DNA from: Brachyspira intermedia PWS/A | GTDB taxonomy: Bacteria > Spirochaetota > Brachyspiria > Brachyspirales > Brachyspiraceae | DNA: 64,000 nucleotides | Direction of reading: 5' to 3' | NCBI RefSeq assembly: GCF_000223215.1 | Contig: NC_017243.1 | Span: 2,542,001 to 2,606,000, forward strand | Shown here: positions 1 through 64,000 of the stretch, piece after piece | Layout: each line of letters starts with the position of its first letter | Position numbering within the stretch: the stretch's first letter is position 1 | Translations under genes and position numbers: made by a program | Notes under the pieces: generated by a model | What the model was told of the DNA's origin: nothing | Database searches by the model: none | What the model saw: only the letters and a program-made list of their open reading frames with translations

Positions 1-1
1 T

Positions 2-115
2 ATGATTGCTACTAAAGGAAGAGCTAGTTATTTAGCTGAAAGGAGTGCAGGACATCAAGATCCTGGAGCTACTTCTTCATTTATGATGATAAAAGAATTA
101 ATAAATATTTTATAA
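2..115 (+). CDS. dhaL: Dihydroxyacetone kinase ADP-binding subunit DhaL (3' end only)
   Basis: The last 37 codons of a gene that begins before the window. The reading frame gives [20 protein letters not shown] followed by AxxS, the conserved C-terminus of DhaL, the ATP/ADP-binding subunit of dihydroxyacetone kinase; it stops with TAA at 113-115. The next gene, 23 bp downstream, is the PTS donor subunit DhaM, so this is the end of a dhaKLM operon. In that family DhaM passes phosphate to the ADP bound in DhaL, and DhaK binds dihydroxyacetone. Only the C-terminal helix of DhaL can be judged here. The identity rests on the motif and on the neighbour. Confidence 0.85.
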
Positions 116-138
116 AAAATTAATTAAAAGGAATTAAT

Positions 139-1584
139 GTGGTTAGTTTAATATTTGTTTCACATAGTTATAAACTTGCTAAAATTGCAGCTGAATATAT
201 AAAAGAAGTTACTAATATCAATAATGTGGATATATCATTTTCAGGCGGAACTGGTGATGATCATAAAGAAATTGGTACGGATGCAGTTGACGTTTTTAAT
301 GCTATAGAAAGAGTATATTCTGATGACGGAGTTATAATATTTTGCGATTTGGGAAGTGCTTTAATAAGTTCCGAACTTGCAATATCTATGCTTGATGAAG
401 AAAAATCAGCAAATGTAAGAATTACTTCAGCACCTTTCATAGAGGGAGGAATAAACGCTGCAATACAGTCTTCATTGGGTAAAAATATAGATGAGGTTAT
501 TAATGAATCTCTCGAAAGTTTAACTCCAAAAATATCTTATGTTAAAGATAAAGTTGATTATAATATAAACAATGATGCATTAGATGATATAGAATTTAAA
601 GATTATGTAAAAGGAGAATATAAGATATTATTGGAAAATGGTTTTCATGCAAGACCTGTTTTTATGTTTATTAATTTAATAGCTAATTCAAAAAGTGAAG
701 TTTATATTTCTAATAAAACTAAGCATAAACCTCCTGTATCTGCTGATAGTATCACTAAAGTAACATTATTAAATATAGAATATGGCGATGTAATGGAAAT
801 ATATGCCAAAGGTCCTGATGCGGATCAAGTTTTAGAAAGATTTGAATATTTAGTAAATGGGAAATTTGAAACTAAAAAGAAAACTCTTCAGCAAAAAAAT
901 ATTGATAATAATGCCATTGTGGTTTCAGATGGACATGTAAGCGGTAAAGCAACCTATATGTATTTTGGTATCAATGTTAAAAAAGAATATATAAAAGATA
1001 CAGAAGCTGAAAAAAATAAATTTAATCAATCAATAGAAAATGTTAAAAAAGATCTTTTAGAACAAAAAACAATTATAGAAGAAAAAAATCTGCAAAATAA
1101 TGAGTATCTTATTTTTGAAACTTACATATCAATGCTTTTTGATGATTATGTTTTAAAAGAAGTATATGATTTAATAGATAATAAAAAATATTCTGCAGCT
1201 TACTCATACAATAAAGTTATGAGAAATATATTCAAAAGTTTTGATTCTTTAGATGATGGATACATAAAAGAAAGAAAATATGATATAGAAGATATACTAC
1301 ATCAAGTTTTAAAATATTTATTAGATATAAAAATTAATATGCCTGAAGAAGATGATGTAATATTGATAGTAGATAATATATATGCTTCTATTGTAACAGA
1401 GATAGGACAAAATATAAAAGGTGTAATTTCTATCAATGGAAGTGCTGTATCTCATGCTGCTATACTTTTAAAATCATTAAATATACCCTATGTTATATAC
1501 GACTCCGCTATGCAGTTAAAAGGAAAAGATATAGTTATAGATACTAAAAATGAAGAAGGAAAAATTATTTATTTAAAAAAATAA
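139..1584 (+). CDS. dhaM: PTS-dependent dihydroxyacetone kinase phosphotransferase subunit DhaM
   Basis: A 481-residue cytoplasmic phosphocarrier, close to the length of three-domain enterobacterial DhaM. Three PTS-like domains can be read. An EIIA-mannose-like domain (about 1-130) has its phosphorylatable His at position 9 in VSHS. An HPr-like domain (about 155-245) has His170 in ENGFHARP. An N-terminal enzyme I-like domain (about 258-481) has His439 in GSAVSHAAIL. The family relays phosphate from PEP through general EI/HPr to DhaL-ADP. The start is GTG at 139, preceded by AAAAGGA with good spacing; the nearby ATG at 137 is out of frame. It lies directly after dhaL, presumably in the same operon. 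There is no clear terminator behind it before the ankyrin gene. Confidence 0.93.
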   Translation: MVSLIFVSHSYKLAKIAAEYIKEVTNINNVDISFSGGTGDDHKEIGTDAVDVFNAIERVYSDDGVIIFCDLGSALISSELAISMLDEEKSANVRITSAPFIEGGINAAIQSSLGKNIDEVINESLESLTPKISYVKDKVDYNINNDALDDIEFKDYVKGEYKILLENGFHARPVFMFINLIANSKSEVYISNKTKHKPPVSADSITKVTLLNIEYGDVMEIYAKGPDADQVLERFEYLVNGKFETKKKTLQQKNIDNNAIVVSDGHVSGKATYMYFGINVKKEYIKDTEAEKNKFNQSIENVKKDLLEQKTIIEEKNLQNNEYLIFETYISMLFDDYVLKEVYDLIDNKKYSAAYSYNKVMRNIFKSFDSLDDGYIKERKYDIEDILHQVLKYLLDIKINMPEEDDVILIVDNIYASIVTEIGQNIKGVISINGSAVSHAAILLKSLNIPYVIYDSAMQLKGKDIVIDTKNEEGKIIYLKK

Positions 1585-1664
1585 TAGCTTTTACTATAAT
1601 AATTTTATATTGTTTTATAAACATATCATGGGTATATAATTTTATATAAAATTTGGAAAAGACA

Positions 1665-2138
1665 ATGAATTTCAATACTATCATCATAGTTGTAATAGTA
1701 GCTATAGTAATATTATGGCCTATTATGAAAAAAATAACTAAAAACATCAAAATAGAAAGCTCAGAAAATATACATATAGCTTGCTTATACGGTGATCTTT
1801 CAAAAATTAAAAGATTAATAGCATCTGGTGTCAATATTAATTCTAAAGACTTCAGCAATAAAACCCCTTTAATGTATGCTGCTGAAGATGGTGCTATAGA
1901 AACTATTGAATATCTTATTAAAAATGGTGCTAATGTGAATGACATAGATGTGCGAGGAGATACTGCCTTAATAATAGCCGTAAAAAATAATAATATCAAA
2001 GCCTCTCAAATGCTTATAGAAAATGGTGCCGATTTAAGAATAAGGAATGAAGATAATAAAGATGCACTTAATATAGCTCAAGATTTGGGATGCAAAGAAA
2101 TTGCCGAGTTTATAGAAAATAAAAGAGAAGATATATAA
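1665..2138 (+). CDS. Membrane-anchored ankyrin repeat protein
   Basis: A small protein of about 157 residues. An N-terminal hydrophobic helix (NTIIIVVIVAIVILW) acts as an anchor or uncleaved signal. It is followed by three to four ankyrin repeats with the usual TPLMYAAEDG, IEYLIKNGANVN and DTALIIAVKNN signatures. I chose the ATG at 1665, which has GGAAAAG four bases upstream, over an in-frame TTG at 1653. Ankyrin proteins mediate protein-protein contacts; the partner cannot be deduced. The end of the gene and the next few bases form a perfect 7-bp hairpin (AGAGAAG/CTTCTCT, about 2125-2151), which may serve as a weak terminator. A second, larger ankyrin protein lies at 45-46 kb. Confidence 0.8.
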   Translation: MNFNTIIIVVIVAIVILWPIMKKITKNIKIESSENIHIACLYGDLSKIKRLIASGVNINSKDFSNKTPLMYAAEDGAIETIEYLIKNGANVNDIDVRGDTALIIAVKNNNIKASQMLIENGADLRIRNEDNKDALNIAQDLGCKEIAEFIENKREDI

Positions 2139-2169
2139 AATACCTTCTCTAATATTAAAATTCTATTTA

Positions 2170-2409
2170 TTAATTATTATTATTACTCCTTGTTATATTT
2201 GTAGATCCGCATATCGGACAATGTGATACTGAATCTTCAATTATATCATCAATTTGAGAAATATCATCATCTTCTGATATATTAATTTCTTTATCGTCTA
2301 CTGCCCAAAAATTAGAACAATCTTTACAGTAGAAATGTATTAAATATTCTCTATAGGTTGGATAATTACCTTCTATTTTTCTATATCCATCTATAATGTT
2401 ATGAGCCAT
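2170..2409 (-). CDS. Small zinc-ribbon protein
   Basis: A 79-residue acidic protein. It has two Cys pairs, CKDC (about residues 29-32) and CPIC (about 64-67), followed by GSTNITRS. This spacing is typical of a zinc ribbon, in which four Cys hold one zinc ion. The start is well supported: a full AAAAGGAGG lies just upstream on the minus strand. No family can be assigned beyond the ribbon. Such proteins often bind nucleic acid or a partner protein, but nothing here indicates which. It is convergent with the ankyrin gene, with about 30 bp between the two stops. Confidence 0.7.
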   Translation of the reverse strand: MAHNIIDGYRKIEGNYPTYREYLIHFYCKDCSNFWAVDDKEINISEDDDISQIDDIIEDSVSHCPICGSTNITRSNNNN

Positions 2410-2631
2410 AGTTCCTCCTTTTACTGTATCTGAAAAGAATTTAATATTTTTTTATAAAAAGTCAATATTTTTTTGTAAATTATTTTTGATAAATATTTTT
2501 TTATATAAATATATAATCAAAATTTATTTAAAATTGTAAAAAAATGATATTGTTTATAAATAATATTTTACATAAAAAAAATATATAAGTTTTAATTAAT
2601 ACAAAAGGATTTCAAAAAATAGGAGAAGCGT

Positions 2632-3069
2632 ATGACAAAAAAATTAAAACTTTTCATTTCTGTAGCATCTTTAATGATGCTTTCAAGTTTAATTTTAACA
2701 GCAGAGGATATGCCTATACAAGCTAATCAATTACCTCAAAATGCTCAAACTTTTGTGAAAACTAATTTTCCAAATGATCAAATAGTTTATGCTGAGCAGG
2801 ACAGACAATCATACAAAGTAGAATTAGCTAGCGGTGTAGAAATTGATTTTGACAAACAAGGAAATTGGACTGATGTATCTGGAAATAATAGACCTATACC
2901 TACTAAATTTATACCTACAGCAGTATTAAAAAGTGTACAAGCAAAATATCCTCAGATAGAAGTTCTAGAAATAAGCAAAGAATATAACAGCTATAAATTA
3001 AAATTAGCAAATAACAGAGAAGTTTATGTATCTAATAACGGACAAATAACAGGCGATAAATTAGATTAA
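2632..3069 (+). CDS. Secreted PepSY-like protein, copy 1
   Basis: A 145-residue exported protein. The N-terminus is a Sec signal peptide (basic MTKKLK, hydrophobic stretch, cleavage near LTAEDM). The mature part holds two PepSY-like (beta-lactamase-inhibitor-like) units. Each reads roughly 'PxxxxxfvkxxfpnxxivxxexdxxsykvxlasgxxxxfdxxGxw', the form of PF11396-type proteins (family name from memory). The start has AGGAGA eight bases upstream. It is followed by a tandem paralogue at 3282-3719, and part of the two genes is identical at nucleotide level. The function is unknown; PepSY domains are thought to modulate proteases or bind small ligands in the cell envelope. A strong intrinsic terminator follows, so the copies are probably transcribed separately. 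Confidence 0.82.
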   Translation: MTKKLKLFISVASLMMLSSLILTAEDMPIQANQLPQNAQTFVKTNFPNDQIVYAEQDRQSYKVELASGVEIDFDKQGNWTDVSGNNRPIPTKFIPTAVLKSVQAKYPQIEVLEISKEYNSYKLKLANNREVYVSNNGQITGDKLD

Positions 3070-3088
3070 TAGCATAAAAAATCAATAA

Positions 3089-3122
3089 AAAGCCGGTATA
3101 TTTATATATGCCGGCTTTTTTA
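3089..3122 (+). terminator. Intrinsic terminator after PepSY-like copy 1
   Basis: The arms AGCCGG and CCGGCT, extended by TATA/TATA pairing, are followed by TTTTTT. It ends the transcript of the gene ending at 3069. Confidence 0.85.
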
Positions 3123-3219
3123 ATTATCAAAAATTATTTACAAAAATACATATATATTTACCTTTTATTTACTTTTTAACATTTTAAGTAAATTTTATTT
3201 AAAAATAATGTAAAATAAC

Positions 3220-3248
3220 TTGACAATACACCTTTTATGTACTATCAT
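3220..3248 (+). promoter_or_regulatory. Sigma-70-type promoter of PepSY-like copy 2
   Basis: TTGACA at 3220-3225, a 17-base spacer and TATCAT at 3243-3248. It lies 33 bases upstream of the ATG at 3282. An alternative upstream start at 3237 would fall inside this promoter, which is one reason to reject that start. Confidence 0.7.
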
Positions 3249-3281
3249 ATAAGTATAACGAAAAATAAAAGGAGTTATTTT

Positions 3282-3719
3282 ATGAGAAAACATTTCAAAC
3301 AAATTATTTTAGTAGCATCTATAATGATGTTGTCTGTAGTTAGTGCTTTTGCTGCTGATATGGCTATACAAGCAAATCAGCTTCCAAAAAAAGCACAAGA
3401 TTTTGTAAAAGCTAATTTCACAAATGACAAAATAGTTTATGCTGAGCAAGATAGACAATCATACAAAGTAGAATTAGCTAGCGGTGTAGAAATTGATTTT
3501 GACAAACAAGGAAATTGGACTGATGTATCAGGAAATAATCAGCCAATAAATACAAAATTTATACCTTCTAATATTATGAAAACTGTAGAAGCAAAATATC
3601 CTCAAGTACCTGTATTAGAAATAAGCAAAGAATATTTAAGCTACAAATTAAAATTAGGTAATAATAGAGAAGTTTATGTTGATAACAATGGTAAAATTGT
3701 AGGAGATAAATTAGACTAA
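3282..3719 (+). CDS. Secreted PepSY-like protein, copy 2
   Basis: A 145-residue paralogue of the preceding gene with the same layout: a signal peptide (MRKHFKQIILVASIMM..., cleavage near AFAADM) and two PepSY-like units. The start at 3282 has AAAAGGAG upstream and a consensus promoter at 3220-3248. A central stretch (3453-3529) is identical base for base to 2803-2879 in copy 1, including third codon positions. The flanking parts of the genes have diverged, which suggests gene conversion. The gene ends in its own terminator. Location is inferred to be periplasmic or surface; the ligand is unknown. Confidence 0.82.
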   Translation: MRKHFKQIILVASIMMLSVVSAFAADMAIQANQLPKKAQDFVKANFTNDKIVYAEQDRQSYKVELASGVEIDFDKQGNWTDVSGNNQPINTKFIPSNIMKTVEAKYPQVPVLEISKEYLSYKLKLGNNREVYVDNNGKIVGDKLD

Positions 3720-3737
3720 TAGCAAAGTAAAATAATA

Positions 3738-3774
3738 ATAAGGGCTGACAATTATTTGTCAGTCCTTATTTTAT
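3738..3774 (+). terminator. Terminator, probably bidirectional
   Basis: The arms AAGGGCTGACA and TGTCAGTCCTT enclose an ATTATT loop and are followed by ATTTTAT. It sits between the convergent genes ending at 3719 (+) and 3781 (-), so it can serve both. Confidence 0.8.
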
Positions 3775-3780
3775 AATAAA

Positions 3781-5535
3781 TCAATTATTTATACATTGAT
3801 AAAAATACTTTTTGCCTCTGAATAAATCCTGAGATAATATTCTCTGAGCATTATTCTCTTTATATGATAAACTGTTTCTATCTATTTCAATCCTAATTAA
3901 TTTTCCATTATCATTAGTATAAAAGGCATTATAAAATCTTATAATACCATCTGTTTTATCTTTATATAATAATGATATTATAGAATTTGTATAATTAGCA
4001 CATGTATTTACCGCAACAAACATAGGTATATTCTCTGGAGGAAATCCATTCTCTTCAAATTTATAATATCCATTAGTACCATTCCATATTAGCAAAGGGG
4101 AAATATCATAAGAATTAAAAAAACATTCTTTTATTGAATCATCTATATTAGAATTATGTATTATAGTTTTTAAATATGGATACAAGTGATCATGTTTAAA
4201 TATTATTAAAGCATCAGGATATTTTTCTAATATAATATTTTTTGTATCTATTATATCTTTAGCAGTTAATGCCGAATTCTCCATTGTCTCAACCAATACA
4301 GGAATATCTCTTTTATCTATTTTCTCCATAAAGCTTTTATTGTTTTCGTATACATCTAAATCATTTTCAACATGGCTTCCAGCATGCCCCATAAATGTAA
4401 ATCCAGTAACAAATATAGGCTTATCAAAATCATGAGTATTAATATAATTTTTTATATTTGTAAGTCCCAATTTAAATATAACTTCATCTATACCTATATT
4501 AGGAAATAATGCATCAAGATAATATGTTACATCCGATTCCTCTAAAGCTATAGTGTGATATCCATTCTCTTTCATCAAATAAGGTAAAGCCGTATATATA
4601 GGAGTTTTTTGTTTCTTAGGAAATATAGGAGAAGTTCCTGTAAGTCCTGAAGTTCTAGCAAATAAACTTCCATAACCATCATTAGGTCCTACTTTGGTAG
4701 AATTGCTTGCCCATTCTCTATATTCTTCAGGAAAAGGGTCTTTATCCATTAAAGGCAGAAAATGTTCATAATCATAAAAAGATTCTAAAAATATTATAAA
4801 AACATCTCTCTTTTTATCACAATCATAAGAAAGCATTAAATGTGATATATCCCTTTTACTCTGTGCTTCTTTCAATATATTAACTGCTTCTTGTACACTT
4901 TCTATATCTGAATTTACTTTCATAAATTTATCATAAGAAATTCTATAACTTATAGTATTAATGATACCATACTTATTAGCTATATTAATATAATCAACAT
5001 ATATAGAATCCATTTTTACATTTCTAAAAAATGATATATAAGTTACAGCAGCCACTATCAAAGTCATTATAACAGCTTTCTTAACATTTACACTATACAT
5101 TTTAACTAATCTATATATAAAATATAAAGCATAAGCAAATAAAAGTCCGAAATATAAAGTAGTGGCAGATATTGTTATTATTTTCATGTATAGAGGAAGT
5201 ACTTCTATAAGTGAAGGATATAAATCCGGCATATCAGTAAAAAATAAAGGCTTGGCTTCTATAGTAATCCCAAGCGGCTCTATGGCAAAAAAAGAAAATA
5301 CAGCAACTATTATAAAAAAGTAAGAAATATAATTATTTTTGTCAGATAGTATATACGATATTATAGAAAATAAATAAATATACAATATGTCAATAATACT
5401 AAAATTTACTTTCATTACTGAAAACATAGGAAATAATAACTGAGTTATAGAATAATAAAGCAAAACTATTACTAATAAAGAAATTAAATAAAAACTATTA
5501 TTTTTTAATTTTATATTTTTCATAAATAAATCCAT
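3781..5535 (-). CDS. Membrane sulfatase / LTA-synthase-like phosphoethanolamine or glycerolphosphate transferase family protein
   Basis: A 584-residue inner-membrane protein. About five hydrophobic segments occupy residues 10-165. They are followed by an extracytoplasmic alkaline-phosphatase-superfamily domain (about 225-530). Motifs seen are DVFIIFLESFYD (metal-binding Glu), ARTSGLTGTSP (expected position of the nucleophilic Thr/Ser), a GHAGSH segment and IIFKHDHLYP (late metal-binding Asp-His). Lipoteichoic acid synthases, phosphoethanolamine transferases and related sulfatases share this plan. Spirochaetes lack LTA, so transfer of a phospho-head-group to a surface glycan or lipid is more likely, but this is inference. 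The gene is monocistronic, with an AT-rich spacer upstream. Confidence 0.78.
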   Translation of the reverse strand: MDLFMKNIKLKNNSFYLISLLVIVLLYYSITQLLFPMFSVMKVNFSIIDILYIYLFSIISYILSDKNNYISYFFIIVAVFSFFAIEPLGITIEAKPLFFTDMPDLYPSLIEVLPLYMKIITISATTLYFGLLFAYALYFIYRLVKMYSVNVKKAVIMTLIVAAVTYISFFRNVKMDSIYVDYINIANKYGIINTISYRISYDKFMKVNSDIESVQEAVNILKEAQSKRDISHLMLSYDCDKKRDVFIIFLESFYDYEHFLPLMDKDPFPEEYREWASNSTKVGPNDGYGSLFARTSGLTGTSPIFPKKQKTPIYTALPYLMKENGYHTIALEESDVTYYLDALFPNIGIDEVIFKLGLTNIKNYINTHDFDKPIFVTGFTFMGHAGSHVENDLDVYENNKSFMEKIDKRDIPVLVETMENSALTAKDIIDTKNIILEKYPDALIIFKHDHLYPYLKTIIHNSNIDDSIKECFFNSYDISPLLIWNGTNGYYKFEENGFPPENIPMFVAVNTCANYTNSIISLLYKDKTDGIIRFYNAFYTNDNGKLIRIEIDRNSLSYKENNAQRILSQDLFRGKKYFYQCINN

Positions 5536-5626
5536 TTAAAAAGTTAAAATATCAACTAAATATTATATAATATATATTTTTTTATACAATTAATTATTTA
5601 TTATTTTTTATTTATATAATAAATAA

Positions 5627-6853
5627 TTAATTTCTTTCTTTTCCGATATAAAATAAATCTTTTTTTGAATAACTTTTATAAAGATTCATTATCTGAAGCA
5701 TCAATCCTATTTCTATACAGTTTTCATCTACATCGAATAATCCATTATGAGCTTTATGAGTTATTCCTTTCTTTTCATTTCTTGAACCAACATAAAAAAA
5801 TGCACCAGGTTTATTCTGAACAAAAAAAGAAAAATCTTCAGCACCTAAAGAAGGATTTAATTCCAATATTTTATTTTCGCCCAAAAACTCAAAAGCATTC
5901 TCTCTTATAATACTTGATGCATCTTTCCAATTCACAAGACTTGCAAAATAAACAGTTTCTATAAACTCAGCATCTCCATCAAAAGAATTAGCTGTAAACT
6001 TTATAATCTTTTTTATTCTTGATTTTACCTTATCCATAATGCTTTCTTTTAAAGCTCTTATAGTACCTGTGATTTCAACATAATCACATATTATATTTGT
6101 AGCTGTTCCGCCATTAATCGTACCTATTGTAATAACAGCACTATCCTCTGCAGCTATATTTCTGCTTATTACAGTTTGTAAATCATTTATTATTTTTGAT
6201 GCAATAACTATAGCATCCACACCGCCTGCTGGATTAGCACCATGACTGCTTTTTCCATAAACTTTTATTATAAAATCTAAACAGCTTGCATTAACTATAT
6301 TATCATTTATCTGTATATATCCAATATCAGCATTAGATGAAACATGAAGCCCGTATATAACATTAACATTTTCTAAGGCATTCTCTTTTATCATACGTAA
6401 AGCACCGCCTGTAGTTTCTTCGGCGGGCTGAAATATTAATCTCACATTACAAGGAGGTACAATCTTTTCTTTATTTTCATTATTATTTGAAAATATATTT
6501 GCTATACCCATATTAATAGCCGTATGCACATCATGACCGCATGCATGACAAACACCTTTATTTTTAGAAGAATAATCACAATATTTTAAATCTTCTATAG
6601 GAAGTGCATCAATATCTGCTCTAAAGGCAACAGTAAAACTCTTATCAATACCTTCAATATCAGCTATAACACCAGTACCTGCAACTTTTGTTCTATGCTT
6701 TATACTATGAAATGTTAAATATTTAGATACTATATCCATAGTTCTAAACTCTTCATTCGATAATTCAGGATGAGAATGTATATCCCGTCTTATATTTATT
6801 AATTCTTTTTTTATGATTTTTATTTTATTTTTTATTAAATCTAATTCTTTCAT
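5627..6853 (-). CDS. M20-family amidohydrolase (N-acyl-amino-acid / hippurate hydrolase-like peptidase)
   Basis: A 408-residue cytoplasmic metallohydrolase of the M20D group. Evidence in order: RRDIHSHPELSNEE at the N-terminus, AFRADIDALPI, the metal-binding CHACGHDVHTA, FQPAEETTGGA with the catalytic Glu pair, GLHV, and SLGAEDFSFF near the C-terminus. These are the diagnostic blocks of IAA-amino-acid hydrolase, hippuricase and N-acetyl-diaminopimelate deacetylase relatives. The family removes acyl groups from N-acylated amino acids, with two metals bound by the Cys/His/Glu set. The substrate cannot be told from sequence. The first in-frame ATG gives a standard-length N-terminus. The downstream neighbour is transcribed in the same direction. 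Confidence 0.88.
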   Translation of the reverse strand: MKELDLIKNKIKIIKKELINIRRDIHSHPELSNEEFRTMDIVSKYLTFHSIKHRTKVAGTGVIADIEGIDKSFTVAFRADIDALPIEDLKYCDYSSKNKGVCHACGHDVHTAINMGIANIFSNNNENKEKIVPPCNVRLIFQPAEETTGGALRMIKENALENVNVIYGLHVSSNADIGYIQINDNIVNASCLDFIIKVYGKSSHGANPAGGVDAIVIASKIINDLQTVISRNIAAEDSAVITIGTINGGTATNIICDYVEITGTIRALKESIMDKVKSRIKKIIKFTANSFDGDAEFIETVYFASLVNWKDASSIIRENAFEFLGENKILELNPSLGAEDFSFFVQNKPGAFFYVGSRNEKKGITHKAHNGLFDVDENCIEIGLMLQIMNLYKSYSKKDLFYIGKERN

Positions 6854-6889
6854 AATATAACTTTATATAACTTTTTACTAATTAATTTA

Positions 6890-7696
6890 TTATATTGAAA
6901 AAATACTGCTTAAGAACTTACCTACTCCATCTTCTTTATTTGAAAGTGCAATATAATCAGCTTTTTGTTTTAATTCTTCTTCTGCATTAGCCATAGCAAC
7001 TCCAATACCAGCATATTCAATCATTTCAATATCATTATAATTATCTCCGAAAGCTATAATATTATCAGGGCTTATACCTTTATTATTGCAAATCCATTCT
7101 AATGATTTTCCTTTATTTCCAATTTTAGATGTTATTTCCAAAGATAAATCACCGGAAAAAGAAGAATGAACATCAGTATTTTCTAATATTTCTTTATAAA
7201 GTTCATTTAAAATATCTCTCTTACCTAAAATTAACATTTTATCAAATCTGTAAGTTTCAATATTTTCAAGTCCTATAATAGGATCAATAGTCTGTTCTTT
7301 TTGCACATAAGATTTTATAGGAAAATCTTCCTTTGATACTATATACTTTCCATTATCATAAACATGAACACATACATCATATTTTTCTGAAAGTTTTATT
7401 ATAGTTTTGGCATTATTTTCTTCAACAGTTTGTTTGTATATCACTTTACCGCTATTATCAACTATAGAAGCCCCGTTAAAAATAATAGAATAATTATTAT
7501 TTTCTAAAATTTTATTGTAGCTTTTAACCCCTTCATAAGGTCTTCCGCTTGATAATATTAATTGAACATTATAATTTTTAATCAATTTTTTTAATATATT
7601 TATATTATATTCTGTTATCTCTTTATTATTGTTTAATAAAGTACCGTCTAAATCTGTAGCTATTAATTTTATTTGTTCTTTTGAAATATTCATCAT
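6890..7696 (-). CDS. Cof-type HAD-superfamily phosphatase, copy 2
   Basis: A 268-residue HAD hydrolase of the Cof/YidA type (class IIB cap). The nucleophile motif is ATDLDGTLLNNNKE; motif II is LILSSGRP; the conserved Lys lies near NKGKSLEW; motif IV is IAFGDNYNDIEMIEYAGIGVAMANA. The family dephosphorylates sugar phosphates, pyridoxal phosphate or FMN; the exact substrate is unknown. The start is the ATG whose first base (7696) directly abuts the stop codon of the upstream paralogue. The ribosome-binding AGGA lies inside that gene's last codons, so the two are translationally coupled. It is very similar to its neighbour, including runs of identical bases, and is a recent tandem duplicate. Confidence 0.9.
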   Translation of the reverse strand: MMNISKEQIKLIATDLDGTLLNNNKEITEYNINILKKLIKNYNVQLILSSGRPYEGVKSYNKILENNNYSIIFNGASIVDNSGKVIYKQTVEENNAKTIIKLSEKYDVCVHVYDNGKYIVSKEDFPIKSYVQKEQTIDPIIGLENIETYRFDKMLILGKRDILNELYKEILENTDVHSSFSGDLSLEITSKIGNKGKSLEWICNNKGISPDNIIAFGDNYNDIEMIEYAGIGVAMANAEEELKQKADYIALSNKEDGVGKFLSSIFSI

Positions 7697-8512
7697 TTAT
7701 CCTAATTTAAAAATATTTTTTAGAAAATTTCCTACACCATCTTCTTCATTTGAAAGTGCAATATAATCAGCTTTTTGTTTTAACTTTTCTTCTGCATTAG
7801 CCATAGCAACGCCAATACCTGCATATTCAATCATTTCAATATCATTCAAATTATCCCCGAAAGCTATAATATTATTATAACTTATCCCTTTATTATCACA
7901 AACCCATTTTAAAGCATTTCCTTTATTAGCACCATTAGCAGTTATCTCTAAAGAAAGAGGACCAGAAAAACAAGAATGAACATTAAATTGTGAATCTATT
8001 TCCGCTTGCAGTTTATTTAAAATATCTCTTTCTCCTAAAATAAGCATTTTATCAATAATATAAGTTCTTATATTATTTAATCCGTAAACAGCAGGAAGAG
8101 ACTGCTCTTTTTGTACATAGGATTTTATAGGAAAATCTTCTTTTGATACTATATATTTACCATTATCATAAATATGTATGCATACATTATATTTTTCTGA
8201 TAATTTTATTATAGATTCAGATATATTTTCTTCAATTGTCTTTCTATATATAATTTTTCCTTCTTTATCAGCAATACAAGCTCCATTAAAAATGATTGAA
8301 TAATTATTATTTTTAAGAAGTTTATTATAATTTTTTACTCCTTCATAAGGACGTCCGCTTGATAATATGAGTTCTATTTTATAATCATTCATAAGTTTAT
8401 TTAGTATTTCTACAGTATGACTTCCTATTTCTTTTTTATCATTAAGTAAAGTACAGTCTAAATCTGTAGCTATTAATTTTATTTTATCTTTTGAAATATC
8501 TGAAATATCCAT
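7697..8512 (-). CDS. Cof-type HAD-superfamily phosphatase, copy 1 (variant motif DLDCTLL)
   Basis: A 271-residue Cof-type HAD hydrolase, first gene of a two-gene operon with its tandem paralogue. All four HAD motifs are present. Motif I reads ATDLDCTLLNDKKE: the usual Gly after the second Asp is replaced by Cys. Motif II is LILSSGRP; motifs III/IV are NKGNALKW and IAFGDNLNDIEMIEY. Both catalytic Asp residues are kept, so activity is plausible, but the Gly is nearly invariant in the family. The enzyme is predicted to dephosphorylate a small phosphorylated metabolite in the cytoplasm. The start is the upstream ATG of MDISDISKDK. Confidence 0.88.
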   Translation of the reverse strand: MDISDISKDKIKLIATDLDCTLLNDKKEIGSHTVEILNKLMNDYKIELILSSGRPYEGVKNYNKLLKNNNYSIIFNGACIADKEGKIIYRKTIEENISESIIKLSEKYNVCIHIYDNGKYIVSKEDFPIKSYVQKEQSLPAVYGLNNIRTYIIDKMLILGERDILNKLQAEIDSQFNVHSCFSGPLSLEITANGANKGNALKWVCDNKGISYNNIIAFGDNLNDIEMIEYAGIGVAMANAEEKLKQKADYIALSNEEDGVGNFLKNIFKLG

Positions 8513-8633
8513 TATATTATCCTTGAATATGATCTATAACCTTTTTATATATTATAATAAAAAATATTAATATTCAATATATTGATTTTTTATTGAATGC
8601 TGTAAATTACACATATTTTCACTATTAATAATA

Positions 8634-8668
8634 AAAAGCTGTAATCTTTATTTAAGACTACAGCTTTA
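8634..8668 (-). terminator. Terminator downstream of purL
   Basis: The arms AAAGCTGTA(G) and TACAGCTTT with extra TCTT/AAGA pairing are followed on the minus strand by TTTTTATT. It lies just after the purL stop at 8691. Confidence 0.8.
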
Positions 8669-8690
8669 TTTTTTATAAGTTTATATATTT

Positions 8691-11600
8691 TTATTTGAAA
8701 TAATTCACACCATTTTCAAAGATGTTATAAATATCTTTTGTAATGATGTTTTTGTATAAATTGTTTCCGTATCTTTCACTATGTCCCATCTTACCCAATA
8801 CTTTTCCATCCTCTGAAATTATACCTTCAATGGCATAAACTGAACCATTAGGATTGAATCTAAACTCATTAGTAGGCTTTGATTCTAAATTAACATATTG
8901 AGTAGCAACTTGTCCTTTTTTGATTAACTCTTTTACTGTATTTTCATCAGCAAAGAATCTTCCCTCACCATGAGAAACAGGAACAACTAATTCGCTTCCT
9001 ACTGGTATATTGTATAACCAAGGAGAATTGTTTGATACTACCTTTGTTGTTACCATTTGAGAAATATGTCTTCCTATTTTATTGAATGTAAGAGTTGGAG
9101 AGTTTTCTGTAATGTTTCCTATCTTTCCATAAGGAAGAAGTCCTGATTTGATTAATGCTTGGAAACCATTACATATACCCAAAACAAGTCCGTCACGTTC
9201 TAATAATTTATGTATAGAATTTTTAATTTTCTCATTTGTAAGTATTGCAGAAATAAACTTTCCGGAACCGTCAGGCTCATCTGCAGCACTGAATCCTCCT
9301 GGTATCATAAATATCTGTGAATTATCTATTTTTTTAGACATCTCTTCAATAGATTCTTTTATGTACTCTGGTTTAATGTTTCTAAATACAAAAATATCAG
9401 TATTAGCACCAGCATCAGAGAATGCTTTTTGAGTGTCATATTCACAGTTAGTACCTAAGAATGCAGCTATTAAAACATTAGGTTTAGCTGTTTTATTTTT
9501 GCATATAAATGGGGCTTCTCTTTTGTATTCAGCTAGCTGGTAAGTTTCTACATCCTCATAAGTTTTATAAGGGAATACTGGAGATAATTTATCAAGCCAT
9601 AATTTTTCTATTTCTTCTAAATCTACAGTTTCACCGCATACTTTTATTTTGTATTCATTTATAGTTTTTCCTATAAGTACAGCATTTTTATAATTTAATT
9701 CTTCTTTAGTTTCTACTATAAAAGAAGCAGGCATTAAATTAAAGAAATAAAGCTCATCTTTTATATCAACACCTATTCTGTTTCCGAAAGACATTTTTGT
9801 TAAAGCTTCAGCAATACCTCCGAATTTTATTGTATAAGCTGATAATATTTTTTTGTCTTTTATATTTTGATGTATAAAGTCAAAATTCTCTTTTATTTCA
9901 GAAACATTAGGTATGTAATTTTCTAACATATTATGTTTTATTAAGTAAACATAATTATTAGCAGATTTGAACTCTGGAGATATAACATCTTTAGAGTTTA
10001 CAGTTGATACTGCAAATGATATTAAAGTTGAAGGCACTGATATATTATTGAAAGTACCGCTCATAGAGTCTTTACCGCCTATAGCTGGTATATCAAATTC
10101 AGTCTGAGCATATATTGTACCGAGTAATGCAGAATAAACTTTACCCCATTTTTTAGCATCATTTCCTAATTTCTCAAAATATTCTTGGAATGATAATCTT
10201 ATATTTTTATAATCAGCACCAATAGAAACAAGTTTTGACATTGATTCTATTACAGAATATATACCTCCATGGAACTCTGACCATTTCATTATAGAAGGAT
10301 TATAACCCCAAGATATAGCAGAAGCAGTATTGATTTCTTTAGCATTATTATCGAATATTGGTATTTTTTGAATGCTTACATCACTTGGAGTCATTTGGTA
10401 TTTTCCGCCGAAAGGCATTAATACAGTAGTAGCCCCTATTGATGAATCAAACATTTCAATAAGTCCCTTTTGAGAAGCAACATTCAAATCTTCTATCATG
10501 TTGAACCAATGAGATGTTAAAGAACATGCATTCTTTGTGCTAAAAGGATTATTTTCAAAATTAATATCTTTAAGAACTGCATTAGTTTCCTGCTTAGCTC
10601 CGTTAGTATCTAAAAACTTACGGCTTATATCCACAATTTTTTTGCCTTTCAAATACATTACAAGTCTGTTAGTATCTGTTATAGTAGCAACTTTTGTAGC
10701 TTCAATATTTTCTTCATTAGCAAGTTTTATAAAATTATCTGCATCTTTACTTTCAACAACAACAGCCATTCTCTCCTGAGATTCTGATATTGCTAATTCA
10801 GTACCATTCAATCCTAAATATTTAACAGGTAAAACATCAAGATTAATGTCAATTCCGTCAGATAATTCACCTATAGCAACAGAAACACCGCCAGCCCCGA
10901 AGTCATTACATTTTTTTATTAATTTAGTAACTTCTTTATTTCTAAATAATCTTTGAATCTTTCTTTCTTCCGGAGCATTACCTTTTTGAACTTCAGCACC
11001 GCAAAGTCTTAAAGATGTATCAGTGTGACTTTTTGATGAACCAGTAGCACCTCCGCATCCATCTCTTCCTGTTCTTCCTCCAAGCACTATAACTATATCG
11101 CCTGCTTTTGGCTTTTCTCTGCGTACATAACTAACAGGAACTGCACCTACAACAGCACCTACTTCAAGTCTTTTTGCCTTATATCCTTCATCGTATATTT
11201 CATTAACTAAACAAGTTGTAAGTCCTATTTGGTTACCATAAGAAGAATATCCTGCTGCTGCAGTTGTTGTTATTTTCTTTTGAGGAAGTTTGCCGGCTAA
11301 AGTATCTTCTAGTTTTTCTAATGGATTTGCACTTCCTGTAACTCTTATTGCCTGATATACATAGCTTCTTCCAGAAAGCGGGTCTCTTATAGCTCCGCCC
11401 AAACATGTAGAAGCACCTCCGAAAGGTTCGATCTCTGTAGGGTGGTTATGAGTCTCGTTTTTAAACATTAATAAATATTTTTCTATTTTATTTTTTCCGT
11501 TCTCATCAATGGCATCAACATCTATATAAATAGAACATGCATTTATTTCATCTGAAATTTCTAAATCTTCAAGCTTTCCTTTTTTCTTTATGTATTTAGC

Positions 11601-12437
11601 AGATACTGTTGCCATGTCCATTAAATTAATATCTCTTTTACTGTCAACATCTTCACCGTAAAGCTCTTTTCTCATACTATAATATCTATTAATAGCATTG
11701 AGTATAACTTCTGAAAAATTACTTTTATCATTTTCTAATTTTACATCATTTATCTTTGTCATGAATGTAGTATGGCGGCAATGATCTGACCAATATGTAT
11801 CAAGTACTTTTATTTCTGTTTCTGTTGGGTTTCTTTTCTCTTCATTTTTGAAATAATTCTGTACAAACTCTATATCTTTATAAGTCATTGCCAAATCAAG
11901 AGTATCTCTATATTTATGAAGTTCATCTATATTTAAATTAATAAAATTTTCTACATCTTTAATATCATCAGCTTTTTGATGAGGTTCTATTTCTAATTTG
12001 CTTAAATCTTTTTCTCTGCTTTCTACTGGGTTAATATAGAATTTTTTTATTTTTTCTATTGTACTGTCATCTATATTGCCATCAAAAATAACAACTTTTC
12101 CGCTTACTATAGTTACATCTTTTATATCATTATAAATAAGCTTCAAACATTGTAATGCTGAATCTGCTCTTTGATCGAATTGTCCCGGTAAATATTCAAC
12201 AGCAAAATATTTTAAACTCTCAAAATCTTTTTTTTCAACAATTTTATCAGTAGGAGGTTCTGAAAATATTACTTTTATAGAATTATTTAACTGACTTTCT
12301 TCAATATTGAAAATATCATAAACATTGAGAAGTCTTACATTACATTTTATTTTGAAATTCTCTTTTAATTGATTTTCTAATCTTTTAGCTTCTAAATTAA
12401 AGCCGTCTTTTTTTTCGATGAAAATACGATAGTTCAT
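8691..12437 (-). CDS. purL: Phosphoribosylformylglycinamidine synthase, long single-chain form
   Basis: A 1248-residue enzyme of de novo purine synthesis that converts FGAR, ATP and glutamine to FGAM. The length and order match the one-polypeptide form (clade II type, from memory of TIGR01857). There is an N-terminal PurS-like region and a linker with DTYWSDHCRHTTF. Two AIRS/PurM-like halves follow, with ETHNHPTEIEPFGGASTCLGG in the first and AIGGKDSMSGTF in the second. The C-terminal class I glutaminase has the nucleophile in GICNGFQAL and the catalytic His in VSHGEGRF. Ammonia made by the glutaminase is channelled to the FGAR site. No other pur genes are adjacent. It has a long 5' leader, and the nearest good promoter is the end of an intergenic repeat at 12710-12738. 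A terminator follows. Confidence 0.97.
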   Translation of the reverse strand: MNYRIFIEKKDGFNLEAKRLENQLKENFKIKCNVRLLNVYDIFNIEESQLNNSIKVIFSEPPTDKIVEKKDFESLKYFAVEYLPGQFDQRADSALQCLKLIYNDIKDVTIVSGKVVIFDGNIDDSTIEKIKKFYINPVESREKDLSKLEIEPHQKADDIKDVENFINLNIDELHKYRDTLDLAMTYKDIEFVQNYFKNEEKRNPTETEIKVLDTYWSDHCRHTTFMTKINDVKLENDKSNFSEVILNAINRYYSMRKELYGEDVDSKRDINLMDMATVSAKYIKKKGKLEDLEISDEINACSIYIDVDAIDENGKNKIEKYLLMFKNETHNHPTEIEPFGGASTCLGGAIRDPLSGRSYVYQAIRVTGSANPLEKLEDTLAGKLPQKKITTTAAAGYSSYGNQIGLTTCLVNEIYDEGYKAKRLEVGAVVGAVPVSYVRREKPKAGDIVIVLGGRTGRDGCGGATGSSKSHTDTSLRLCGAEVQKGNAPEERKIQRLFRNKEVTKLIKKCNDFGAGGVSVAIGELSDGIDINLDVLPVKYLGLNGTELAISESQERMAVVVESKDADNFIKLANEENIEATKVATITDTNRLVMYLKGKKIVDISRKFLDTNGAKQETNAVLKDINFENNPFSTKNACSLTSHWFNMIEDLNVASQKGLIEMFDSSIGATTVLMPFGGKYQMTPSDVSIQKIPIFDNNAKEINTASAISWGYNPSIMKWSEFHGGIYSVIESMSKLVSIGADYKNIRLSFQEYFEKLGNDAKKWGKVYSALLGTIYAQTEFDIPAIGGKDSMSGTFNNISVPSTLISFAVSTVNSKDVISPEFKSANNYVYLIKHNMLENYIPNVSEIKENFDFIHQNIKDKKILSAYTIKFGGIAEALTKMSFGNRIGVDIKDELYFFNLMPASFIVETKEELNYKNAVLIGKTINEYKIKVCGETVDLEEIEKLWLDKLSPVFPYKTYEDVETYQLAEYKREAPFICKNKTAKPNVLIAAFLGTNCEYDTQKAFSDAGANTDIFVFRNIKPEYIKESIEEMSKKIDNSQIFMIPGGFSAADEPDGSGKFISAILTNEKIKNSIHKLLERDGLVLGICNGFQALIKSGLLPYGKIGNITENSPTLTFNKIGRHISQMVTTKVVSNNSPWLYNIPVGSELVVPVSHGEGRFFADENTVKELIKKGQVATQYVNLESKPTNEFRFNPNGSVYAIEGIISEDGKVLGKMGHSERYGNNLYKNIITKDIYNIFENGVNYFK

Positions 12438-12709
12438 TGATATAATTTCCTAATTTTAAATTTTTAATATAATGATTATATATGTAATAGTTATTATATC
12501 AATACTTTTTATAATTATAAGTTTAAAAGCTTATAAAAGATTTCACTTAATATAATACAGAAGTTTTTATTATTATTTCAAGAGCATGTACTATCATATC
12601 TTTAGTTGTATATGGAGTGTTTGGCTTATCAAGTATTTGTTATGTTATATAAGGTACATGTATAAAACCCCCTTTAATATTTAAATTATTTTTTTTAATA
12701 ACAATGTAG
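12438..12709 (-). other. purL 5' leader region, candidate structured RNA
   Basis: About 270 bases without a supported gene, between the purL start and the outward promoter at 12710-12738. On the transcribed minus strand the 7-base arms GTACATG-complementary (12654-12660) and GTACATG (12585-12591) could close a domain of about 62 bases. That domain contains a smaller CTTAT/ATAAG stem. I do not recognise a purine, PRPP or other riboswitch core in it. It may be simply AT-rich spacer. Confidence 0.3.
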
Positions 12710-12738
12710 TATATACTGAAAATTTTTAAGTTTGTCAA
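12710..12738 (-). promoter_or_regulatory. Outward promoter at repeat end, facing purL
   Basis: On the minus strand TTGACA (12738-12733), a 17-base spacer (AACTTAAAAATTTTCAG) and TATATA (12715-12710). It is the left end of an intergenic repeat and is the best promoter upstream of purL, which begins 273 bases further on. Confidence 0.5.
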
Positions 12739-13081
12739 TTTTTTATTGTTCTTTTTCCCGCCGCTCGCCAACCAAAGGCACGCAGAGCGAAGGCGGACTT
12801 CGTCGGCACGGGGCTGTCCCTGCTTCTCGCCGAAGGCTCTCCATTCGGTCACAAAAGAAGTGGTTTTTGCGTAAGGACACAGCATAGTTGGCAAAACCCC
12901 AGATATCAAAACAAAAATATAAATTTATTATTGATAAAATATAGTTGTTTAGATATAAATTATTAATTTTATATAATAAGTAATCAGCCGCACATATAGT
13001 TGACATTCGATAAGAATAAGCGATACTGTGCGGGGCGGTGCTGTGGCTCGCAGTGACAAAATATAGTTGTTTAGGTATATA
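12710..13081. repeat. Intergenic repeat element 1 (with a partial second unit)
   Basis: A unit at 12710-12959 has a GC-rich interior (CCCGCCGCTCGCC, GGCACGCAGAGCGAAGGCGG) framed by outward promoter-like ends. The left end is TTGACA-N17-TATATA on minus. The right end is TTGATA-N17-TATAAA on plus (12931-12959). A second right-type end follows at 13053-13081 (GTGACA-N17-TATATA) behind another GC-rich patch (CGGGGCGGTGCTGTGGCTCG). The base composition is unlike the surrounding genes. Similar modules occur at about 15.4, 20.6, 24.7, 25.0, 41.8, 44.6 and 46.8 kb. The open frames across it are short and unsupported. Nothing else was found in the 12.4-13.2 kb gap. Confidence 0.75.
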
Positions 13082-13238
13082 TTTATTAAAAAATACTACA
13101 AACAACAATATTTTGATATTTTTTATTTATAGTTCATTATTTTTTATATTATTACATATATAAGCAGATAATAATTGTTTTTAATTTTTACATTAATGTT
13201 ATAATATAAATATAAATTTTATCATGCGAGGTTATAAA

Positions 13239-13622
13239 ATGAAAATAGCTCATATTGCTGTTTGGGTTAAAGATTTAGAGAATATTAAAAATTTTTATAT
13301 CAAATATTTTAATTGTATATGCAATGATAAATATGTTAATGAGAAAAAAGGGTTTGAATCATATTTTCTAAAATTTGAAGATGACTGCAGATTAGAGATT
13401 ATGACTAGAAAAGATATAAAAGAAAGAAATACAAATGATGATATGTACGGTTTTGCTCATATTTCAATATCAGTAGGAAGCAAAGAGAAAGTTGACAGCC
13501 TCACAGAAGAATTAGAAAAAGACGGATTTAAAATCGCATCATATCCTAGAACTACAGGCGATGGATATTATGAAAGCGTTGTGCTTGACAGCGAAAATAA
13601 TAGAATAGAAATAACTATATAA
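13239..13622 (+). CDS. VOC (glyoxalase/bleomycin-resistance fold) family protein
   Basis: A 127-residue protein covering one vicinal-oxygen-chelate unit pair. It opens with MKIAHIAVWVKDLENIKNFY and continues through LKFEDDCRLEIMT, HISISVGS and YYESVVLDSENNRIEIT. His and Glu at the expected metal positions (His in AHIAVWV, Glu in RLEIM, His in FAHISIS, Glu in NRIEI) suggest a metal-binding lyase or isomerase of glyoxalase I type; the substrate is unproven. I chose the ATG at 13239 because GAGG lies at good distance upstream; the in-frame ATG at 13224 would contain that site. Only 30 bp separate it from the amidohydrolase lipoprotein gene, so the two are probably co-transcribed. Confidence 0.85.
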   Translation: MKIAHIAVWVKDLENIKNFYIKYFNCICNDKYVNEKKGFESYFLKFEDDCRLEIMTRKDIKERNTNDDMYGFAHISISVGSKEKVDSLTEELEKDGFKIASYPRTTGDGYYESVVLDSENNRIEITI

Positions 13623-13651
13623 AGGCATATATAAAATAAAAGGATATCAAA

Positions 13652-15346
13652 ATGAAAAAATTATATTTTGTATTATTAATGATTTTGTCTGTATTATCAA
13701 TTTCCTGCTATGATAAAATTACTCATAAAATAAAAGTTTATCATAATGGAAATATACTTACTATGCAAGGCGATGAACCAGTTTATGCAAAGGCTATAGA
13801 GATAAGAGATAACACAATAATGAAAGTTGTTTATACAGAAGAAGATGAAAAAAGCATTGTAAATAATGTATATGCAGAAGTAGTTGATTTGCAAGGTAAA
13901 ACATTAATGCCCGGATTTATAGATTCTCATAGCCATTTAGTGAGATTTGCTCAGGCTCTTACAACAGTAGATTTAACAGGCTCTACTAATTTACTTGAAA
14001 TGGCTCAAAGAATCACTAACTATATAGAAATAAATAAATTAAAACCAGATGCTTGGGTTGTAGGATTTGGTTATGATAATAATTTGCTTCCTGATAAAAA
14101 AAATCCTAACAGAGATGATTTGGATAAAATCTCTACTACTCACCCAATATTTATAACTCATGCTTCAGGACATGTAGGAGCAATGAATTCAAAAGCATTA
14201 GAAGAGTTTGGAGTTGATGAAAATACACCGGATATAGAAGGCGGAGTAATAGAGAGATATCCTGACAGCAGAAAGCCTACAGGATATATGGAAGAAACTG
14301 CATTTTTACATTATGCAAACAGTATCAATTTTGAATTAACTGATGAAGACTTGATGAGATTTGTGAATCAAGCTGAAGATGTTTATTTAGGATACGGCAT
14401 TACAACTGCACAAGATGCTTTACTATCAACTGCCGAATTTCCTCTTGTAAATAATATGATAACTAATAATAGATTTAGAATAGATATTATAGGTTTTATA
14501 GATTTAAAAAATTCTGACTCCATCGTAGAAACTAATAAAGAAATGGTAGGAAAATACAAAAATAGATTTAAAATAGGAGGCTATAAAATATTTTTGGACG
14601 GCTCTCCTCAGGCAAAAACTGCATGGTTAGAACAGCCTTATGTAAGCGGACCAGCAAGATACAGAGGATACGGAATATATGATGATGCGGCAGTAGAAAA
14701 ATACGTTGAAAAAGCATTAGATGATGAAATGCAGCTTCAGGCGCATTGTAACGGAGATGCAGCAGCAGATCAGTATATAAATGCATTCAGCAATGTTATG
14801 CAAAGAAGAAATACCACTAACAATTACAGAGCAGTTTTAGTTCATAGCCAAATAATAAGAGATGAACAATATACATCAATGTCAAATCTAAATATTATAC
14901 CTTCAATATTTGTAGCACATGTTTATCATTGGGGCGATGTACATATAGCTAATTTAGGAATGGAAAGAGCTTCACAAATAAGTGCATCTAGAACAGCATT
15001 AAATAATAATTTAGCTTTTACTTATCATCAAGACACACCTGTAATAAAACCAGATATGCTTGAAACTATTTGGTGTGCCGTTAATAGAATAACAAAAAAC
15101 GGTGTATTATTAGGAGATAATCAAAAAGTTACTCCTTATGAGGCTTTAAAGGCCATAACTATTAATGCCGCTTATCAAAATAAAGAAGAAGATTTAAAAG
15201 GAACTATTGAAGAAGGAAAATTAGCTGATTTAGTAATATTAAGCGATAATCCATTAACCTGTGAGCCTATGAAGATAAAGGATATAGAAGTAATTGAAAC
15301 TATTAAAGAAGGTAAAACATTATATACGAAAAATACTGCTTTATAA
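13652..15346 (+). CDS. Amidohydrolase-family lipoprotein (YtcJ/AepA-like)
   Basis: A 564-residue metal-dependent hydrolase. The N-terminus is a lipoprotein signal: MKKLYFVLLMILSVLSISC with Cys19 as lipidation site, so it is predicted to sit on the envelope. The amidohydrolase-3 domain starts with KVYHNGNILTM, then LMPGFIDSHSHLVRF (first metal His pair). It continues through ITHASGHVGAMNSKAL, GYKIFLDGSPQAKTAWL, QAHCNGDAA and LVHSQII (metal His), FTYHQDTPV, and ends with GKLADLVILSDNP. Related enzymes hydrolyse N-formyl or other amides; the substrate is unknown. A lipoprotein signal on this family is unusual but is seen in some bacteria. RBS AAAGGA is upstream. Confidence 0.87.
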   Translation: MKKLYFVLLMILSVLSISCYDKITHKIKVYHNGNILTMQGDEPVYAKAIEIRDNTIMKVVYTEEDEKSIVNNVYAEVVDLQGKTLMPGFIDSHSHLVRFAQALTTVDLTGSTNLLEMAQRITNYIEINKLKPDAWVVGFGYDNNLLPDKKNPNRDDLDKISTTHPIFITHASGHVGAMNSKALEEFGVDENTPDIEGGVIERYPDSRKPTGYMEETAFLHYANSINFELTDEDLMRFVNQAEDVYLGYGITTAQDALLSTAEFPLVNNMITNNRFRIDIIGFIDLKNSDSIVETNKEMVGKYKNRFKIGGYKIFLDGSPQAKTAWLEQPYVSGPARYRGYGIYDDAAVEKYVEKALDDEMQLQAHCNGDAAADQYINAFSNVMQRRNTTNNYRAVLVHSQIIRDEQYTSMSNLNIIPSIFVAHVYHWGDVHIANLGMERASQISASRTALNNNLAFTYHQDTPVIKPDMLETIWCAVNRITKNGVLLGDNQKVTPYEALKAITINAAYQNKEEDLKGTIEEGKLADLVILSDNPLTCEPMKIKDIEVIETIKEGKTLYTKNTAL

Positions 15347-15370
15347 ATGATTAAACAAAATTAAAATAAT

Positions 15371-15420
15371 AAATTACTGCATTTTTATTTTTTATAAATA
15401 ATAGATGCAGTAATTTTTAT
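15371..15420 (+). terminator. Terminator after amidohydrolase gene
   Basis: The 12-bp arms AAATTACTGCAT (15371-15382) and ATGCAGTAATTT (15405-15416) are followed by a T-rich tail. A near copy of this hairpin lies on the other side of repeat element 2. Confidence 0.75.
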
Positions 15421-15834
15421 ATACACTGAAAATTTTTAAGTTTGTTAATTTTTTATTCAACTTTTTCCCGCCGCACGCCTACCGTAGGCACGCTTCGCGA
15501 AAGTGCAAGTATAAAATGTGTACTAAATCATACTAAAATTGTTTTGTATGTAATATAGATTATTAATTTAAGCTAAAATATAGCCTTTCGCCGAAGGCGG
15601 GCTGTGCCTGCTTCTCGCCTGCCGAAGGCACGCACAGCGAGGCGGGCTTCGCCTGTGGCAATACCACCCTAAAGGACTTCCTATGGTCGCAGGCACTTCC
15701 TTCGGTCGCAAAAGAAGTGGGGGTGTTACGAAGTACGCAGAGCTGCACGCTGTGTGCTTCGCAGTGGGCTAGTCCCCACAAATAATAAAAATAAAAAATT
15801 AATTTTTGACAAAATATAATTGTTTAGGTATATA
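15420..15834. repeat. Intergenic repeat element 2
   Basis: A unit of about 415 bp. The left end on the minus strand is TTAACA-N17-TGTATA (15448-15420). The right end on the plus strand is TTGACA-N17-TATATA (15806-15834). The interior is GC-rich (CGCCGAAGGCGGGCTGTGCC; CACAGCGAGGCGGGCTTCGCC). It carries the palindrome GGGCTAGTCCCC near the right end followed by ACAAATAATAAAAATA, as in elements 3 and 5. It fills most of the 15347-15972 gap. No supported gene lies inside. Confidence 0.75.
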
Positions 15835-15866
15835 TAAAAGTTTTTTAATTAATTAAACAAAATAAC

Positions 15867-15917
15867 AAATTACTGCATTAATTATTTTCATAATAGTAAA
15901 TGCAGTAATTTTTTTAT
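15867..15917 (-). terminator. Terminator, second copy of the 15371 hairpin
   Basis: The arms AAATTACTGCAT (15867-15878) and ATGCAGTAATTT (15900-15911) are followed by TTTTT. It lies downstream of the minus-strand MATE remnant and mirrors the hairpin at 15371-15416, including part of the preceding AAACAAAA stretch. Confidence 0.65.
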
Positions 15918-15972
15918 ATTCAAATATTATGTTTTTCTAATTTTAAAATTTTTCTTATTTTAGTAAAATAAA

Positions 15973-16907
15973 TTATATAATCACTGTGGATATTAAAATG
16001 GCAAGCCCAAATCTTAAAGTTATATTTAGAAGCGTAATCTCATAAGCACCTTTCAAATATAAAATAAAATACGGTATATTGAAAAAAGTATTAACTATAA
16101 AAGACTGAAGAAGCATATATTTAATCTGTCCTATAGCGTACAATAAATTTGATATGATATTATAATATGCATAGAATATATAAAAAGGAAATAATATCAT
16201 AATCAATGACATAACAGATTCAAGATTCTGGGCATTCATTATATAATTCATAAAATACTTATATGTAGGTATTAATGCTATTATTACAGAAATTAAATTT
16301 GATATTATATTATTATAAGCTATTCCATTAACTCCGAAATTTAATGATATAGGATACTGAGAAACAAAAAGTATATCAAGAATAATAGTTAAAAACATTT
16401 TTATAGTAGTTATTACAAAAATAGATTTATAATTTTCCAAAGCAGTATGAACTATTATTACCAAATGAAATAATACAACAGCAATATTAGCTAAAGATTC
16501 TAATCTTATATATGTTGTAGTTTGAGCATAAAGTTCTGTCTGCTGCTTCATAACAGTAACTAAATAGCCAGCAAATACATTTATAATAAAAGCCATTATT
16601 ATATATATAAAAGTGATTATTAATATAGAACTTCTTACTTTATTTATAAATATATATTTTTCTTCAAATGAATATTTATCTTTTATCTTACCGAAAAAGA
16701 AAAAAGCGGGGCTATTATAGCTTCTTCAAATACCTCATATATGATTCCAAGCCACATTTGCTGAGATGCAATATTTATACCGCTTGCACTGGGATAGCTG
16801 TCAAGCAAATATATTCTAAATGTTGACTAAATAGAAGATATCAAAGCCTGTATCATAAGAACGATAAAAAGTCTGAAATTAATTTGCTTCAATAAATTTA
16901 AATACAT
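15973..16907 (-). pseudogene. Broken MATE-type multidrug/solute exporter
   Basis: A degraded polytopic membrane transporter of about 311 codons on the minus strand. From the ATG at 16907 the frame reads MYLNLLKQINFRLF and meets an in-frame TAG at 16827-16829 after 26 codons. It continues as DSYPSASGINIASQQMW and then shifts frame at a run of six T (16700-16705), where one more T would restore ...LFFFFGKIKDKYS. The remaining 207 codons (from 16596) are a series of hydrophobic helices with MATE-like features. The family name is from overall pattern and is tentative. Typical MATE proteins have about 450 residues, so one end is also missing. With a nonsense codon as well as a frameshift this is very probably inactive. 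Confidence 0.65.
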
Positions 16908-17213
16908 AATTCTATCCCAAATTTATTTACTGTTTTTATAAAATATAATATACAAATATATTTTAAATATATAGCAAGCATAATAAATAAAAATTAGTAT
17001 TTATTATAAATGTAGCTATTATTATTTAATATTAAAAATAGTACATAAAATTTGATTTTTGAGATTTTTTTTACTATACTTGAGTTATCATGCATTACTT
17101 AGTTTTCTATGAATCAGCTTATTCTTTAAGCTTCTTTAGAAACAAATCAAATAATATAATAAATAATCTATTATATCATCAAAATAATTTCTGTTACCAA
17201 AGGAGGAATGTTT
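16908..17213. other. AT-rich intergenic region between MATE remnant and EF-G-like gene
   Basis: About 305 bases of very AT-rich sequence between divergent genes. I see no gene or repeat module. The promoter of the EF-G-like gene must lie here, but no TTGACA/TATAAT pair stands out. The only clear signal is the AAAGGAGG ribosome-binding site at 17199-17206. Confidence 0.4.
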
Positions 17214-19304
17214 ATGGGAAAAATATATAACCCAGAAAGTATTCGTAATGTTGCACTTCTAGGACATGTAGGAAGCGGTAAAACTAGTTTGAATGAAGCC
17301 TTACTCTATAGAGCCAAATCTATAGATAAAAAAGGTGAAATCGAAAGAGGAACTACAGTCAGTGACTATACAGACGAAGAAATTAAGCAAAAAATGTCCA
17401 TCAGAACTTCTTTAAGTTTTATAGAATGGAATGATCATAAAATTAATTTGCTGGACATTCCTGGGTCTGGTGATTTTAGCGGTGAAATTAACCCTGCTTT
17501 AAGAGTAGCTGAATCTTGTATTGTTGTTATAGATGCAGAATTCGGTATACAAATAGAAACTGAAAAACATTGGCAAATGGCTAATAATTTCAGAAGACCT
17601 AGAATAGTATTTATCAATAAAATAGATAAAGAAATGGTTGATCATAAAGCTTTATTAGAGAAAATCGAACATAACTTTAAAGAACCGCCTGTAGTTCCTA
17701 TACAAATACCTATGGGTAATGGTAAAGATTTTAAAGGTATAATAGATGTTATTTATCATAAAGCGTTTTTCAGAGATGAACATGGAAAAATTGTAGAGGC
17801 AGAAATACCTGAAGAATATTATGAAGAGTACAGAGCAACTCGCGACAGATTAAAAGAATTAGTATGCGAAGTTGATGATAGTCTTATGGAAAGGTATTTA
17901 GACGGCGGAAAGTTTACAGATGAAGAATATATTGAAGCTTTAACAAAATCTATACTTCAATATAAAGTAGTACCTATACTTTTTGGTACATCAATAAGAG
18001 ATATAGGTATGGGAGCTTTACTTGATACTATTATCAGATATATGCCTTCCCCTTCTTATGTACCTGTTACAGATGGTACTGATCTTTTAACTAATGAACC
18101 TGCAACTAGAACTATATTAGGTGATAATAATCCTTTTGCAGCATTTGTATTTAAAACTACTATAGACCAATATGCTGGAAGAATATCATTCTTTAAAGTT
18201 CGTTCAGGAAGCATAAAAAGCGGAGATGAAATATACAATTCAAGAACAGGAAAGAAAGAAAAAGTTTCTCATATATATATGGCTAGAGGAAAAAAACAAA
18301 TAGAAAGTGATACTATTACATCAGGAGATATAGGAGTATTGGCAAAACTTTCAGACTGCAGAACAGGTGATACTATAAGTGTTCCATCTGCTCCATTCCA
18401 ATTCCTACCTCTTAAAGTACCTCAGCCTATATACTTTACAGCTATTAAAATATTGAAAAATGATATAAAAGCTCTTGAAGTTCTTGATACTATATCTCAG
18501 GAAGATTTAACTTTCAATATAGAGTATGACAGCGAAACTAAAGAAACTATTATCAAAGCTATGGGTGCTTTACAGGTAAAATTAGCATTAGAAAGAGTAG
18601 TATCTCTTACTAAAGCAGAAATAGAACAAAGCGTTCCTAGGGTAGCTTATAGAGAAACTATAAGAAAACAGGCTCAGGCTCAATATAGACATAAAAAACA
18701 ATCCGGAGGAAGCGGACAATTTGGAGAAGTTCATTTAGAAGTTTCACCTCTGCCACGTGACGGCGGTTTTGAATTTATAAACGATATATTTGGAGGAGCT
18801 ATACCTAAACAGTATATACCGGGAGTAGAAAAAGGTATACAGGATGCATTAGCACAGGGACCTTTGGGTAAATATCCTATGGTTGATATTAAAGTAAGAC
18901 TATTTGACGGTAAATACCATGATGTAGACTCTAACGAATTGTCATTTAGAATAGCAGGTTCTATGGCAGCAAAAGAAGCATTCAAAAATGCAAGCCCTGT
19001 ATTATTAGAGCCTGTGATGAAAGTTACAGTTTATGTACCTGAAGAGTTTACTGGTTCTATAATGAATGAACTTACAGGTAAAAGAGGCAAAATTTTAGGT
19101 ATGGAGGCAGCATCTAATACAATACAAATGATTAAAGCTGAAGTGCCGCTATCTGAAATGCTTACTTATTCTATAGAGATGAAAGCATCTACTTCAGGAA
19201 GAGGTACTTTTGAAATGGAGCATTCTCACTATCAAGAGCTTACAGGTCCTTTGGCCGATAAGGTTATAGAGGAAAGAAAAGCATTGCTTGGCAGCGGAGA
19301 ATAA
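17214..19304 (+). CDS. Elongation factor G-like GTPase (second EF-G type)
   Basis: A 696-residue translational GTPase of the EF-G family. G1 is GHVGSGKTSL. The switch I segment is atypical (ERGTTVSDYTDEEIKQKMSI). G3 is DIPGSGDF, where EF-G has DTPGHVDF, and G4 is NKID. Domain II, the domain IV SGGSGQFGEVHLEV-type stretch and a C-terminal domain V are all present. The DIPGSGDF variant and the DYTDEE switch mark the EF-G-like subgroup rather than canonical FusA, so a role in translocation, ribosome recycling or stress is uncertain. I chose the ATG at 17214: the AGGAGG at 17201-17206 is at correct distance from it, while the in-frame ATG at 17208 is only one base from the SD. Confidence 0.9.
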   Translation: MGKIYNPESIRNVALLGHVGSGKTSLNEALLYRAKSIDKKGEIERGTTVSDYTDEEIKQKMSIRTSLSFIEWNDHKINLLDIPGSGDFSGEINPALRVAESCIVVIDAEFGIQIETEKHWQMANNFRRPRIVFINKIDKEMVDHKALLEKIEHNFKEPPVVPIQIPMGNGKDFKGIIDVIYHKAFFRDEHGKIVEAEIPEEYYEEYRATRDRLKELVCEVDDSLMERYLDGGKFTDEEYIEALTKSILQYKVVPILFGTSIRDIGMGALLDTIIRYMPSPSYVPVTDGTDLLTNEPATRTILGDNNPFAAFVFKTTIDQYAGRISFFKVRSGSIKSGDEIYNSRTGKKEKVSHIYMARGKKQIESDTITSGDIGVLAKLSDCRTGDTISVPSAPFQFLPLKVPQPIYFTAIKILKNDIKALEVLDTISQEDLTFNIEYDSETKETIIKAMGALQVKLALERVVSLTKAEIEQSVPRVAYRETIRKQAQAQYRHKKQSGGSGQFGEVHLEVSPLPRDGGFEFINDIFGGAIPKQYIPGVEKGIQDALAQGPLGKYPMVDIKVRLFDGKYHDVDSNELSFRIAGSMAAKEAFKNASPVLLEPVMKVTVYVPEEFTGSIMNELTGKRGKILGMEAASNTIQMIKAEVPLSEMLTYSIEMKASTSGRGTFEMEHSHYQELTGPLADKVIEERKALLGSGE

Positions 19305-19332
19305 AATTAGGGTTTAGTATATAAAAATAAAG

Positions 19333-19361
19333 TTGATATTTTTTATATACTATCATATAAT
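19333..19361 (+). promoter_or_regulatory. Promoter of the EIIA-zinc ribbon gene
   Basis: TTGATA at 19333-19338, a 17-base spacer and a perfect TATAAT at 19356-19361, 30 bases upstream of the ATG at 19392. Confidence 0.75.
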
Positions 19362-19391
19362 ATTAGAATATGTATAAAACTAGGAGATTGT

Positions 19392-20210
19392 ATGCTCAAA
19401 ATAATTGACAAAATCACAAAAGAACATGTATTTGAAGATTTGGAATCAAAAGACAAAGAATCACTTTTTAGAGCGTTAAGTGAAAAAATTGCACCAGTTG
19501 CTTCTGCATCTGCAGATGCTATCTTTGATGCATTCAAAAAACGTGAAGATGAATACACTACTAATATTGGAAACGGGGTTGCTGTTCCTCATGGAAGAAT
19601 ACAAGGTTATGGAAAAACAGATATATTCGTTGGTTTCTTAAAAAATGAAATTAACTACGATTCAGACTCTGATGAAAAAAGCCCTGTTAAACTTGTATTT
19701 GCCATACTTTCAGATCTTGATAACCCTCAAGATTACCTTTTAAATCTTTCTCAAATTTTCTTCTTAGTTAACCAAAAAGAAATACTTGATAAAGTAATGG
19801 CTACTAAAAGCTATGATGAACTTGCTGCTGTTTTAGAATCATTCAAAAAATTAGATGAAAAATTTGAAGCTGAAAAACAAATCAAATTCTTAATCGAACT
19901 TGAAAGAGCTGAAATACAAATCAAAGCTTATGAACTTTATAGTTCTACTCACTCTCAGCAAAAATCTGATGTTGTTTTAGAAGAGTACAAAAAATATAAA
20001 GACACTATTCTTAGCAAAATAGATGTTGCTGTTTTAGAAAATTATAAGAGAATTAAAGAAAATAAAGGTGAGGCTTTAGCTAAAATTGAAAATTACAAAT
20101 GCAGTGCTTGTAATGTAGCTATACCTAAAATGACTGTTAATGAAGTTAGAAGACAAAATCAAATTATTATGTGTTTCCACTGCGGAAGAATATTATTCAC
20201 TACTGACTGA
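19392..20210 (+). CDS. PTS EIIA (fructose/nitrogen type) domain fused to C-terminal zinc ribbon
   Basis: A 272-residue cytoplasmic protein. Residues about 1-150 form a PTS_EIIA_2 domain: FKKREDEYTTNIGNGVAVPH, with the phosphorylatable His in AVPHGR, then FAILSDLDNPQDYLLNLSQI. A charged helical or coiled-coil segment (about 155-235) follows. A zinc ribbon closes the protein, with YKCSACNVAIPKMTVNEVRR and MCFHCGRILF (two CxxC pairs), like the C4 ribbon that ends DUF164/CT398 proteins. No EIIB or EIIC is nearby, so a regulatory role like PtsN is likely. The ribbon suggests binding to nucleic acid or a protein target. It starts at ATG 19392 with AGGAG upstream and its own promoter. The fusion is unusual. 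Confidence 0.85.
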   Translation: MLKIIDKITKEHVFEDLESKDKESLFRALSEKIAPVASASADAIFDAFKKREDEYTTNIGNGVAVPHGRIQGYGKTDIFVGFLKNEINYDSDSDEKSPVKLVFAILSDLDNPQDYLLNLSQIFFLVNQKEILDKVMATKSYDELAAVLESFKKLDEKFEAEKQIKFLIELERAEIQIKAYELYSSTHSQQKSDVVLEEYKKYKDTILSKIDVAVLENYKRIKENKGEALAKIENYKCSACNVAIPKMTVNEVRRQNQIIMCFHCGRILFTTD

Positions 20211-20218
20211 TAACATTA

Positions 20219-20629
20219 ATGATAAGTAATTTATTAAAAATATGGACAGCTAAAAGAAATATTTTAATAATACTTCTTTTAGCTTTCCTTTATATTTCAT
20301 GTTCACCTAATAAACCTAGCTCAAGCATTTCTGAGTTTTATAATTACCCTAACCCATTTAGTCCGTCTAAAGAGAATACTACTTATAAAGTTTCTATTAA
20401 TAGCGGAGAAATTATAAGTGCTAAAGTAGAAATATACTCTCAAAACGGTGATTTAATGGACTCAAAAGATTTAACTATTGATGCTTCCAAAAAAACAGCT
20501 ACTTGTATATGGTCTGGACTTGATAAAAATGGAAAGTATCTTCCTTCTGCTGTTTATGATGCTAAAGTAACAGTAAAAGATAATCAAGATTCTACATTTA
20601 CAGCTGAATTCAAAACTTCTATAAGATAA
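20219..20629 (+). CDS. Small lipoprotein with FlgD-like Ig domain
   Basis: A 136-residue predicted lipoprotein. The hydrophobic signal NILIILLLAFLYISCSPNK supplies a lipobox with Cys near residue 28. The mature part opens with FYNYPNPFSPSKENTTYKVS and contains WSGLDKNGKYLPSAVYDAKV. Together these are the hallmarks of a FlgD-type immunoglobulin-like fold, often found at the C-termini of secreted proteins. It begins 8 bases after the EIIA-zinc ribbon stop, so it is in the same operon although no strong SD is visible. An envelope location is predicted. The function is unknown. Confidence 0.78.
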   Translation: MISNLLKIWTAKRNILIILLLAFLYISCSPNKPSSSISEFYNYPNPFSPSKENTTYKVSINSGEIISAKVEIYSQNGDLMDSKDLTIDASKKTATCIWSGLDKNGKYLPSAVYDAKVTVKDNQDSTFTAEFKTSIR

Positions 20630-20636
20630 AAACTAA

Positions 20637-20970
20637 TATATACTTAAACAAATATACTTTGTCAATTCCTATATTTTATAAATATATTATCAACTTTTTT
20701 GCCGCTCAAAAAAGTTGCAAAAAACGCATATACTACAGCTTAATATTTTAAGAATACGTATTAAATGTAATATAACACCATGATTTTATCTAAAAAATGC
20801 AGTCTTTCGCATGCAGTAGTCAGGCTTCGCAATCTGAGGTTTCGGTAAAAGAACTTGGAATGTTACAAAGTAAACAGAACAGCACGACTGTGTGCTTCGC
20901 AGGGCTAGTCCCAACAAATAATAAAAATAATAAAATAATTTTTGACAAAATATAGTTGTTTGGGTATATA
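20637..20970. repeat. Intergenic repeat element 3
   Basis: A unit of about 334 bp. The left end on the minus strand is TTGACA-N17-TATATA (20665-20637); the right end on the plus strand is TTGACA-N17-TATATA (20942-20970). The interior holds the shared modules ATCAACTTTTTTGCCGC/CAAAAAAGTTG (about 20690), a TTAAATGTAATATAAC stretch, AAAATGCAGTCTTTCG (about 20800) and GGGCTAGTCCC (about 20905). It occupies the 20630-21068 gap. No gene is supported inside it. Confidence 0.75.
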
Positions 20971-20994
20971 TATATAAACTTTTTATTCATGTAA

Positions 20995-21035
20995 TAAAAA
21001 ATCTCTAACAGCTAAAACTGATAGAGATTTTTTTA
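20995..21035. terminator. Terminator between element 3 and the unknown gene
   Basis: The arms AAAAATCTCT and AGAGATTTTT enclose AACAGCTAAAACTGAT, with T runs on both strands. It can end the minus-strand gene 21069-22193 and also stop transcription leaving repeat element 3 on the plus strand. Confidence 0.75.
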
Positions 21036-21068
21036 TTTATACATTCATAAGAAATCATATTATATTTT

Positions 21069-22193
21069 TTATGAATTAGAATTTTTTATTTTTTCTATCC
21101 AACTATTATATTCTTCATCTGATATCTCATCTAGTATTTTTACATAAGGTTTCAATTTCTGATGAGGTTTTGTGAAGTAGCTTATATCCCATTTTACAGG
21201 TTTTGCCCACATTCCTTCACTATCCATAATCAATATGTGAGTGCCGTCCAAGTCAGGAATTTCTTCCGGTGACATATCACTGTATAATATTTTGTAGCAA
21301 TCCAATTCTCCGTTCTCATCTTCAATATTATAAGTACCGTCTTTTTGAAGAGCATATATAGTGTAGTATTGCTGATGCGCCTCTGCCTCCATTAATTCTT
21401 GAGGATGCTCATTTCCAGCGGCTATATTATAAATAGTTTCATTAAACTCATAATTATCTATGCCGTATCTTTTTAATAATCCTTTTTTATATAATTCTGC
21501 TTCTAATAAAGTTATAAGATAGTAGCCATTGCTCATATCTGAAGCCTCTATATAAAAACCTCTCTGAACTTTAGGTGAAAGAACAAGAATTTTTGTTTTA
21601 TAGCAGGCTTCTATACCAATATGTACATAAGATAAAGCATTAACATAACCTTCTAAATATTCTATATGATCCTCAAGTCCTAAATTAATAAAATATTTTC
21701 TTAAATCCTGATTAGAACATATAACAGTCATAACAGGAGGTATCATCATATCAATTCCAATAAATGCCTCTAAAGGTTTATAATCCAATCTGTACATAAT
21801 ATCTATATTAATGCGGGCTATATCATCATCGGTAAGATCATCTTCATCTACATTGTAAAGCTGAGCAGCATTCTCTATGAAACGGCAGGCATTATCTATA
21901 TTTCTAAAAAATAAATTAATAATCTTTTTGCCTATTTCATCATCTACTATATCTTCATGATGAAGTGAATGTCCTACAAAATTAGCAGCATAATATGATT
22001 TTAATATATCCATATTTTCAAATTCTGATGCTATTTGTCTGCATATATCCAATTCTTTATCATGATTTTCTTTTACATACTCTTTTAATTTCAAAAATTT
22101 CTCATTTTGAGATATAAGTTTTTTATTTGCTACCTCTTCAATATTTGATTTTTGCTTAGTGTAGTCAATATACTCTTTTACTATGTCTTCCAT
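21069..22193 (-). CDS. Uncharacterised cytoplasmic protein, 374 aa
   Basis: I do not recognise this family. The protein has 374 residues, is acidic, and has no signal peptide or membrane helix. The first part is helical with charged segments (EEVANKKLISQNEKFLKLKE). A middle part contains YYAANFVGHSLHHEDIVDDE and DYKPLEAFIGIDMMIPPVM. The C-terminal part looks like a beta-rich domain (NGYYLITLLEAELYKKG; GTHILIMDSEGMWAKPVKWD) rich in aromatic residues. The codon use is typical of the window. A clear SD (AGGAGATAT) precedes the ATG at 22193, and the DUF554 gene lies 36 bp upstream in the same direction, so they may share a transcript. No function is proposed. Confidence 0.7.
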   Translation of the reverse strand: MEDIVKEYIDYTKQKSNIEEVANKKLISQNEKFLKLKEYVKENHDKELDICRQIASEFENMDILKSYYAANFVGHSLHHEDIVDDEIGKKIINLFFRNIDNACRFIENAAQLYNVDEDDLTDDDIARINIDIMYRLDYKPLEAFIGIDMMIPPVMTVICSNQDLRKYFINLGLEDHIEYLEGYVNALSYVHIGIEACYKTKILVLSPKVQRGFYIEASDMSNGYYLITLLEAELYKKGLLKRYGIDNYEFNETIYNIAAGNEHPQELMEAEAHQQYYTIYALQKDGTYNIEDENGELDCYKILYSDMSPEEIPDLDGTHILIMDSEGMWAKPVKWDISYFTKPHQKLKPYVKILDEISDEEYNSWIEKIKNSNS

Positions 22194-22229
22194 TGATAAT
22201 ATCTCCTAACATTTTTTATATATATTATA

Positions 22230-22928
22230 TCATAAAAATTGAATATAAGGTATAAGTAAAACAAGTAAAATAGAATAAATTAATGCAGGAAGGAAATCTC
22301 CTGTTTTTATTTTGGCTAATTTCAATAAATTTATTCCTATCATCATAACAGTAGCACCGCCAACAGCGGAAACTTCATTAAGCATAGTTTCAGATACATA
22401 AGGCTCTAAAAAAGATGAAAGTATAGTCAAAGCTCCTTGATAAACAAATATGCTTATTATTGAAAAAGCAACACCTATACCATAAACTGTAGACATAAAT
22501 ACCGCAACAAATCCGTCTATTACGCTTTTTGTAAATATTAAATCATATACGCCTTGGGTACCTGCCTGAAATGAACCTACTATAGACATTGAACCTGAAC
22601 AAAAAAGTATTGAGGAAGTAAGAAAACCTAAAGCAAAATTGCCTGAATTCTCTTTGAAAGCAAATTTATTTTTTAAAAACTCTCCAAATAATTCTATTTT
22701 TTCTTCTATCCTAAAAAATGTACCAGTAACTCCTCCAAGCATAATTGACACTGCAAATATTAATATATGCTTTGTAGTTATAGCCATAGTTATACCGATA
22801 GTAAGAGATATTATACCGGCAGCAATAAAAACAGGCTCTTCATACCTTTTTGATAATTTATTTTTGAATGCAAAACCTATAATAGAACCAACAAGTACAG
22901 CTATCATATTAACGAAAACGGCTATCAT
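22230..22928 (-). CDS. DUF554 family membrane protein (YdfK-like)
   Basis: A 232-residue integral membrane protein with about six to seven hydrophobic segments. It starts MIAVFVNMIAVLVGSIIGF. The motifs GIISLTIGITMA, MLGGVTGTFFRIEEKIE, FCSGSMSIVGSFQAG and TVYGIGVAFSI are the recognisable blocks of DUF554. The family is widespread in low-GC bacteria and is presumed to transport a small solute, but the substrate is unknown. The length is normal. The gene lies between aroK and the unknown gene 21069-22193, all on the minus strand. Confidence 0.87.
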   Translation of the reverse strand: MIAVFVNMIAVLVGSIIGFAFKNKLSKRYEEPVFIAAGIISLTIGITMAITTKHILIFAVSIMLGGVTGTFFRIEEKIELFGEFLKNKFAFKENSGNFALGFLTSSILFCSGSMSIVGSFQAGTQGVYDLIFTKSVIDGFVAVFMSTVYGIGVAFSIISIFVYQGALTILSSFLEPYVSETMLNEVSAVGGATVMMIGINLLKLAKIKTGDFLPALIYSILLVLLIPYIQFL

Positions 22929-23016
22929 ATTTTAATCCTAACATTATTATAATATATAATTTGCTATATAAATAAAATAATATAATACTTCTTTTTGTTT
23001 TTATCAATAGTAATTT

Positions 23017-23544
23017 TTAAATATAATCAATGATACAATCATAAAATTTTTTAAAAGTATTATCAATATTATCTTCCCAAGTATTATGTGTGAATATAAT
23101 ATGTGCTGATTCTCTGTATAAGCCATCTCTTTGTTTAGATAATTCTAATAATTTATTTTTATCTTTAGCTAGAAGAGGTCTTTCTGTAGGGTCAATATTT
23201 TCAAGTATAATATCAGGATTTCTATCTATAAAAATAGTTAATCCTTTATCTTTCATGATATTTCTATTTTTTTCAGCTAGAACTATACCGCCTCCTGTGG
23301 ATATGACAGCATTATTTAAATTACTCAATTCTTCGAGAACTTCGCTTTCAATATTTCTAAAATAAGGCTCTCCATTTTCAGCAAAAATATTTGTTATAGT
23401 CCTGCCCTCTTTATGCTCTATAAAAGAATCCATATCGTACAAATCATAATTTAATTTTTCAGCAAGCATTTTTGATAATGCACTTTTTCCGCATCCGGGT
23501 AAACCTACAATAAATATAATCTTATTATTTTTTATATTATTCAT
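23017..23544 (-). CDS. aroK: Shikimate kinase
   Basis: A 175-residue enzyme that phosphorylates shikimate with ATP, the fifth step of the chorismate pathway. It has the P-loop IFIVGLPGCGKSALS. The shikimate-binding DMDSFIEHKEGRTITNIF, ENGEPYFRNIE (binding Arg) and ISTGGGIVL (Walker B-like GGG) follow, then the lid region DPTERPLLA. I chose the ATG at 23544: it overlaps the pheA stop (ATGAATAA), with AGGTG upstream inside pheA, so translation is coupled. An in-frame GTG at 23553 is less likely. With pheA upstream this is an aromatic amino acid operon; aroF is elsewhere at 58 kb. Confidence 0.93.
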   Translation of the reverse strand: MNNIKNNKIIFIVGLPGCGKSALSKMLAEKLNYDLYDMDSFIEHKEGRTITNIFAENGEPYFRNIESEVLEELSNLNNAVISTGGGIVLAEKNRNIMKDKGLTIFIDRNPDIILENIDPTERPLLAKDKNKLLELSKQRDGLYRESAHIIFTHNTWEDNIDNTFKKFYDCIIDYI

Positions 23545-24661
23545 TATACACACCTAAAACAATTAAATTTTCTACACTGTTTTTGAACTCTTCAAATTCT
23601 TTTTTACTTTTTTCAAAATCACCTGTCATATCAATATAAAAATAATACTGCCATTTTCTTTCAACATGCGGACGGCTTACTATAGAAGTTAAATTAAAAC
23701 TTTTTAATTTATTCAAAGAATCTGCCAAACTCCCGTTTTCATGAGGAAGTAAAAATCTTATAGTCATCTTATTGCCTTTTTTCAAAGCATTATCATAATT
23801 AGCAACTATAATAAAACGGGTTGTATTTCCTTTAATATTTTCAATATTCTCTTCTAGCATTTCTAAATCATAAATTTTACTGGCATGCTTATTAGAAATC
23901 GAAGCCAATTCTTTATCATCTCCATTAGAAACTATGAATGCCGCTTCTGCTGTATTAGATGCTGTTATCTCTTCAAAATTATTTTCTTTTATAAAATTAG
24001 AACATTGCTTCAAAGCCTGATGATGAGATATAACTTTTTTAATATCCTTTATATTAGTACCTTTTTTTGCCATAAGTCCATATTCTATAGGAAGATAAAC
24101 TTCTCCTACTATTTTACAATTATAATCTGCAAGTATATCCAAAACTTCATTAACCATTCCTGTAGAAGAATTTTCTAAAGGCAAAACTCCGTAATAACAT
24201 TCTCCGCTTCTTATACTTTCAAGCACATCATCAAAATGTTCTTTCTTTATAAGTTTAGCATTCTCTCCGAAAAATTTTAAAGCAGCTTCATGTCCGTTTC
24301 CGCCCTCTCTGCCCTGATACACTATTTTTTCATCGTATTTTATATTTTCTTTATCATCTTCTTTTTTATCTTCTTCAGCATTATATTCATCAATCAAATG
24401 TTTCTGAAGCTGTTTTGATGTATACATTATATCATTATAAATAGTAGTAATTAAACTAGACAATTCTTTATTTTCAAGCAATTCTATTTTTTTTGCTATA
24501 ACTTCTTTTTCTCTTTTTGGATCGAATATAGGGGCATTATATTTCTTTTTTGTCTCCCCTACTTTCAAGCTTACTTTCATTCTTTCATCTATCAAATTTA
24601 CTATTTGCTTATCTATTCTATCAATATCTTTTCTTAATTCCTGTAATTCATCATTAAGCAT
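23537..24661 (-). CDS. pheA: Bifunctional chorismate mutase / prephenate dehydratase (P-protein)
   Basis: A 374-residue enzyme for phenylalanine synthesis, converting chorismate to prephenate and then to phenylpyruvate. The N-terminal AroQ chorismate mutase (about 1-90) contains LRKDIDRIDKQIVNLIDERM and APIFDPKREKEV. The prephenate dehydratase domain (about 110-285) has VYQGREGGNGHEAALKFFG, GVLPLENSSTGMV, ISHHQALKQC and NTTRFIIV with the catalytic Thr. The C-terminal ACT domain (about 295-374) has FLLPHENGSLADSLNKLKSF, the site of feedback binding by phenylalanine in this family. aroK overlaps the 3' end. The consensus promoter at 24695-24723 lies within the end of an intergenic repeat. Confidence 0.95.
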   Translation of the reverse strand: MLNDELQELRKDIDRIDKQIVNLIDERMKVSLKVGETKKKYNAPIFDPKREKEVIAKKIELLENKELSSLITTIYNDIMYTSKQLQKHLIDEYNAEEDKKEDDKENIKYDEKIVYQGREGGNGHEAALKFFGENAKLIKKEHFDDVLESIRSGECYYGVLPLENSSTGMVNEVLDILADYNCKIVGEVYLPIEYGLMAKKGTNIKDIKKVISHHQALKQCSNFIKENNFEEITASNTAEAAFIVSNGDDKELASISNKHASKIYDLEMLEENIENIKGNTTRFIIVANYDNALKKGNKMTIRFLLPHENGSLADSLNKLKSFNLTSIVSRPHVERKWQYYFYIDMTGDFEKSKKEFEEFKNSVENLIVLGVYNE

Positions 24662-24694
24662 AGTTATGTCCTTTTATAGTTTTTAATATTTAAG

Positions 24695-24723
24695 ATTATA
24701 CCTAAACAAATATACTTTGTCAA
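24695..24723 (-). promoter_or_regulatory. Consensus promoter of pheA-aroK, formed by a repeat end
   Basis: On the minus strand TTGACA (24723-24718), 17 bases (AAGTATATTTGTTTAGG) and a perfect TATAAT (24700-24695). The pheA ATG is 34 bases downstream. The same 29-bp sequence, with small changes, forms the ends of the intergenic repeats. Confidence 0.75.
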
Positions 24724-24928
24724 AAAATAGTTTTTATATTTTTATTATTTTCGGGGACTAGCCCCAGAACCCCAGTTCTTTTACCGAGTAGGTACCTTTC
24801 GGTATTGATATAAGGCACAGCCCGCCTCGCTGTGCGTGCCGACGAAGTCCACCTATGGTGTCAGCAGGTGAGAACCAAAAAAACTGCATTTATGGTCTAA
24901 ATTTAGGTTATATCCTATATTTAATAAG
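24695..24928. repeat. Intergenic repeat element 4a
   Basis: Begins with the outward promoter end facing pheA. It then carries the palindrome GGGGACTAGCCCC (about 24752), ACCCCAGTTCTTTTACC, a GC-rich core (GGCACAGCCCGCCTCGCTGTGCG) and AACTGCATTTATGGTCTAAATTTAGG. These are the modules of elements 2, 3 and 5 in inverse order. It runs directly into element 4b. Elements 4a and 4b with the stretch to 25620 fill the 1 kb gap between pheA and the lipoprotein gene. Confidence 0.7.
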
Positions 24929-25241
24929 TATATACCAAAACAACTATATTTTGTCAAAAATAAAACTATAGTTTCTTTTTAATATATGGGGCTTTGCCCC
25001 ATACCCCAGTTCTTTTATTGGTATAAAAGAACCAAAACAACTGCATTTTTAACCTTAATTTAGGCTATATCATACATTTAATACATATATTTTTAATATA
25101 AAGTTCTAACAATTGCGTTTTTCGCGTAGCGTATCCGAAGGATAAAAACTTTGGCGAAGCCCGCAGAGCGTGTGCGGCAAAAAAGTTGATAATTTTACAT
25201 AAAGTGCATCGATTGACAAACTTAAAAATTTTCAGTATCTA
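24929..25241. repeat. Intergenic repeat element 4b
   Basis: The left end on the minus strand is TTGACA-N17-TATATA (24957-24929); the right end on the plus strand is TTGACA-N17-TATCTA (25213-25241). Inside are GGGGCTTTGCCCC, ACCCCAGTTCTTTTA, AACTGCATTTTTAACC, the TTAATACATATATTTTTAAT module and GCGGCAAAAAAGTTGATAA. These are the same modules as in element 7, inverted. Confidence 0.7.
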
Positions 25242-25620
25242 CTAAATAGATATAAAATTGTAAAGGCGTAAATTTAATAAAAGCTAGGGCGTAGGCTGTA
25301 ATATCTATACAAAACAAAAAAGAATATGAAAGTTATAATTGCAAAATAGATTAACAAATATAATGGGCGGGGAATTAGAAAAAAATTCAAAAGAAATTTT
25401 ATTTACATCCCCACCCTTTAAAATTAAAAATTTATATTGAAAAACATTTTATTTATATTTATAGCCAATCAAGAAAAAGCATGCCCACCCAAGTGTTTTT
25501 TAGTTTAGCTACTTTAACAACACGCGGTAAATTGAATTTAGGATTATAGTAAATGTTTAATTATTGATTAATTTATTTTTATAGCTAGTTCAACGCGTGG
25601 TAAAGTGACTTTATAAATAT
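25242..25620. other. Unexplained intergenic stretch with two similar short coding-like tails
   Basis: No full gene is supported. On the minus strand two short open stretches resemble each other: one reads FNLPRVVKVAKLKNTWVGML (near 25460-25550), the other KVTLPRVELAIKIN followed by a stop (near 25570-25615). A GGGCGGGGAATT / ATCCCCACCC pair lies around 25362-25415. This may be a decayed repeat family or the remains of a duplicated gene. Confidence 0.35.
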
Positions 25621-25621
25621 A

Positions 25622-25662
25622 AAAAAACCTGCCATAATAAAACTATTAAGACAGGCTTTTAT
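25622..25662 (-). terminator. Weak terminator after lipoprotein gene
   Basis: The arms CCTGCC and GACAGG form an imperfect stem with AAA/CTTT extension. The minus-strand tail is TTTTTTTATA. It lies 17 bases beyond the restored end (25679) of the lipoprotein gene, which supports that restored end. Confidence 0.5.
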
Positions 25663-25797
25663 TATAATATTGATTGATTTAATTTAATAAACTTTGTTTC
25701 CAGTTATTATCTACTAATTTTAAATTAATTTTCATTCCTGTACTTGAAATAAAACTGCATTCGTTATTTAAAGCATATCCCTTAGTTAGAGTAAATG

Positions 25798-26628
25798 TTA
25801 AAACTGCATTTGCTGTTTTTTATCATATGAAATAGTATGAGATGTTTTTATTCCATCATTCCAGCTAGTTCCGAAACCTAAATTTTTATATTCCTGCAGC
25901 TCTTCTATTTTATTTTTTAAACTTGATACTGCTTCTGAAGCTGGAAATTGAACAGGTGGTATACCTGCTGGATATTCTTTAGTAGCTGTAACATCAATTC
26001 CTGCTGTATTAAATGTGATGTTAGAAAAATCATAATCAGCTATGCTAGATATACCTGAACTATATGCTAATGTTACTTTTCTAAGTGCTTTTATCATATT
26101 TTCCACTTCTGTTTTAGTAATTACTTTCAAAGGTATAATTCTCACTTTTATATCAACAGTATCTTCCTTATTTTCTGTAACTTCTGCAGATGTAGCTGTA
26201 AATGTAAGTGTTAATGTATACTCTATTTCTTTTCCTTTTGTTTCTCTTGAAAGACTGCTAAGACCAGAGCTGGATAAAGATATTGTAGCTTCAGTACCGC
26301 CATTTGCAGTAGTTATATTAAAATCAGAAGAACTTAAAGTTGTAGTTCCTCCTGTAACTTTAGTTATTGATACTGTACAATTTGCTGATGAAGGACTTAT
26401 ATTAAATTTGAATTTTGCTCTATCTATTTCTGAACTAACTTCATTACCTGTATCTGCTTCTATAATATTATAATCTGGCTGAGTATAGTCTATTTCTTCA
26501 AAAACTGATAAACTTGTACTTGTAGTATCATCTCCAGGATAATAAGTACTGTTATTTTTACCTCCGCAGCTCACTGCAAATATTACTGCTGTTAAGCATA
26601 AAATAAATTTGAATAATTGTTTTTTCAT
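25798..26628 (-). CDS. Beta-rich lipoprotein, C-terminus probably cut by a frameshift
   Basis: A 276-residue predicted lipoprotein as read. It has the signal MKKQLFKFILCLTAVIFAVS with lipobox Cys21 (AVSCGG), then a Thr/Ser-rich stretch and a cadherin/Ig-like, strand-rich region (KFKFNISPSSANCTVSITKV; EYTLTLTFTATSAEV). The frame ends just after SYDKKQQMQF at a run of six A (25816-25821 on the plus strand as T). Adding one A would continue it for about 40 more residues (KKTANAVLTFTLTKGYALN ... NWKQSLLN) to a TAA at 25679, right before a terminator. The short form is therefore probably a truncated product. The function is unknown; an outer envelope location is expected. A similar lipoprotein lies at 32.8-33.8 kb. 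Confidence 0.72.
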   Translation of the reverse strand: MKKQLFKFILCLTAVIFAVSCGGKNNSTYYPGDDTTSTSLSVFEEIDYTQPDYNIIEADTGNEVSSEIDRAKFKFNISPSSANCTVSITKVTGGTTTLSSSDFNITTANGGTEATISLSSSGLSSLSRETKGKEIEYTLTLTFTATSAEVTENKEDTVDIKVRIIPLKVITKTEVENMIKALRKVTLAYSSGISSIADYDFSNITFNTAGIDVTATKEYPAGIPPVQFPASEAVSSLKNKIEELQEYKNLGFGTSWNDGIKTSHTISYDKKQQMQF

Positions 26629-26777
26629 TTTAGTTGCTCCTTAAATATTTTTTATTTATAACAATTAAAGATTTTTTTAATCTTTAATAAGTTATTTAAA
26701 TTAATTTTTTATATATGCTATTTGTTTTTAGTATTTATTCAATCTCATTAATCAATAAAGTATGCACCTGAGTATGG

Positions 26778-27523
26778 TTAGGTATGATTTTTATTCTCGC
26801 TTATAATACTGTAAAACTGTTTAGAGAATTTTTTCCTGTCAAAAGAATTATTATCATAAGAATTATACAAACTTAAAAGTATTAAAGATAATAATAATAT
26901 GCTTGATTCATCAGTATTTAAATTGCTCTTTTTATAATCATTTAATATAGTGTTTAAATATTTATCATTAAAAGTTTCTTTAAAATCATCATCATTAATA
27001 TTAAATATTTTTTCACTTCGGTGCATATAGAACTTACAAGATCATCTTCTATATGTTTTATGTTTTTTATAATATCTTTCATCTTCATAAATAACTCTTT
27101 ATTTTTTATTATTTTTGATAGGAAAAGTATTTCAAAAGATTTATTTTCAAAAATTATCTTTTCTATCTCTCTTATCTCAAGCCCGTAGGATTTTAGCTTT
27201 ACTATCTCTTTTACAATATCAAGATGCTCCATTATGTAATATCTGCTTTCTGTTCTGATCATTCCTCTTTCAACTCTATATGCAGGAAGAAGCTCTTTAT
27301 TATCCCATTCTCTTAATAAATTAATGCTCATATTCTTTATACTGTTTTTTTTCAAGAGATTTAAAAATTCACCTATGGACATTAATCTTTTTTTGCTTTT
27401 CAAAATAAATGAATATTTTGGCAAGTAATATTTTTTATTTTTTATAAAATAATATAAATCAAAATTGTTTATGTCTCTTTTAGCATTTATATCTATATTG
27501 TTGTTTTCATCTCTTTTAGCCAT
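26778..27523 (-). pseudogene. MerR-like DNA-binding protein, frame broken
   Basis: Two overlapping frames form one gene of about 248 codons. The first (ATG at 27523) contains a MerR-type helix-turn-helix: LREWDNKELLPAYRVERG, SRYYIMEHLDIVKEIVKLKS and GLEIREIEKIIF. At a run of six A (27008-27013) the frame slips. One more A would join CTEVKK to IFNINDDDFKETFNDKYLN and carry on to the stop at 26778. The C-terminal part is helical, as expected for an effector or dimerisation domain. Upstream, the 93-aa gene 27541-27822 could also be joined in frame by one extra T. The sequence is very AT-rich. Its effector is unknown, and it may be out of frame only in this isolate or assembly. Confidence 0.55.
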
Positions 27524-27540
27524 TGCATTTACCTTATTTA

Positions 27541-27822
27541 TTAAAAAGTTATAATCATAGAGCCATTAGCTGTTTTTTTATTTAATCTGTACTTGTATCC
27601 GAAATCTCGATATTTTTTAGCTTGTCTTAAAACAACATATTTCAAAACAGGTATTTTATTTTCACTATGAAGCCCTCTGCCAAATACCACCTCCATATTA
27701 ATGCTTAAACTATCTCTAAATACTATTTTTAATATGTATAGTATCTTTAATAAATTTCTGAGATAATCTTTCACTTCTTTTGCTCTTTTTCTATGTAAGT
27801 CAATAAATAAGTAAATGTTCAT
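27541..27822 (-). CDS. Small basic protein, 93 aa, upstream of the MerR-like gene
   Basis: A 93-residue, Lys/Arg-rich protein that I cannot assign. It starts MNIYLFIDLHRKRAKEVKDY after a strong SD (AAGGAGATTGTATA). The middle is predicted beta-rich (INMEVVFGRG, KIPVLKYVVLRQAKKY). It ends GSMIITF at TAA, 18 bases before the MerR-like ATG. One added T in the preceding T run would carry the frame on as ITFLINKVNAMAKRDENNN into the MerR-like protein. This may therefore be the N-terminal domain of a longer regulator instead of a separate protein. As a free-standing gene it is the first of a short operon with the MerR-like gene. Confidence 0.55.
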   Translation of the reverse strand: MNIYLFIDLHRKRAKEVKDYLRNLLKILYILKIVFRDSLSINMEVVFGRGLHSENKIPVLKYVVLRQAKKYRDFGYKYRLNKKTANGSMIITF

Positions 27823-27918
27823 TATACAATCTCCTTAAATATTATTATTAAATTTTTTAATACCTCGTTATCATTAGATACCAACTTTTTATAATACCTT
27901 TCATTAATTTTAATTGTT

Positions 27919-27956
27919 CAAGCCGCCCCAAACTAATAAATAATTTGAAGCGGCCA
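27919..27956 (-). terminator. Hairpin downstream of the 42-aa gene
   Basis: The arms GCCGCTTCAAA and TTTGGGGCGGC (with two G-T pairs) around TTATTTATTAG form a strong stem 20-60 bases after the 42-aa gene. There is no long U tract, so termination is probable but not certain. Confidence 0.5.
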
Positions 27957-27975
27957 GAAGAAATAATTTTATTTA

Positions 27976-28104
27976 TTATTTCTTCTGATTAGGGTTCAAC
28001 TGTTTGCCTCTATTACCTTGATTCTTGTCATAGGTAATGTTTGTTCCAGATGTACCTTTGTTTGGATTTGAAATATCCGCATTGTGATTAGGTTTTTTGC
28101 TCAT
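27976..28104 (-). CDS. Asn/Gly-rich small protein, 42 aa
   Basis: A short gene with excellent translation signals: AAAGGAGG lies seven bases before the ATG at 28104. The 42 residues begin MSKKPNHNADISNPNKG and continue TSGTNITYDKNQGNRGKQLN, then PNQKK and TAA at 27976-27978. The composition (Asn, Gly, Lys, Gln, no long hydrophobic stretch) points to a disordered cytoplasmic peptide. From memory it resembles a widespread family of short Asn/Gly-rich proteins with a conserved KGTSGTN...GNRGKQ.NPNQ core, sometimes misannotated; I could not check this. Its leader of about 100 bases holds a perfect hairpin (GTTAGAT/ATCTAAC, about 28133-28158). A strong stem-loop follows the gene. Confidence 0.7.
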   Translation of the reverse strand: MSKKPNHNADISNPNKGTSGTNITYDKNQGNRGKQLNPNQKK

Positions 28105-28246
28105 ATTGAGCCTCCTTTATAAAAATGATATTTAGTTAGATATGTGTTTTTTATCTAACCATAGTTATATATTAGGCTCTTTATATGTTTTTATCATTTG
28201 ACATATTCGTGTGGAGGTCAATCGAGAATTTTTTTTTTGATTTTTT

Positions 28247-30188
28247 TTAAATATTTTTTATAGGAATTTCTATTGATTTGTATATATTATAGAAGTTATT
28301 AATTTTTTTTATTATATCTTCTGTATTATCATAGCTTAATTTATATTCTTCTTCTAAAAAGAAATAAAATAATTTATATCTATCATATATAATTTTACTT
28401 TCTTTTATTGATTCTATTTCTTTCATTATTAATTGATATATTTCAAAGTCTTTTATATTTTCTTCTATATTTATGAATTTTTCATCATCTTGAATTAAAT
28501 CACAAATATAATTTATTAATTCTTCCAACTTAAAACAATTATATTTTTTATACTCTTCATAATCAATAATATTAATAAAGTATAAATTATTAAGCATTAT
28601 ATTAAATTTTTTAATATCATTTTTTATTTTTTTAAACTCTTCTTTATAGGTAATTTCTAAATTTAATATTATACTATCTGGATTTTTTCTATCTCTTCTT
28701 TTATTTCTATTCTAGTTTTTATATAATCTTTTTCATCTCTATGATAGCCTACAATATTGTATGCAATACGCATCAATATAAACTTATAATAATAAATATA
28801 TATTTCTTTATAATCATATATTAAATATTTTTTAATTATTTTTTCTTCATCTTGATAATAGTAAATGTTATAGTTAATGATACCATAATCTTTTATATTA
28901 TACTTTTTAGCTGTTTCATTATTTGAATAATATTTATAGAATCTATAAATATTATGATTTCTAAGTGTATTATATTTATAAATGTAAAGAGCTATTATTT
29001 TTTTATATTCTTCTTCATTTATAATTTTTTTATCAGTAAATAAATAGCCTATAAAATATTGTAAGTAATGAAAAACACTGTCATAGTATAAAATGCCTTT
29101 TTGTAATTCTTCATTTTCCTCCATATTATAGTTTTTATTATCTCTTATTAAATCAAGTATTCTATCATACAAATAAAATATGCTATTCTCTAAGTCTTTT
29201 ATTTTTATAGTTTCAAAATTATTAAGTATATTTTTTATATCTATTTTTTTATTTCTTTTTGTCTTTCTTTATTATCGCTTATATTTAAAATAATTTCTTT
29301 TATATATTTTTCACTTTCAATAGTATATATATTTGATTTTAGTATCTTATCAAAATTAAATATTTCTTTTGCTATATCTTCGGCATCATATAAATAGCTT
29401 ATATTTCTAATAAATACAAACTCTGTACTTTTTATATCTTTGTATATTCTTAATACTTCATCTAAAACTATTAAACTTTCTAATGTATAATATCTAGTAT
29501 CTTTTTGTTTATCTTCTTTATACAATCTATATGAAGGAAGAATTGAAACAGTTTTTTTATTGTTATCAAAATATTCCTGCATAACTTTTTTTAATCTTTC
29601 AATTTCTCTCTCTTTGATTATAAGTTCAAAATTCTTATTTTTTATATCTACTAAAATATCTTTATAATTTCTTTCTTTATTAAAAAATGGGAAATTTTCA
29701 TATATTAATTTATAAGGGCTTATTATTTTATTAATTATTTCATATATATAGATATTGCTAAATTGTTCATAAGATTTCAAATTATTGTATAATTCTAAAA
29801 ACACACCTATTTCAAAAAAACAAATTTTATTTTCATCTAAAAATAAATAAATATCATCTGTATAATCAGGCACCCCTTCTTTATAGTTTAATCTTTTATC
29901 AAACTCTATTTCTATATATTTATATTTTCCTTTTTCTAATTGTGCAGGCTTTCCTGAATTGATTGATACTAATAATACTTTTATATCATTATTTCTTTTT
30001 TTAAGTGCATTGATTTTATTTACTATATTTTTTAGTGAGTGAAGAATATAATAATCATCATAGCATTTATTTATAGTACTTTCATATGAATCATATTTTG
30101 AAGATGTATTGTATTTTTCAATTATGTATCTTCTATCATTATTTTTTATATTGAATTGTTTTGCCTTACTATTTTTATTTGAAGCCAT
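28247..30188 (-). pseudogene. Large AT-rich protein with MerR-like segment, broken by two one-base frame slips
   Basis: Three consecutive frames (from 30188, about 29240 and about 28690) join into one protein of about 647 residues if one A is added at each of two runs. The first is the A7 at 29244-29250, giving KEIKK-IDIKNILNNFE. The second is the A6 at 28683-28688, giving EIEK-NPDSIILNLE. Neither downstream piece has a proper start or SD of its own (the middle piece has only a TTG), which supports one gene. The first third contains ILPSYRLYKEDKQKDTRYYT, LESLIVLDEVLRIYKD, a degenerate MerR-like helix-turn-helix matching the neighbour at 26.8-27.5 kb. The rest is Lys/Ile/Tyr/Asn-rich and helical. 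The function is unknown. Extreme AT content suggests accessory DNA. Confidence 0.55.
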
Positions 30189-30271
30189 TATGAAACCTAA
30201 AACATTTTTATTATTTTGATTTTATATTATAAATATCATTTCATCAATTAAATTTAATTTTAAAAAATAAA

Positions 30272-30300
30272 AAAGGGAGCCTTTTAAAGCCCCCTTAATA
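30272..30300 (-). terminator. Terminator after lipoprotein 30318-30806
   Basis: The arms AAGGGGGC and GCTCCCTT around TTTAAAAG, followed on the minus strand by TTTTTTATTTTTT. Confidence 0.75.
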
Positions 30301-30317
30301 ATTTTTATATATAAATT

Positions 30318-30806
30318 TTACTGTACTTTTCTAACAAAAACACCTTTAATTATTGTACCAGCATTATTTTCCTCAACACTATAACTCACATTTACTATAG
30401 AAGAAAATGTTCCGTTGCCATTATTTCTTTCTTCAAAAGTCATATTAAGTATATGTTTTTTCAATACTGCATTATTGTTATTAGGATCTGTTTCATTATA
30501 TGTAGCTATATAAGAATTTACAACTTTTAATATTGAACTTGAAGGATAATTAAATGTTCTATTAGATTTTCTAAAATAAAAATCCATAGAACCATCTTCC
30601 TTTATTGTAATATAAGAACCTATAAAATCAAAATTACTTACATCTGGAGTTTCATCAACATACCAAGTACCAACATAAGTACTGTCTATTCCTGTAATTA
30701 TTTCTGTAATTGGTCCTGTAACTTCTTCAGCCTTTTTAAACATATCACAGCTTACTGTAAATAAAGCTATAAACAATAAAGATATAATTAGTAATTTTCT
30801 TCTCAT
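30318..30806 (-). CDS. Small lipoprotein, 162 aa
   Basis: A 162-residue predicted lipoprotein: MRRKLLIISLLFIALFTVSC gives a classical lipobox with Cys20. The mature part includes an IDSTYVGTWYVDETPDVSNF stretch and then SYITIKEDGSMDFYFRKSNR. This is a pattern seen in calycin-like or lipocalin-like small envelope proteins (opening GTWY, alternating strands). That fold guess is weak. It is monocistronic with its own terminator. An SD (GGAGAT) precedes the ATG at 30806. No partner genes indicate a role. Confidence 0.72.
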   Translation of the reverse strand: MRRKLLIISLLFIALFTVSCDMFKKAEEVTGPITEIITGIDSTYVGTWYVDETPDVSNFDFIGSYITIKEDGSMDFYFRKSNRTFNYPSSSILKVVNSYIATYNETDPNNNNAVLKKHILNMTFEERNNGNGTFSSIVNVSYSVEENNAGTIIKGVFVRKVQ

Positions 30807-30915
30807 ATTTATCTCCGTTTTCTTAATAATTTCATATTATTTGTAAATTTATTTTTTGTCAATAGTAAAATTCAATTTATTAAGCATAGTTTTTAGTATA
30901 TAAAATTGATTAATA

Positions 30916-30943
30916 TTGATTTTATGTAAAATGATTATATAAT
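30916..30943 (+). promoter_or_regulatory. Promoter of pnuC-nadR
   Basis: TTGATT (30916-30921), a 16-base spacer and a perfect TATAAT (30938-30943), 32 bases upstream of the pnuC ATG. Confidence 0.6.
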
Positions 30944-30975
30944 TAGCAGAAAATTATTTAAATGATAAAATCATA

Positions 30976-31662
30976 ATGAAAAATTTTATAAAAAATGAAC
31001 TTCAAAATTGGAAAGCAGCAGAAATTATATGGATTATAATTGCAAGTGGTATAATATTATCGCTTTCTATATATTGGAAAGAAAATATTATTGGTATAGT
31101 ATCATCAATAAGCGGTATATTATGCGTCATTCTCACAGGTAAAGGAAAATTATCTTCATATATATTTGGAATGGTTAATACTGTTCTTTATTCTATTATA
31201 GCTTTTAATGCTAAATATTACGGAGAGTTTATGCTAAATGTCTTCTATTATATACCTATGAATATAGTAGGTTTTATATTATGGAGCAGAAATATCAACA
31301 ATGAAAGCAAAGAAGTAATAAAAACAAAATTAGATAATAAATATAAAATTATAATATTCGCTTTATCTTTTATATCAATATTTATTTATGGACTTATATT
31401 AAAAAAATTAGGAGGCTCTCTTCCTTTTGTTGATAGTGCAAGTACAGTTTTTGCTGTAACTGCTCAAATTCTATGTGTAAAAAGATGCACCGAACAATGG
31501 ATAATGTGGATACTTGTAAACATTCTAAATATTTCTATATGGTATATTAATTTCTCAAGCGGGGGTGATAATATAGCAACTTTGCTTATGTGGAGCGTTT
31601 ATTTAATTAATGCAATATTTATGTTTATTAAATGGTATAGAGAAGCCAATTTACAAAAATAA
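30976..31662 (+). CDS. pnuC: Nicotinamide riboside transporter PnuC
   Basis: A 228-residue inner-membrane protein with about seven hydrophobic helices. It shows PnuC signatures: ISGILCVILTGKGKLSSYIFG, FNAKYYGEFMLNVFYYIPMN followed by IVGFILW, and a C-terminal WILVNILNISIWY segment. The family imports nicotinamide riboside by facilitated diffusion, trapped by phosphorylation inside. The next gene, 12 bp downstream, is nadR, whose kinase domain performs that trapping step, so the pair is a complete NAD salvage route. It starts at ATG 30976; no strong SD is visible. Confidence 0.93.
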   Translation: MKNFIKNELQNWKAAEIIWIIIASGIILSLSIYWKENIIGIVSSISGILCVILTGKGKLSSYIFGMVNTVLYSIIAFNAKYYGEFMLNVFYYIPMNIVGFILWSRNINNESKEVIKTKLDNKYKIIIFALSFISIFIYGLILKKLGGSLPFVDSASTVFAVTAQILCVKRCTEQWIMWILVNILNISIWYINFSSGGDNIATLLMWSVYLINAIFMFIKWYREANLQK

Positions 31663-31674
31663 TTTGGAGTTTTT

Positions 31675-32679
31675 ATGTATAATGTAGGAATGTATGGAGG
31701 TTCTTTTAATCCTCTTCATCTTGGGCATATAAAATGCATAATAGAAGCTGCTAATCAATGTAAAAAACTTTATATTGTTTTAGCTGTAGGTAATAATAGA
31801 AATGAAATTGATAAAAAAATAAGATACCGCTGGCTTTATCAATTAACAAAGCATATTGGAAATGTTAAGATTATATTCATAGAAGATGATGCCAATACAA
31901 AAGAAGAATATACTGAAGATTTATGGGAAGCAGATTCTATAAAAATAAAAAATGCTATAGGTGAAAAAATTGATGCAGTATTTTGCGGAGATGATTATAA
32001 AAATAAAGATTCTTTTTATACAAGATATTATAAAGAATCAGAATTAATATTTATAGAAAGAAATGAAATAAGCTCTTCAAAAATAAGAGAAAATGTTTAT
32101 AAGTATTGGGATTATTTGCCTAATATAGTAAAGCCTTATTATACAAAAAAAGTTTTACTATTAGGGAGCGAAAGCACAGGAAAATCCACTCTTACAATTA
32201 ATCTTGCAAATTATTATAATACCAACTATATAGAAGAAGCAGGCAGAAAATTATCTGAAAAGTCCGGTACTGATTTGCTTATGCTTTCAGAAGATTTTAC
32301 GGAAATACTTCTTACTCATAAATTAAATGAAATAAAAGCAATAGAAAGCAGCAACAAGATACTATTTGTTGATACTGATGCTATAATCACTAACTTTTAT
32401 ATGCATTTCTTAGAAGATGAAAATATTATAGATAATGAAAGATTAGCAAAGGCTATTATACATATAAACAAATATGATGCTATACTATTTTTAGAACCTG
32501 ATGTTGATTTTGTTCAGGATGGTGACAGAAGCGAAGTAATAAAAAATGACAGAATTAAATACAGCAACAAAATAAAAGATATACTCCATAATTTAAATAT
32601 AAAATATCATTCTATAAATGGAGATTATCAAGAGAGATTTAAAAAGTCTGTTTCCATAATAGATAAATTATTTCTATAA
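31675..32679 (+). CDS. nadR: Bifunctional NMN adenylyltransferase / ribosylnicotinamide kinase
   Basis: A 334-residue cytoplasmic enzyme of NAD salvage. The N-terminal nucleotidyltransferase (about 1-155) has GMYGGSFNPLHLGHI (HxGH) and EISSSKIRENVYKYW (SSTKIR-type). The C-terminal kinase (about 160-334) has the P-loop LLGSESTGKSTL, YIEEAGRKL and FVDTDAIIT (Walker B). It converts nicotinamide riboside to NMN and NMN to NAD. The N-terminal DNA-binding domain of enterobacterial NadR is absent, so it is probably not a repressor. SD GGAG precedes the ATG; it is co-transcribed with pnuC. Confidence 0.94.
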   Translation: MYNVGMYGGSFNPLHLGHIKCIIEAANQCKKLYIVLAVGNNRNEIDKKIRYRWLYQLTKHIGNVKIIFIEDDANTKEEYTEDLWEADSIKIKNAIGEKIDAVFCGDDYKNKDSFYTRYYKESELIFIERNEISSSKIRENVYKYWDYLPNIVKPYYTKKVLLLGSESTGKSTLTINLANYYNTNYIEEAGRKLSEKSGTDLLMLSEDFTEILLTHKLNEIKAIESSNKILFVDTDAIITNFYMHFLEDENIIDNERLAKAIIHINKYDAILFLEPDVDFVQDGDRSEVIKNDRIKYSNKIKDILHNLNIKYHSINGDYQERFKKSVSIIDKLFL

Positions 32680-32718
32680 TTAATATATATAATTTAATGA
32701 TTTATTAAAAATAAAATA

Positions 32719-32753
32719 ACAGTTTGCCTTATAACAAATTAAGACAAACTGCT
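32719..32753 (-). terminator. Terminator between nadR and the lipoprotein gene
   Basis: The arms CAGTTTG and CAAACTG around CCTTATAACAAATTAAGA with T-rich flank on the minus strand (GTTATTTTATTT). It sits between two convergent genes. Confidence 0.65.
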
Positions 32754-32768
32754 ATATAATATTAACAA

Positions 32769-33779
32769 TTATGATTTTCCTGTAATCTGTATATATATAT
32801 CTAATTCATTACTATCATTACAATATTTTTTTGAGGCTTTAACTGTAATCTTTATATTTCCTCTTTGACCTGTTGGGCTTCCAGATTGATGAGGAAGATT
32901 TTCTATAAATACATCAACAGCAGGTTTTTTAATAGTTAAAATAAAACGTCTGTACTCAGTATCACATAATAATGTATAATTTTCTTTTTTTTCTGCTTCA
33001 GTACCTTTCAATATATTTGAAAAATCAACTTCTACAGGCATACTTCCTATAGCATCTACAGGTAAACCTTCAATTCTAAGTACTGAATATGTAATTGTTG
33101 GATCATCTGTTTTAAGTGTACCCAACCTTATTATTTCATCTTCTTCTTTTAATTCTCCTTCTAATGTTGCATATTGTATATAAAGTTGTAATGCTATATT
33201 CTGAAGTCCAACTGCCCCATTCTCTATAGATAAAGTTAATTTTTCAAATTCTACAGTTGAATCAATAGTTGCTCCCAATTTTAATTCTAAAATAATATTT
33301 CCGCTATTATTATTTTTTTTGAATGGTATATATACTTTTACAGATCTTTTACCATCATTTACATTTTGAATACTTACATTATCGCTATCTAATACATATT
33401 CTGATGTCACTGTTGAAGACAATGATAATATTTTGTTTATTACAGCTTCAGCTATAGCATGATGATATAGCCTGTCATTAGCAGAAGGTACTGAAGAAGT
33501 TTCAGTTGTTGCATTTACTGTAACTGTATAATTATTTACTGATGCAGTAGTTTTAGTTTCTTTTGAAAATGTAAATTTCACTTTCTTATTTTCAGTTGAT
33601 GAATTAATATATAAATCTCCTAATGAAGCTACAATTTCATCAATTTTAGATTTATCAATAATATCATTGTTATTATTATTGTTATTTCCATTATTAGGAT
33701 TTGTTGGATTATTACTACAGCTTATCATAAATAATAATACAGCAGAAATAATAATTAGTATGCGAGAATCTTTAAACAT
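32769..33779 (-). CDS. Asn-rich lipoprotein with beta-sandwich-like body, 336 aa
   Basis: A 336-residue predicted lipoprotein. The signal SRILIIISAVLLFMISC gives lipidation at about Cys21. It is followed by SNNPTNPNNGNNNNNNN, an Asn-rich linker encoded by a repetitive ATT/GTT tract that could vary in length. The body is rich in Thr/Ser/Val strands (KKVKFTFSKETKTTASVN; VEFEKLTLSIENGAVGL) without a family I recognise. It resembles in build the frameshifted lipoprotein at 25.8-26.6 kb. It is likely exposed on the envelope. Its upstream neighbour, the VWA gene, is divergent. Confidence 0.72.
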   Translation of the reverse strand: MFKDSRILIIISAVLLFMISCSNNPTNPNNGNNNNNNNDIIDKSKIDEIVASLGDLYINSSTENKKVKFTFSKETKTTASVNNYTVTVNATTETSSVPSANDRLYHHAIAEAVINKILSLSSTVTSEYVLDSDNVSIQNVNDGKRSVKVYIPFKKNNNSGNIILELKLGATIDSTVEFEKLTLSIENGAVGLQNIALQLYIQYATLEGELKEEDEIIRLGTLKTDDPTITYSVLRIEGLPVDAIGSMPVEVDFSNILKGTEAEKKENYTLLCDTEYRRFILTIKKPAVDVFIENLPHQSGSPTGQRGNIKITVKASKKYCNDSNELDIYIQITGKS

Positions 33780-34002
33780 AAATTACTCCAATTTTTTATT
33801 TTTGGTTTCTATATTATACTTTATATTATTAAAATTAATATATTTTTTATAATTTTTTATAAATTTTTCATAATAACAAATTGACATTGAAAATATACAT
33901 ACTTTACTTTTATTTGTATTTTAGTATAATAATTTAGCAAATATTACTTTAATATTGTTTATTATGTTTTAATATAAAAATTATGATTAGGAAAATGTAT
34001 AA

Positions 34003-34989
34003 ATGACTTTTGTATATCCGAAACTTTTATTCTTGTTGCTAACTTTGCCTATTATAATATTTGCATATATACAAACAAGAAAGAATCATTCTTATTCTGT
34101 AAAGCACCCAAGAGTAAGTATGTCCAAAGTATTAAAATCAAGATATTATGTTAAAGATATACCATTTATGCTTATTATATTGGCACTTACCTTTTCTATT
34201 ATAGGTTTAGCCCGTCCTGCAAGGGTTTCACATTTATCAGATATTAACGGAGAAGGTATTTACATATCTCTTGTAGTAGACGTTTCACCTTCTATGATGG
34301 CTGAAGATATGATACCTACAAGGCTTGAAGCTTCTAAAAAAACTATGATAGACTTTATAAAGAAAAGAAATTTTGATAAAATAAGTTTAGTATCATTTGC
34401 TTTACGTGCTTCTGTACTTTCACCTGCAACATTTGACTATACTTCATTGGAAGAAGAAATAAAAAAAATAGAAATAGATGAAGAAGGTTCTACATCAATA
34501 GGACTTGGAATTGCCACTGCTGTTGATATGCTTAGAAGTGTAAAAGAAGATAATGAAAAAATTATTATACTCCTTACAGACGGAGAAAATAATTCCGGTG
34601 AAATAGACCCTAAACTAGCCTCCGAAATAGCATCTAATTTCAATATAAAAATATATACTATAGGTATAGGTGATGCTAACGGAAGTCATGCTTGGGTTAC
34701 TTATGATGATCCTAGCTATGGTAAAAGAAGAATAAGAGCAGATTTTACACTTAATGAAGAATCTTTAATAGATATAGCCGCAACTACAGGCGGTAAATAT
34801 TTTAATGCGAAAAATGCTTCCGCTTTGGATAATGTTTATAATACAATAGACAGATTAGAGAAAAAGCCTATATTAGATGATGACTTGATTCAGTATGATG
34901 AACTTTATAAACCATTTATTATAATAGCTTTTCTTTGCTTATGCCTGAGTATTATACTATCTACTACAAGATTTTTAATAATACCATAG
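34003..34989 (+). CDS. BatA-like von Willebrand factor A membrane protein
   Basis: A 328-residue membrane protein of the Bat (aerotolerance) type. Two N-terminal hydrophobic segments (YPKLLFLLLTLPIIIFAYI; MLIILALTFSIIGLARPAR) flank a short loop. A VWA domain (about 85-275) with the metal site DVSPSMMAEDM (DxSxS), the later Thr in EEGSTSIGLGIA and ILLTDGENNSGE follows. A C-terminal hydrophobic helix (FIIIAFLCLCLSIIL) closes it. In other genomes BatA sits with MoxR, DUF58 and BatB/C genes; none of these is adjacent here. The role is inferred as an envelope or chaperone-like scaffold. It has a single-gene transcript, followed by the metK promoter. Confidence 0.87.
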   Translation: MTFVYPKLLFLLLTLPIIIFAYIQTRKNHSYSVKHPRVSMSKVLKSRYYVKDIPFMLIILALTFSIIGLARPARVSHLSDINGEGIYISLVVDVSPSMMAEDMIPTRLEASKKTMIDFIKKRNFDKISLVSFALRASVLSPATFDYTSLEEEIKKIEIDEEGSTSIGLGIATAVDMLRSVKEDNEKIIILLTDGENNSGEIDPKLASEIASNFNIKIYTIGIGDANGSHAWVTYDDPSYGKRRIRADFTLNEESLIDIAATTGGKYFNAKNASALDNVYNTIDRLEKKPILDDDLIQYDELYKPFIIIAFLCLCLSIILSTTRFLIIP

Positions 34990-35081
34990 TTTAATATGTA
35001 TGATAATACTAAAATCATACTATATACAATAATAGTTTTATAGTTATTTATACTAAATCGTAATAATTATCAAATATTTCC

Positions 35082-35110
35082 TTGACTATTTATGTTAACT
35101 GATATACAAT
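35082..35110 (+). promoter_or_regulatory. metK promoter
   Basis: TTGACT (35082-35087), a 17-base spacer and TACAAT (35105-35110), 31 bases before the ATG. The leader is too short for a SAM riboswitch. Confidence 0.7.
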
Positions 35111-35141
35111 CACATGATTATATTTTAAAAGAGGTAAAACT

Positions 35142-36326
35142 ATGGCAGAGATAAAGAATTATTATTTCTCTTCTGAGTCGGTAACAGAAGGCCATCCTGA
35201 TAAGATCTGCGATGCTGTAAGCGATGCAGTCTTAGACGAATGTTTAAAACAAGATCCTAATTCTAGAGTTGCATGTGAAACTTTGGCAAAAACAGGAATG
35301 ATCATGATTGCCGGAGAAATCACTACAAAAGCTAAATTGGATTATCAAAAAATCGCTAGAGATACCGTAAGGCGAATAGGATACACAAGCAGCGATATGG
35401 GGTTTGACGCTGATACTTGTGCAGTTATGGAGTCTATTGCAGAACAGTCTCCAGATATAGATATGGGAGTTAGTGCCGGAAAAGGATTATTCAATTCTGA
35501 ATCATCAAATGTTTCTGAAGGTGCAGGCGACCAGGGTATAATGTTCGGTTATGCTATAAATGAAACTGAAACATTTATGCCTTTAACTATACATTTAGCC
35601 CATAGATTGGCAGAACGTTTAACTAAGATTAGAAAAGACAAAGTAGTTGACTATTTAAGACCAGACGGAAAAAGTCAGGTTACTGTTGAATATAAAGACG
35701 GTAAAGCTGCAAGAATAGAAGCTGTTGTTATTTCTACTCAGCATGCTGCAGGCGTTGAGCATAAACAAATAGAAGCTGACATTAAAAAATATGTTATTAA
35801 TGAAATATGTCCGGCTAATATGCTTGATGAAAACACAAAATATTATATTAACCCAACAGGTTCATTCGTAGTTGGCGGCCCTATGGGTGACTGCGGATTA
35901 ACAGGAAGAAAAATCATTGTAGACAGTTACGGCGGACATGGTGCACATGGCGGCGGTGCTTTCTCTGGTAAAGACCCTACAAAAGTAGATAGAAGTGCAT
36001 GTTATATGGCTAGATATGTTGCTAAAAACATTGTTGCTTCTGGTATAGCTGATAGAGCGTTAGTTCAGTTTGCTTATGCTATAGGTGTTCCTGAGCCTTT
36101 ATCTGTATATGTTAATACTTTCGGTACAGCAAAAGTACATGATGAAGTATTGGCTAATATAGTTTCTAAAGAGCTTGATTTAACTCCTGCAGGTATAATC
36201 AAAAGATTAGATTTAAGAAGACCTATTTACGAAAAAACTACTGCTTATGGTCACTTTGGCAGAGAGCTTCCAGAGTTCACTTGGGAAAAGACAGATATAA
36301 AAGATTTGTTTGCTAATGCTAAATAA
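35142..36326 (+). CDS. metK: S-adenosylmethionine synthetase
   Basis: A 394-residue cytosolic enzyme making SAM from methionine and ATP. It has all signature blocks: [20 protein letters not shown] (with the ATP-binding His), [25 protein letters not shown], the pyrophosphate loop [20 protein letters not shown], and [19 protein letters not shown]. The length and N-terminus are normal. The start ATG has GAGGT upstream and a close promoter. Codon use is noticeably less AT-biased and richer in C/G third bases (GGC, GCC, TGC) than the lipoprotein and DUF285 genes, as expected for a highly expressed housekeeping gene. Confidence 0.98.
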
Positions 36327-36363
36327 TTTATTTCAATAAAATATAAAAAGTTTTAAACATTCA

Positions 36364-36400
36364 TGGCTTGTTAATATTAAATATTAGCAAGCCTTATTTA
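36364..36400. terminator. Bidirectional terminator between metK and the PLD-like gene
   Basis: The arms GGCTTGTTAATAT and ATATTAGCAAGCC around TAA, with T-rich sequence after the stem on the plus strand (TTATTTATTT). The genes on either side converge. Confidence 0.75.
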
Positions 36401-36415
36401 TTTGTAACTTAGAAA

Positions 36416-37684
36416 TTATTTTAAATTACCAAATCCTAAATATTCCATAGCTTCAAATACCCTATCATTACATAAAGGAATATTTTCATCATCGCTCATA
36501 ACACCAAATAACTCTTTAACACAGTTTTCTCCAAACTCTTTTAATTTAAAATCTTCATCATATATACAATTAGTCATTTTTATTTCATATTGTTCGCTAT
36601 CATATAACAAATATGTAATTGTTTTTATTATATTTTTTAAATTATTATTTAAATTTAAAAACTCTTTTTTCATAGAATTACTTGAGAAAAAACGTCTCCT
36701 ATCTCTAAAAGCATTAATAAATAATAAAGCATTATATAATTCATTATAAGATACGGTATCTATATTGTCTTTTTTTAAAGTATATCTGCATTTTTTGTAA
36801 TCATCAATATATTTACTTTCAATATTATAACTATTATAATATTCTTCAATAAGAAGTTTTAATTTTGATTCTATTTTATCATCATTAATTTTATCATAAC
36901 TTTCTCCTTTTTTTATTTTATTTTCTTTTATCCAATTTAGAAACTGATCTATTTCTATTTTTAATGGAATATCCTTATATTTTCTATCCATATTTAATTT
37001 TTCAAGTGATGAAGTGTACATTTCAGTTAATTTTTTATAACGCTCTAAAAATATTTGATATTTTCTTTTAAAATCTGAAACATATGAAAATTTTTTGCTT
37101 TTTTTGCTTTTTTTAGTATTATCAATAGTTGTAATATTATTAAATTTAAAATCACCTATTTCTTCTTGTAATTTTTGTTTAAAATTTTTTATTTGTATAT
37201 CAACATTATAATATTCTTCTTCTATTTTTGAATATTTTTCTATTATATTATCATCTAGTACTTCAGCACTCTCCCAATAATCATAAAAAATTGATATTAA
37301 ATCATCAAAATTCTGATTATCTGATTCTATTGAAATATTTATTTCCTGATTACGTGATATTCCGCTCTTAGTTAAATTTGATGAGCCTATAAATGCTTTT
37401 GTACTACCAAATATATATAATTTAGGGTGAAAAGTATCTGAAGTAAAAAATCTAACATAAACATTTTCTTTCTTATATATTTCTTTTAATCTTTCTATTG
37501 AAGTTGCTAATGATAATCTTACAATAAGTTTGATATTACAATTTTTTTCTACAGCCTTATTTATTATTTCTGTATCGCTAAAAAACGCTGTTGCTATAAA
37601 TATATTATCATTTTCTTTTATACTGTTTAATAATGCTGTTTTAAAAAAATCATCTCTATTATTAGAATTTGTAAATAATTTCAT
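36416..37684 (-). CDS. Phospholipase D-like (PLDc/NgoFVII-type) domain protein
   Basis: A 422-residue protein. The first ~150 residues form a PLD-like unit: DNIFIATAFFSDTEIINKAV, IKLIVRLSL, and the HKD-type motif FHPKLYIFGSTKAFIGSSNL followed by TKSG, where the Asp of HxKx4D is replaced (HPKLYIFG), as in many nuclease-like PLD proteins. The rest is helical, charged and long (KSKKSKKFSYVSDFKRKYQ...), without a helicase or methylase domain. Stand-alone PLD proteins of this build are often linked to DNA cleavage or defence; that role is inference. It lies alone between metK and recF, on the minus strand. SD GGAGAA is upstream of the ATG. Confidence 0.75.
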   Translation of the reverse strand: MKLFTNSNNRDDFFKTALLNSIKENDNIFIATAFFSDTEIINKAVEKNCNIKLIVRLSLATSIERLKEIYKKENVYVRFFTSDTFHPKLYIFGSTKAFIGSSNLTKSGISRNQEINISIESDNQNFDDLISIFYDYWESAEVLDDNIIEKYSKIEEEYYNVDIQIKNFKQKLQEEIGDFKFNNITTIDNTKKSKKSKKFSYVSDFKRKYQIFLERYKKLTEMYTSSLEKLNMDRKYKDIPLKIEIDQFLNWIKENKIKKGESYDKINDDKIESKLKLLIEEYYNSYNIESKYIDDYKKCRYTLKKDNIDTVSYNELYNALLFINAFRDRRRFFSSNSMKKEFLNLNNNLKNIIKTITYLLYDSEQYEIKMTNCIYDEDFKLKEFGENCVKELFGVMSDDENIPLCNDRVFEAMEYLGFGNLK

Positions 37685-37896
37685 ATATTATTCTCCTATA
37701 TTGAAAATTAATTAAATTATACTATATATTTTTAATAATGTTTCTAATATTTAAATGATTTTTTATTAAATATCTCAGTTTACTTACTTATTATATTATA
37801 CTTATTAATATGATAAAATTAATATAATATTATGCACTACTATTTTTAATATTTTAATATATAATACTTTTCACTATAATATTAAAGGCTTATAAA

Positions 37897-38964
37897 ATGA
37901 TACTTAAAGAACTTACATTACGTTCTTTTAGAAACTACAATGAAAATATATTTGAATTTTCTGATAAAATAAATGTTCTATATGGACATAATGGATGCGG
38001 TAAAACTAATATACTAGAAGCAATATATATGCTTGGAAACGGTGTGTCATTTAGAACTAGACTTGACAGAGAGCTTGTGAAAAATGGAAATGATAATTAT
38101 TTTTTGAGAGGCATTTTCAGAGAAGATGAATTTAATTATGATACTAATATAGAAATAGCCTATCAAAAAAAAATCAAAAAAGTATTCATTGATAAAAAAG
38201 AAGTATCTTCAAGAAAAGATTTAATAGGAAGAATACTTTATGTTATATTTCTTCCTAATGATACTGATTTGGTTATAGCAGAGCCTAAATTAAGACGAGA
38301 TTATTTTAACATGCTAATATCAACAATATCATCAGAATATTTGCTTGCATTGATAAAATACAATAAACTTCTAAAAATGAGAAATATTTGTCTTAGTACA
38401 AAACCCAATGAAGCATATATTTATAATAGCGACATAGCCAAACTCTCTCTTTATATAGCTAATGAAAATAAAAAATATTCTACTCTTTTAGAAGAAAAGA
38501 TGAATGAAATTTATAAAAATATTTTTAATGATGAAAACCCTTATGCTATAAAATATCAATCCACTATAGAAGATATTTTAAATGAAAATGAATATATGAA
38601 AAAACTTGAAACTACATTGCAAGAACAAATCAGAATGCGTACAACATATTTCGGAATACATAGAGCAGAATATCAATTCTTTTATAAAGATTCATTGTCA
38701 AAAAAATTCTCATCTCAAGGCGAAAAGAGAATGTTTACGCTTATAATGAAATTGGCAAGCGAAAAAATATTATCAGAATACAGAAAAAAATCTCCTATTT
38801 TATTAATTGACGATGCTATGCTTGAACTTGATAATACAAGAAGAGATAATATTCTTGAATACATAAAAACATTAGGGCAGGTATTTATAACTGTTACAGA
38901 AAAAGAAAAAGTAAAGAACTTTGAAAACGGAAAAGTATTCGATATACCAAATATAAGAATGTAA
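37897..38964 (+). CDS. recF: DNA replication and repair protein RecF
   Basis: A 355-residue SMC-like ATPase that loads RecA at gapped DNA. It has the N-terminal MILKELTLRSFRNYNENIFE, Walker A LYGHNGCGKTNILEAIYML, GVSFRT, ABC signature FSSQGEKRMFTLIMKLAS and Walker B PILLIDDAMLELDNTRR, followed by QVFITVTE. Length and order are those of RecF. In most genomes recF lies near dnaA-dnaN-gyrB, but here it stands with unrelated genes: a PLD-like gene diverges upstream and a DUF285 protein gene follows only 20 bp downstream. No replication origin features were seen nearby. Confidence 0.95.
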   Translation: MILKELTLRSFRNYNENIFEFSDKINVLYGHNGCGKTNILEAIYMLGNGVSFRTRLDRELVKNGNDNYFLRGIFREDEFNYDTNIEIAYQKKIKKVFIDKKEVSSRKDLIGRILYVIFLPNDTDLVIAEPKLRRDYFNMLISTISSEYLLALIKYNKLLKMRNICLSTKPNEAYIYNSDIAKLSLYIANENKKYSTLLEEKMNEIYKNIFNDENPYAIKYQSTIEDILNENEYMKKLETTLQEQIRMRTTYFGIHRAEYQFFYKDSLSKKFSSQGEKRMFTLIMKLASEKILSEYRKKSPILLIDDAMLELDNTRRDNILEYIKTLGQVFITVTEKEKVKNFENGKVFDIPNIRM

Positions 38965-38984
38965 AAATTATAGAGGAGCTAAAA

Positions 38985-40736
38985 ATGAAATATAAACCTC
39001 AGACAAAAGATGAATTAAAAAAATTAGTAAAAGATGAAAATATATATTTAGGTGATATTGATACAAGTTTAATTACCAACATGAAATCTTTATTTGCAAA
39101 TAGCAAGAGAGAAAATTTTGACGGCATAGAAAATTGGGATACTTCTAATGTTACAGATATGTCTGATATGTTTGCTGGGGCTTTAAATTTTAATTCAAAT
39201 ATAAATAATTGGAATGTTTCTAAAGTTACTAATATGTCAGGTATGTTTTCAAGTGCTAAAAAATTTAATCAGCCTTTAAATGACTGGGACGTTTCTAATG
39301 TAAAAGATATGGAGTTTATGTTTTCTGAAGCTGAAAGTTTTAATATGCCTCTTGATAAATGGAATACTTCTAAAGTATTTACTATGAGCTGTATGTTCTG
39401 TAAAGCTATAAATTTCAATCAGCCTTTAAATAATTGGGACACTTCTAATATTGAAAATATGCAGAGTATGTTTGCAAAGGCCTATAATTTTAATCAGCCT
39501 CTTAATAATTGGAATGTAAGTAAAGTAGAAGATATGACTGCTATGTTTGAGGGAGCTAAAAGTTTTAATCAGGATATCAATAATTGGAATGTTTCTAATG
39601 TAAGAAGAATGGCTCATATGTTTAACGGTGCTGAAAGTTTTAATTATTCTATAGAAAATTGGATCATTAATGAAGGCTCTTCTATTTGGGAGTTTTTTTC
39701 GGGTGCTTCTTCTTTTAAAGACATAAAATCTATATTAAATATTTATTTTATCTCTAAAAAAGTAAATGATAGGAAAAAACTTTTAAATATGCTTGAAAAC
39801 TGCGATATAAAAGAAGTGTATAAAGAAGTTATTAAATATAATAAACTTAAAGATTTTATAAAGAAACTTGAAAATACTTATTATGATGAATTAAAAGAAC
39901 TAATTGAAAATAAAGATAGTATTATATCAGAATATAAAAAATCAAAATCTAACAAATTAGAATTAAAAGATAATGAAAAGTATAAACCTAAAGACAAAGT
40001 GGAATTATTAAAATTAATAAAAGAAAAAGTCAAATTTAATAAAATAGATACTAGCTTAATAACTGATATGTCAGGATTATTTCAGAACTCAAAACTTAAA
40101 AAATTTGACGGCATAGAAACTTGGGATACTTCAAATGTAGAAGATATGCATAACATGTTTAGAGGAGCTTTGCATTTTAATCATAATATTAATAATTGGA
40201 ATGTATACAAAGTTGTTAATATGGAACATATGTTTTCTGGCTGTGAACTTTTTAATCAGCCATTAAATAATTGGGACGTTTCTAATGTAAAGTATATGGC
40301 TTTTATGTTTAATGAGTGTAAAAGTTTTGACAGTGATTTAAGTAATTGGAATGTTTCTAATGTTGATAGTATGGAATATATGTTTGAAAATGCATATTCA
40401 TTTAATCAGGATATTTCCAAATGGAATATAAGCAAAGTAAAAAAATTATATTCTATGTTTGAGGAAGCTAAAAGTTTTAATCAGCCTTTGAATGACTGGG
40501 ATATGAGTAATATTGAATCTATACACGGAATGTTTAAAGGGGCTTCAAGTTTCAATCAGCCTTTAGACAAATGGAATACGTCTAATATTAAAGATATATC
40601 ATTTGCCTTTGCCTATTGTATTAATTTTAATCAGGATTTAGAATCTTGGAAGTTGTCAGAAGATGTTAATATGAAATATGCTTTTATTAATTCTCCTATA
40701 GAAAATAATCCTCCTTCTTGGTATAAAGAAAATTAA
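38985..40736 (+). CDS. BspA-like DUF285 repeat protein without signal peptide
   Basis: A 583-residue protein built from BspA-type repeats of about 24-25 residues, with the core FNQPLNNWDVSNVKDMEFMF. It has two arrays (about residues 20-240 and 350-575), each preceded by the same cap: YKPQTKDELKKLVKDENIYL and YKPKDKVELLKLIKEKVKFN, both followed by (D)IDTSLIT(N/D)M. This shows internal duplication of the whole module, with a charged helical linker (about 245-330) between. There is no signal peptide or lipobox, so unlike surface BspA proteins it appears cytoplasmic. A good SD (GAGGAG) lies before the ATG, 20 bp after recF. The repeat-rich DNA favours recombination with the second copy at 42 kb. 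Confidence 0.87.
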   Translation: MKYKPQTKDELKKLVKDENIYLGDIDTSLITNMKSLFANSKRENFDGIENWDTSNVTDMSDMFAGALNFNSNINNWNVSKVTNMSGMFSSAKKFNQPLNDWDVSNVKDMEFMFSEAESFNMPLDKWNTSKVFTMSCMFCKAINFNQPLNNWDTSNIENMQSMFAKAYNFNQPLNNWNVSKVEDMTAMFEGAKSFNQDINNWNVSNVRRMAHMFNGAESFNYSIENWIINEGSSIWEFFSGASSFKDIKSILNIYFISKKVNDRKKLLNMLENCDIKEVYKEVIKYNKLKDFIKKLENTYYDELKELIENKDSIISEYKKSKSNKLELKDNEKYKPKDKVELLKLIKEKVKFNKIDTSLITDMSGLFQNSKLKKFDGIETWDTSNVEDMHNMFRGALHFNHNINNWNVYKVVNMEHMFSGCELFNQPLNNWDVSNVKYMAFMFNECKSFDSDLSNWNVSNVDSMEYMFENAYSFNQDISKWNISKVKKLYSMFEEAKSFNQPLNDWDMSNIESIHGMFKGASSFNQPLDKWNTSNIKDISFAFAYCINFNQDLESWKLSEDVNMKYAFINSPIENNPPSWYKEN

Positions 40737-40846
40737 ACAAAATATTTATTTGAATAAGTATTGTTTTATAATATGATAGAATTAATTATTTTGATGTTAT
40801 ACTTAAACAAGTTCATAAAAACTCATGAATGGAGGGAGAATACTAT

Positions 40847-41766
40847 ATGATAATTGATAAATTACCACCAAATTATATTAATAATATAGATGATTTATTT
40901 GAACATTTGTATGGGGTTAGACCTAAAAAAGATGGAGTATCTGCAGAGTTATTATATTATATAATCAAAAAAAATTCTAACATAGATCCTAATAAAGAAT
41001 ATGAATGGAATAAAGAAATAACTTTTTATGAATATAATAATGTTCAAATTGATGTATTAGAAAAGATAAAAGATCATTATTCACAAATAATTGATATCAA
41101 AGACTGGAAAAAAAATGTAGATAGACCAGAAGTTCAAAAACTAGAAAGTACAACTCTACATTTTGAAAAAATTATAATAGAATATCATCTTGTTTAATTA
41201 GTACTAAAGGCTTTTCAAATGGTGCTAAAGAGTGGGCAAAGAAATCTTTAAGTAAATCAAAAATTAATCTATATATAATGAGATTAAGTGAATATAAAGA
41301 TATAGAAAACAAATTGTTGGAAATTGTTATTAATATGGATATAGTTTTAAATATAAAAATGTTTCCAATTTTTTCAAATGATGACAAAGAATATAATTAT
41401 AAAACTTTTAATAAAAAAACAATTAATATGACTATTGAAAAGAAAGACATATTATTAGTTAATAAAAATAAAAGATTTGATGAATTAGAAAAAAATATAT
41501 TATCAGATTGTAAATGGGAAAATTTAAATGATAATATTCAAAAAGCAACTTTATATGAACCAATTTATATATATTTTGATAATAAAATCATTAAAGCATC
41601 TGGAATAGAATTCACTAGATATCTTCATAAACAAAAAATTGTCGTTACTAAAGGAAAGTGCCTTATATCATTATGTGATGAAAATGGTAATGTATTAGAG
41701 GTATTTTTTGAAGAAGAATTGGTAAAATATAAAGATGAAGTTTTAAATATGATAAATAATATATAA
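40847..41766 (+). pseudogene. Mrr-like restriction-endonuclease-fold protein, frame broken
   Basis: Two frames (40847-41197 and the frame of 41278-41766) form one gene of about 306 codons. The first ends EKIIIEYHLV-stop at 41195-41197. One extra T in GTTTAATT (41193-41195) continues it as LVLISTKGFSNGAKEWAKK into the second frame with no further stop. The combined middle reads DIKDWKKNVDRPEVQKLEST, then LVLISTKGF. This is the core of Mrr-type nuclease domains, where the D/E-x-K of the active site is followed by a strand and 'STKGF..GA'. The C-terminal 150 residues are unassigned. I chose ATG 40847 because GGAGGGAGA lies just upstream of it. If intact it would cleave DNA; its genomic setting among DUF285 genes is accessory. 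Confidence 0.6.
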
Positions 41767-41819
41767 ATATTTTTATTTATTAATAGTATAAAATATTATC
41801 AAATTTTATTTGAAATGTA

Positions 41820-41962
41820 AAATAAAGCCTAAATTTTAGATAAAATGCAGTCTTTTTGGTTCTTTGTGTCAACAAAAGAACTGGGGGTGTGGGGGCTAGT
41901 CCCCACAAATAACTTAAATTTAAAATACTATTTTTGACAAACTTAATAATTTTTAGTATATA
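41820..41962. repeat. Intergenic repeat element 5 (right part)
   Basis: The shared modules appear in order: AAGCCTAAATTTTAGATAAA, ATGCAGTCTTTTTGGTTCTTT, AAAAGAACTGGGGG, GGGGGCTAGTCCCC and the right end TTGACA-N17-TATATA (41934-41962). No clear left end was found, so this copy seems truncated. Confidence 0.65.
41934..41962 (+). promoter_or_regulatory. Promoter of the DUF285-DUF4132 gene, formed by a repeat end
   Basis: TTGACA (41934-41939), a 17-base spacer (AACTTAATAATTTTTAG) and TATATA (41957-41962). The SD AGGAG and the ATG at 41982 follow directly. The sequence is the type B end of the intergenic repeat. Confidence 0.7.
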
Positions 41963-41981
41963 TAAAATAGGAGAAATTATT

Positions 41982-44603
41982 ATGCATAAATACAAACCAC
42001 AAACAAGAGAAGAATTACAGAAATTAGTACAAGATGAAAATATTTACTTAGGTGATATTGATACAAGTTTAATAACAGACATGAGCGGACTGTTCTCATT
42101 TGAAAGAAGAAAAGATTTTTCAGGTATAGGAAATTGGAATGTTAATAACGTTACCAGTATGAGAGGAATGTTTTATAATTGTTATAGTTTTAATGAAGAT
42201 ATAGGAAAATGGAATGTTTCTAATGTTAATAATATGGGAGATTTATTTTATAACTGCATAAATTTTAATCAAAATATTTCTGAGTGGAATGTATCAAATG
42301 TTATCAATATGCGGGGCATGTTTAATGGTTGTAAAAATTTTAATCAGCCTTTGAGTAAATGGAAAACTTCTAATTTAGAAAATACTGAATATATGTTTAG
42401 AAACTGTACTAATTTTAATCAGAGTGTAAATCATTTTAATATGTCAAAAGTAAAAAATGCAATTTATATGTTTGAGGGATGTAAGGAATTTAATCAGCCT
42501 TTAGATAAGTGGGATACTTCCAATATTGAATATATGAATGGAATATTTAAGGGCTGTACTAATTTTAATCAGAATATAAATAATTGGAATACATCTAGTT
42601 TATCAATAGTAATTGAAATGTTTAATGGCTGTGAAAATTTTAATCAGCCTTTGAATAAATGGAACATATCAAAGGTAAGACATTTAACGGCTATGTTTAA
42701 AGATTGTCATCATTTCAATCAGCCTTTAAATGATTGGGATATATCAAAGGTTGAAAATATTAGCAACATGTTTGAAGGATGTAAAAGTTTTAATCAGGAT
42801 TTAGATAAATGGGATACTTCAAATGTAAAAAGTATGAATTCTATGTTTTGGAAAGCTAAAAGTTTTAACAAGCCTTTGGATAAATGGAATGTAAGCAATG
42901 TCAATACTATGGTTGCTATGTTTTATAATAGCGGTTTTAAAGAATATGATTCTCTTAATACTTGGGAGCTTAATGACAAAGTTATAATCGATAATATTTT
43001 TGATGATAGTGCAGTTAGTAGTTTAAGTTTAAAATGGATTCTATATTTATATACTTTTTCTAATATTAATGTTTTAAGTGTTTTAGAAAAAAATATAAAA
43101 GAAATTTATAAAATAGCACATACAAGCAATAATAAAAAAATTAAAGCTGTTAAAACAAGATTAGAAAATCTTTATTATAATGATTTAAAAGAATTTCTTG
43201 ATTATGAATTATTTTGTAATATTGAAAAGTATGAAGAAAGTATTAATAAAAAATTAAATAAAAAAGATGAGGCAAAAGTTTCTTATATAGAAAATTGTAA
43301 TGTATTAGTAAAAGATAAATCTAGAGAAGTTGATACTAAAGTGATAAAATATATATACTTAAAATATTTAGAATTAAAAAGAGATATTTATCATTTGATT
43401 GAAATAGATTCTATTATTAATTTACTTGATAGAGAAAGTTTTTTGACTTTTGCTAAAAATATTTATAAAGAAACATACAAGGAAACCACAGCAATTATTT
43501 ATACTTTATATGGAGATGATGAGGCTTTAAGAGAAATATACAAGAAAGAAAAAGATTCTAAATTCTTTTTAATGATTTTGTCTTCAATAAAAATTACAGA
43601 AATTACTGATTATGCTATAAAACTATTGTATGATATTTATTCAAAAGCTAAAAAACATGAAATACGAATTTCAGCATTACATTTATTAAAAGAAATATCA
43701 AAAGAAAAACATTTATCGCTTGAAGATTTGGAATTAAAATTTACTTCAAATTTCGGATTTGATTTAAAAGGCGAAAAAATTATCAATGATGATTATAAAT
43801 TGATTTTAAATAGTGATTATTCTGTGAATGTATTTGATATAAAAAATAATAAACTTTTAAAAGCTGTACCCAAAGATTTTACAGAAGCTATAAAAGAAGA
43901 AATTAAATACATAAAAAAAGAAATTCCTGATATTATAAAGAAACTTTCTTTAAAATTGTATAAATCATTAATGTATGAAAAGAAATATAATTATAAACTT
44001 TTCAAAGAAATATTTATTGATAATCCTTTAATGAATAAATTTTCTTCTTCGCTTATTTGGAATTTATATGATAAAGAGAACAATTTTATAACTACATTTA
44101 GGTACAACAATGACGGAAGCTATTCAAATTGTGATGATGAAGAAATTAAAATTAATGATGACAGCTTTATAGGTTTAGCAAGCCCTATAGAAATGAATGA
44201 AGAAACTATTACAAAATGGAAAAAACAATTAGAAGATTATGAATTATTTCAGCCAATAAATCAATTAAGCATAATAAAATTAGATAAAAATAATTTGGAA
44301 AATGAAATAAACAAATTACAAAACATTGAAATAGCTTATGGTACTTTTAAGGCTTTCGGTGATAGGTATTCAATGATTCCTAGTTATATGGACTATGGCA
44401 CAGTTAAAGAATATAATCTAAAAATAAATAATGGAGACAATTTTGATATAATCATAGATTCTGAAGATAATATTGATTATAAAGATAAAGTAAAAATAAA
44501 TATTAAATTCTATAATGAGAATAATGAAAAAGTGTCAGAAAGATTTATTTATACTTTATTAATTCTTATTATATGGGATTTCAGATTAACAGATTTATTT
44601 TGA
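41982..44603 (+). CDS. DUF285 repeat protein fused to a DUF4132-like domain
   Basis: An 873-residue protein. Residues 1-35 are the cap HKYKPQTREELQKLVQDEN, nearly the same as in the protein at 39 kb. BspA-type repeats (FNQPLNKWNISKVRHLTAMF) follow to about residue 330. The C-terminal half is unlike BspA: HEAT-like helices and then NPLMNKFSSSLIWNLYD, TFRYNNDGSYSN, LASPIEMNEETITKWKKQLE and DYELFQPINQLS. These are the conserved blocks of DUF4132 (MolR/YehI-like) proteins; the family call is from memory. No signal peptide. I chose the ATG at 41982 with AGGAG upstream; upstream in-frame starts lie in the promoter. The function is unknown. Confidence 0.82.
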   Translation: MHKYKPQTREELQKLVQDENIYLGDIDTSLITDMSGLFSFERRKDFSGIGNWNVNNVTSMRGMFYNCYSFNEDIGKWNVSNVNNMGDLFYNCINFNQNISEWNVSNVINMRGMFNGCKNFNQPLSKWKTSNLENTEYMFRNCTNFNQSVNHFNMSKVKNAIYMFEGCKEFNQPLDKWDTSNIEYMNGIFKGCTNFNQNINNWNTSSLSIVIEMFNGCENFNQPLNKWNISKVRHLTAMFKDCHHFNQPLNDWDISKVENISNMFEGCKSFNQDLDKWDTSNVKSMNSMFWKAKSFNKPLDKWNVSNVNTMVAMFYNSGFKEYDSLNTWELNDKVIIDNIFDDSAVSSLSLKWILYLYTFSNINVLSVLEKNIKEIYKIAHTSNNKKIKAVKTRLENLYYNDLKEFLDYELFCNIEKYEESINKKLNKKDEAKVSYIENCNVLVKDKSREVDTKVIKYIYLKYLELKRDIYHLIEIDSIINLLDRESFLTFAKNIYKETYKETTAIIYTLYGDDEALREIYKKEKDSKFFLMILSSIKITEITDYAIKLLYDIYSKAKKHEIRISALHLLKEISKEKHLSLEDLELKFTSNFGFDLKGEKIINDDYKLILNSDYSVNVFDIKNNKLLKAVPKDFTEAIKEEIKYIKKEIPDIIKKLSLKLYKSLMYEKKYNYKLFKEIFIDNPLMNKFSSSLIWNLYDKENNFITTFRYNNDGSYSNCDDEEIKINDDSFIGLASPIEMNEETITKWKKQLEDYELFQPINQLSIIKLDKNNLENEINKLQNIEIAYGTFKAFGDRYSMIPSYMDYGTVKEYNLKINNGDNFDIIIDSEDNIDYKDKVKINIKFYNENNEKVSERFIYTLLILIIWDFRLTDLF

Positions 44604-44617
44604 TTATATAAAATTAT

Positions 44618-44998
44618 AATATAGCTAAACAACTATATTTTGTCAAGCGCGAGCTGCGGCACCTTCCCGCACGGCACTGTTTTATCTTATCAAACGCCAA
44701 CTATACGCGACCGAAGGAAGTACTGCGACTGAAAGGAGTACCTGACGAAGTCCACTGTAAGTGTAGGTATGGTATTGCCACAAAGTAGCTTATATCCTCT
44801 ATAAACTCGGATACGCTTCGCGAAGGGCTATATTTTAGCTTAAATTTAATATTTTATCTTACATGTAAGACGAAATTAGTATTATTTAGTACTAATTTTA
44901 TACTTGCACTTTTTGGTTCTTTGACGAAGTCCGCAGAGCGTATACGGTGGGAAAAAGAACAACAAAAAATTGACAAAGTTAAAAATTTTTAGTATATA
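44618..44998. repeat. Intergenic repeat element 6
   Basis: A unit of about 381 bp filling the gap to the ankyrin gene. The left end on the minus strand is TTGACA-N17-TATATT (44646-44618); the right end on the plus strand is TTGACA-N17-TATATA (44970-44998). The interior is GC-rich (GCGCGAGCTGCGGCACC; GACGAAGTCC; CGCTTCGCGAAGGGC), with GGTTCTTTGACGAAGTCCGC near the right end, also found in element 7. No gene is supported. Confidence 0.75.
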
Positions 44999-45005
44999 CA
45001 AATAA

Positions 45006-46007
45006 TTATCTTTTTAAATATTCATCAAAAAGTTTTATTATATCATCTCTTTTCTTTCTTGCCGCCAATCTGTATGCGGTATTTCCATAACTGTTCCTGT
45101 CAGTAGGACTTGCCCCTGCTTTCAAAAGTTCTTCTATTACATTTATAGGAGTACCAATAGTTCTGTATACTTTTTTATTTAAATTACTATCCTGAATAGG
45201 CGCTTCATATTCATACATTACCGCTCTTATTAAAACAGTATTTCCATTTCTGTCGCGAGCATTAACATCAGCACCAAGCTCTATAACTTTTTTTATCAAT
45301 TCAAAATCTAATTGCCTTTTTTCTATCAAATACATAAGAAGTGTCTTTCCGTCATTTGTACTCATAGAATTTATATCAGCACCTAAATTGATATATTCGT
45401 TTAATATTGCAGTAGAATAAGTACTGTCAAAATTTGTTGATATAGTTTCAGCATTATATATTATAGCTTCATTTAAATTAGTTGCTCCTGCATTTACTAA
45501 TTCTTTTATTATATCAATATTAGTAGAAGCTGTTAATGGTGATTTTCTTTCAGCACCTTTATAATTTCTATATACTTCTATATATGCCCTAGTATTAACA
45601 TTGGCACCCTTACCTATTAAATATTTTACAACCTCTAAATGATTACCCTCGCATGCAGATACCAATGCAGGATTAAGATCCTTAGCACCTAAATCAATAA
45701 GTTTTTCTACTATATCTAATTGTCCGCCTATGGCAGCATAAGACAATGCAATATTATAATTACTAGCACCGGACTTCATTATATCTTCTGCTATATTCCA
45801 ATACCCTTCAGCACATGCCACATAAAAAGCAAAATCAAAATCTTTAGCACCGAAATCTAATAATTCCTGAACTATTTCTTCATTGCCAAGCTGAGCCGCA
45901 TACATTAAAGGACTCATACCATAATTGATATTGTATAAATCTAAGTTAATGCCATCTCTCAATAATATTTTTACTTTATCTATATCATTATTTTTTATAG
46001 ATTCCAT
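45006..46007 (-). CDS. Ankyrin repeat protein, exported form blocked by a frame slip at codon 3
   Basis: The open frame from ATG 46007 gives 333 residues of eight or nine ankyrin repeats (SPLMYAAQLGNEEIVQELLD; KTLLMYLIEKRQLDFELI; NTVLIRAVMYEYE). No SD lies before that ATG. Upstream in the same frame is a complete signal peptide, IIALLFIIFNTSLVFAQND. Its start codon (ATG 46078) is followed by six A and then reads ATG AAA AAA TAA. With seven A it would read MKKIIALLFIIFNTSLVFA and run into the ankyrin frame. The native protein is therefore probably a periplasmic ankyrin protein of about 356 residues. As the sequence stands, only an unexported fragment could be made. Its role is unknown. Confidence 0.75.
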   Translation of the reverse strand: MESIKNNDIDKVKILLRDGINLDLYNINYGMSPLMYAAQLGNEEIVQELLDFGAKDFDFAFYVACAEGYWNIAEDIMKSGASNYNIALSYAAIGGQLDIVEKLIDLGAKDLNPALVSACEGNHLEVVKYLIGKGANVNTRAYIEVYRNYKGAERKSPLTASTNIDIIKELVNAGATNLNEAIIYNAETISTNFDSTYSTAILNEYINLGADINSMSTNDGKTLLMYLIEKRQLDFELIKKVIELGADVNARDRNGNTVLIRAVMYEYEAPIQDSNLNKKVYRTIGTPINVIEELLKAGASPTDRNSYGNTAYRLAARKKRDDIIKLFDEYLKR

Positions 46008-46286
46008 TAACTCATCATTTTGAGCAAATACTAAAGAAGTATTAAATATTATAAATAATAATGCAATTATTTTTTCATTATAAAATCCAAGTTATAAAAT
46101 ACCGCTTCTATTATCGGAAATAATGAAACTATACTTATAAAATAAAAAATTTACTAAAATTATAATAAAAATTCTATAATTAGTAAACATAACAGCAATT
46201 ATGAATATAATATGTATTGATATTTATTTTTATAGGTTTATAATTCAAATATAGGGGTAGAATTAAATATTTAAGAGGTGTAATTT

Positions 46287-46718
46287 ATGGAAATAAGTAT
46301 TCGTAATAATGCTCCTTATATAAGAAACACTAATAATATAAGAAATAATAACAATAATATCAATAATATTGTTCAGGAAGCAAGCCAAAAAACTCCTATA
46401 AGCGAAGTGGGAGTATGTAAAACTTGTGCATCAAGAACATATCAAGACGGTTCTAATGATATAGGTGTATCTTTTAAAACTCCTACTAAAATAGATCCTT
46501 CAAGTGCTCCTTCTATGGTAGCATCACATGAACAGGAACATGTTGCCAATAATCAGAGATCAGCAGAAAAAAGCGGCGGAGAAGTAATTTTCCAAAATGT
46601 AACATTAACTACTAATATATGCCCTGAATGTAAAAGGGTTTATGTTTCAGGCGGTGTTACAAAAGCAGCAATAGCTAGCCCTTCAAGCAAAGGCAATAAT
46701 GTAGATACATACGCATAA
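46287..46718 (+). CDS. SprA-related putative zinc metalloprotease-like protein
   Basis: A 143-residue protein. An Asn-rich N-terminus (about 1-40) is followed by the conserved core CKTCASRTYQDGSNDIGVSF, KTPTKIDPSSAPSMVASHEQ, then EHV. This contains HEQEH, a HExxH zinc-protease motif at His81-His85. A second Cys pair (CPECKRVYVSGGVTK) completes a metal-binding layout. It matches the SprA-related family (recalled from the conserved 'YqDgSnD.gVSF.tP' block). The catalytic motif is intact, but proteolysis has not been shown for most members. The start has AAGAGGTG upstream. It stands alone between an ankyrin gene and repeat element 7. Confidence 0.83.
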   Translation: MEISIRNNAPYIRNTNNIRNNNNNINNIVQEASQKTPISEVGVCKTCASRTYQDGSNDIGVSFKTPTKIDPSSAPSMVASHEQEHVANNQRSAEKSGGEVIFQNVTLTTNICPECKRVYVSGGVTKAAIASPSSKGNNVDTYA

Positions 46719-46749
46719 AACTTTTTATAAGCTAAAAAATATATAATAG

Positions 46750-47018
46750 TATATACCAAAACAACTATATTTTGTCAATTTTGATATTTTTTCAGATGTA
46801 TTATCAACTTTTTTGCCGCACAAAAAAGTAGCTGCCACAGGCACGCTTCGCGAAAACGCAATTGCTAGAACTTTACATTAAAAATATATGTATTAAATAT
46901 ATTATATAACCTAGATTTAGAGTAAAAATGCAGTCTTTCACGAAGCGTATCTGAGTCTATCAAGGTATAAGGTTCTTTGACGAAGTCGCGGAAAAAAGAA
47001 CAACAAAAAAGTTGACAA
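46750..47018. repeat. Intergenic repeat element 7
   Basis: The left end on the minus strand is TTGACA-N17-TATATA (46778-46750). The right side ends in TTGACA (47013-47018), but its -10 is decayed (ACATAATCC). Modules inside: ATCAACTTTTTTGCCGC with CAAAAAAGTAG, CGCTTCGCGAAAACGCAATTG, TTAAATATATTATATAACC, AAAAATGCAGTCTTTC and GGTTCTTTGACGAAGTCGCG. With the AT-rich 47019-47258 stretch, in which I see nothing, it fills the gap before the GH2 gene. Confidence 0.72.
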
Positions 47019-47258
47019 ACTTCAAAAATACATAATCCTCAAAAAAAATTTACTATTTTAACCATACTATAACTATATAATTAAATTGCATATCACTTAT
47101 ATTTCATACGATTCTATTTTGATGTTTAACAACTTCATATAGTAATATTAGATCAAGTAATATAAAACAATAAATAATAAATTTTGTAAAAACTTTTATT
47201 GATTTTTATTTTTTAAATATAAAATTGCATATCAAAAAACATTGGAGTATATACCAAA

Positions 47259-49487
47259 ATGAGAGAAATAATCAATTTTAACACCAATTGGAAATTTACA
47301 AAAGAATGGAATGATAATATAAAAATTGAAAAATTAAATGGGGAAAATATCACATTGCCTCATACAGTTGCTGAAATACCTCTTCATTATTTCAATGAAT
47401 CAGATACTTGGCTTGTTTCAGGATATCAGAACATTTTTAAATATGAAAAATCAAAATTAAAAGATAAAAGAATATTAATTAATTTTGAAGGTGCTATGGC
47501 TGCTGCTGAAGTATTTATCAATGGAAAAAGTTTCGGAGAGCATAAAGGCGGATATTTACCTTTTGTATACGATATAACAGATGAATTAAAATACGGTGAA
47601 AATATTATAGCTGTAAAACTTGATAGTACAGAAAGAGAAGATATTCCTCCTTTTGGTAATGAAATAGATTATTTATGCTATGGCGGAATATACAGAGAAG
47701 TACAAATTATTATTGTTGATAATATATCAATAGAAAATGTTATGCTTACTGGTCTTGCCAATCAAAATATAACAGGAAAAATAAGAATAAGAAACAGCAA
47801 AAAAGAAAGCATTAAAGAAACAATAGCTATTAACTTGTATAACAGAGAATATCATATATGTGAAATAAAAAAAGAAGTAACTTTAAAAAAAGGTGAATTA
47901 TTTACTGATATAAAAATAGATGAGCATATAGATTCTGACAGAATAGAATTATGGGATATAGACAATCCAAGACTTTATAGATTAGAAGTATCCATTCCTA
48001 GCAATGAAGATAGTTTTTCTATAAAAATGGGATTCAGAGATGCAAAATTCACTGAAAACGGATTTTTCTTAAATGACAGAAGAGTAAAATTAAGAGGATT
48101 AAACAGACATCAAAGTTTCCCTTATGTTGGTTATGCTATGCCTGAAAGAATACAAAAGAAAGACGCTGATATATTAAAATTTGATTTAGGACTTAATATA
48201 GTACGTTCTTCACACTACCCTGCTTCAAGACATTTTTTAGATAGATGCGATGAAATAGGATTAATGGTATTTGAAGAAATTCCGGGCTGGCAGCATATAG
48301 GAGATAAACAATGGCAGAAAGTTGCTGTGGAAAATGTTAAAGATATGATAGAGAGAGATTTTTATCATACTTCTATTATAATATGGGGAGTAAGAATAAA
48401 TGAAAGTCAGGATAATCATAGCTTCTATAAAGAAACTAATAAAACAGCTCATGAACTTGATAAAACAAGACAAACAGGCGGAGTAAGATATTTAGTAGGA
48501 AGCGAACTTTTAGAAGATGTATATACAATGAATGATTTTAATTATGATGGTATTGCTGATCCTCTAAGAGCACAAAAATTCGTAACTAAATTGGATAAAA
48601 ATGTTCCTTATATGATAACAGAATATAACGGACATATGTTCCCTACAAAGATGCAGGACTGTGAAGAAAGATTAATAGAACATACTAAAAGACATTTTGA
48701 AATAATAAATGCTGTTGCTATAGATAATCATATTTCAGGTTCTACAGGCTGGTGTGCTTTCGATTATCATACACATTATAATTTCGGTTCAGGAGATAGA
48801 ATATGTTATCATGGTGTTTATGATATGTTTAGAAATCCTAAATTAGCAGCTTCAGTATACTCATCTCAAATGAATACAAAAAATGAAATAATATTAGAGC
48901 CTATAACCATATACGCTAGAGGCGAAAGAGCTATAGGAGGAATATCACCTCTAATGGTTGCCACTAATTGTGATTATGTAGAAATTTATTATAGAGATGA
49001 ATTAATGGTAAAAGAATATCCGGCTACAGGAAAATATCAGGGACTAAAACATGCACCAGTCATAATAAAAATTGATGTAAATGTTCCTGGTGTAAGTGAT
49101 ATGGGTTGGGGTGATATGAAATTAATAGGTTATATAGATGGTAAACCTGCTATAGAAAAAAAATATTTGAATAACCCTACTTTCAAAGGTTTGGAAGTAA
49201 AAGCAGATGATTATGAAATCAATGCTGTAAGCAGCGGCTCCACTTGGGACTCAACAAGAATAACAGTAAAAGCAGTAGATGCTATAGGAAACAGACTTCC
49301 ATATATAAATGAAGCTATTACTATAGAAGTAAAAGGATCAGGAGAATTAATAGGAAATGATAATCCTGTACTTGAAGGCGGTTATTATTCTTTCTGGGTT
49401 AAATCTAATAAAACAAAAGGAAGCATAAAAGTTACAGTTAAAAATAAAAGAGTAAAAGAAGAAACAATAGAAATAAAAACAATATAA
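47259..49487 (+). CDS. Glycoside hydrolase family 2 (beta-galactosidase/beta-glucuronidase-like)
   Basis: A 742-residue glycosidase. The sugar-binding N-terminal domain (about 1-150) contains NWKFTKEW, LPHT and INGKSFGEHKGGYLPFVYDI. An Ig-like domain (about 155-260) follows, then the TIM barrel: LRGLNRHQSFPYVGYAMPER and RSSHYPASRHFLDRCDEIGL. The acid/base Glu lies in IIIWGVRINES (about residue 382) and the nucleophile Glu in MITEYNGHM (about 454). C-terminal Ig-like domains end the protein. There is no signal peptide, so it is cytoplasmic and presumably acts on imported oligosaccharides. The aglycone and sugar are not determined. It is followed by an inverted repeat and a terminator. Confidence 0.9.
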   Translation: MREIINFNTNWKFTKEWNDNIKIEKLNGENITLPHTVAEIPLHYFNESDTWLVSGYQNIFKYEKSKLKDKRILINFEGAMAAAEVFINGKSFGEHKGGYLPFVYDITDELKYGENIIAVKLDSTEREDIPPFGNEIDYLCYGGIYREVQIIIVDNISIENVMLTGLANQNITGKIRIRNSKKESIKETIAINLYNREYHICEIKKEVTLKKGELFTDIKIDEHIDSDRIELWDIDNPRLYRLEVSIPSNEDSFSIKMGFRDAKFTENGFFLNDRRVKLRGLNRHQSFPYVGYAMPERIQKKDADILKFDLGLNIVRSSHYPASRHFLDRCDEIGLMVFEEIPGWQHIGDKQWQKVAVENVKDMIERDFYHTSIIIWGVRINESQDNHSFYKETNKTAHELDKTRQTGGVRYLVGSELLEDVYTMNDFNYDGIADPLRAQKFVTKLDKNVPYMITEYNGHMFPTKMQDCEERLIEHTKRHFEIINAVAIDNHISGSTGWCAFDYHTHYNFGSGDRICYHGVYDMFRNPKLAASVYSSQMNTKNEIILEPITIYARGERAIGGISPLMVATNCDYVEIYYRDELMVKEYPATGKYQGLKHAPVIIKIDVNVPGVSDMGWGDMKLIGYIDGKPAIEKKYLNNPTFKGLEVKADDYEINAVSSGSTWDSTRITVKAVDAIGNRLPYINEAITIEVKGSGELIGNDNPVLEGGYYSFWVKSNKTKGSIKVTVKNKRVKEETIEIKTI

Positions 49488-49507
49488 AATTGACAAACAC
49501 TATAGCT

Positions 49508-49605
49508 GAACAATTTTTATGATAATAATAAAATAAAAATTGTGAGCGTCTGCTAAGTTTACTTGGCAGACTCTATCAGCGAACAATTTTTATGATAATA
49601 ATAAA
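49508..49605. repeat. Direct repeats flanking a hairpin
   Basis: Two copies of GAACAATTTTTATGATAATA followed by ATAAA lie at 49508-49532 and 49581-49605. Between them is a near-perfect hairpin, GTCTGCTAAGT/ACTTGGCAGAC (49548-49571). The hairpin has no U tract. It lies between the GH2 stop and the terminator at 49610. Confidence 0.7.
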
Positions 49606-49609
49606 TATA

Positions 49610-49648
49610 AAAGAGTTTGAGATGAAAATTTCAAGCTCTTTTTTTATA
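49610..49648 (+). terminator. Terminator downstream of the GH2 gene
   Basis: The arms AAAGAGTTTGA and TTCAAGCTCTTT around GATGAAAAT, followed by TTTTTT. Confidence 0.8.
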
Positions 49649-49717
49649 TAAATCTATCTTGTTTTATTTTTAATTTACGTTTAATATTAATAGAAATATT
49701 AATAATGGGATAAAGTT

Positions 49718-50158
49718 ATGAAAAATGAAGATATAAAAAAATATATGGAAGTCATATATGATTTTTGGTATACTTCTAATAGATTTTATTATCTATGGGC
49801 TAAGCAGTATGGTATTACAGATTTGGCTTTATTCAGTTTATTTATAATCTATAATAGCGGAGAATGTGTACAGAATACTATCACAGAAAAACTATCTGTT
49901 CCAAAGCAAACTGTATGTTCTATACTTGATAATTTCGAGAAGAAAGGATATATCAAAAAGAAAATTAACCCAAAAGATAAAAGAAACAGATTAATAAGTT
50001 TAACAAAAAAAGGTCTTACATTTGCAGAACCTATATTAAAAGAATTAGAAAAATTAGATATGCAAATGCTTAAATGTCTTACAGAAAATGAAATCAAAAA
50101 TTATGTAGAACCTCAGAAAAAACTTATGACATTTATGGAAAATTATTTTAATAATTAA
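49718..50158 (+). CDS. MarR-family transcriptional regulator
   Basis: A 146-residue winged-helix repressor type. Helices around FYYLWAKQYGITDLALFSLF are followed by the recognition region ITEKLSVPKQTVCSILDNFE. The wing EKKGYIKKKINPKDKRNRLI contains the DxR-type motif, and a C-terminal dimerisation helix follows. MarR proteins bind palindromes as dimers and are released by small phenolic or oxidised ligands. The target may be itself or the genes that follow (YkgJ and the B12/radical-SAM-like protein), but no operator could be identified. It starts at the ATG with a weak SD (GGGATAAAG). Confidence 0.88.
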   Translation: MKNEDIKKYMEVIYDFWYTSNRFYYLWAKQYGITDLALFSLFIIYNSGECVQNTITEKLSVPKQTVCSILDNFEKKGYIKKKINPKDKRNRLISLTKKGLTFAEPILKELEKLDMQMLKCLTENEIKNYVEPQKKLMTFMENYFNN

Positions 50159-50219
50159 AATATTGAATTTAATTTAATTATTATTATAATTAAGTAATAT
50201 TAAAAAAGGCGGTTTTATT

Positions 50220-50660
50220 TTGAAAGTTATACCTTCCGATAGTTTATTAAAAAATAGAAAAGAAAAAGTAAGTGAAAAATTATGTGCCGACTGCAATTCA
50301 TTATGCTGTCATGATTTGGTTATGGAAATATCTCCGCCTAAAAATGAAAGCGAACTTAATACATTAAAATGGTATTTGCATTTCAGACATTCATTTATAT
50401 TTATATATGAAAATACTTGGTATCATATGATAAGAAGCGAATGCAGATATTTAGATAAAAAAACATATTTATGCAAAAATTATGAAAACAGAAATGAAAT
50501 CTGCTCAAAACATAGTCCTCCTAAATGTGAAAGATATGAAGAATGGTATGATGTAATATTTGATGATCAATATGAATTAGAGAAGTATGTATATGAAAAG
50601 AAAATAATTAAGAAAAAATCTTCGACTACAAAGAAAAAAGTAGCTAAAAAAACTAAATAA
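50220..50660 (+). CDS. YkgJ-like cysteine-cluster protein
   Basis: A 146-residue protein with eight Cys in a YkgJ-type arrangement: CADCNSLCC (about residues 22-30), then CRYLDKKTYLCKNYENRNEIC, and KHSPPKC. Such clusters bind zinc or an Fe-S centre; the reaction is unknown. The C-terminus is a Lys-rich tail (KKKSSTTKKKVAKKTK). It starts at TTG 50220 with AAAGGCGG upstream, the same SD form used before the phosphorylase gene at 59212. The next gene is 20 bp downstream, so it is probably co-transcribed with the radical-SAM-like protein. Confidence 0.8.
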   Translation: MKVIPSDSLLKNRKEKVSEKLCADCNSLCCHDLVMEISPPKNESELNTLKWYLHFRHSFIFIYENTWYHMIRSECRYLDKKTYLCKNYENRNEICSKHSPPKCERYEEWYDVIFDDQYELEKYVYEKKIIKKKSSTTKKKVAKKTK

Positions 50661-50680
50661 TATATTTTAATAATTAAAAG

Positions 50681-52144
50681 ATGAAAAAAAAAGAAATTAA
50701 AAAAGTTTGTATAACATATCCGCCTTTTGAATATAATAATGGATATCCATTAATATCTTTAAATAGGCAATTTCAATGGTTAAAAAATCCTTCATATGCC
50801 TACCCTATGCTACCATCTTATGCTGCTACTTTATTAAAAAATAATGGTATTAATGTTGTGTTTTTAGATACAATAGCATCTAATATTACAACTATAGATT
50901 GGTTTAATAATATAGATGATATAGCTCCTGACTTAATATTCTTTGAAGTAAAAACTCCTATAATTAATTATATTTGGGATACTATAGAAGCAATAAAAGA
51001 AAGATATGAAAACATCTATGTTGTTTTGGCAGGCGATCATGTTACTGCTTTGCCTGAAGAAAGTATGGAGAAATCAAAAACAGATTTCGTATTAACAGGC
51101 GGCGATTATGATTTTCTTCTTTTAAATTTAGTTAATCATATAAATAATGGTGAAAAATTAGATAAAGGTATATACTACAGAACATCTAATGGAAATATAA
51201 AAAATACAGGAAAATTTGAACTTGAAGAATCTTTAGACAGACTTCCATTTATAGATAGAAATCTTACAAATTGGAAACTATATTCAAAAACTAATGAATA
51301 TTTCAAAAAAACACCCGGCACATCTATAATGTCAGCGAGAGGTTCTTTATATAATAATTATAACAGTAATTCTTCTAATATTCTTTTTGATAAGGTAAGA
51401 GTTAGAAACCCAATAAATGTTATAGATGAAATAGAATATTTGAATAAAAGATATGGAATAAAAGAAATTTTGGATACAAGTGTTTATTTTCCCACAGGAG
51501 AATGGCTTTCATTATTTTGTGAAACTATGAAAGAAAGAAAACTTAATAAGAAAGTTTATATTGATTGTTATGTTTATCTTGGAATATTAGAATATCAAGA
51601 TTATAAAATGATGAAAAAGTCAGGATTTAAAACAGTTATTTTTAATTTGCCTTCAGGAAATGCTAAAACTATAGAGAAACTAGGTATTACTGATAATACT
51701 GTAGAAAATGTGATAGAATCTATAAGATTAGCTAAGAAAGCAGGTTTATTTACAGATATAATGGTAAAAATAGGATATCCTTGGGAAACAGATGAAGATA
51801 TAATAAATACATTCAATATTGTCAAAAATTTAATGCTTAACGGATATATTAATTCTATGAATGTTTCTCTTTTCATACCATATCCCGGAACTAAATTATT
51901 CAAATATTGCGATGAAAATAATCTTATTAAAACAAAAAATTGGTTTGATTATGATATGAGAAAAAGTGTTATGGAATTAAATATGGATGATGATCAAATA
52001 TTTAAATATATTGAATATTTTTATAATTTGTCATTTAATCCTAAATATGTACTGCAAAAAATAAAAAGTATAAGGGATATTTACGATATAAAATACAATA
52101 TAAAATCATTTAAAAATATACTTTCATTCTATTTAAATGATTAA
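50681..52144 (+). CDS. B12-binding/radical-SAM-like protein lacking the Fe-S cysteines
   Basis: A 487-residue protein. The N-terminal domain (about 1-170) is B12-binding-like: YPMLPSYAATLLKNNGINVV, PDLIFFEVKTP, VVLAGDHVTALPEE. The rest is laid out as a radical SAM TIM barrel: VRNPINVIDEIEYLNKRYGI, IYIDCYVYLG, GFKTVIFNLPSGNAKTIEKL, IMVKIGYPWETDEDI and SLFIPYPGT. The cluster motif, expected as SARG-C-xxx-C-xx-C, reads SARGSLYNNYNS: the three Cys are Ser222, Asn226 and Ser229. It cannot bind the usual [4Fe-4S]-SAM centre. The frame is intact over its whole length, so it appears to be a maintained, repurposed protein, not a dead one. Partner candidates are the adjacent YkgJ protein and MarR. Confidence 0.78.
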   Translation: MKKKEIKKVCITYPPFEYNNGYPLISLNRQFQWLKNPSYAYPMLPSYAATLLKNNGINVVFLDTIASNITTIDWFNNIDDIAPDLIFFEVKTPIINYIWDTIEAIKERYENIYVVLAGDHVTALPEESMEKSKTDFVLTGGDYDFLLLNLVNHINNGEKLDKGIYYRTSNGNIKNTGKFELEESLDRLPFIDRNLTNWKLYSKTNEYFKKTPGTSIMSARGSLYNNYNSNSSNILFDKVRVRNPINVIDEIEYLNKRYGIKEILDTSVYFPTGEWLSLFCETMKERKLNKKVYIDCYVYLGILEYQDYKMMKKSGFKTVIFNLPSGNAKTIEKLGITDNTVENVIESIRLAKKAGLFTDIMVKIGYPWETDEDIINTFNIVKNLMLNGYINSMNVSLFIPYPGTKLFKYCDENNLIKTKNWFDYDMRKSVMELNMDDDQIFKYIEYFYNLSFNPKYVLQKIKSIRDIYDIKYNIKSFKNILSFYLND

Positions 52145-52230
52145 AAATATGCTTGCATGGAAAATGTTTTAATGATATTCTTTCTAAACGGTTTATATAC
52201 ATGCAATAATTATTAAGGATAAAAATTTAC

Positions 52231-53184
52231 ATGAGAAAAATAATAGTTTTTATATTATCTTTTATTTTTATACAAAGTAATCTTTTATTTAATGATGTTG
52301 TAAACAGCATAGTAGGTATAGTAGGTTCTATGCCTATTACTTATGAAGACTTTTTAAGCAGAAAAACATTTCTAACATTACAGGCTAGATCTATAGGACA
52401 AAGGGTTACTGATGATATGGTTTATAAAGATTTAGTTGAAGAGAGAGTAATGTATTTAAAACTTAAAGAAAATAATTTTGTTATAGAAGAAAATGATGTA
52501 AAAAGAAGATTAGAAAGTATTGCCAAACAATATAATATGAATGCAGATCAATTTGCTAAGCAGTTAATGGCTGAAGGAATATCTTATGATGAATATAAGA
52601 ATTCTATAAAAAAGCAAATAGCTATGGAAAATTTATACGGACTTGTAGTTAATAATACAGAGATTAGCGATAAAGAAGCTGATGAATTTTATAATAATAC
52701 AAAAGATAAATCTGCATTTGAAGCTGATACATTGGTAAAACTTTCTTGGATATTTTTCAAAGCCACTACATTTACAGAAAAAGGAGAAAAGCAGGAATTA
52801 GCTACCAAAGTAAGAGGTATGGCAGCAAGAGGAAAAGATTTTGCAGAACTTGCTAAGCAATATAGTGAAGATGAAGCCACAAGAAAAAACGGAGGGGATT
52901 TAGGATATAATCTTCTTTATGATGCTGGAAAAAGATCATTACCAGCTCAAATAAATGCAGGACTTAATTTGGCTAAAAGAGGATATAAAGTTGGTACTGT
53001 AAGCAGTGTGAGAGAATTGGTTGGAAAAGGATTTTATATAGTAAAAATAATGGAAATAGAAAAGGATATGGAAAGCATAAGAACTAGAGTAAAAAACTAT
53101 TTAAGCGAATCTAAAATGAGAGAATCATTTATAAAATGGCTTGATGAAGAAACTAAAAGAGTATCCGTTCAAATTTACAAATAA
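52231..53184 (+). CDS. SurA-like periplasmic peptidyl-prolyl isomerase/chaperone
   Basis: A 317-residue exported folding factor. A signal peptide (MRKIIVFILSFIFIQSNLLF) is followed by the SurA_N helical domain (NSIVGIVGSMPITYEDFLSR; EERVMYLKLKENNFVIEEND; MAEGISYDEYKNSIKKQIAM). A PPIC/parvulin domain then contains KDFAELAKQYSEDEATRKNG, GDLGY, and a C-terminal GFYIVKIMEIEKD strand. The family assists outer-membrane protein assembly. The length is typical for a one-parvulin SurA. The ATG at 52231 has AAGGA upstream. Two hairpins follow before carA. Confidence 0.88.
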   Translation: MRKIIVFILSFIFIQSNLLFNDVVNSIVGIVGSMPITYEDFLSRKTFLTLQARSIGQRVTDDMVYKDLVEERVMYLKLKENNFVIEENDVKRRLESIAKQYNMNADQFAKQLMAEGISYDEYKNSIKKQIAMENLYGLVVNNTEISDKEADEFYNNTKDKSAFEADTLVKLSWIFFKATTFTEKGEKQELATKVRGMAARGKDFAELAKQYSEDEATRKNGGDLGYNLLYDAGKRSLPAQINAGLNLAKRGYKVGTVSSVRELVGKGFYIVKIMEIEKDMESIRTRVKNYLSESKMRESFIKWLDEETKRVSVQIYK

Positions 53185-53311
53185 TTAATATAAAATAATG
53201 AATAATTAATATAGAATAATAAAAAATTAATTGTAAAATAAATTATTATATGTTATTATAAAGAAAATAAAAATGAAGAAAAAATAATATGATTGGGAAA
53301 AAGTTTAAACT

Positions 53312-53346
53312 AAAGAAAACGCTGCTAATAATGCAGTTTTTTATAA
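53312..53346 (+). terminator. Small terminator hairpin after the SurA-like gene
   Basis: The arms AAAAC(G)CTGC and GCAGTTTT around TAATAAT, followed by TT. It is the first of two hairpins in tandem before carA. Confidence 0.6.
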
Positions 53347-53349
53347 TCT

Positions 53350-53398
53350 TAAAAAGATTGGAGATTGACTTTCGGTTGATTTCCAATCTTTTTTTATT
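53350..53398 (+). terminator. Terminator hairpin upstream of carA
   Basis: The arms AAAAGATTGGA and TCCAATCTTTT around a loop with GATTGACTTTCGGTTGATT, followed by TTTTT. It ends 46 bases before the carA start, so it may stop read-through from surA or act as an attenuator of carAB. Confidence 0.7.
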
Positions 53399-53443
53399 TT
53401 AAATAAAAATCTAAAAAAATTTAGAATTATAGGAAGGTAAAAT

Positions 53444-54529
53444 TTGAAACGCTACTTAATACTTGAAGACGGAAGTCATTATGAAGGAATAGGTTTTGGG
53501 GCAGATAACTTCAAAGTAGGTGAATTAGTTTTTAACACATCTATGACAGGTTATCAGGAAGTATTATCGGATTTATCTTACTGTGGACAAATTACTGTGA
53601 TGACTTATCCGCTTATAGGAAATTATGGTATAAACAGAGATGATTTTGAAAGTTTGAATCCTGCAATATTCGGGCTTATAGTAAAAGAAGCATGTAAAAG
53701 TCCGAATAATTTTAGGAATTCACAAACAATAGATGAATTTTTGAAATTAAAAAATATTCCGGCTATAGAAAATATTGATACCAGAGCAATAACAAAGAAA
53801 ATAAGAGAAATAGGAACATTAAAAGCTGTGATGAGCGATACTATAGAGAATAAAGATGATATAGTAAAAATGCTTAAAGAAACACCATACATGAATGATC
53901 ATGTAAAAATGGTTTCTACAAAAAATGCTTTTCCTATACCTAATAGAGGAAAGAAAGTTGTATTAATAGATTTTGGAGCAAAACTAGGAATAATAAGAGA
54001 ATTAAGCAAAAGAAACTGCGATTTAATTGTAGTTCCTTATGATACAGATTTTAAAACTATAATGAGTTTAAATCCGGATGGAATAATGCTTTCAAACGGT
54101 CCGGGAAATCCCAAGGACGTTAAAGAATCTATAAATACAATAAAAGAGCTTATAGGTAAAGTTCCAATATTCGGTATATGTTTAGGACATCAGCTTATAA
54201 GTTTGGCATGCGGTGCTGATACTATTAAATTAAAATTCGGACATAGAGGCGGAAATCACCCGGTTAAAGATTTGGAAACAGGAAGAATCAGTATAACAAG
54301 TCAGAATCACAGTTATGCAGTAAAAAAAGAAAGTTTATCAAATACGGATTTAATTATGACGCATATATCTTTAAATGACGGAAGCTGTGAGGGAGTTAAG
54401 CATAAAAAATATCCTGTATTTTCTGTTCAGTATCACCCTGAATCAAATCCGGGACCTGAAGACAGTAAATATTTATTTGATAATTTTATTGATATGATAA
54501 ACAACAATTATGGAGAGAAAAATGCCTAA
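53444..54529 (+). CDS. carA: Carbamoyl-phosphate synthase small (glutaminase) subunit
   Basis: A 361-residue subunit that releases ammonia from glutamine for carbamoyl phosphate, feeding pyrimidine and arginine synthesis. The N-terminal CPSase domain has [33 protein letters not shown] and [14 protein letters not shown]. The class I glutaminase has [11 protein letters not shown], the nucleophile in [13 protein letters not shown], and [13 protein letters not shown] with the catalytic His/Glu. Translation starts at TTG 53444, with AGGAAGG well placed upstream; no ATG fits. The stop codon overlaps the start of carB (ATGCCTAA), implying translational coupling. The tandem hairpins upstream may give attenuation. 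Confidence 0.96.
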
Positions 54530-57500
54530 AAGAACAGATATAAAAAAGATATTAGTAATTGGTTCAGGCCCTATTATTATAGGACAGGCTGCAGAATTTG
54601 ATTATGCCGGTACTCAAGCATGTCAGTCTTTAAGAGAAGAAGGATATGAAGTTGTACTTATAAATTCCAATCCTGCAACAATAATGACAGATGCCGCTAT
54701 TGCTGATAAGGTATATATAGAACCTATAAATTTAGATTTTGCTAAGAGAATAATATATAAAGAAAGACCTGATGCAATATTAGGTTCTCTTGGAGGTCAA
54801 ACCGGTTTAAATTTGGTTGTAGAACTTGCTGAAAGCGGAATATTAGATGAATATAATGTTGAAATTTTAGGTACGGATTTGAATGCTATAAATTGTGCTG
54901 AAGACAGAGAACTTTTTAAAAATCTTATGAATGAAATCAATGAACCTGTGCCTGAAAGTATAATAGTACATAGTGTTGAAGAGGCCATTGAATTTGCAAA
55001 CAAAATAGGTTATCACTTGGTTGTTCGTCCTGCATATACTCTTGGAGGAACAGGAGGCGGATTTGCCAGAAATGAAAAAGAATTAATTGAAATATGCGAA
55101 ACAGGTTTAAAAATAAGTCCTGTACATGAATGCTTGGTTGAAAAAAGTATTGCCGGATATAAAGAAATAGAATATGAAGTAATAAGGGATAATAATGATA
55201 ATGCTATTGTGGTATGTAATATGGAGAATGTTGATCCTGTTGGAATACATACAGGCGACAGTATAGTAGTTGCTCCTTGTCAGACATTAAGCGATACTGA
55301 AAATCAAATGCTTAGAAATGTAAGTCTTAAAATAATAAGAGCTTTAAAAATATGCGGAGGCTGCAATGTACAATTAGCTTTAGACCCTAACAGTTTTAAA
55401 TATTATATAATAGAAGTTAATCCTAGAGTATCACGTTCAAGTGCTTTGGCAAGTAAGGCAACAGGCTACCCTATTGCAAAAATAAGTGCCAAAATAGCAG
55501 TAGGTATGACTTTAGATGAAATAATTAATCCTATCACTAAAAAAAGTTTTGCATGTTTTGAGCCTTCCATTGATTATGTAGTTACAAAATTCCCAAGACT
55601 TCCATTTGATAAATTCCCAAATGCCGACAGACAATTAGGCACACAGATGAAAGCTACAGGCGAAGTTATGAGTATAGGAAGAAATTTTGAAGAATCATTT
55701 TTGAAAGCTGTTCGTTCTCTTGAAATAAAATGCGATCATATAATTCATAATGATGTTTCTGAATATACAACTAAAAAATTATGGGAGCGTATTGAATTAA
55801 GAGATGATTTAAGAATATTTATTATAGCTGAACTTATAAGACGTAAAGAAGATATAAATGATATAATAGAAATTACTCATATAGATAAATTCTTCTTAGA
55901 CAAAATAAAAAACATAGTAACATTAGAAGAAAAATTATATAAAAATAAAATGGATATAGATGTTTTAAGAGAATGCAAAGAGAGAGGATTTTCTGACAGT
56001 TATATATCTAAAGTGTGGGAAGCTGAAGAAATTGATATATACAAATTAAGACATGAGAATAATATAATACCTGTTTATAAAATGGTTGATACCTGTGCAG
56101 GAGAGTTTGAAAGCGAAACTCCTTATTTCTACTCTACTTATGAAAATGAAAATGAATCTTTTAAAAGCGGAAAAGAAAGCATAATAGTATTAGGTTCTGG
56201 CCCTATAAGAATTGGGCAAGGTGTAGAGTTTGATTATTCTACAGTTCATTCAGTTATGACTATAAGAGATGCCGGTTATGAAGCTATAGTAATAAATAAT
56301 AATCCTGAAACTGTATCTACTGATTTTTCTATATCCGATAAACTTTATTTTGAACCATTAACCATAGAAGATGTTATGCATATAATAGAACTTGAAAAGC
56401 CTAAAGGAGTTATAGTACAATTCGGAGGACAAACTGCAATAAATTTAGCTGAAAAATTAGTCATGCATGGAGTAAATATACTCGGCACTTCTTTAGAAAA
56501 TATCAATAAAGCAGAAGATAGACATGAATTTGAAGAGATGTTAAAAACTCTAAATATACCTCAGCCTAAAGGTGAAACTGCCATAACTGTTGATGAGGCT
56601 TTAGTAATAGCAAATGATATAGGATATCCTGTTCTAGTTCGTCCTAGTTATGTACTTGGAGGAAGAGCTATGGAGATAGTGGATAATGATGCATCTTTGA
56701 AAGTTTATATGGAAACTGCTGTAAAAGAAGTAAGCAATAAAGCTCCTATACTAATTGACAAATATGTTATAGGTAAGGAAATAGAAATTGATGCTATTGC
56801 CGACAGTGAAAATAATGTATTTATTCCGGGCATTATGGAGCATATAGAAAGAGCAGGAATTCACTCTGGAGATTCTATAAGCGTATACCCTACTCAAACA
56901 ATATCAAACAAAGTAAAAGAAACTATAATTGATTATGCTAAAAGAATAGGAATAGGATTTAATTTCATAGGGCTTTATAATATACAATTTATAGTTGATA
57001 AAGAGAATAATGTTTATGTGCTTGAAGTAAATCCTAGAAGCAGCCGAACAGTACCTTTCTTGAGTAAAATAACTAATGTTCCAATGGCTAATGTTGCTAC
57101 TATGTGCATACTTGGTAAATCATTAAAAGAACAAGGATATAATAATTTATATAAAGAAGAATCTGATAAAGTATTTGTTAAAGCTCCTGTATTTTCTTTC
57201 TCTAAATTGAGAAAAGTTGATACAATACTTGGCCCTGAAATGAAAAGTACAGGCGAGGCATTAGGTTTTGATATCAATTTTGAAAAGGCATTATATAAAG
57301 CATTAATAGCAAGCGGATTAAGAATACCTTTGCAAGGAAATGTACTTCTTACTATTTCGGATAATCATAAAAATGAAATACTTGATTTAGCAAAAAGATT
57401 TTCTAATATAGGCTACGGAATATATGCTACAAAAGGAACTGCTAATTTCTTGAGAGAAAAAGGACTCTATGTTAAAGAAGTATCAAAAATTTATGAGGAA

Positions 57501-57719
57501 GGTTTAGAAAATATAATAGATACAATAAGACTAGGCAAAGTTGATTATGTGATAAATACAATAGAAAGCAATAGCCAAACACATTCAGACAGTTTAGAAT
57601 TGAGAAGAGCTTCTGCTGAAAATAATATATCTTGTATTACATCATTAGATACAGCTTATGCTTTGCTTAAAGTTATAGAATCTATGAATTTCACTATAAT
57701 GGATTTATCTAATATTTAA
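54522..57719 (+). CDS. carB: Carbamoyl-phosphate synthase large subunit
   Basis: A 1065-residue ATP-grasp enzyme that joins bicarbonate, ammonia and phosphate into carbamoyl phosphate. Two homologous halves: the carboxyphosphate half with [32 protein letters not shown] and [12 protein letters not shown]; the carbamate half with [35 protein letters not shown] and [13 protein letters not shown], each with EVNPRxSR. The C-terminal allosteric MGS-like domain contains [16 protein letters not shown]. The start is ATG 54522 ([16 protein letters not shown]), with GGAGAG upstream inside carA and an 8-base overlap with it. The in-frame ATG at 54510 would contain that SD. The length is normal. Confidence 0.97.
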
Positions 57720-57724
57720 AAAAT

Positions 57725-57773
57725 CAAAAACTATGTATTTGTTATTATATTTATATCAAATACATAGTTTTAA
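57725..57773. terminator. Bidirectional terminator between carB and aroF
   Basis: The 15-bp arms AAAACTATGTATTTG and CAAATACATAGTTTT around TTATTATATTTATAT, with T/A-rich tails. The genes converge here. Confidence 0.85.
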
Positions 57774-57797
57774 AAATTTATTTTAAATAAAAACTAA

Positions 57798-58841
57798 TTA
57801 CTTAGTATAAATCTTACCGCCATGACGTTCTTTTATTTTGCTTACAGTTTCAGCCATCATATTAACAGAAGCCATAATCTCTTCAAAAGTATCAGGTTTT
57901 ATAGACTGAGCCCCATCGCATAAAGCATGTTCAGGATCATTATGTACTTCTATAATCATACCGTCAGCACCTGCAGCAAGAGCAGCTAAAGTGAGAGGAA
58001 GTGCCATCCAAGCCTTACCGCTAGCATGTGAAGGATCGCCTATTACAGGTAAGTGGCTCATTCTTTTTATCATAGGTATTGCAGAAACATCGAAAGTATT
58101 TCTAGTATAAGTTTCAAAAGTTCTTATACCTCTTTCGCATAATACTACATTGCTGTTTCCTTTATCCAAAATATATTCAGCACTCATAAGCCATTCTTCC
58201 ATAGTATTAGCTAAACCTCTTTTTAAAAGTATAGGCTTTTTTAATTTACCCACTTCTTTTAAAAGTTCGAAGTTCTGCATGTTTCTTGCCCCAATTTGAA
58301 TCATATCCACAGTATTCTCAAAATCTTCTAAATGTCTTATAGATACAATCTCACTTACTATAGGAATGCCCACTTCTTCTTTTGCAAGTTTTAATATTTT
58401 AAGTCCGTCAAGAGCTAAACCTTGGAAAGCATAAGGAGAAGTTCTAGGTTTGAAAGCTCCTCCTCTAAGTATTGAAGCTCCTGCAGCTTTTACGCTTTTA
58501 GCAATATTAATAACCTGATCCTCACTTTCAACTGAACAAGGACCTGCTATTATTACGGGTTTTCCTGCCCCTATTTTTACACCGCTTACATCGACAACAG
58601 TATCCTCTTTTTTGAAAGCTCTATTTGCTCTTTTGAAAGGTTCTTGTACTTTTAAAACTCTAGCAACACCCGGTAAAGTAGCCATTAATTCTCTATCAAC
58701 TTTTGAAGTATCCCCTACTATACCTATAACAGTACAGTCAACACCTACTATTTTGTTAGTTCCTAATCCTGCTTCGATGAGTCTGTCTGTTATATTATTT
58801 ATATATTCTTCTTTAGCATTTGGTTTCATTACAATAATCAT
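57798..58841 (-). CDS. aroF: 3-deoxy-7-phosphoheptulonate synthase (DAHP synthase, AroA I-beta type)
   Basis: A 347-residue enzyme of the first step of aromatic amino acid synthesis, joining PEP and erythrose 4-phosphate. An N-terminal ferredoxin-like regulatory domain (about 1-70: MIIVMKPNAKEEYINNITDR, IVGVDCTVIGIVGD) precedes the TIM barrel. The barrel has GPCSVESEDQVINIA, RGGAFKPRTSPYAFQGLALD, GARNMQNFELLKEVGKL, LLKRGLANTMEEWL, GDPSHASGKAWMALPLTLAA and EVHNDPEHALCDGAQS. This is the type typically feedback-controlled through the N-terminal domain. A good SD (AAGGAGAT) precedes the ATG. It stands alone; pheA and aroK lie 34 kb away. Confidence 0.96.
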   Translation of the reverse strand: MIIVMKPNAKEEYINNITDRLIEAGLGTNKIVGVDCTVIGIVGDTSKVDRELMATLPGVARVLKVQEPFKRANRAFKKEDTVVDVSGVKIGAGKPVIIAGPCSVESEDQVINIAKSVKAAGASILRGGAFKPRTSPYAFQGLALDGLKILKLAKEEVGIPIVSEIVSIRHLEDFENTVDMIQIGARNMQNFELLKEVGKLKKPILLKRGLANTMEEWLMSAEYILDKGNSNVVLCERGIRTFETYTRNTFDVSAIPMIKRMSHLPVIGDPSHASGKAWMALPLTLAALAAGADGMIIEVHNDPEHALCDGAQSIKPDTFEEIMASVNMMAETVSKIKERHGGKIYTK

Positions 58842-59211
58842 AGTAATTATCTCCTTAAAATTAAAATATTATGTTAATTAACTTGTTATATTTGAATATG
58901 TTTTCTTATAATTAAAAAATTAATTTATTATGTATTTGTTTTTATTGTTGTGAAAAAATAGAATATACTGGCGCCTTAAACGCCAAAAAAGCTAAAGAAA
59001 AATGGGAAGCAAAAAGAGTTGCTTATGATAGAGTTAATAAAAATCTTATCTTTCATAGTAATATATTATATATAAAAATTAATAAATGTCAATAAAAAAT
59101 ATATATAATTAACTAATAATAAGAATTATTAAATAAATTCATTGATTTTATTGTAAAATATTATAGAATAAGCAGAGGTATATCTAAAATAATTTTTAAG
59201 GCGGTAATTTT
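58842..59211. other. Intergenic region with a possible coding relic
   Basis: A gap of 370 bp between divergent aroF and the phosphorylase. Most is AT-rich, but 58961-59095 (+) reads TGALNAKKAKEKWEAKRVAY followed by DRVNKNL in a Brachyspira-like codon style, with no start or SD. It may be the remains of a gene. A short GGCG/CGCC hairpin lies at its head (58970-58984). The SD of the next gene, AAGGCGG, is at 59198-59204. Confidence 0.35.
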
Positions 59212-61773
59212 ATGAAATTAAATAAATATATGGTTTCACCATCGGTTCCAAAAGAATTAGAACCACTTATAGAAATTACTAAAAACTTTTGGTGGTGCTG
59301 GAATCAGAAAGCAGTAACTTTATTAAGAACAATAGATATTGATAATTGGGATAAAAGAGATCATAATCCTATAAGAGTGTTGGGAGAATCTCTTCAAGAA
59401 CGTTTTGATGCTATGCTTCAAGATGATGCGGCTATGATGAATTTAGCTGAAGTTTATGATGAGTTTAAAACTTATATGAAGCAGGAAACTTGGTATAATA
59501 GTTTAGACGATAGCCAAAAAACTCCTAATGAAAAAATAGCTTATTTCTCTTTTGAATATGGTTTGCATGAATCTCTACCTAACTACTCAGGAGGTCTTGG
59601 TATATTATCAGGAGACCATTTAAAATCTGCTAGTGATTTGGGTTTGCCATTAGTAGCAGTTGGACTTTTATATAGAAAAGGATATTTCAGACAATATTTA
59701 AATGCTGATGGTTGGCAGCAGGAATATGATATAGAAAATGATTTCTTTAACTTGGCTTTAGAAAAAGTTTTAGATAAAAACGGCGAAACTATGAAAGTAG
59801 ATGTTGATCTGCCTGGAAGAAAAGTTTATGCTCAAATTTGGAAAGCTAATGTAGGAAGAATAGAACTTTATTACTTAGATGCTAATATAGAAGAAAATAG
59901 AATTGAAGACAGAGACATTACTGCTCAGCTTTACGGCGGTAATTTAGAAACTAGAATACAGCAGGAAATACTTCTTGGTATAGGAGGTGTTAAGGCTTTA
60001 GAGAAATTAGGAATTAAACCTACTATATACCATATGAACGAAGGTCACAGTGCTTTCCTTTCTTTAGAGAGAATAAGACAATTAATGGAAAATAATCATT
60101 TAGATAAAAATACAGCAAGAGAAGTTGTATTTAGTTCTAATATATTTACAACTCATACTCCTGTACCTGCTGGTAATGATATATTCCCTATAGATATGAT
60201 TCAGAAGTATTTCACTGATTATGTTAAACATATAGATATGACTATGGATGAATTCATAAGACTTGGAAGAATCAATCCAGATGATCAAAAAGAAAGTTTC
60301 TGTATGACAGTACTTGCTCTTAACCTTTCTGCTGAAAATAACGGTGTTAGTGAACTTCATGGACATGTATCAAGAGCTATGTGGAAAGATATTTGGAAAG
60401 GTGTTCCTGTTAATGAGCTTCCTATAGATTCTATTACTAATGGAATTCATACTTTAAGCTGGATATCTTTTGATATGCAAAACTTATTAGACAGATATTT
60501 AGGACCTCGTTGGAGAACTAAACCTTTAGAATATGAAATTTGGGAAAGAGTTCAAAAAATACCTGATGCAGAACTTTGGAGAACTCATGAAAGAAGAAAA
60601 GAAAGACTTATTGACTTCTGTAGAGAAAGATTAAAAACTCAAATAACAAACAGAGGATTCACAAAAAGCGAAATAGAACATGCTGATCAGATACTTTCTC
60701 CTGAAGCTTTAACAATAGGTTTTGCTAGAAGATTTGCTACTTATAAAAGAGGTACATTGCTTTTCAGAGATTTAGAGAGATTAAAGAAAATAGTTACTAA
60801 TTCTGAAAGACCTGTACAAATCATATTTGCTGGTAAAGCTCACCCACATGATAATGGCGGTAAAGAATTAATAAGAAATATTGCTGAAATTTGCAGAAGA
60901 GAAGATTTCAGAGATCATATAGTATTTATAGAAGACTATGATATAAATGTTGCTAGATATATGGTACAAGGTGTTGATGTATGGCTTAATAACCCTAGAA
61001 GACCTTTAGAGGCAAGCGGTACAAGCGGAATGAAAGTACCACCAAATGGAGGTTTAAACTTCAGTGTATTAGACGGATGGTGGGACGAAGCTTATGATGG
61101 TCAAAATGGATGGCCTATTGGTAACAGAGAAGAATATACTGACTTAGAATATCAAGATGAAGTTGAAAGTAAAGCTCTTTATAATGTTTTAGAAAATGAA
61201 ATAATACCTCTATTCTATGAAAGAGGAAGAGATAATATTCCTAGACAATGGGTTGCTGCTATGAAATGGAGTATGCAAACTGTTTGTCCTGTATTCTCTA
61301 CTAATAGAATGGTTGCTGATTATTTCCATAAATTCTATAACAACGCAAGCAGAAGATATTTCAATATGACTGAAAATGAATTTGCTAAAGCTAAAGAATT
61401 AAAAGCTTGGAAACAAGATATAGCTTCAAAATGGTCAAAAGTTCTTATTGAAAACACAATTTCTGAAATGCCTTCAAGAAATTTAAAAGTTGGAAGCAAA
61501 TTTGAAGTTAAAACTATAGTTAATCTTGGAGATATAGCTCCTGATTCTGTAAGAGTAGAACTTTACCATGGTAAGTTAAGCATGAAAGAAGAAATTATAG
61601 ATCCTATTACAGTTGAAATGAAACATTCTGCTGATTTAGGAAACGGAAGACATTCTTTCTCAGGAACTTTAGAATGTACTAACAGTGGACAAAGCGGTTA
61701 TGCTATAAGAATGTATCCATATCATAAAGATTTAAGCTATAAATTTGATATGAAACTTATTATATGGAGCTAA
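59212..61773 (+). CDS. glgP: Alpha-glucan (glycogen) phosphorylase, GlgP family with DUF3417 N-terminus
   Basis: An 853-residue PLP enzyme that releases glucose 1-phosphate from glycogen or maltodextrin. It starts with a DUF3417-type region (PKELEPLIEITKNFWWCWN). The phosphorylase body follows: YFSFEYGLHESLPNYSGGLG, YHMNEGHSAFLSLERI, FTTHTPVPAGND, DSITNGIHTLSWIS, GFARRFATYKRGTLLFRDLE and IFAGKAHPHDNGGK. The PLP-binding region is EASGTSGMKVPPNGGLNFSV with Lys in SGMK, then LDGWWDEAY. The length fits the Thermotoga-like short branch, not muscle or E. coli type phosphorylase. No other glg gene is adjacent. The ATG has AAGGCGG upstream, and a strong terminator follows. Confidence 0.95.
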   Translation: MKLNKYMVSPSVPKELEPLIEITKNFWWCWNQKAVTLLRTIDIDNWDKRDHNPIRVLGESLQERFDAMLQDDAAMMNLAEVYDEFKTYMKQETWYNSLDDSQKTPNEKIAYFSFEYGLHESLPNYSGGLGILSGDHLKSASDLGLPLVAVGLLYRKGYFRQYLNADGWQQEYDIENDFFNLALEKVLDKNGETMKVDVDLPGRKVYAQIWKANVGRIELYYLDANIEENRIEDRDITAQLYGGNLETRIQQEILLGIGGVKALEKLGIKPTIYHMNEGHSAFLSLERIRQLMENNHLDKNTAREVVFSSNIFTTHTPVPAGNDIFPIDMIQKYFTDYVKHIDMTMDEFIRLGRINPDDQKESFCMTVLALNLSAENNGVSELHGHVSRAMWKDIWKGVPVNELPIDSITNGIHTLSWISFDMQNLLDRYLGPRWRTKPLEYEIWERVQKIPDAELWRTHERRKERLIDFCRERLKTQITNRGFTKSEIEHADQILSPEALTIGFARRFATYKRGTLLFRDLERLKKIVTNSERPVQIIFAGKAHPHDNGGKELIRNIAEICRREDFRDHIVFIEDYDINVARYMVQGVDVWLNNPRRPLEASGTSGMKVPPNGGLNFSVLDGWWDEAYDGQNGWPIGNREEYTDLEYQDEVESKALYNVLENEIIPLFYERGRDNIPRQWVAAMKWSMQTVCPVFSTNRMVADYFHKFYNNASRRYFNMTENEFAKAKELKAWKQDIASKWSKVLIENTISEMPSRNLKVGSKFEVKTIVNLGDIAPDSVRVELYHGKLSMKEEIIDPITVEMKHSADLGNGRHSFSGTLECTNSGQSGYAIRMYPYHKDLSYKFDMKLIIWS

Positions 61774-61793
61774 TATTTAAATAACATATAAAT

Positions 61794-61832
61794 GAAAGGG
61801 ACTTGAACTATTAAGTTTAAGTCCCTTTTTTA
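61794..61832 (+). terminator. Terminator after the phosphorylase gene
   Basis: The arms AAAGGGACTTGAAC and GTTTAAGTCCCTTT around TATTAA, followed by TTT. Confidence 0.88.
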
Positions 61833-61968
61833 TACAAATTAAATAATTGGTATATACAATATTAATATTATTTTAAAAAATATTGATTTCTTAGTTAAGA
61901 TATATTACAATATAAAAAAGTTATAAAATTTCATCATTAATATATAAAAAAACATAATATATCAAATA

Positions 61969-61997
61969 TTGACTTTTAATATTATAAAGTGTATTAT
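61969..61997 (+). promoter_or_regulatory. Promoter of the TAXI-TRAP operon
   Basis: TTGACT (61969-61974), a 17-base spacer and TATTAT (61992-61997), 30 bases upstream of the ATG at 62028. Confidence 0.7.
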
Positions 61998-62027
61998 TTA
62001 ATAAATTTTGCAAGGAGTATTATTATT

Positions 62028-62987
62028 ATGAGAAATGTTATTATTACTGCTACTACAGTTATTCTATCATTAGTATTAATGATAGGATGTCAAAAAAGCA
62101 ACAATCTAAATTATATTTTTGCTACAGGCGGAACAAGCGGTACATACTATTCATTTGGAGGAAGTATAGCTAGCATATGGAATGCTAATATAGAAGGAAT
62201 GAATGTTACTGCTCAATCAACAGGAGCTTCTGCTGAAAATTTAAGACTTCTTAACAGACATGAAGCTGACTTAGCATTTGTACAAAACGATGTTATGGAC
62301 TATGCATATAATGGTACAGACATTTTTGATGGAGAAGTATTAACTAATTTCTCTGCTGTACTTACTTTATACCCTGAAATAGTACAAATCGCAGCTACAA
62401 AAGAAAGCGGAATAAAATCAATAGCTGATATGAAAGGAAAAAGAATATCAGTAGGAGATGCTGGAAGCGGTGTTGAATTTAATGCTAAACAAATATTAGA
62501 AGCTTATGGATTAAGTTTCAATGATATAAATAAATCAAATCTTTCTTTTAAAGAATCAAGTGACGGATTACAAAATGGTACTTTAGATGCTTGTTTTATA
62601 GTTGCTGGAATACCTAATGCCGCTTTACAAGAATTATCTTTATCAAAAGATATAGTTTTGGTTTCTTTAGATAAAACTCAATTAGATGAAATTTTAAATA
62701 AATATAAATATTATACAGAAGTAAAAATACCTGCTAATACATATAATAATGTTACTACAGATACTACAGCAATAGCAGTAAAAGCAACTATCGCAGTTAA
62801 TAATAATATACCTGAAGATGTTGTTTATAATCTAATAAAAACTTTATTTGATAAAAAAGCTGATTTAGCAACTGCTCATGCTAAAGGTGAAGAATTAAAT
62901 ATTGAAGAAGCTTACAAAGGAATATCTATACCATTCCATCCAGGTGCTTTAAAATATTACGAAGAATTGGGATATAATCTACAATAA
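62028..62987 (+). CDS. TAXI-family TRAP transporter substrate-binding lipoprotein
   Basis: A 319-residue solute-binding protein. The N-terminus MRNVIITATTVILSLVLMIGC is a lipoprotein signal with Cys21. The mature part starts YIFATGGTSGTYYSFGGSIA and continues VTAQSTGASAENLRLLNRHE, ADLAFVQNDVMDYA, ISVGDAGSGVEFNAKQILEA and PFHPGALKYYEELG, the blocks of TAXI (TRAP-associated extracytoplasmic immunogenic) proteins. Ligands of this class include glutamate and dicarboxylates; which one applies is not clear. I chose the ATG at 62028, with AAGGAG upstream, over one at 61989 that falls in the promoter. DUF1850 and fused-permease genes follow as usual for TAXI-TRAP operons, after a 12-bp hairpin. Confidence 0.92.
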   Translation: MRNVIITATTVILSLVLMIGCQKSNNLNYIFATGGTSGTYYSFGGSIASIWNANIEGMNVTAQSTGASAENLRLLNRHEADLAFVQNDVMDYAYNGTDIFDGEVLTNFSAVLTLYPEIVQIAATKESGIKSIADMKGKRISVGDAGSGVEFNAKQILEAYGLSFNDINKSNLSFKESSDGLQNGTLDACFIVAGIPNAALQELSLSKDIVLVSLDKTQLDEILNKYKYYTEVKIPANTYNNVTTDTTAIAVKATIAVNNNIPEDVVYNLIKTLFDKKADLATAHAKGEELNIEEAYKGISIPFHPGALKYYEELGYNLQ

Positions 62988-63001
62988 TAAAAAATAATAT
63001 A

Positions 63002-63045
63002 AGTGTATTCATTGTTTTTTATATTAATTAAATAATGAATACACT
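63002..63045 (+). promoter_or_regulatory. Intercistronic hairpin after the TRAP binding-protein gene
   Basis: The perfect 12-bp arms AGTGTATTCATT (63002-63013) and AATGAATACACT (63034-63045) have no U tract. Its place after the binding-protein gene fits an mRNA-stabilising or partial-termination element that lets the binding protein exceed the permease. Confidence 0.65.
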
Positions 63046-63062
63046 AATAATTATTCTGATAT

Positions 63063-63587
63063 ATGTTAAAGAAAATTATTATATGTATATCTGTCATCAT
63101 AATAATTATTGCTTTATTATTTGTACCTCTATTTCCAAGACTTATATTAAATAGTGTTAAAAATAATAAAGATAATTTTATATTTAATATTAATAAAAAA
63201 GAGTTTCTAATTTCATATACACATTCTGTAAATAAAGGAAGAATTAGAGATTACTACATTATAAATAATAATAATGATATTGTGCTCGATAAAACAAGAT
63301 TTGTTTCTTATGGTGCTGGAATGTCAGATCCGGAAGGTAATGAAAAGATAATTATTACAGATGATTATATAGAAATAAACAATATTAATAAAAAAATAAA
63401 AGACTTATATTTATTTGTCGGTATTGTGGCTGATCATAGAATAGAATTTGACGGAAAAGAAATAAAATTAAATACATTATTTAAGCCTCAAATAAATATA
63501 AAGATACAATATAAGAAAGTATCATTATTTACAATGATTACAAATATAATGAATAATAAAATATTAAGGGGGAACAATGAAACATAA
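63063..63587 (+). CDS. DUF1850 family protein of the TRAP operon
   Basis: A 174-residue protein with one N-terminal membrane helix (IIICISVIIIIIALLFVPLF). An extracytoplasmic domain bears the DUF1850 signature: FLISYTHSVNKGRIRDYYII, KTRFVSYGAGMSDPEGNEKI. DUF1850 genes are regularly found between TAXI binding proteins and fused TRAP permeases, and they are thought to help the transporter, though no function is proven. It overlaps the permease start by 11 bases, indicating translational coupling. The ATG at 63063 lacks a strong SD. Confidence 0.88.
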   Translation: MLKKIIICISVIIIIIALLFVPLFPRLILNSVKNNKDNFIFNINKKEFLISYTHSVNKGRIRDYYIINNNNDIVLDKTRFVSYGAGMSDPEGNEKIIITDDYIEINNINKKIKDLYLFVGIVADHRIEFDGKEIKLNTLFKPQINIKIQYKKVSLFTMITNIMNNKILRGNNET

Positions 63588-64000
63588 AAATGATATTCAC
63601 ATTCCAACAGTTGAAGAAATTGATGATTACATGAGTAAATATGACAGTGAATCAAGGTACAGAAGATATTCAGATTGGAAAAAATATTTGATAATAGCAA
63701 TATCTGTTGTATTCTGCTTGTTTCAATTATATTCAATATTATCTGGAAAAATTACAGCACAGATTGTAAGAGCCACTCACCTATCATTTGTTATGCTTCT
63801 TGCTTATCTTCTCTTTCCAATGAAAAAGATATGCCTAAGGATAAACTTCCTTGGTATGATGTTATACTTGCTGTAATAGGTGCTGCTTCTTGGGCTTATA
63901 TATCATTTAATTTTGAAGCATTAATAAGAAGAGCTGGAATATACACTACAACTGATATTATTATAGGTATAATAGGAATACTTCTTGTATTTGAAGCTTG
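63577..64000 (+). pseudogene. TRAP transporter fused permease (N-terminal part, frame slipped, cut by window end)
   Basis: The start of the fused 4TM/12TM TRAP permease. It opens MKHKNDIHIPTVEEIDDYMS, KYDSESRYRRYSDWKKYLII, then membrane segments to about residue 81 (VMLLAYLLFPM). At the run of five A (63823-63827) the frame then leaves the gene and ends at 63876. One more A gives PMKKDMPKDKLPWYDVILAV and IGAASWAYISFNFEALIRRA, the conserved continuation of the family (LPWYD, then 'TTTDIIIGIIGILLVFEA'), open to the window end. The gene is required for the transporter, so a sequence error or a recent or reversible slip is more likely than old decay. It overlaps the DUF1850 gene. Confidence 0.75.

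Follow-up and report, generated by a model that had tools for sequence, protein, structure and literature searches.

The intergenic repeats of Brachyspira intermedia PWS/A whose ends resemble outward-facing promoters are, to judge from sequence comparison, very probably MITEs of the IS630 (Tc1/mariner) family. Their two end types, A and B, would be the inverted repeats of a parent insertion sequence (IS), the elements would be mobilized in trans, and any promoter activity would be incidental. This family of IS630-type MITEs appears to be new, and its promoter-like ends are best interpreted as the ends on which a transposase acts. The accessible text of the open-access literature on Brachyspira, including the genome papers, holds no description of these repeats, subscription papers falling largely outside that scope. 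The genome comprises 3,308,048 bases in two contigs, and the available passages of the B. intermedia PWS/A genome paper give 27.2% G+C and a 3.2-kb plasmid. The window, by which we mean the whole stretch of 64,000 nucleotides that was analysed (positions 2,542,001 to 2,606,000 of contig NC_017243.1), has a G+C content of 26.9%.

A preliminary description of the window spoke of thirteen repeat ends and gave fourteen coordinates; ends of the kind described lie at all fourteen, and the spacer between the two hexamers is 17 bases in every one. TTGACA, said to be present in most, is exact in 11 of the 14, the other three reading TTGATA, GTGACA, and TTAACA. These ends had been called consensus promoters, which holds for the -35 and not for the -10, since the second hexamer is TATATA in nine ends and TATAAT in one. 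With up to one mismatch allowed, TTGACA-N17-TATATA occurs 13 times in the window against 2.3 expected (none of 100 shuffles reaches 13), and 11 of these matches are listed ends. The corresponding figures for TTGACA-N17-TATAAT are six matches against 2.7 expected, with two of 100 shuffles reaching six and only two matches being listed ends, so that the label is stronger than the -10 permits. A genome-wide search with the two end types found 126 A ends and 130 B ends (up to three mismatches), and the reversed control sequences gave no match genome-wide at the same threshold. Of 26 Brachyspira genomes, 22 contain A ends (range over the 26, 0 to 282 per genome); at up to three mismatches, none was found in the other four or in any of 35 genomes outside the genus. 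Beyond the terminal TATA, the flanks drop to background except for a preference for TA followed by C or T.

The end matches listed (100 per type) fall into 127 clusters, 121 of them outside the window. The interiors and the anatomy of the elements were studied in the first 100 clusters and the window; end conservation, flanking duplications, gene context, and tandem junctions were studied in all 121 clusters and the window. In the larger set, TA follows 95 of 135 A ends and 104 of 131 B ends. The smaller set contains at least 84 distinct elements with two outward ends, 133–538 bp in length, and the end pairs among the matches listed are 69 A+B, 10 A..A, and 5 B..B. The 84 resolved elements are small and have no transposase gene inside. 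Tandem elements that share one TA occur in 25 places (21 by a stricter pattern) in the 121 clusters and the window. The features of the window are as follows, and they include a degenerate right end of the seventh element that was absent from the earlier list.

12712..12957, minus strand: MITE 1, B end on the left and A end on the right, ends placed by position weight matrix; it seems to have been inserted into an older element or fused with one.
12958..13079, plus strand: remnant of the older element, with an A end at 13053-13079, holding the AATCAGCCGCAC...GTGCGG module.
15422..15832, minus strand: MITE 2 (B..A), between convergent genes; a terminator-like hairpin is duplicated (~75 bp) at its flanks.
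20639..20968, strand undefined: MITE 3 (A..A), between convergent genes.
24697..24930, strand undefined: MITE 4a, with an A end and no recognized right end of its own; it abuts MITE 4b.
24931..25239, plus strand: MITE 4b (A..B), ends placed by position weight matrix.
24782..24804, plus strand: double-hairpin unit of type P, TA-CCGAGTAGG-TA-CCTTTCGG-TA.
41772..41960, plus strand: MITE 5, left end not recognized (start approximate), B end at 41934-41960.
44620..44996, plus strand: MITE 6 (A..B), between convergent genes.
44923..44940, plus strand: double-hairpin unit of type Q, GA-CGAAG-TC-CG-CAGAG-CG, which is the GACGAAGTCCGC module of the preliminary description.
46752..47031, plus strand: MITE 7, A end at 46752-46778 and a degenerate, B-like right end near 47012-47031.

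The interior modules reported as common to several elements are real, as the comparison of elements demonstrates. One module, AGTAATCAGCCGCAC..GGAC..GATAAGA..GCAATAC.GTGCGG, whose arms are complementary, recurs beside one end in many elements and at 12958-13052 of the window. A search of the whole window against Rfam at the gathering thresholds gave no match. Direct duplications of ~75 bp flank three of 88 blocks (15422-15832 of the window, L189 281-827, and L057 800-1109), and locus L180 seems, by eye, to hold another block with a long flanking duplication. As a rule of insertion, such long duplications were rejected: they occur in these 3 of 88 blocks only (mispaired controls, 0 of 435 at the same score). 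TA insertion is no explanation for them.

When 26 genomes of the genus were searched with Pfam DDE_3, one broken gene was found, over the cut-off (4.8e-10), in the congener G024. The element that carries it is 1056 bp long and consists of a B end (one mismatch), the decayed transposase, and an A end (three mismatches). The stop-free N-terminal 79 residues of this transposase are 32–37% identical to 10 plasmid records, seven of which are annotated as IS630 family transposase; in Pfam, the same piece matches HTH models only, below their cut-offs. The parent was found in two of the 26 genomes by protein and in five by DNA. In a sister species (G013), which is ~95% identical to B. intermedia over the one 5.3-kb contig compared, all 18 DNA matches to the parent lie at contig ends. 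Fifteen of these stubs run into repeat ends, 11 into B ends (no mismatches) and four into A ends (0–1 mismatch), with differing flanks, and the other three stop short of an end. This pattern suggests a multicopy, recently active IS in a draft assembly. G011 and G002 each have one parent stub joined to an A or B end, and the ends of parent stubs also match the inverted repeats of the elements in G020. Of 17 resolved IS ends, four lie directly against a MITE end, with one TA common to both; three of the four are in G013 and one is in G002. Searches of the B. intermedia genome with DDE_3, the parent protein, and the parent DNA found none of them, and no intact parent gene was seen among the genomes of the genus, in which its bodies are either missing from draft assemblies or decayed. 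Viral contigs yielded neither the parent protein, which was also not found in phages, nor an exact A end. Transposases of the DDE_Tnp_1 type were rejected as partner: the genus has six matches in 4 of 26 genomes, and the six loci hold no A or B end at up to seven mismatches.

The orthologous intergenic regions were compared in 10 congeners for six of the seven areas, the fifth having no anchor. No call was obtained in 29 of the 60 genome-by-area cells, partly because at most 20 kb was compared for five of the 10 congeners. The repeats vary in presence and absence, and each of the six areas is without ends in at least two congeners: five in area 2, four in area 3, two in area 6, and three in area 7, together with G019, G016, G003, G023, and G024 in area 1, and G019 and G023 in area 4, where a B-like match at eight mismatches in G019 was taken as chance. 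In several end-free areas, the flanks are too different for a base-exact reading. At area 4, the empty site in G019 and G023 reads AAGATTATACTAAATAG, and the filled site in B. intermedia (G000) and G009 reads AAGATTA[TACC...AGTA]TCTACTAAATAG, the insertion spanning MITEs 4a and 4b together. Target-site duplication, a point raised in the preliminary description, is thus seen as a duplicated TA at one clean empty site; it is the only such site, and the right copy has changed to TC. Other sites differ in what they hold. The outer left site of area 1 has a B end in B. intermedia, whereas G005 has an A..A element there and G013 a different interior; between the outer sites of area 6 lie an A..B element in B. 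intermedia and G005 and two tandem elements in G004, and in G009 and G019 the gene ends adjoin. Presence and absence, together with the swapping of ends and interiors at fixed sites, indicate that the elements are mobile and that they also recombine in place. The proposal of a non-autonomous mobile element is therefore upheld by an IS630-type parent with the same ends, by the TA duplication at the empty site, and by the presence/absence pattern.

If the repeats are IS630-derived MITEs, B and A would be the two inverted repeats of the parent, B on the start side of the transposase gene and A on the opposite side. The transposase would be supplied in trans by a parent copy, of an IS that is multicopy in the sister species and was not found in this genome now; it would cut both ends and paste the element into a TA, preferably within TATATA, so that the TA is duplicated. 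As resident ends offer a TA, new copies would line up beside them head to tail, one TA serving both. Within these tandem arrays, recombination may then generate the A..A and B..B forms and the swapped ends at a fixed site. It could be argued that recombination or exchange of intergenic regions alone spread the repeats, with no transposition at all, since fixed sites plainly show recombined ends and interiors and this genome has no parent. The TA-bounded empty site, the tandem junctions with one common TA, and the multicopy parent with ends of 0–1 mismatch in a sister species make this account highly improbable. Under transposition from an IS630-type parent, the -35 would sit in the inverted repeat, and the -10 would be composed of the terminal TA of the element, the target TA, and the next two target bases. 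In other words, the ends would be promoter-like by construction; they may fire at some sites, and the spreading would be independent of promoter function.

Whether the copies have instead been selected because their ends drive neighbouring genes, as the idea of an element spreading promoters implies, can be weighed from the ends themselves and from their gene context. Correia elements and MITEAba12 are precedents, and the outward -35/-10 pairs are present as sequence: of 266 ends (121 clusters and the window), 173 retain an intact TTGACA and 189 are followed by TATATA, and against this nine make TATAAT. The G/C bases of the -35 are retained at 87–88%, slightly above those of the spacer (75–80%, pulled down by two or three positions with common variants), but A/T bases are retained at 94–98%, so that the loss of G/C looks like ordinary AT-ward decay. 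Judged by conservation, selection for promoters receives no clear support from the small excess at the -35. Gene context was read from open frames only, those overlapping an end being dropped. Among the 102 blocks that could be assigned (25 more were unassignable), 59 lie between tandem genes, 40 between convergent genes, which are favoured, and three between divergent genes; a first count on 100 clusters (94 blocks) gave 60, 32, and two, with the same trend. The avoidance of divergent regions has a binomial p of ~1e-7 against their share of base pairs, the background being this one window. Two thirds of the assigned ends (139 of 204) point antisense into gene ends, and 38 of the 204 are co-directional with the next gene and at most 150 bp from its open frame. 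The B end at 41934 is well placed: its TTGACA-17-TATATA stops 19 bases before the ATG (41982) of a DUF285 gene, with AGGAGA in between. The G004 orthologue of this gene has other DNA upstream. On this evidence, promoter activity is possible, most plausibly at 41934, and looks incidental; the spreading of promoters is not favoured as the function of the elements, and we consider selection for it unlikely. It should be mentioned that the region 38985-44603 of the window contains DUF285 (BspA-like) genes made of 75-base repeats, whose order and upstream DNA differ among B. intermedia, G004, and G005.

The preliminary description also offered a domain boundary, that is, a bidirectional element that starts transcription both ways for domain organization. 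The ends do face outward on both sides, but the positions are not conserved among congeners, four genomes of the same genus have no A end at up to three mismatches, and ends and interiors are swapped at fixed sites. This proposal finds no support here, and we regard it as scarcely credible.

The statement that no described element has this design was too strong, because MITEs with putative outward promoters are known. According to the available passages, the Correia elements (CREE/NEMIS) of Neisseria have 24-bp inverted repeats, TA termini, and putative divergent promoters; they are ~107 and ~155 bp long, the longer with an IHF site, and no interior turnover is described in those passages (PMC2229807). 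The Brachyspira elements work like them; they are likened to Correia elements by description and are not filed as members. MITEAba12 of Acinetobacter is similar in that outward promoters are predicted both ways, with transcripts from one, and different in being uniform and 111–114 bp long, as far as the accessible text goes (PMC6382973). The RUP element of Streptococcus pneumoniae is reported, in the passages available, as 107 bp long with 108 intergenic copies and a proposed mobilization by IS630-Spn1; like the Brachyspira elements, it has TA at its ends and inverted repeats in common with an IS630-family IS (PMC2229807). In contrast to RUP, the Brachyspira elements are 133–538 bp long and have modular interiors and two distinct end types, and their genome has no parent copy.

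The modular interiors contain small units of another kind. Pairwise comparison of the elements (first 100 clusters and the window) gave 113 distinct presence/absence segments of at least 10 bases, the commonest length being 19 (23 of the 113), and segments of 17–40 bases average 57% G+C in a 27% genome. Among the 49 segments of 17–23 bases, many of which are variants of one another, 19 contain a pair of adjacent small hairpins as cut (shuffle mean 0.2, maximum 2), and the number rises to 37 when 2-base flanks are included (shuffle mean 1.1, maximum 4, 200 shuffles). Of 118 CGAAG-type units from all loci compared, 101 have a paired first stem, 100 a paired second stem, and 86 both, and nine combinations of stems occur among them; paired 2-base flanks surround any CGAAG in 188 of 457 cases, compared with 38 of 564 and 44 of 417 for control words. 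Energy folding of three typed units gave no clear win over shuffles, and one unit prefers a single hairpin, so the double-hairpin structure rests on stem covariation. Folding of two interior pieces only gave z values of -2.55 and +1.71. For type P units, all 15 regex matches of a first set (both strands, ~8 places) show agreement between flanks and middle, and the stem rule holds in 18 of 25 cases of a second set, whose loci partly overlap the first; the seven that break it read TA-TG-CA (five), TA-GG-CA (one), and CA-TG-TG (one). Independent type P cases are few, because many copies share one homologous site inside MITEs. Across the genus, 21 of the 26 genomes contain the type P pattern (control, 0). 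Type Q stems do not follow the target, as different stems occur at the same MITE site. The interior units are thus GC-rich and ~20 bp long, and they nest and turn over within the MITEs.

Such units also occur outside MITEs. An ssb-like gene of B. intermedia (G000:C2:1761978-1762493, i.e., L174 560-1075, within G000:C2:1761419-1763437) is cut by five double-hairpin units, and no A or B end (up to seven mismatches) lies in the 2 kb around it. Its homologue in G004 has a Pfam SSB match. Six of eight congeneric homologues are uninterrupted, and the unit boundaries are precise. G016 has three near-equal copies of the gene, which is probably carried by a mobile element. The G003 gene matches B. intermedia exactly at two of the five units, has part of a unit at a third position, and carries one that is peculiar to it; where B. 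intermedia has its first unit, G003 and G016 both have one of type P. In B. intermedia, twenty bases take the place of one at each of two type Q units (TTATCA|A|ATGCC and AGCAGT|C|AATC), two relatives of type Q add 21 and 19 bases net, and the fifth unit is of type P. The type P units in this gene read NN-CCGAGTAGG-N'N'-CCT..CGG-NN, where NN is the dinucleotide of the empty homologue: CG in B. intermedia (the empty site is CG in G005 and CA in most others), CA in G016, and TA in G003. The type Q pattern has 50 matches in the B. intermedia genome; of eight type Q places far from listed ends, several are MITEs with missed ends or truncated MITEs, and one is the ssb-like gene. Two further type P units were observed in putative phage surroundings, one (L235 1501-1520) close to where a terminase large subunit frame starts and the other (reverse strand of L241, near 1501) close to the end of what seems, by eye, to be a phage protease frame.

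We tentatively suggest, giving the idea somewhat less than even weight, that these ~20-bp double-hairpin units are mobile in their own right, apart from the MITEs, and insert into MITE hairpins as well as accessory and phage genes. Type P would then have the form NN-loop1-N'N'-loop2-NN; NN would be the duplicated target dinucleotide and the middle pair its reverse complement, so that the target would furnish one half of every stem, perhaps through fold-back or template-switching synthesis. If true, such target-made stems would be unlike the target duplication made by a transposase. Small dispersed repeats of cyanobacteria are very small mobile units in a bacterium. The available passages on yeast mitochondria describe mobile GC-rich palindromic units of 18–42 bases, whose mode of movement is given as unsettled; mitochondrial GC clusters and double-hairpin elements share with the Brachyspira units the form of tiny GC-rich palindromes in AT-rich DNA, presence/absence, merging, and short flanking repeats (PMC4478555). 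The likeness is one of description; the Brachyspira units are bacterial and ~20 bp long, are nested in MITEs, and occur in genes as well. To a specialist, nested hairpin units are unexpected in a bacterium, and they deserve a separate study.

The reading of the repeats as MITEs accounts for a repeat that is frequent in the intergenic DNA of an animal gut spirochaete, and it provides markers of genome change, and because the ends are promoter-like, an insertion could rewire a neighbouring gene. The hairpin units are the larger question: many bacterial genomes, empty sites, and stems that match their targets would make the mechanism testable in culture.

Follow-up and report, generated by a model that had tools for sequence, protein, structure and literature searches.

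Three cysteines are the defining feature of radical-SAM proteins. A CX4CX2C spacing has been reported for GenD1, a B12 radical-SAM methyltransferase (PMC4340712). FliB, a flagellin lysine methyltransferase, displays a PF03692-type motif (CX4CX3CC) and eight conserved cysteines; it holds a single [4Fe-4S] cluster and releases MTA from SAM (PMC8598068). Few members of the CxxCxxCC family (PF03692) have a known function. A literature search for Cys-free radical-SAM pseudoenzymes, which was limited and is not proof of absence, yielded none.

The DNA analysed here (the window) is a stretch of 64,000 nucleotides from the genome of Brachyspira intermedia PWS/A. One of its open reading frames encodes a B12-binding/radical-SAM-like protein in which the three cysteines are missing. 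This Cys-less protein is probably a non-radical working partner of a CxxCxxCC protein that is encoded beside it.

The Cys-less protein and its domains

The positions of the gene, its domains and its neighbors are shown in Table 1.

Table 1. Features of the Cys-less gene and its surroundings, with the intact paralogue of the same genome.
Feature	Position	Strand	Remarks
Terminator-like hairpin upstream of MarR	49609..49642	+	
MarR-family regulator	49718..50158	+	Upstream in most species, not all
CxxCxxCC (PF03692, YkgJ-like) protein	50220..50660	+	146 aa; TTG start; 20 bp upstream of the Cys-less gene
Cys-less B12-binding/radical-SAM-like protein	50681..52144	+	487 aa; ATG start; open reading frame
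B12-binding (Rossmann) domain	50816..51097	+	Residues 46–139; Pfam PF02310
Former cluster loop	51344..51370	+	Residues 222–230; S-LYNN-Y-NS-N replacing C-X4-C-X2-C; alignment to intact copies
Radical_SAM barrel match	51386..51817	+	Residues 236–379; Pfam PF04055; Foldseek matches (low-confidence model)
Former GxES motif	51644..51655	+	Residues 322–325; now N-L-P-S (GLES in intact copies); conservation across 25 proteins, alignment
Intact CX4CX2C paralogue	L046:7820-9277 = G000:C2:2127819-2129276		In the window's genome; 47% identity to the window protein

Both Pfam domains score above their cut-offs, PF02310 with 33.6 bits (cut-off 32.1) and PF04055 (Radical_SAM) with 37.9 bits (cut-off 29.5). 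A preliminary description of this DNA had called the product a full-length B12-binding and barrel protein, and the uninterrupted frame of 487 codons together with the two domain matches bears this out. By its Rossmann domain the protein belongs to the B12-binding family. It also belongs to the Radical SAM superfamily by descent, as shown by the Pfam match and by the 47% identity to the intact paralogue. The functional hallmarks of that superfamily are absent: the window protein and 25/25 orthologues have neither the three cluster cysteines, as CX3CX2C or in a spacing variant, nor the SAM-contact motifs of the barrel, including the GxES type on beta 4 (SAM contact being assigned by position).

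Among NCBIfam models, HpnJ (TIGR03471, 104.7 bits) and BchE (TIGR02026, 84.3 bits) match best. Their equivalog cut-offs, 577.6 and 481.35 respectively, are far above these scores; the protein is thus not a member of HpnJ and a known function is not assignable to it.

The AlphaFold model was built from 13 close sequences and has a pLDDT of 50.6, so that it serves for fold recognition only and the former cluster site cannot be inspected in it. Foldseek searches with this weak model list AprD4, MgmA, OxsB, TsrM and TokK first, with CysS within the top 20. These matches are consistent with a B12 radical-SAM fold.

Loss of the cluster motif

A scan of the entire 487 aa sequence shows no CxxxCxxC motif. 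The corresponding segment of the intact paralogue reads RDCWHHRCTFC, i.e. CX4CX2C, and RDCWHHRCTFCSW or a similar CX4CX2C sequence is found in this paralogue and in outgroup homologues. The ancestral motif of the protein family is CX4CX2C. When the window protein is aligned to the intact copies, the lost cysteine positions are S222, Y227 and N230; next to them, T228/F229 of the intact copies are replaced by N/S. The preliminary description was right that the motif cysteines are missing, but it had placed them at S222, N226 and S229 on the assumption of a CX3CX2C spacing. Its “three independent losses” cannot be demonstrated either, as all three changes fall on a single stem branch.

Unusual radical-SAM spacing variants are present in distant spirochaete relatives (L055, L056, L063, L064 and L118). 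In these the first cluster cysteine is separated from the second by an expanded spacer, from about 9 to nearly 30 residues long, and the usual CX2C follows.

A reference set of 109 columns that are invariant in 15 intact relatives shows where other residues were lost. Sixty of these columns are in the loop and barrel and 49 elsewhere. In all 25 Cys-less proteins 16/60 loop and barrel columns have been lost vs 2/49 elsewhere (Fisher p = 0.0015). The residues lost throughout include T228, F229, N297, R299, G322, E324 (GLES to NLPS), P358, T361 and Q394. In alignments with AprD4 and MgmA (6fd2/9ccb), E324 falls in their GxES stretch, and by their position in the known fold the lost barrel residues would be ones that contact SAM. 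With GxES and further barrel motifs eroded, the Cys-less protein seems unlikely to bind SAM. The B12-domain residues G118, H120, E127 and D135 are kept in 25/25 proteins, as are G140 and G141 just beyond the domain. Residues of the B12 domain are thus largely kept while SAM-side barrel residues have been lost along with the cysteines.

The replaced loop has a consensus of its own, NYNSNSSN-LF. Ranked by conservation among the Cys-less proteins, its residues 225–236 are at the 65th–88th percentile, average to above average, and therefore the loop is not simply decaying. Replacement residues G221, S232, F236, K317 and T318 are invariant in 25/25. Of the cysteines outside the motif, C10, C296 and C410 are present in 25/25 Cys-less proteins and C280 in 24/25; C280, C296 and C410 are equally, or nearly equally, conserved in intact CX4CX2C proteins.

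Conservation within Brachyspira

Orthologues are found in 25 out of 26 Brachyspira genomes with 53%–98% identity. All have open reading frames and all are without the three cysteines. The exception is G006, an assembly that is 88% complete and in 990 contigs, where both the Cys-less gene and the CxxCxxCC gene are absent. The collection of homologues that the preliminary description had called for thus shows the loss to be conserved, with unbroken frames. Close homologues with an intact motif, which in its terms would mark the window copy as simply mutated, do not occur among the orthologues; they are present in the next-closest groups at 41%–52% identity, i.e. the in-genome paralogue, G074, G148 (genomes of two other genera) and the outgroups. 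A pseudogene, a sequencing error or a single mutant can be ruled out, given 25 genomes with no stop codon or frame break and a dN/dS of about 0.1.

Median dN/dS (Nei-Gojobori; pairs with dS of 0.1–1.5) is 0.098 for the Cys-less gene, 0.034 for the still more strongly conserved CxxCxxCC gene and 0.090 for MarR; carB, used as a yardstick, gives 0.054. The Cys-less gene is under purifying selection and therefore is maintained. It does evolve faster than the intact paralogue: between G000 and G010 the Cys-less proteins share 53% identity and the paralogues 86%. Part of the change is therefore relaxed constraint. Across Brachyspira species the paralogue is 84%–97% identical.

The CxxCxxCC partner

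The preliminary description had noted a Cys-cluster YkgJ protein and a MarR regulator beside the gene. Pfam matches confirm both (PF03692: 28.8 bits, cut-off 23), and both genes lie directly upstream. The CxxCxxCC neighbor, which that description had treated as background, is in fact the constant partner and offers the main lead. It is directly upstream of the Cys-less gene on the same strand in 25/25 Brachyspira pairs, with a gap of 3–29 bp. The remaining neighborhood is not conserved (L009–L011, L065–L070), and in more distant species carAB, a sugar hydrolase and other neighbors are not kept.

Eight cysteines of the CxxCxxCC protein are invariant (C22, C25, C29, C30, C75, C85, C95 and C103). 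The first four form a CX2CX3CC motif, to which the other four are additional. The window copy starts with TTG, as do those of most species; GTG or ATG is used in others. An AlphaFold model has a pLDDT of 61.7 with most cysteine regions poorly modelled, and no solved structure related by sequence was found.

No Shine-Dalgarno sequence is recognisable in the gap ahead of the ATG of the Cys-less gene in the window. This missing ribosome-binding site suggests translational coupling of the two genes. No terminator-like hairpin was found between MarR and the Cys-less gene, and Rfam searches near the latter gave neither a cobalamin riboswitch nor any other element.

Relatives and history of the gene pair

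Across about 300 spirochaete genomes, close relatives of the CxxCxxCC protein are found only in the window genome's own family (f1), and its pairing with the radical-SAM-like gene only in Brachyspiraceae. Relatives in other spirochaetes have E-values of about 1e-10 to 1e-16, and no radical-SAM neighbor is present in the six of these whose flanking sequences were read. No relatives were found among viral contigs. Plasmids carry only distant radical-SAM proteins (22%–26% identity) and no CxxCxxCC relative. Genomes outside the Spirochaetota were scanned by short peptide patterns only.

In G074 and G148 the CxxCxxCC gene abuts a radical-SAM homologue, with 4 bp between them in one case and a 20-bp overlap in the other. 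Here CX4CX2C is intact, and the CxxCxxCC protein has the same eight cysteines. In a tree computed without the motif columns, all Cys-less proteins of Brachyspira share one clade with those of G074, G066 and G148 (99/95), and the intact Brachyspira paralogues are its sister group. The intact-motif pair and the tree together show that the pair arose with a cluster motif, and that Brachyspira lost this motif on its stem but retained the partner.

The G066 copy (L117:6485-7954) occupies the site at which G074 has its intact one. It is Cys-free, strongly diverged and open, and its CxxCxxCC gene is gone. Since a Cys-free copy persists alone here, dependence on the partner is not universal. The best tree requires two losses of the cysteines, on the Brachyspira stem and in G066, although a single loss is not rejected (p-AU 0.40). 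A MazG-like neighbor shared by G066 and G074 favours a second loss in G066, which was probably separate.

The outgroup CX4CX2C homologues L128 and L051 adjoin glycosyltransferase or O-antigen-ligase-like genes, as judged by eye from the sequences. These surroundings hint that the ancestral enzyme may have acted on a surface glycan or lipid.

Proposed role and alternative explanations

The Cys-less protein may be a pseudoenzyme that acts as a scaffold or a cobalamin/substrate-binding subunit of the CxxCxxCC protein; we put the probability of this at somewhat over one half (about 0.55). The reading is based on the invariant pairing (25/25), the joint absence in G006 and the intact pair in G074 and G148. 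It is also based on loss of the cysteines in 25/25 open frames, the low dN/dS, the concentration of losses in the loop and barrel, and a replaced loop that is not decaying. Against it are the faster evolution relative to the paralogue, the lack of a riboswitch nearby and the partnerless copy in G066.

The ancestors of the protein had a CX4CX2C cluster site and were already encoded behind the CxxCxxCC gene. The Brachyspira stem then saw the loss of the three cysteines, along with several barrel residues on the SAM side. Purifying selection preserved the reading frame, the B12 domain and parts of the barrel, and the gene stayed adjacent to the CxxCxxCC gene. The two proteins may be co-produced as subunits of one complex, where the Cys-less subunit would generate no radical and have a scaffold or cobalamin- or substrate-binding role. 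Any metal chemistry would be carried by the CxxCxxCC protein itself.

The selection for a non-radical role that the preliminary description suggested is the best fit to the genus-wide loss, since residues on the SAM side disappeared along with the cysteines, most of those in the B12 domain persist and selection is purifying (dN/dS 0.098). It is unlikely, though it agrees with the invariant gene pairing, that the CxxCxxCC protein lends a SAM-cleaving [4Fe-4S] cluster in trans to a Cys-free B12/TIM-barrel subunit, with radical or methyl-transfer chemistry continuing across two polypeptides. FliB shows that a PF03692-type protein can bind such a cluster and use SAM, and the CX2CX3CC motif and four more cysteines are all invariant. 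We give this split enzyme a low probability because the partner gained no cysteine, the same eight being present in G074 and G148 beside an intact radical-SAM motif with no compensating gain, and because the barrel has also lost its SAM-side glutamate, among other residues. A little less likely still is a stand-alone non-radical B12 protein, e.g. a sensor, methyl carrier or chaperone, possibly MarR-controlled, whose CxxCxxCC neighbor is merely co-transcribed. The PF02310 match and the retained G118, H120, E127, D135, G140 and G141 would suit such a protein, as would the example of TsrM, a B12 radical-SAM protein that methylates without radicals (PMC8992657). However, TsrM retains its cluster and requires SAM, MarR is not always adjacent, and the CxxCxxCC gene adjoins every Brachyspira orthologue and the homologues in two other genera.

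The faster evolution relative to the paralogue and the divergent, Cys-free, partnerless copy in G066 could also indicate a slowly decaying relic of a redundant enzyme whose function is covered by the paralogue. This is improbable in view of a dN/dS of about 0.10, the lack of stop codons in 25 species and the replacement residues that are invariant in 25/25. The least probable alternative, for which we see very little chance, is a different metal site in place of the cluster, in which C280, C296 and C410 hold a metal near the barrel. The constancy of these residues and of C10 in the Cys-less proteins would agree with it, but C280, C296 and C410 are as conserved, or nearly so, in intact proteins and hence are not a replacement; their spacing is also unlike known cluster motifs.

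Comparison with known systems

The pair retains the cluster motif in G074 and G148 but has none in Brachyspira, which makes a natural experiment. Comparing intact and Cys-less pairs would reveal the role of the CxxCxxCC protein and also what in a B12 radical-SAM protein remains of use once radical chemistry is gone.

The window protein is similar to HpnJ/BchE-type B12 radical-SAM proteins in domain order and over nearly its full length, but it is far below their cut-offs and is without the cluster cysteines and the GxES glutamate. AprD4, MgmA, OxsB, TsrM, TokK and CysS are fold matches, obtained with a low-confidence model. The CX4CX2C spacing of GenD1 (PMC4340712) is common to the intact paralogues, whereas all three cysteines are missing from the window protein. 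TsrM (PMC8992657) is a precedent for a B12 radical-SAM fold that has abandoned radical chemistry, but it keeps CX3CX2C, the cluster and SAM binding, while the window protein has lost the cluster site. The CxxCxxCC partner is likened to FliB by motif only: both have a PF03692-type cysteine motif and eight conserved cysteines, and the partner, unlike FliB, is a 146 aa protein paired with a radical-SAM-like gene. By this analogy the partner could hold a cluster, as FliB does.
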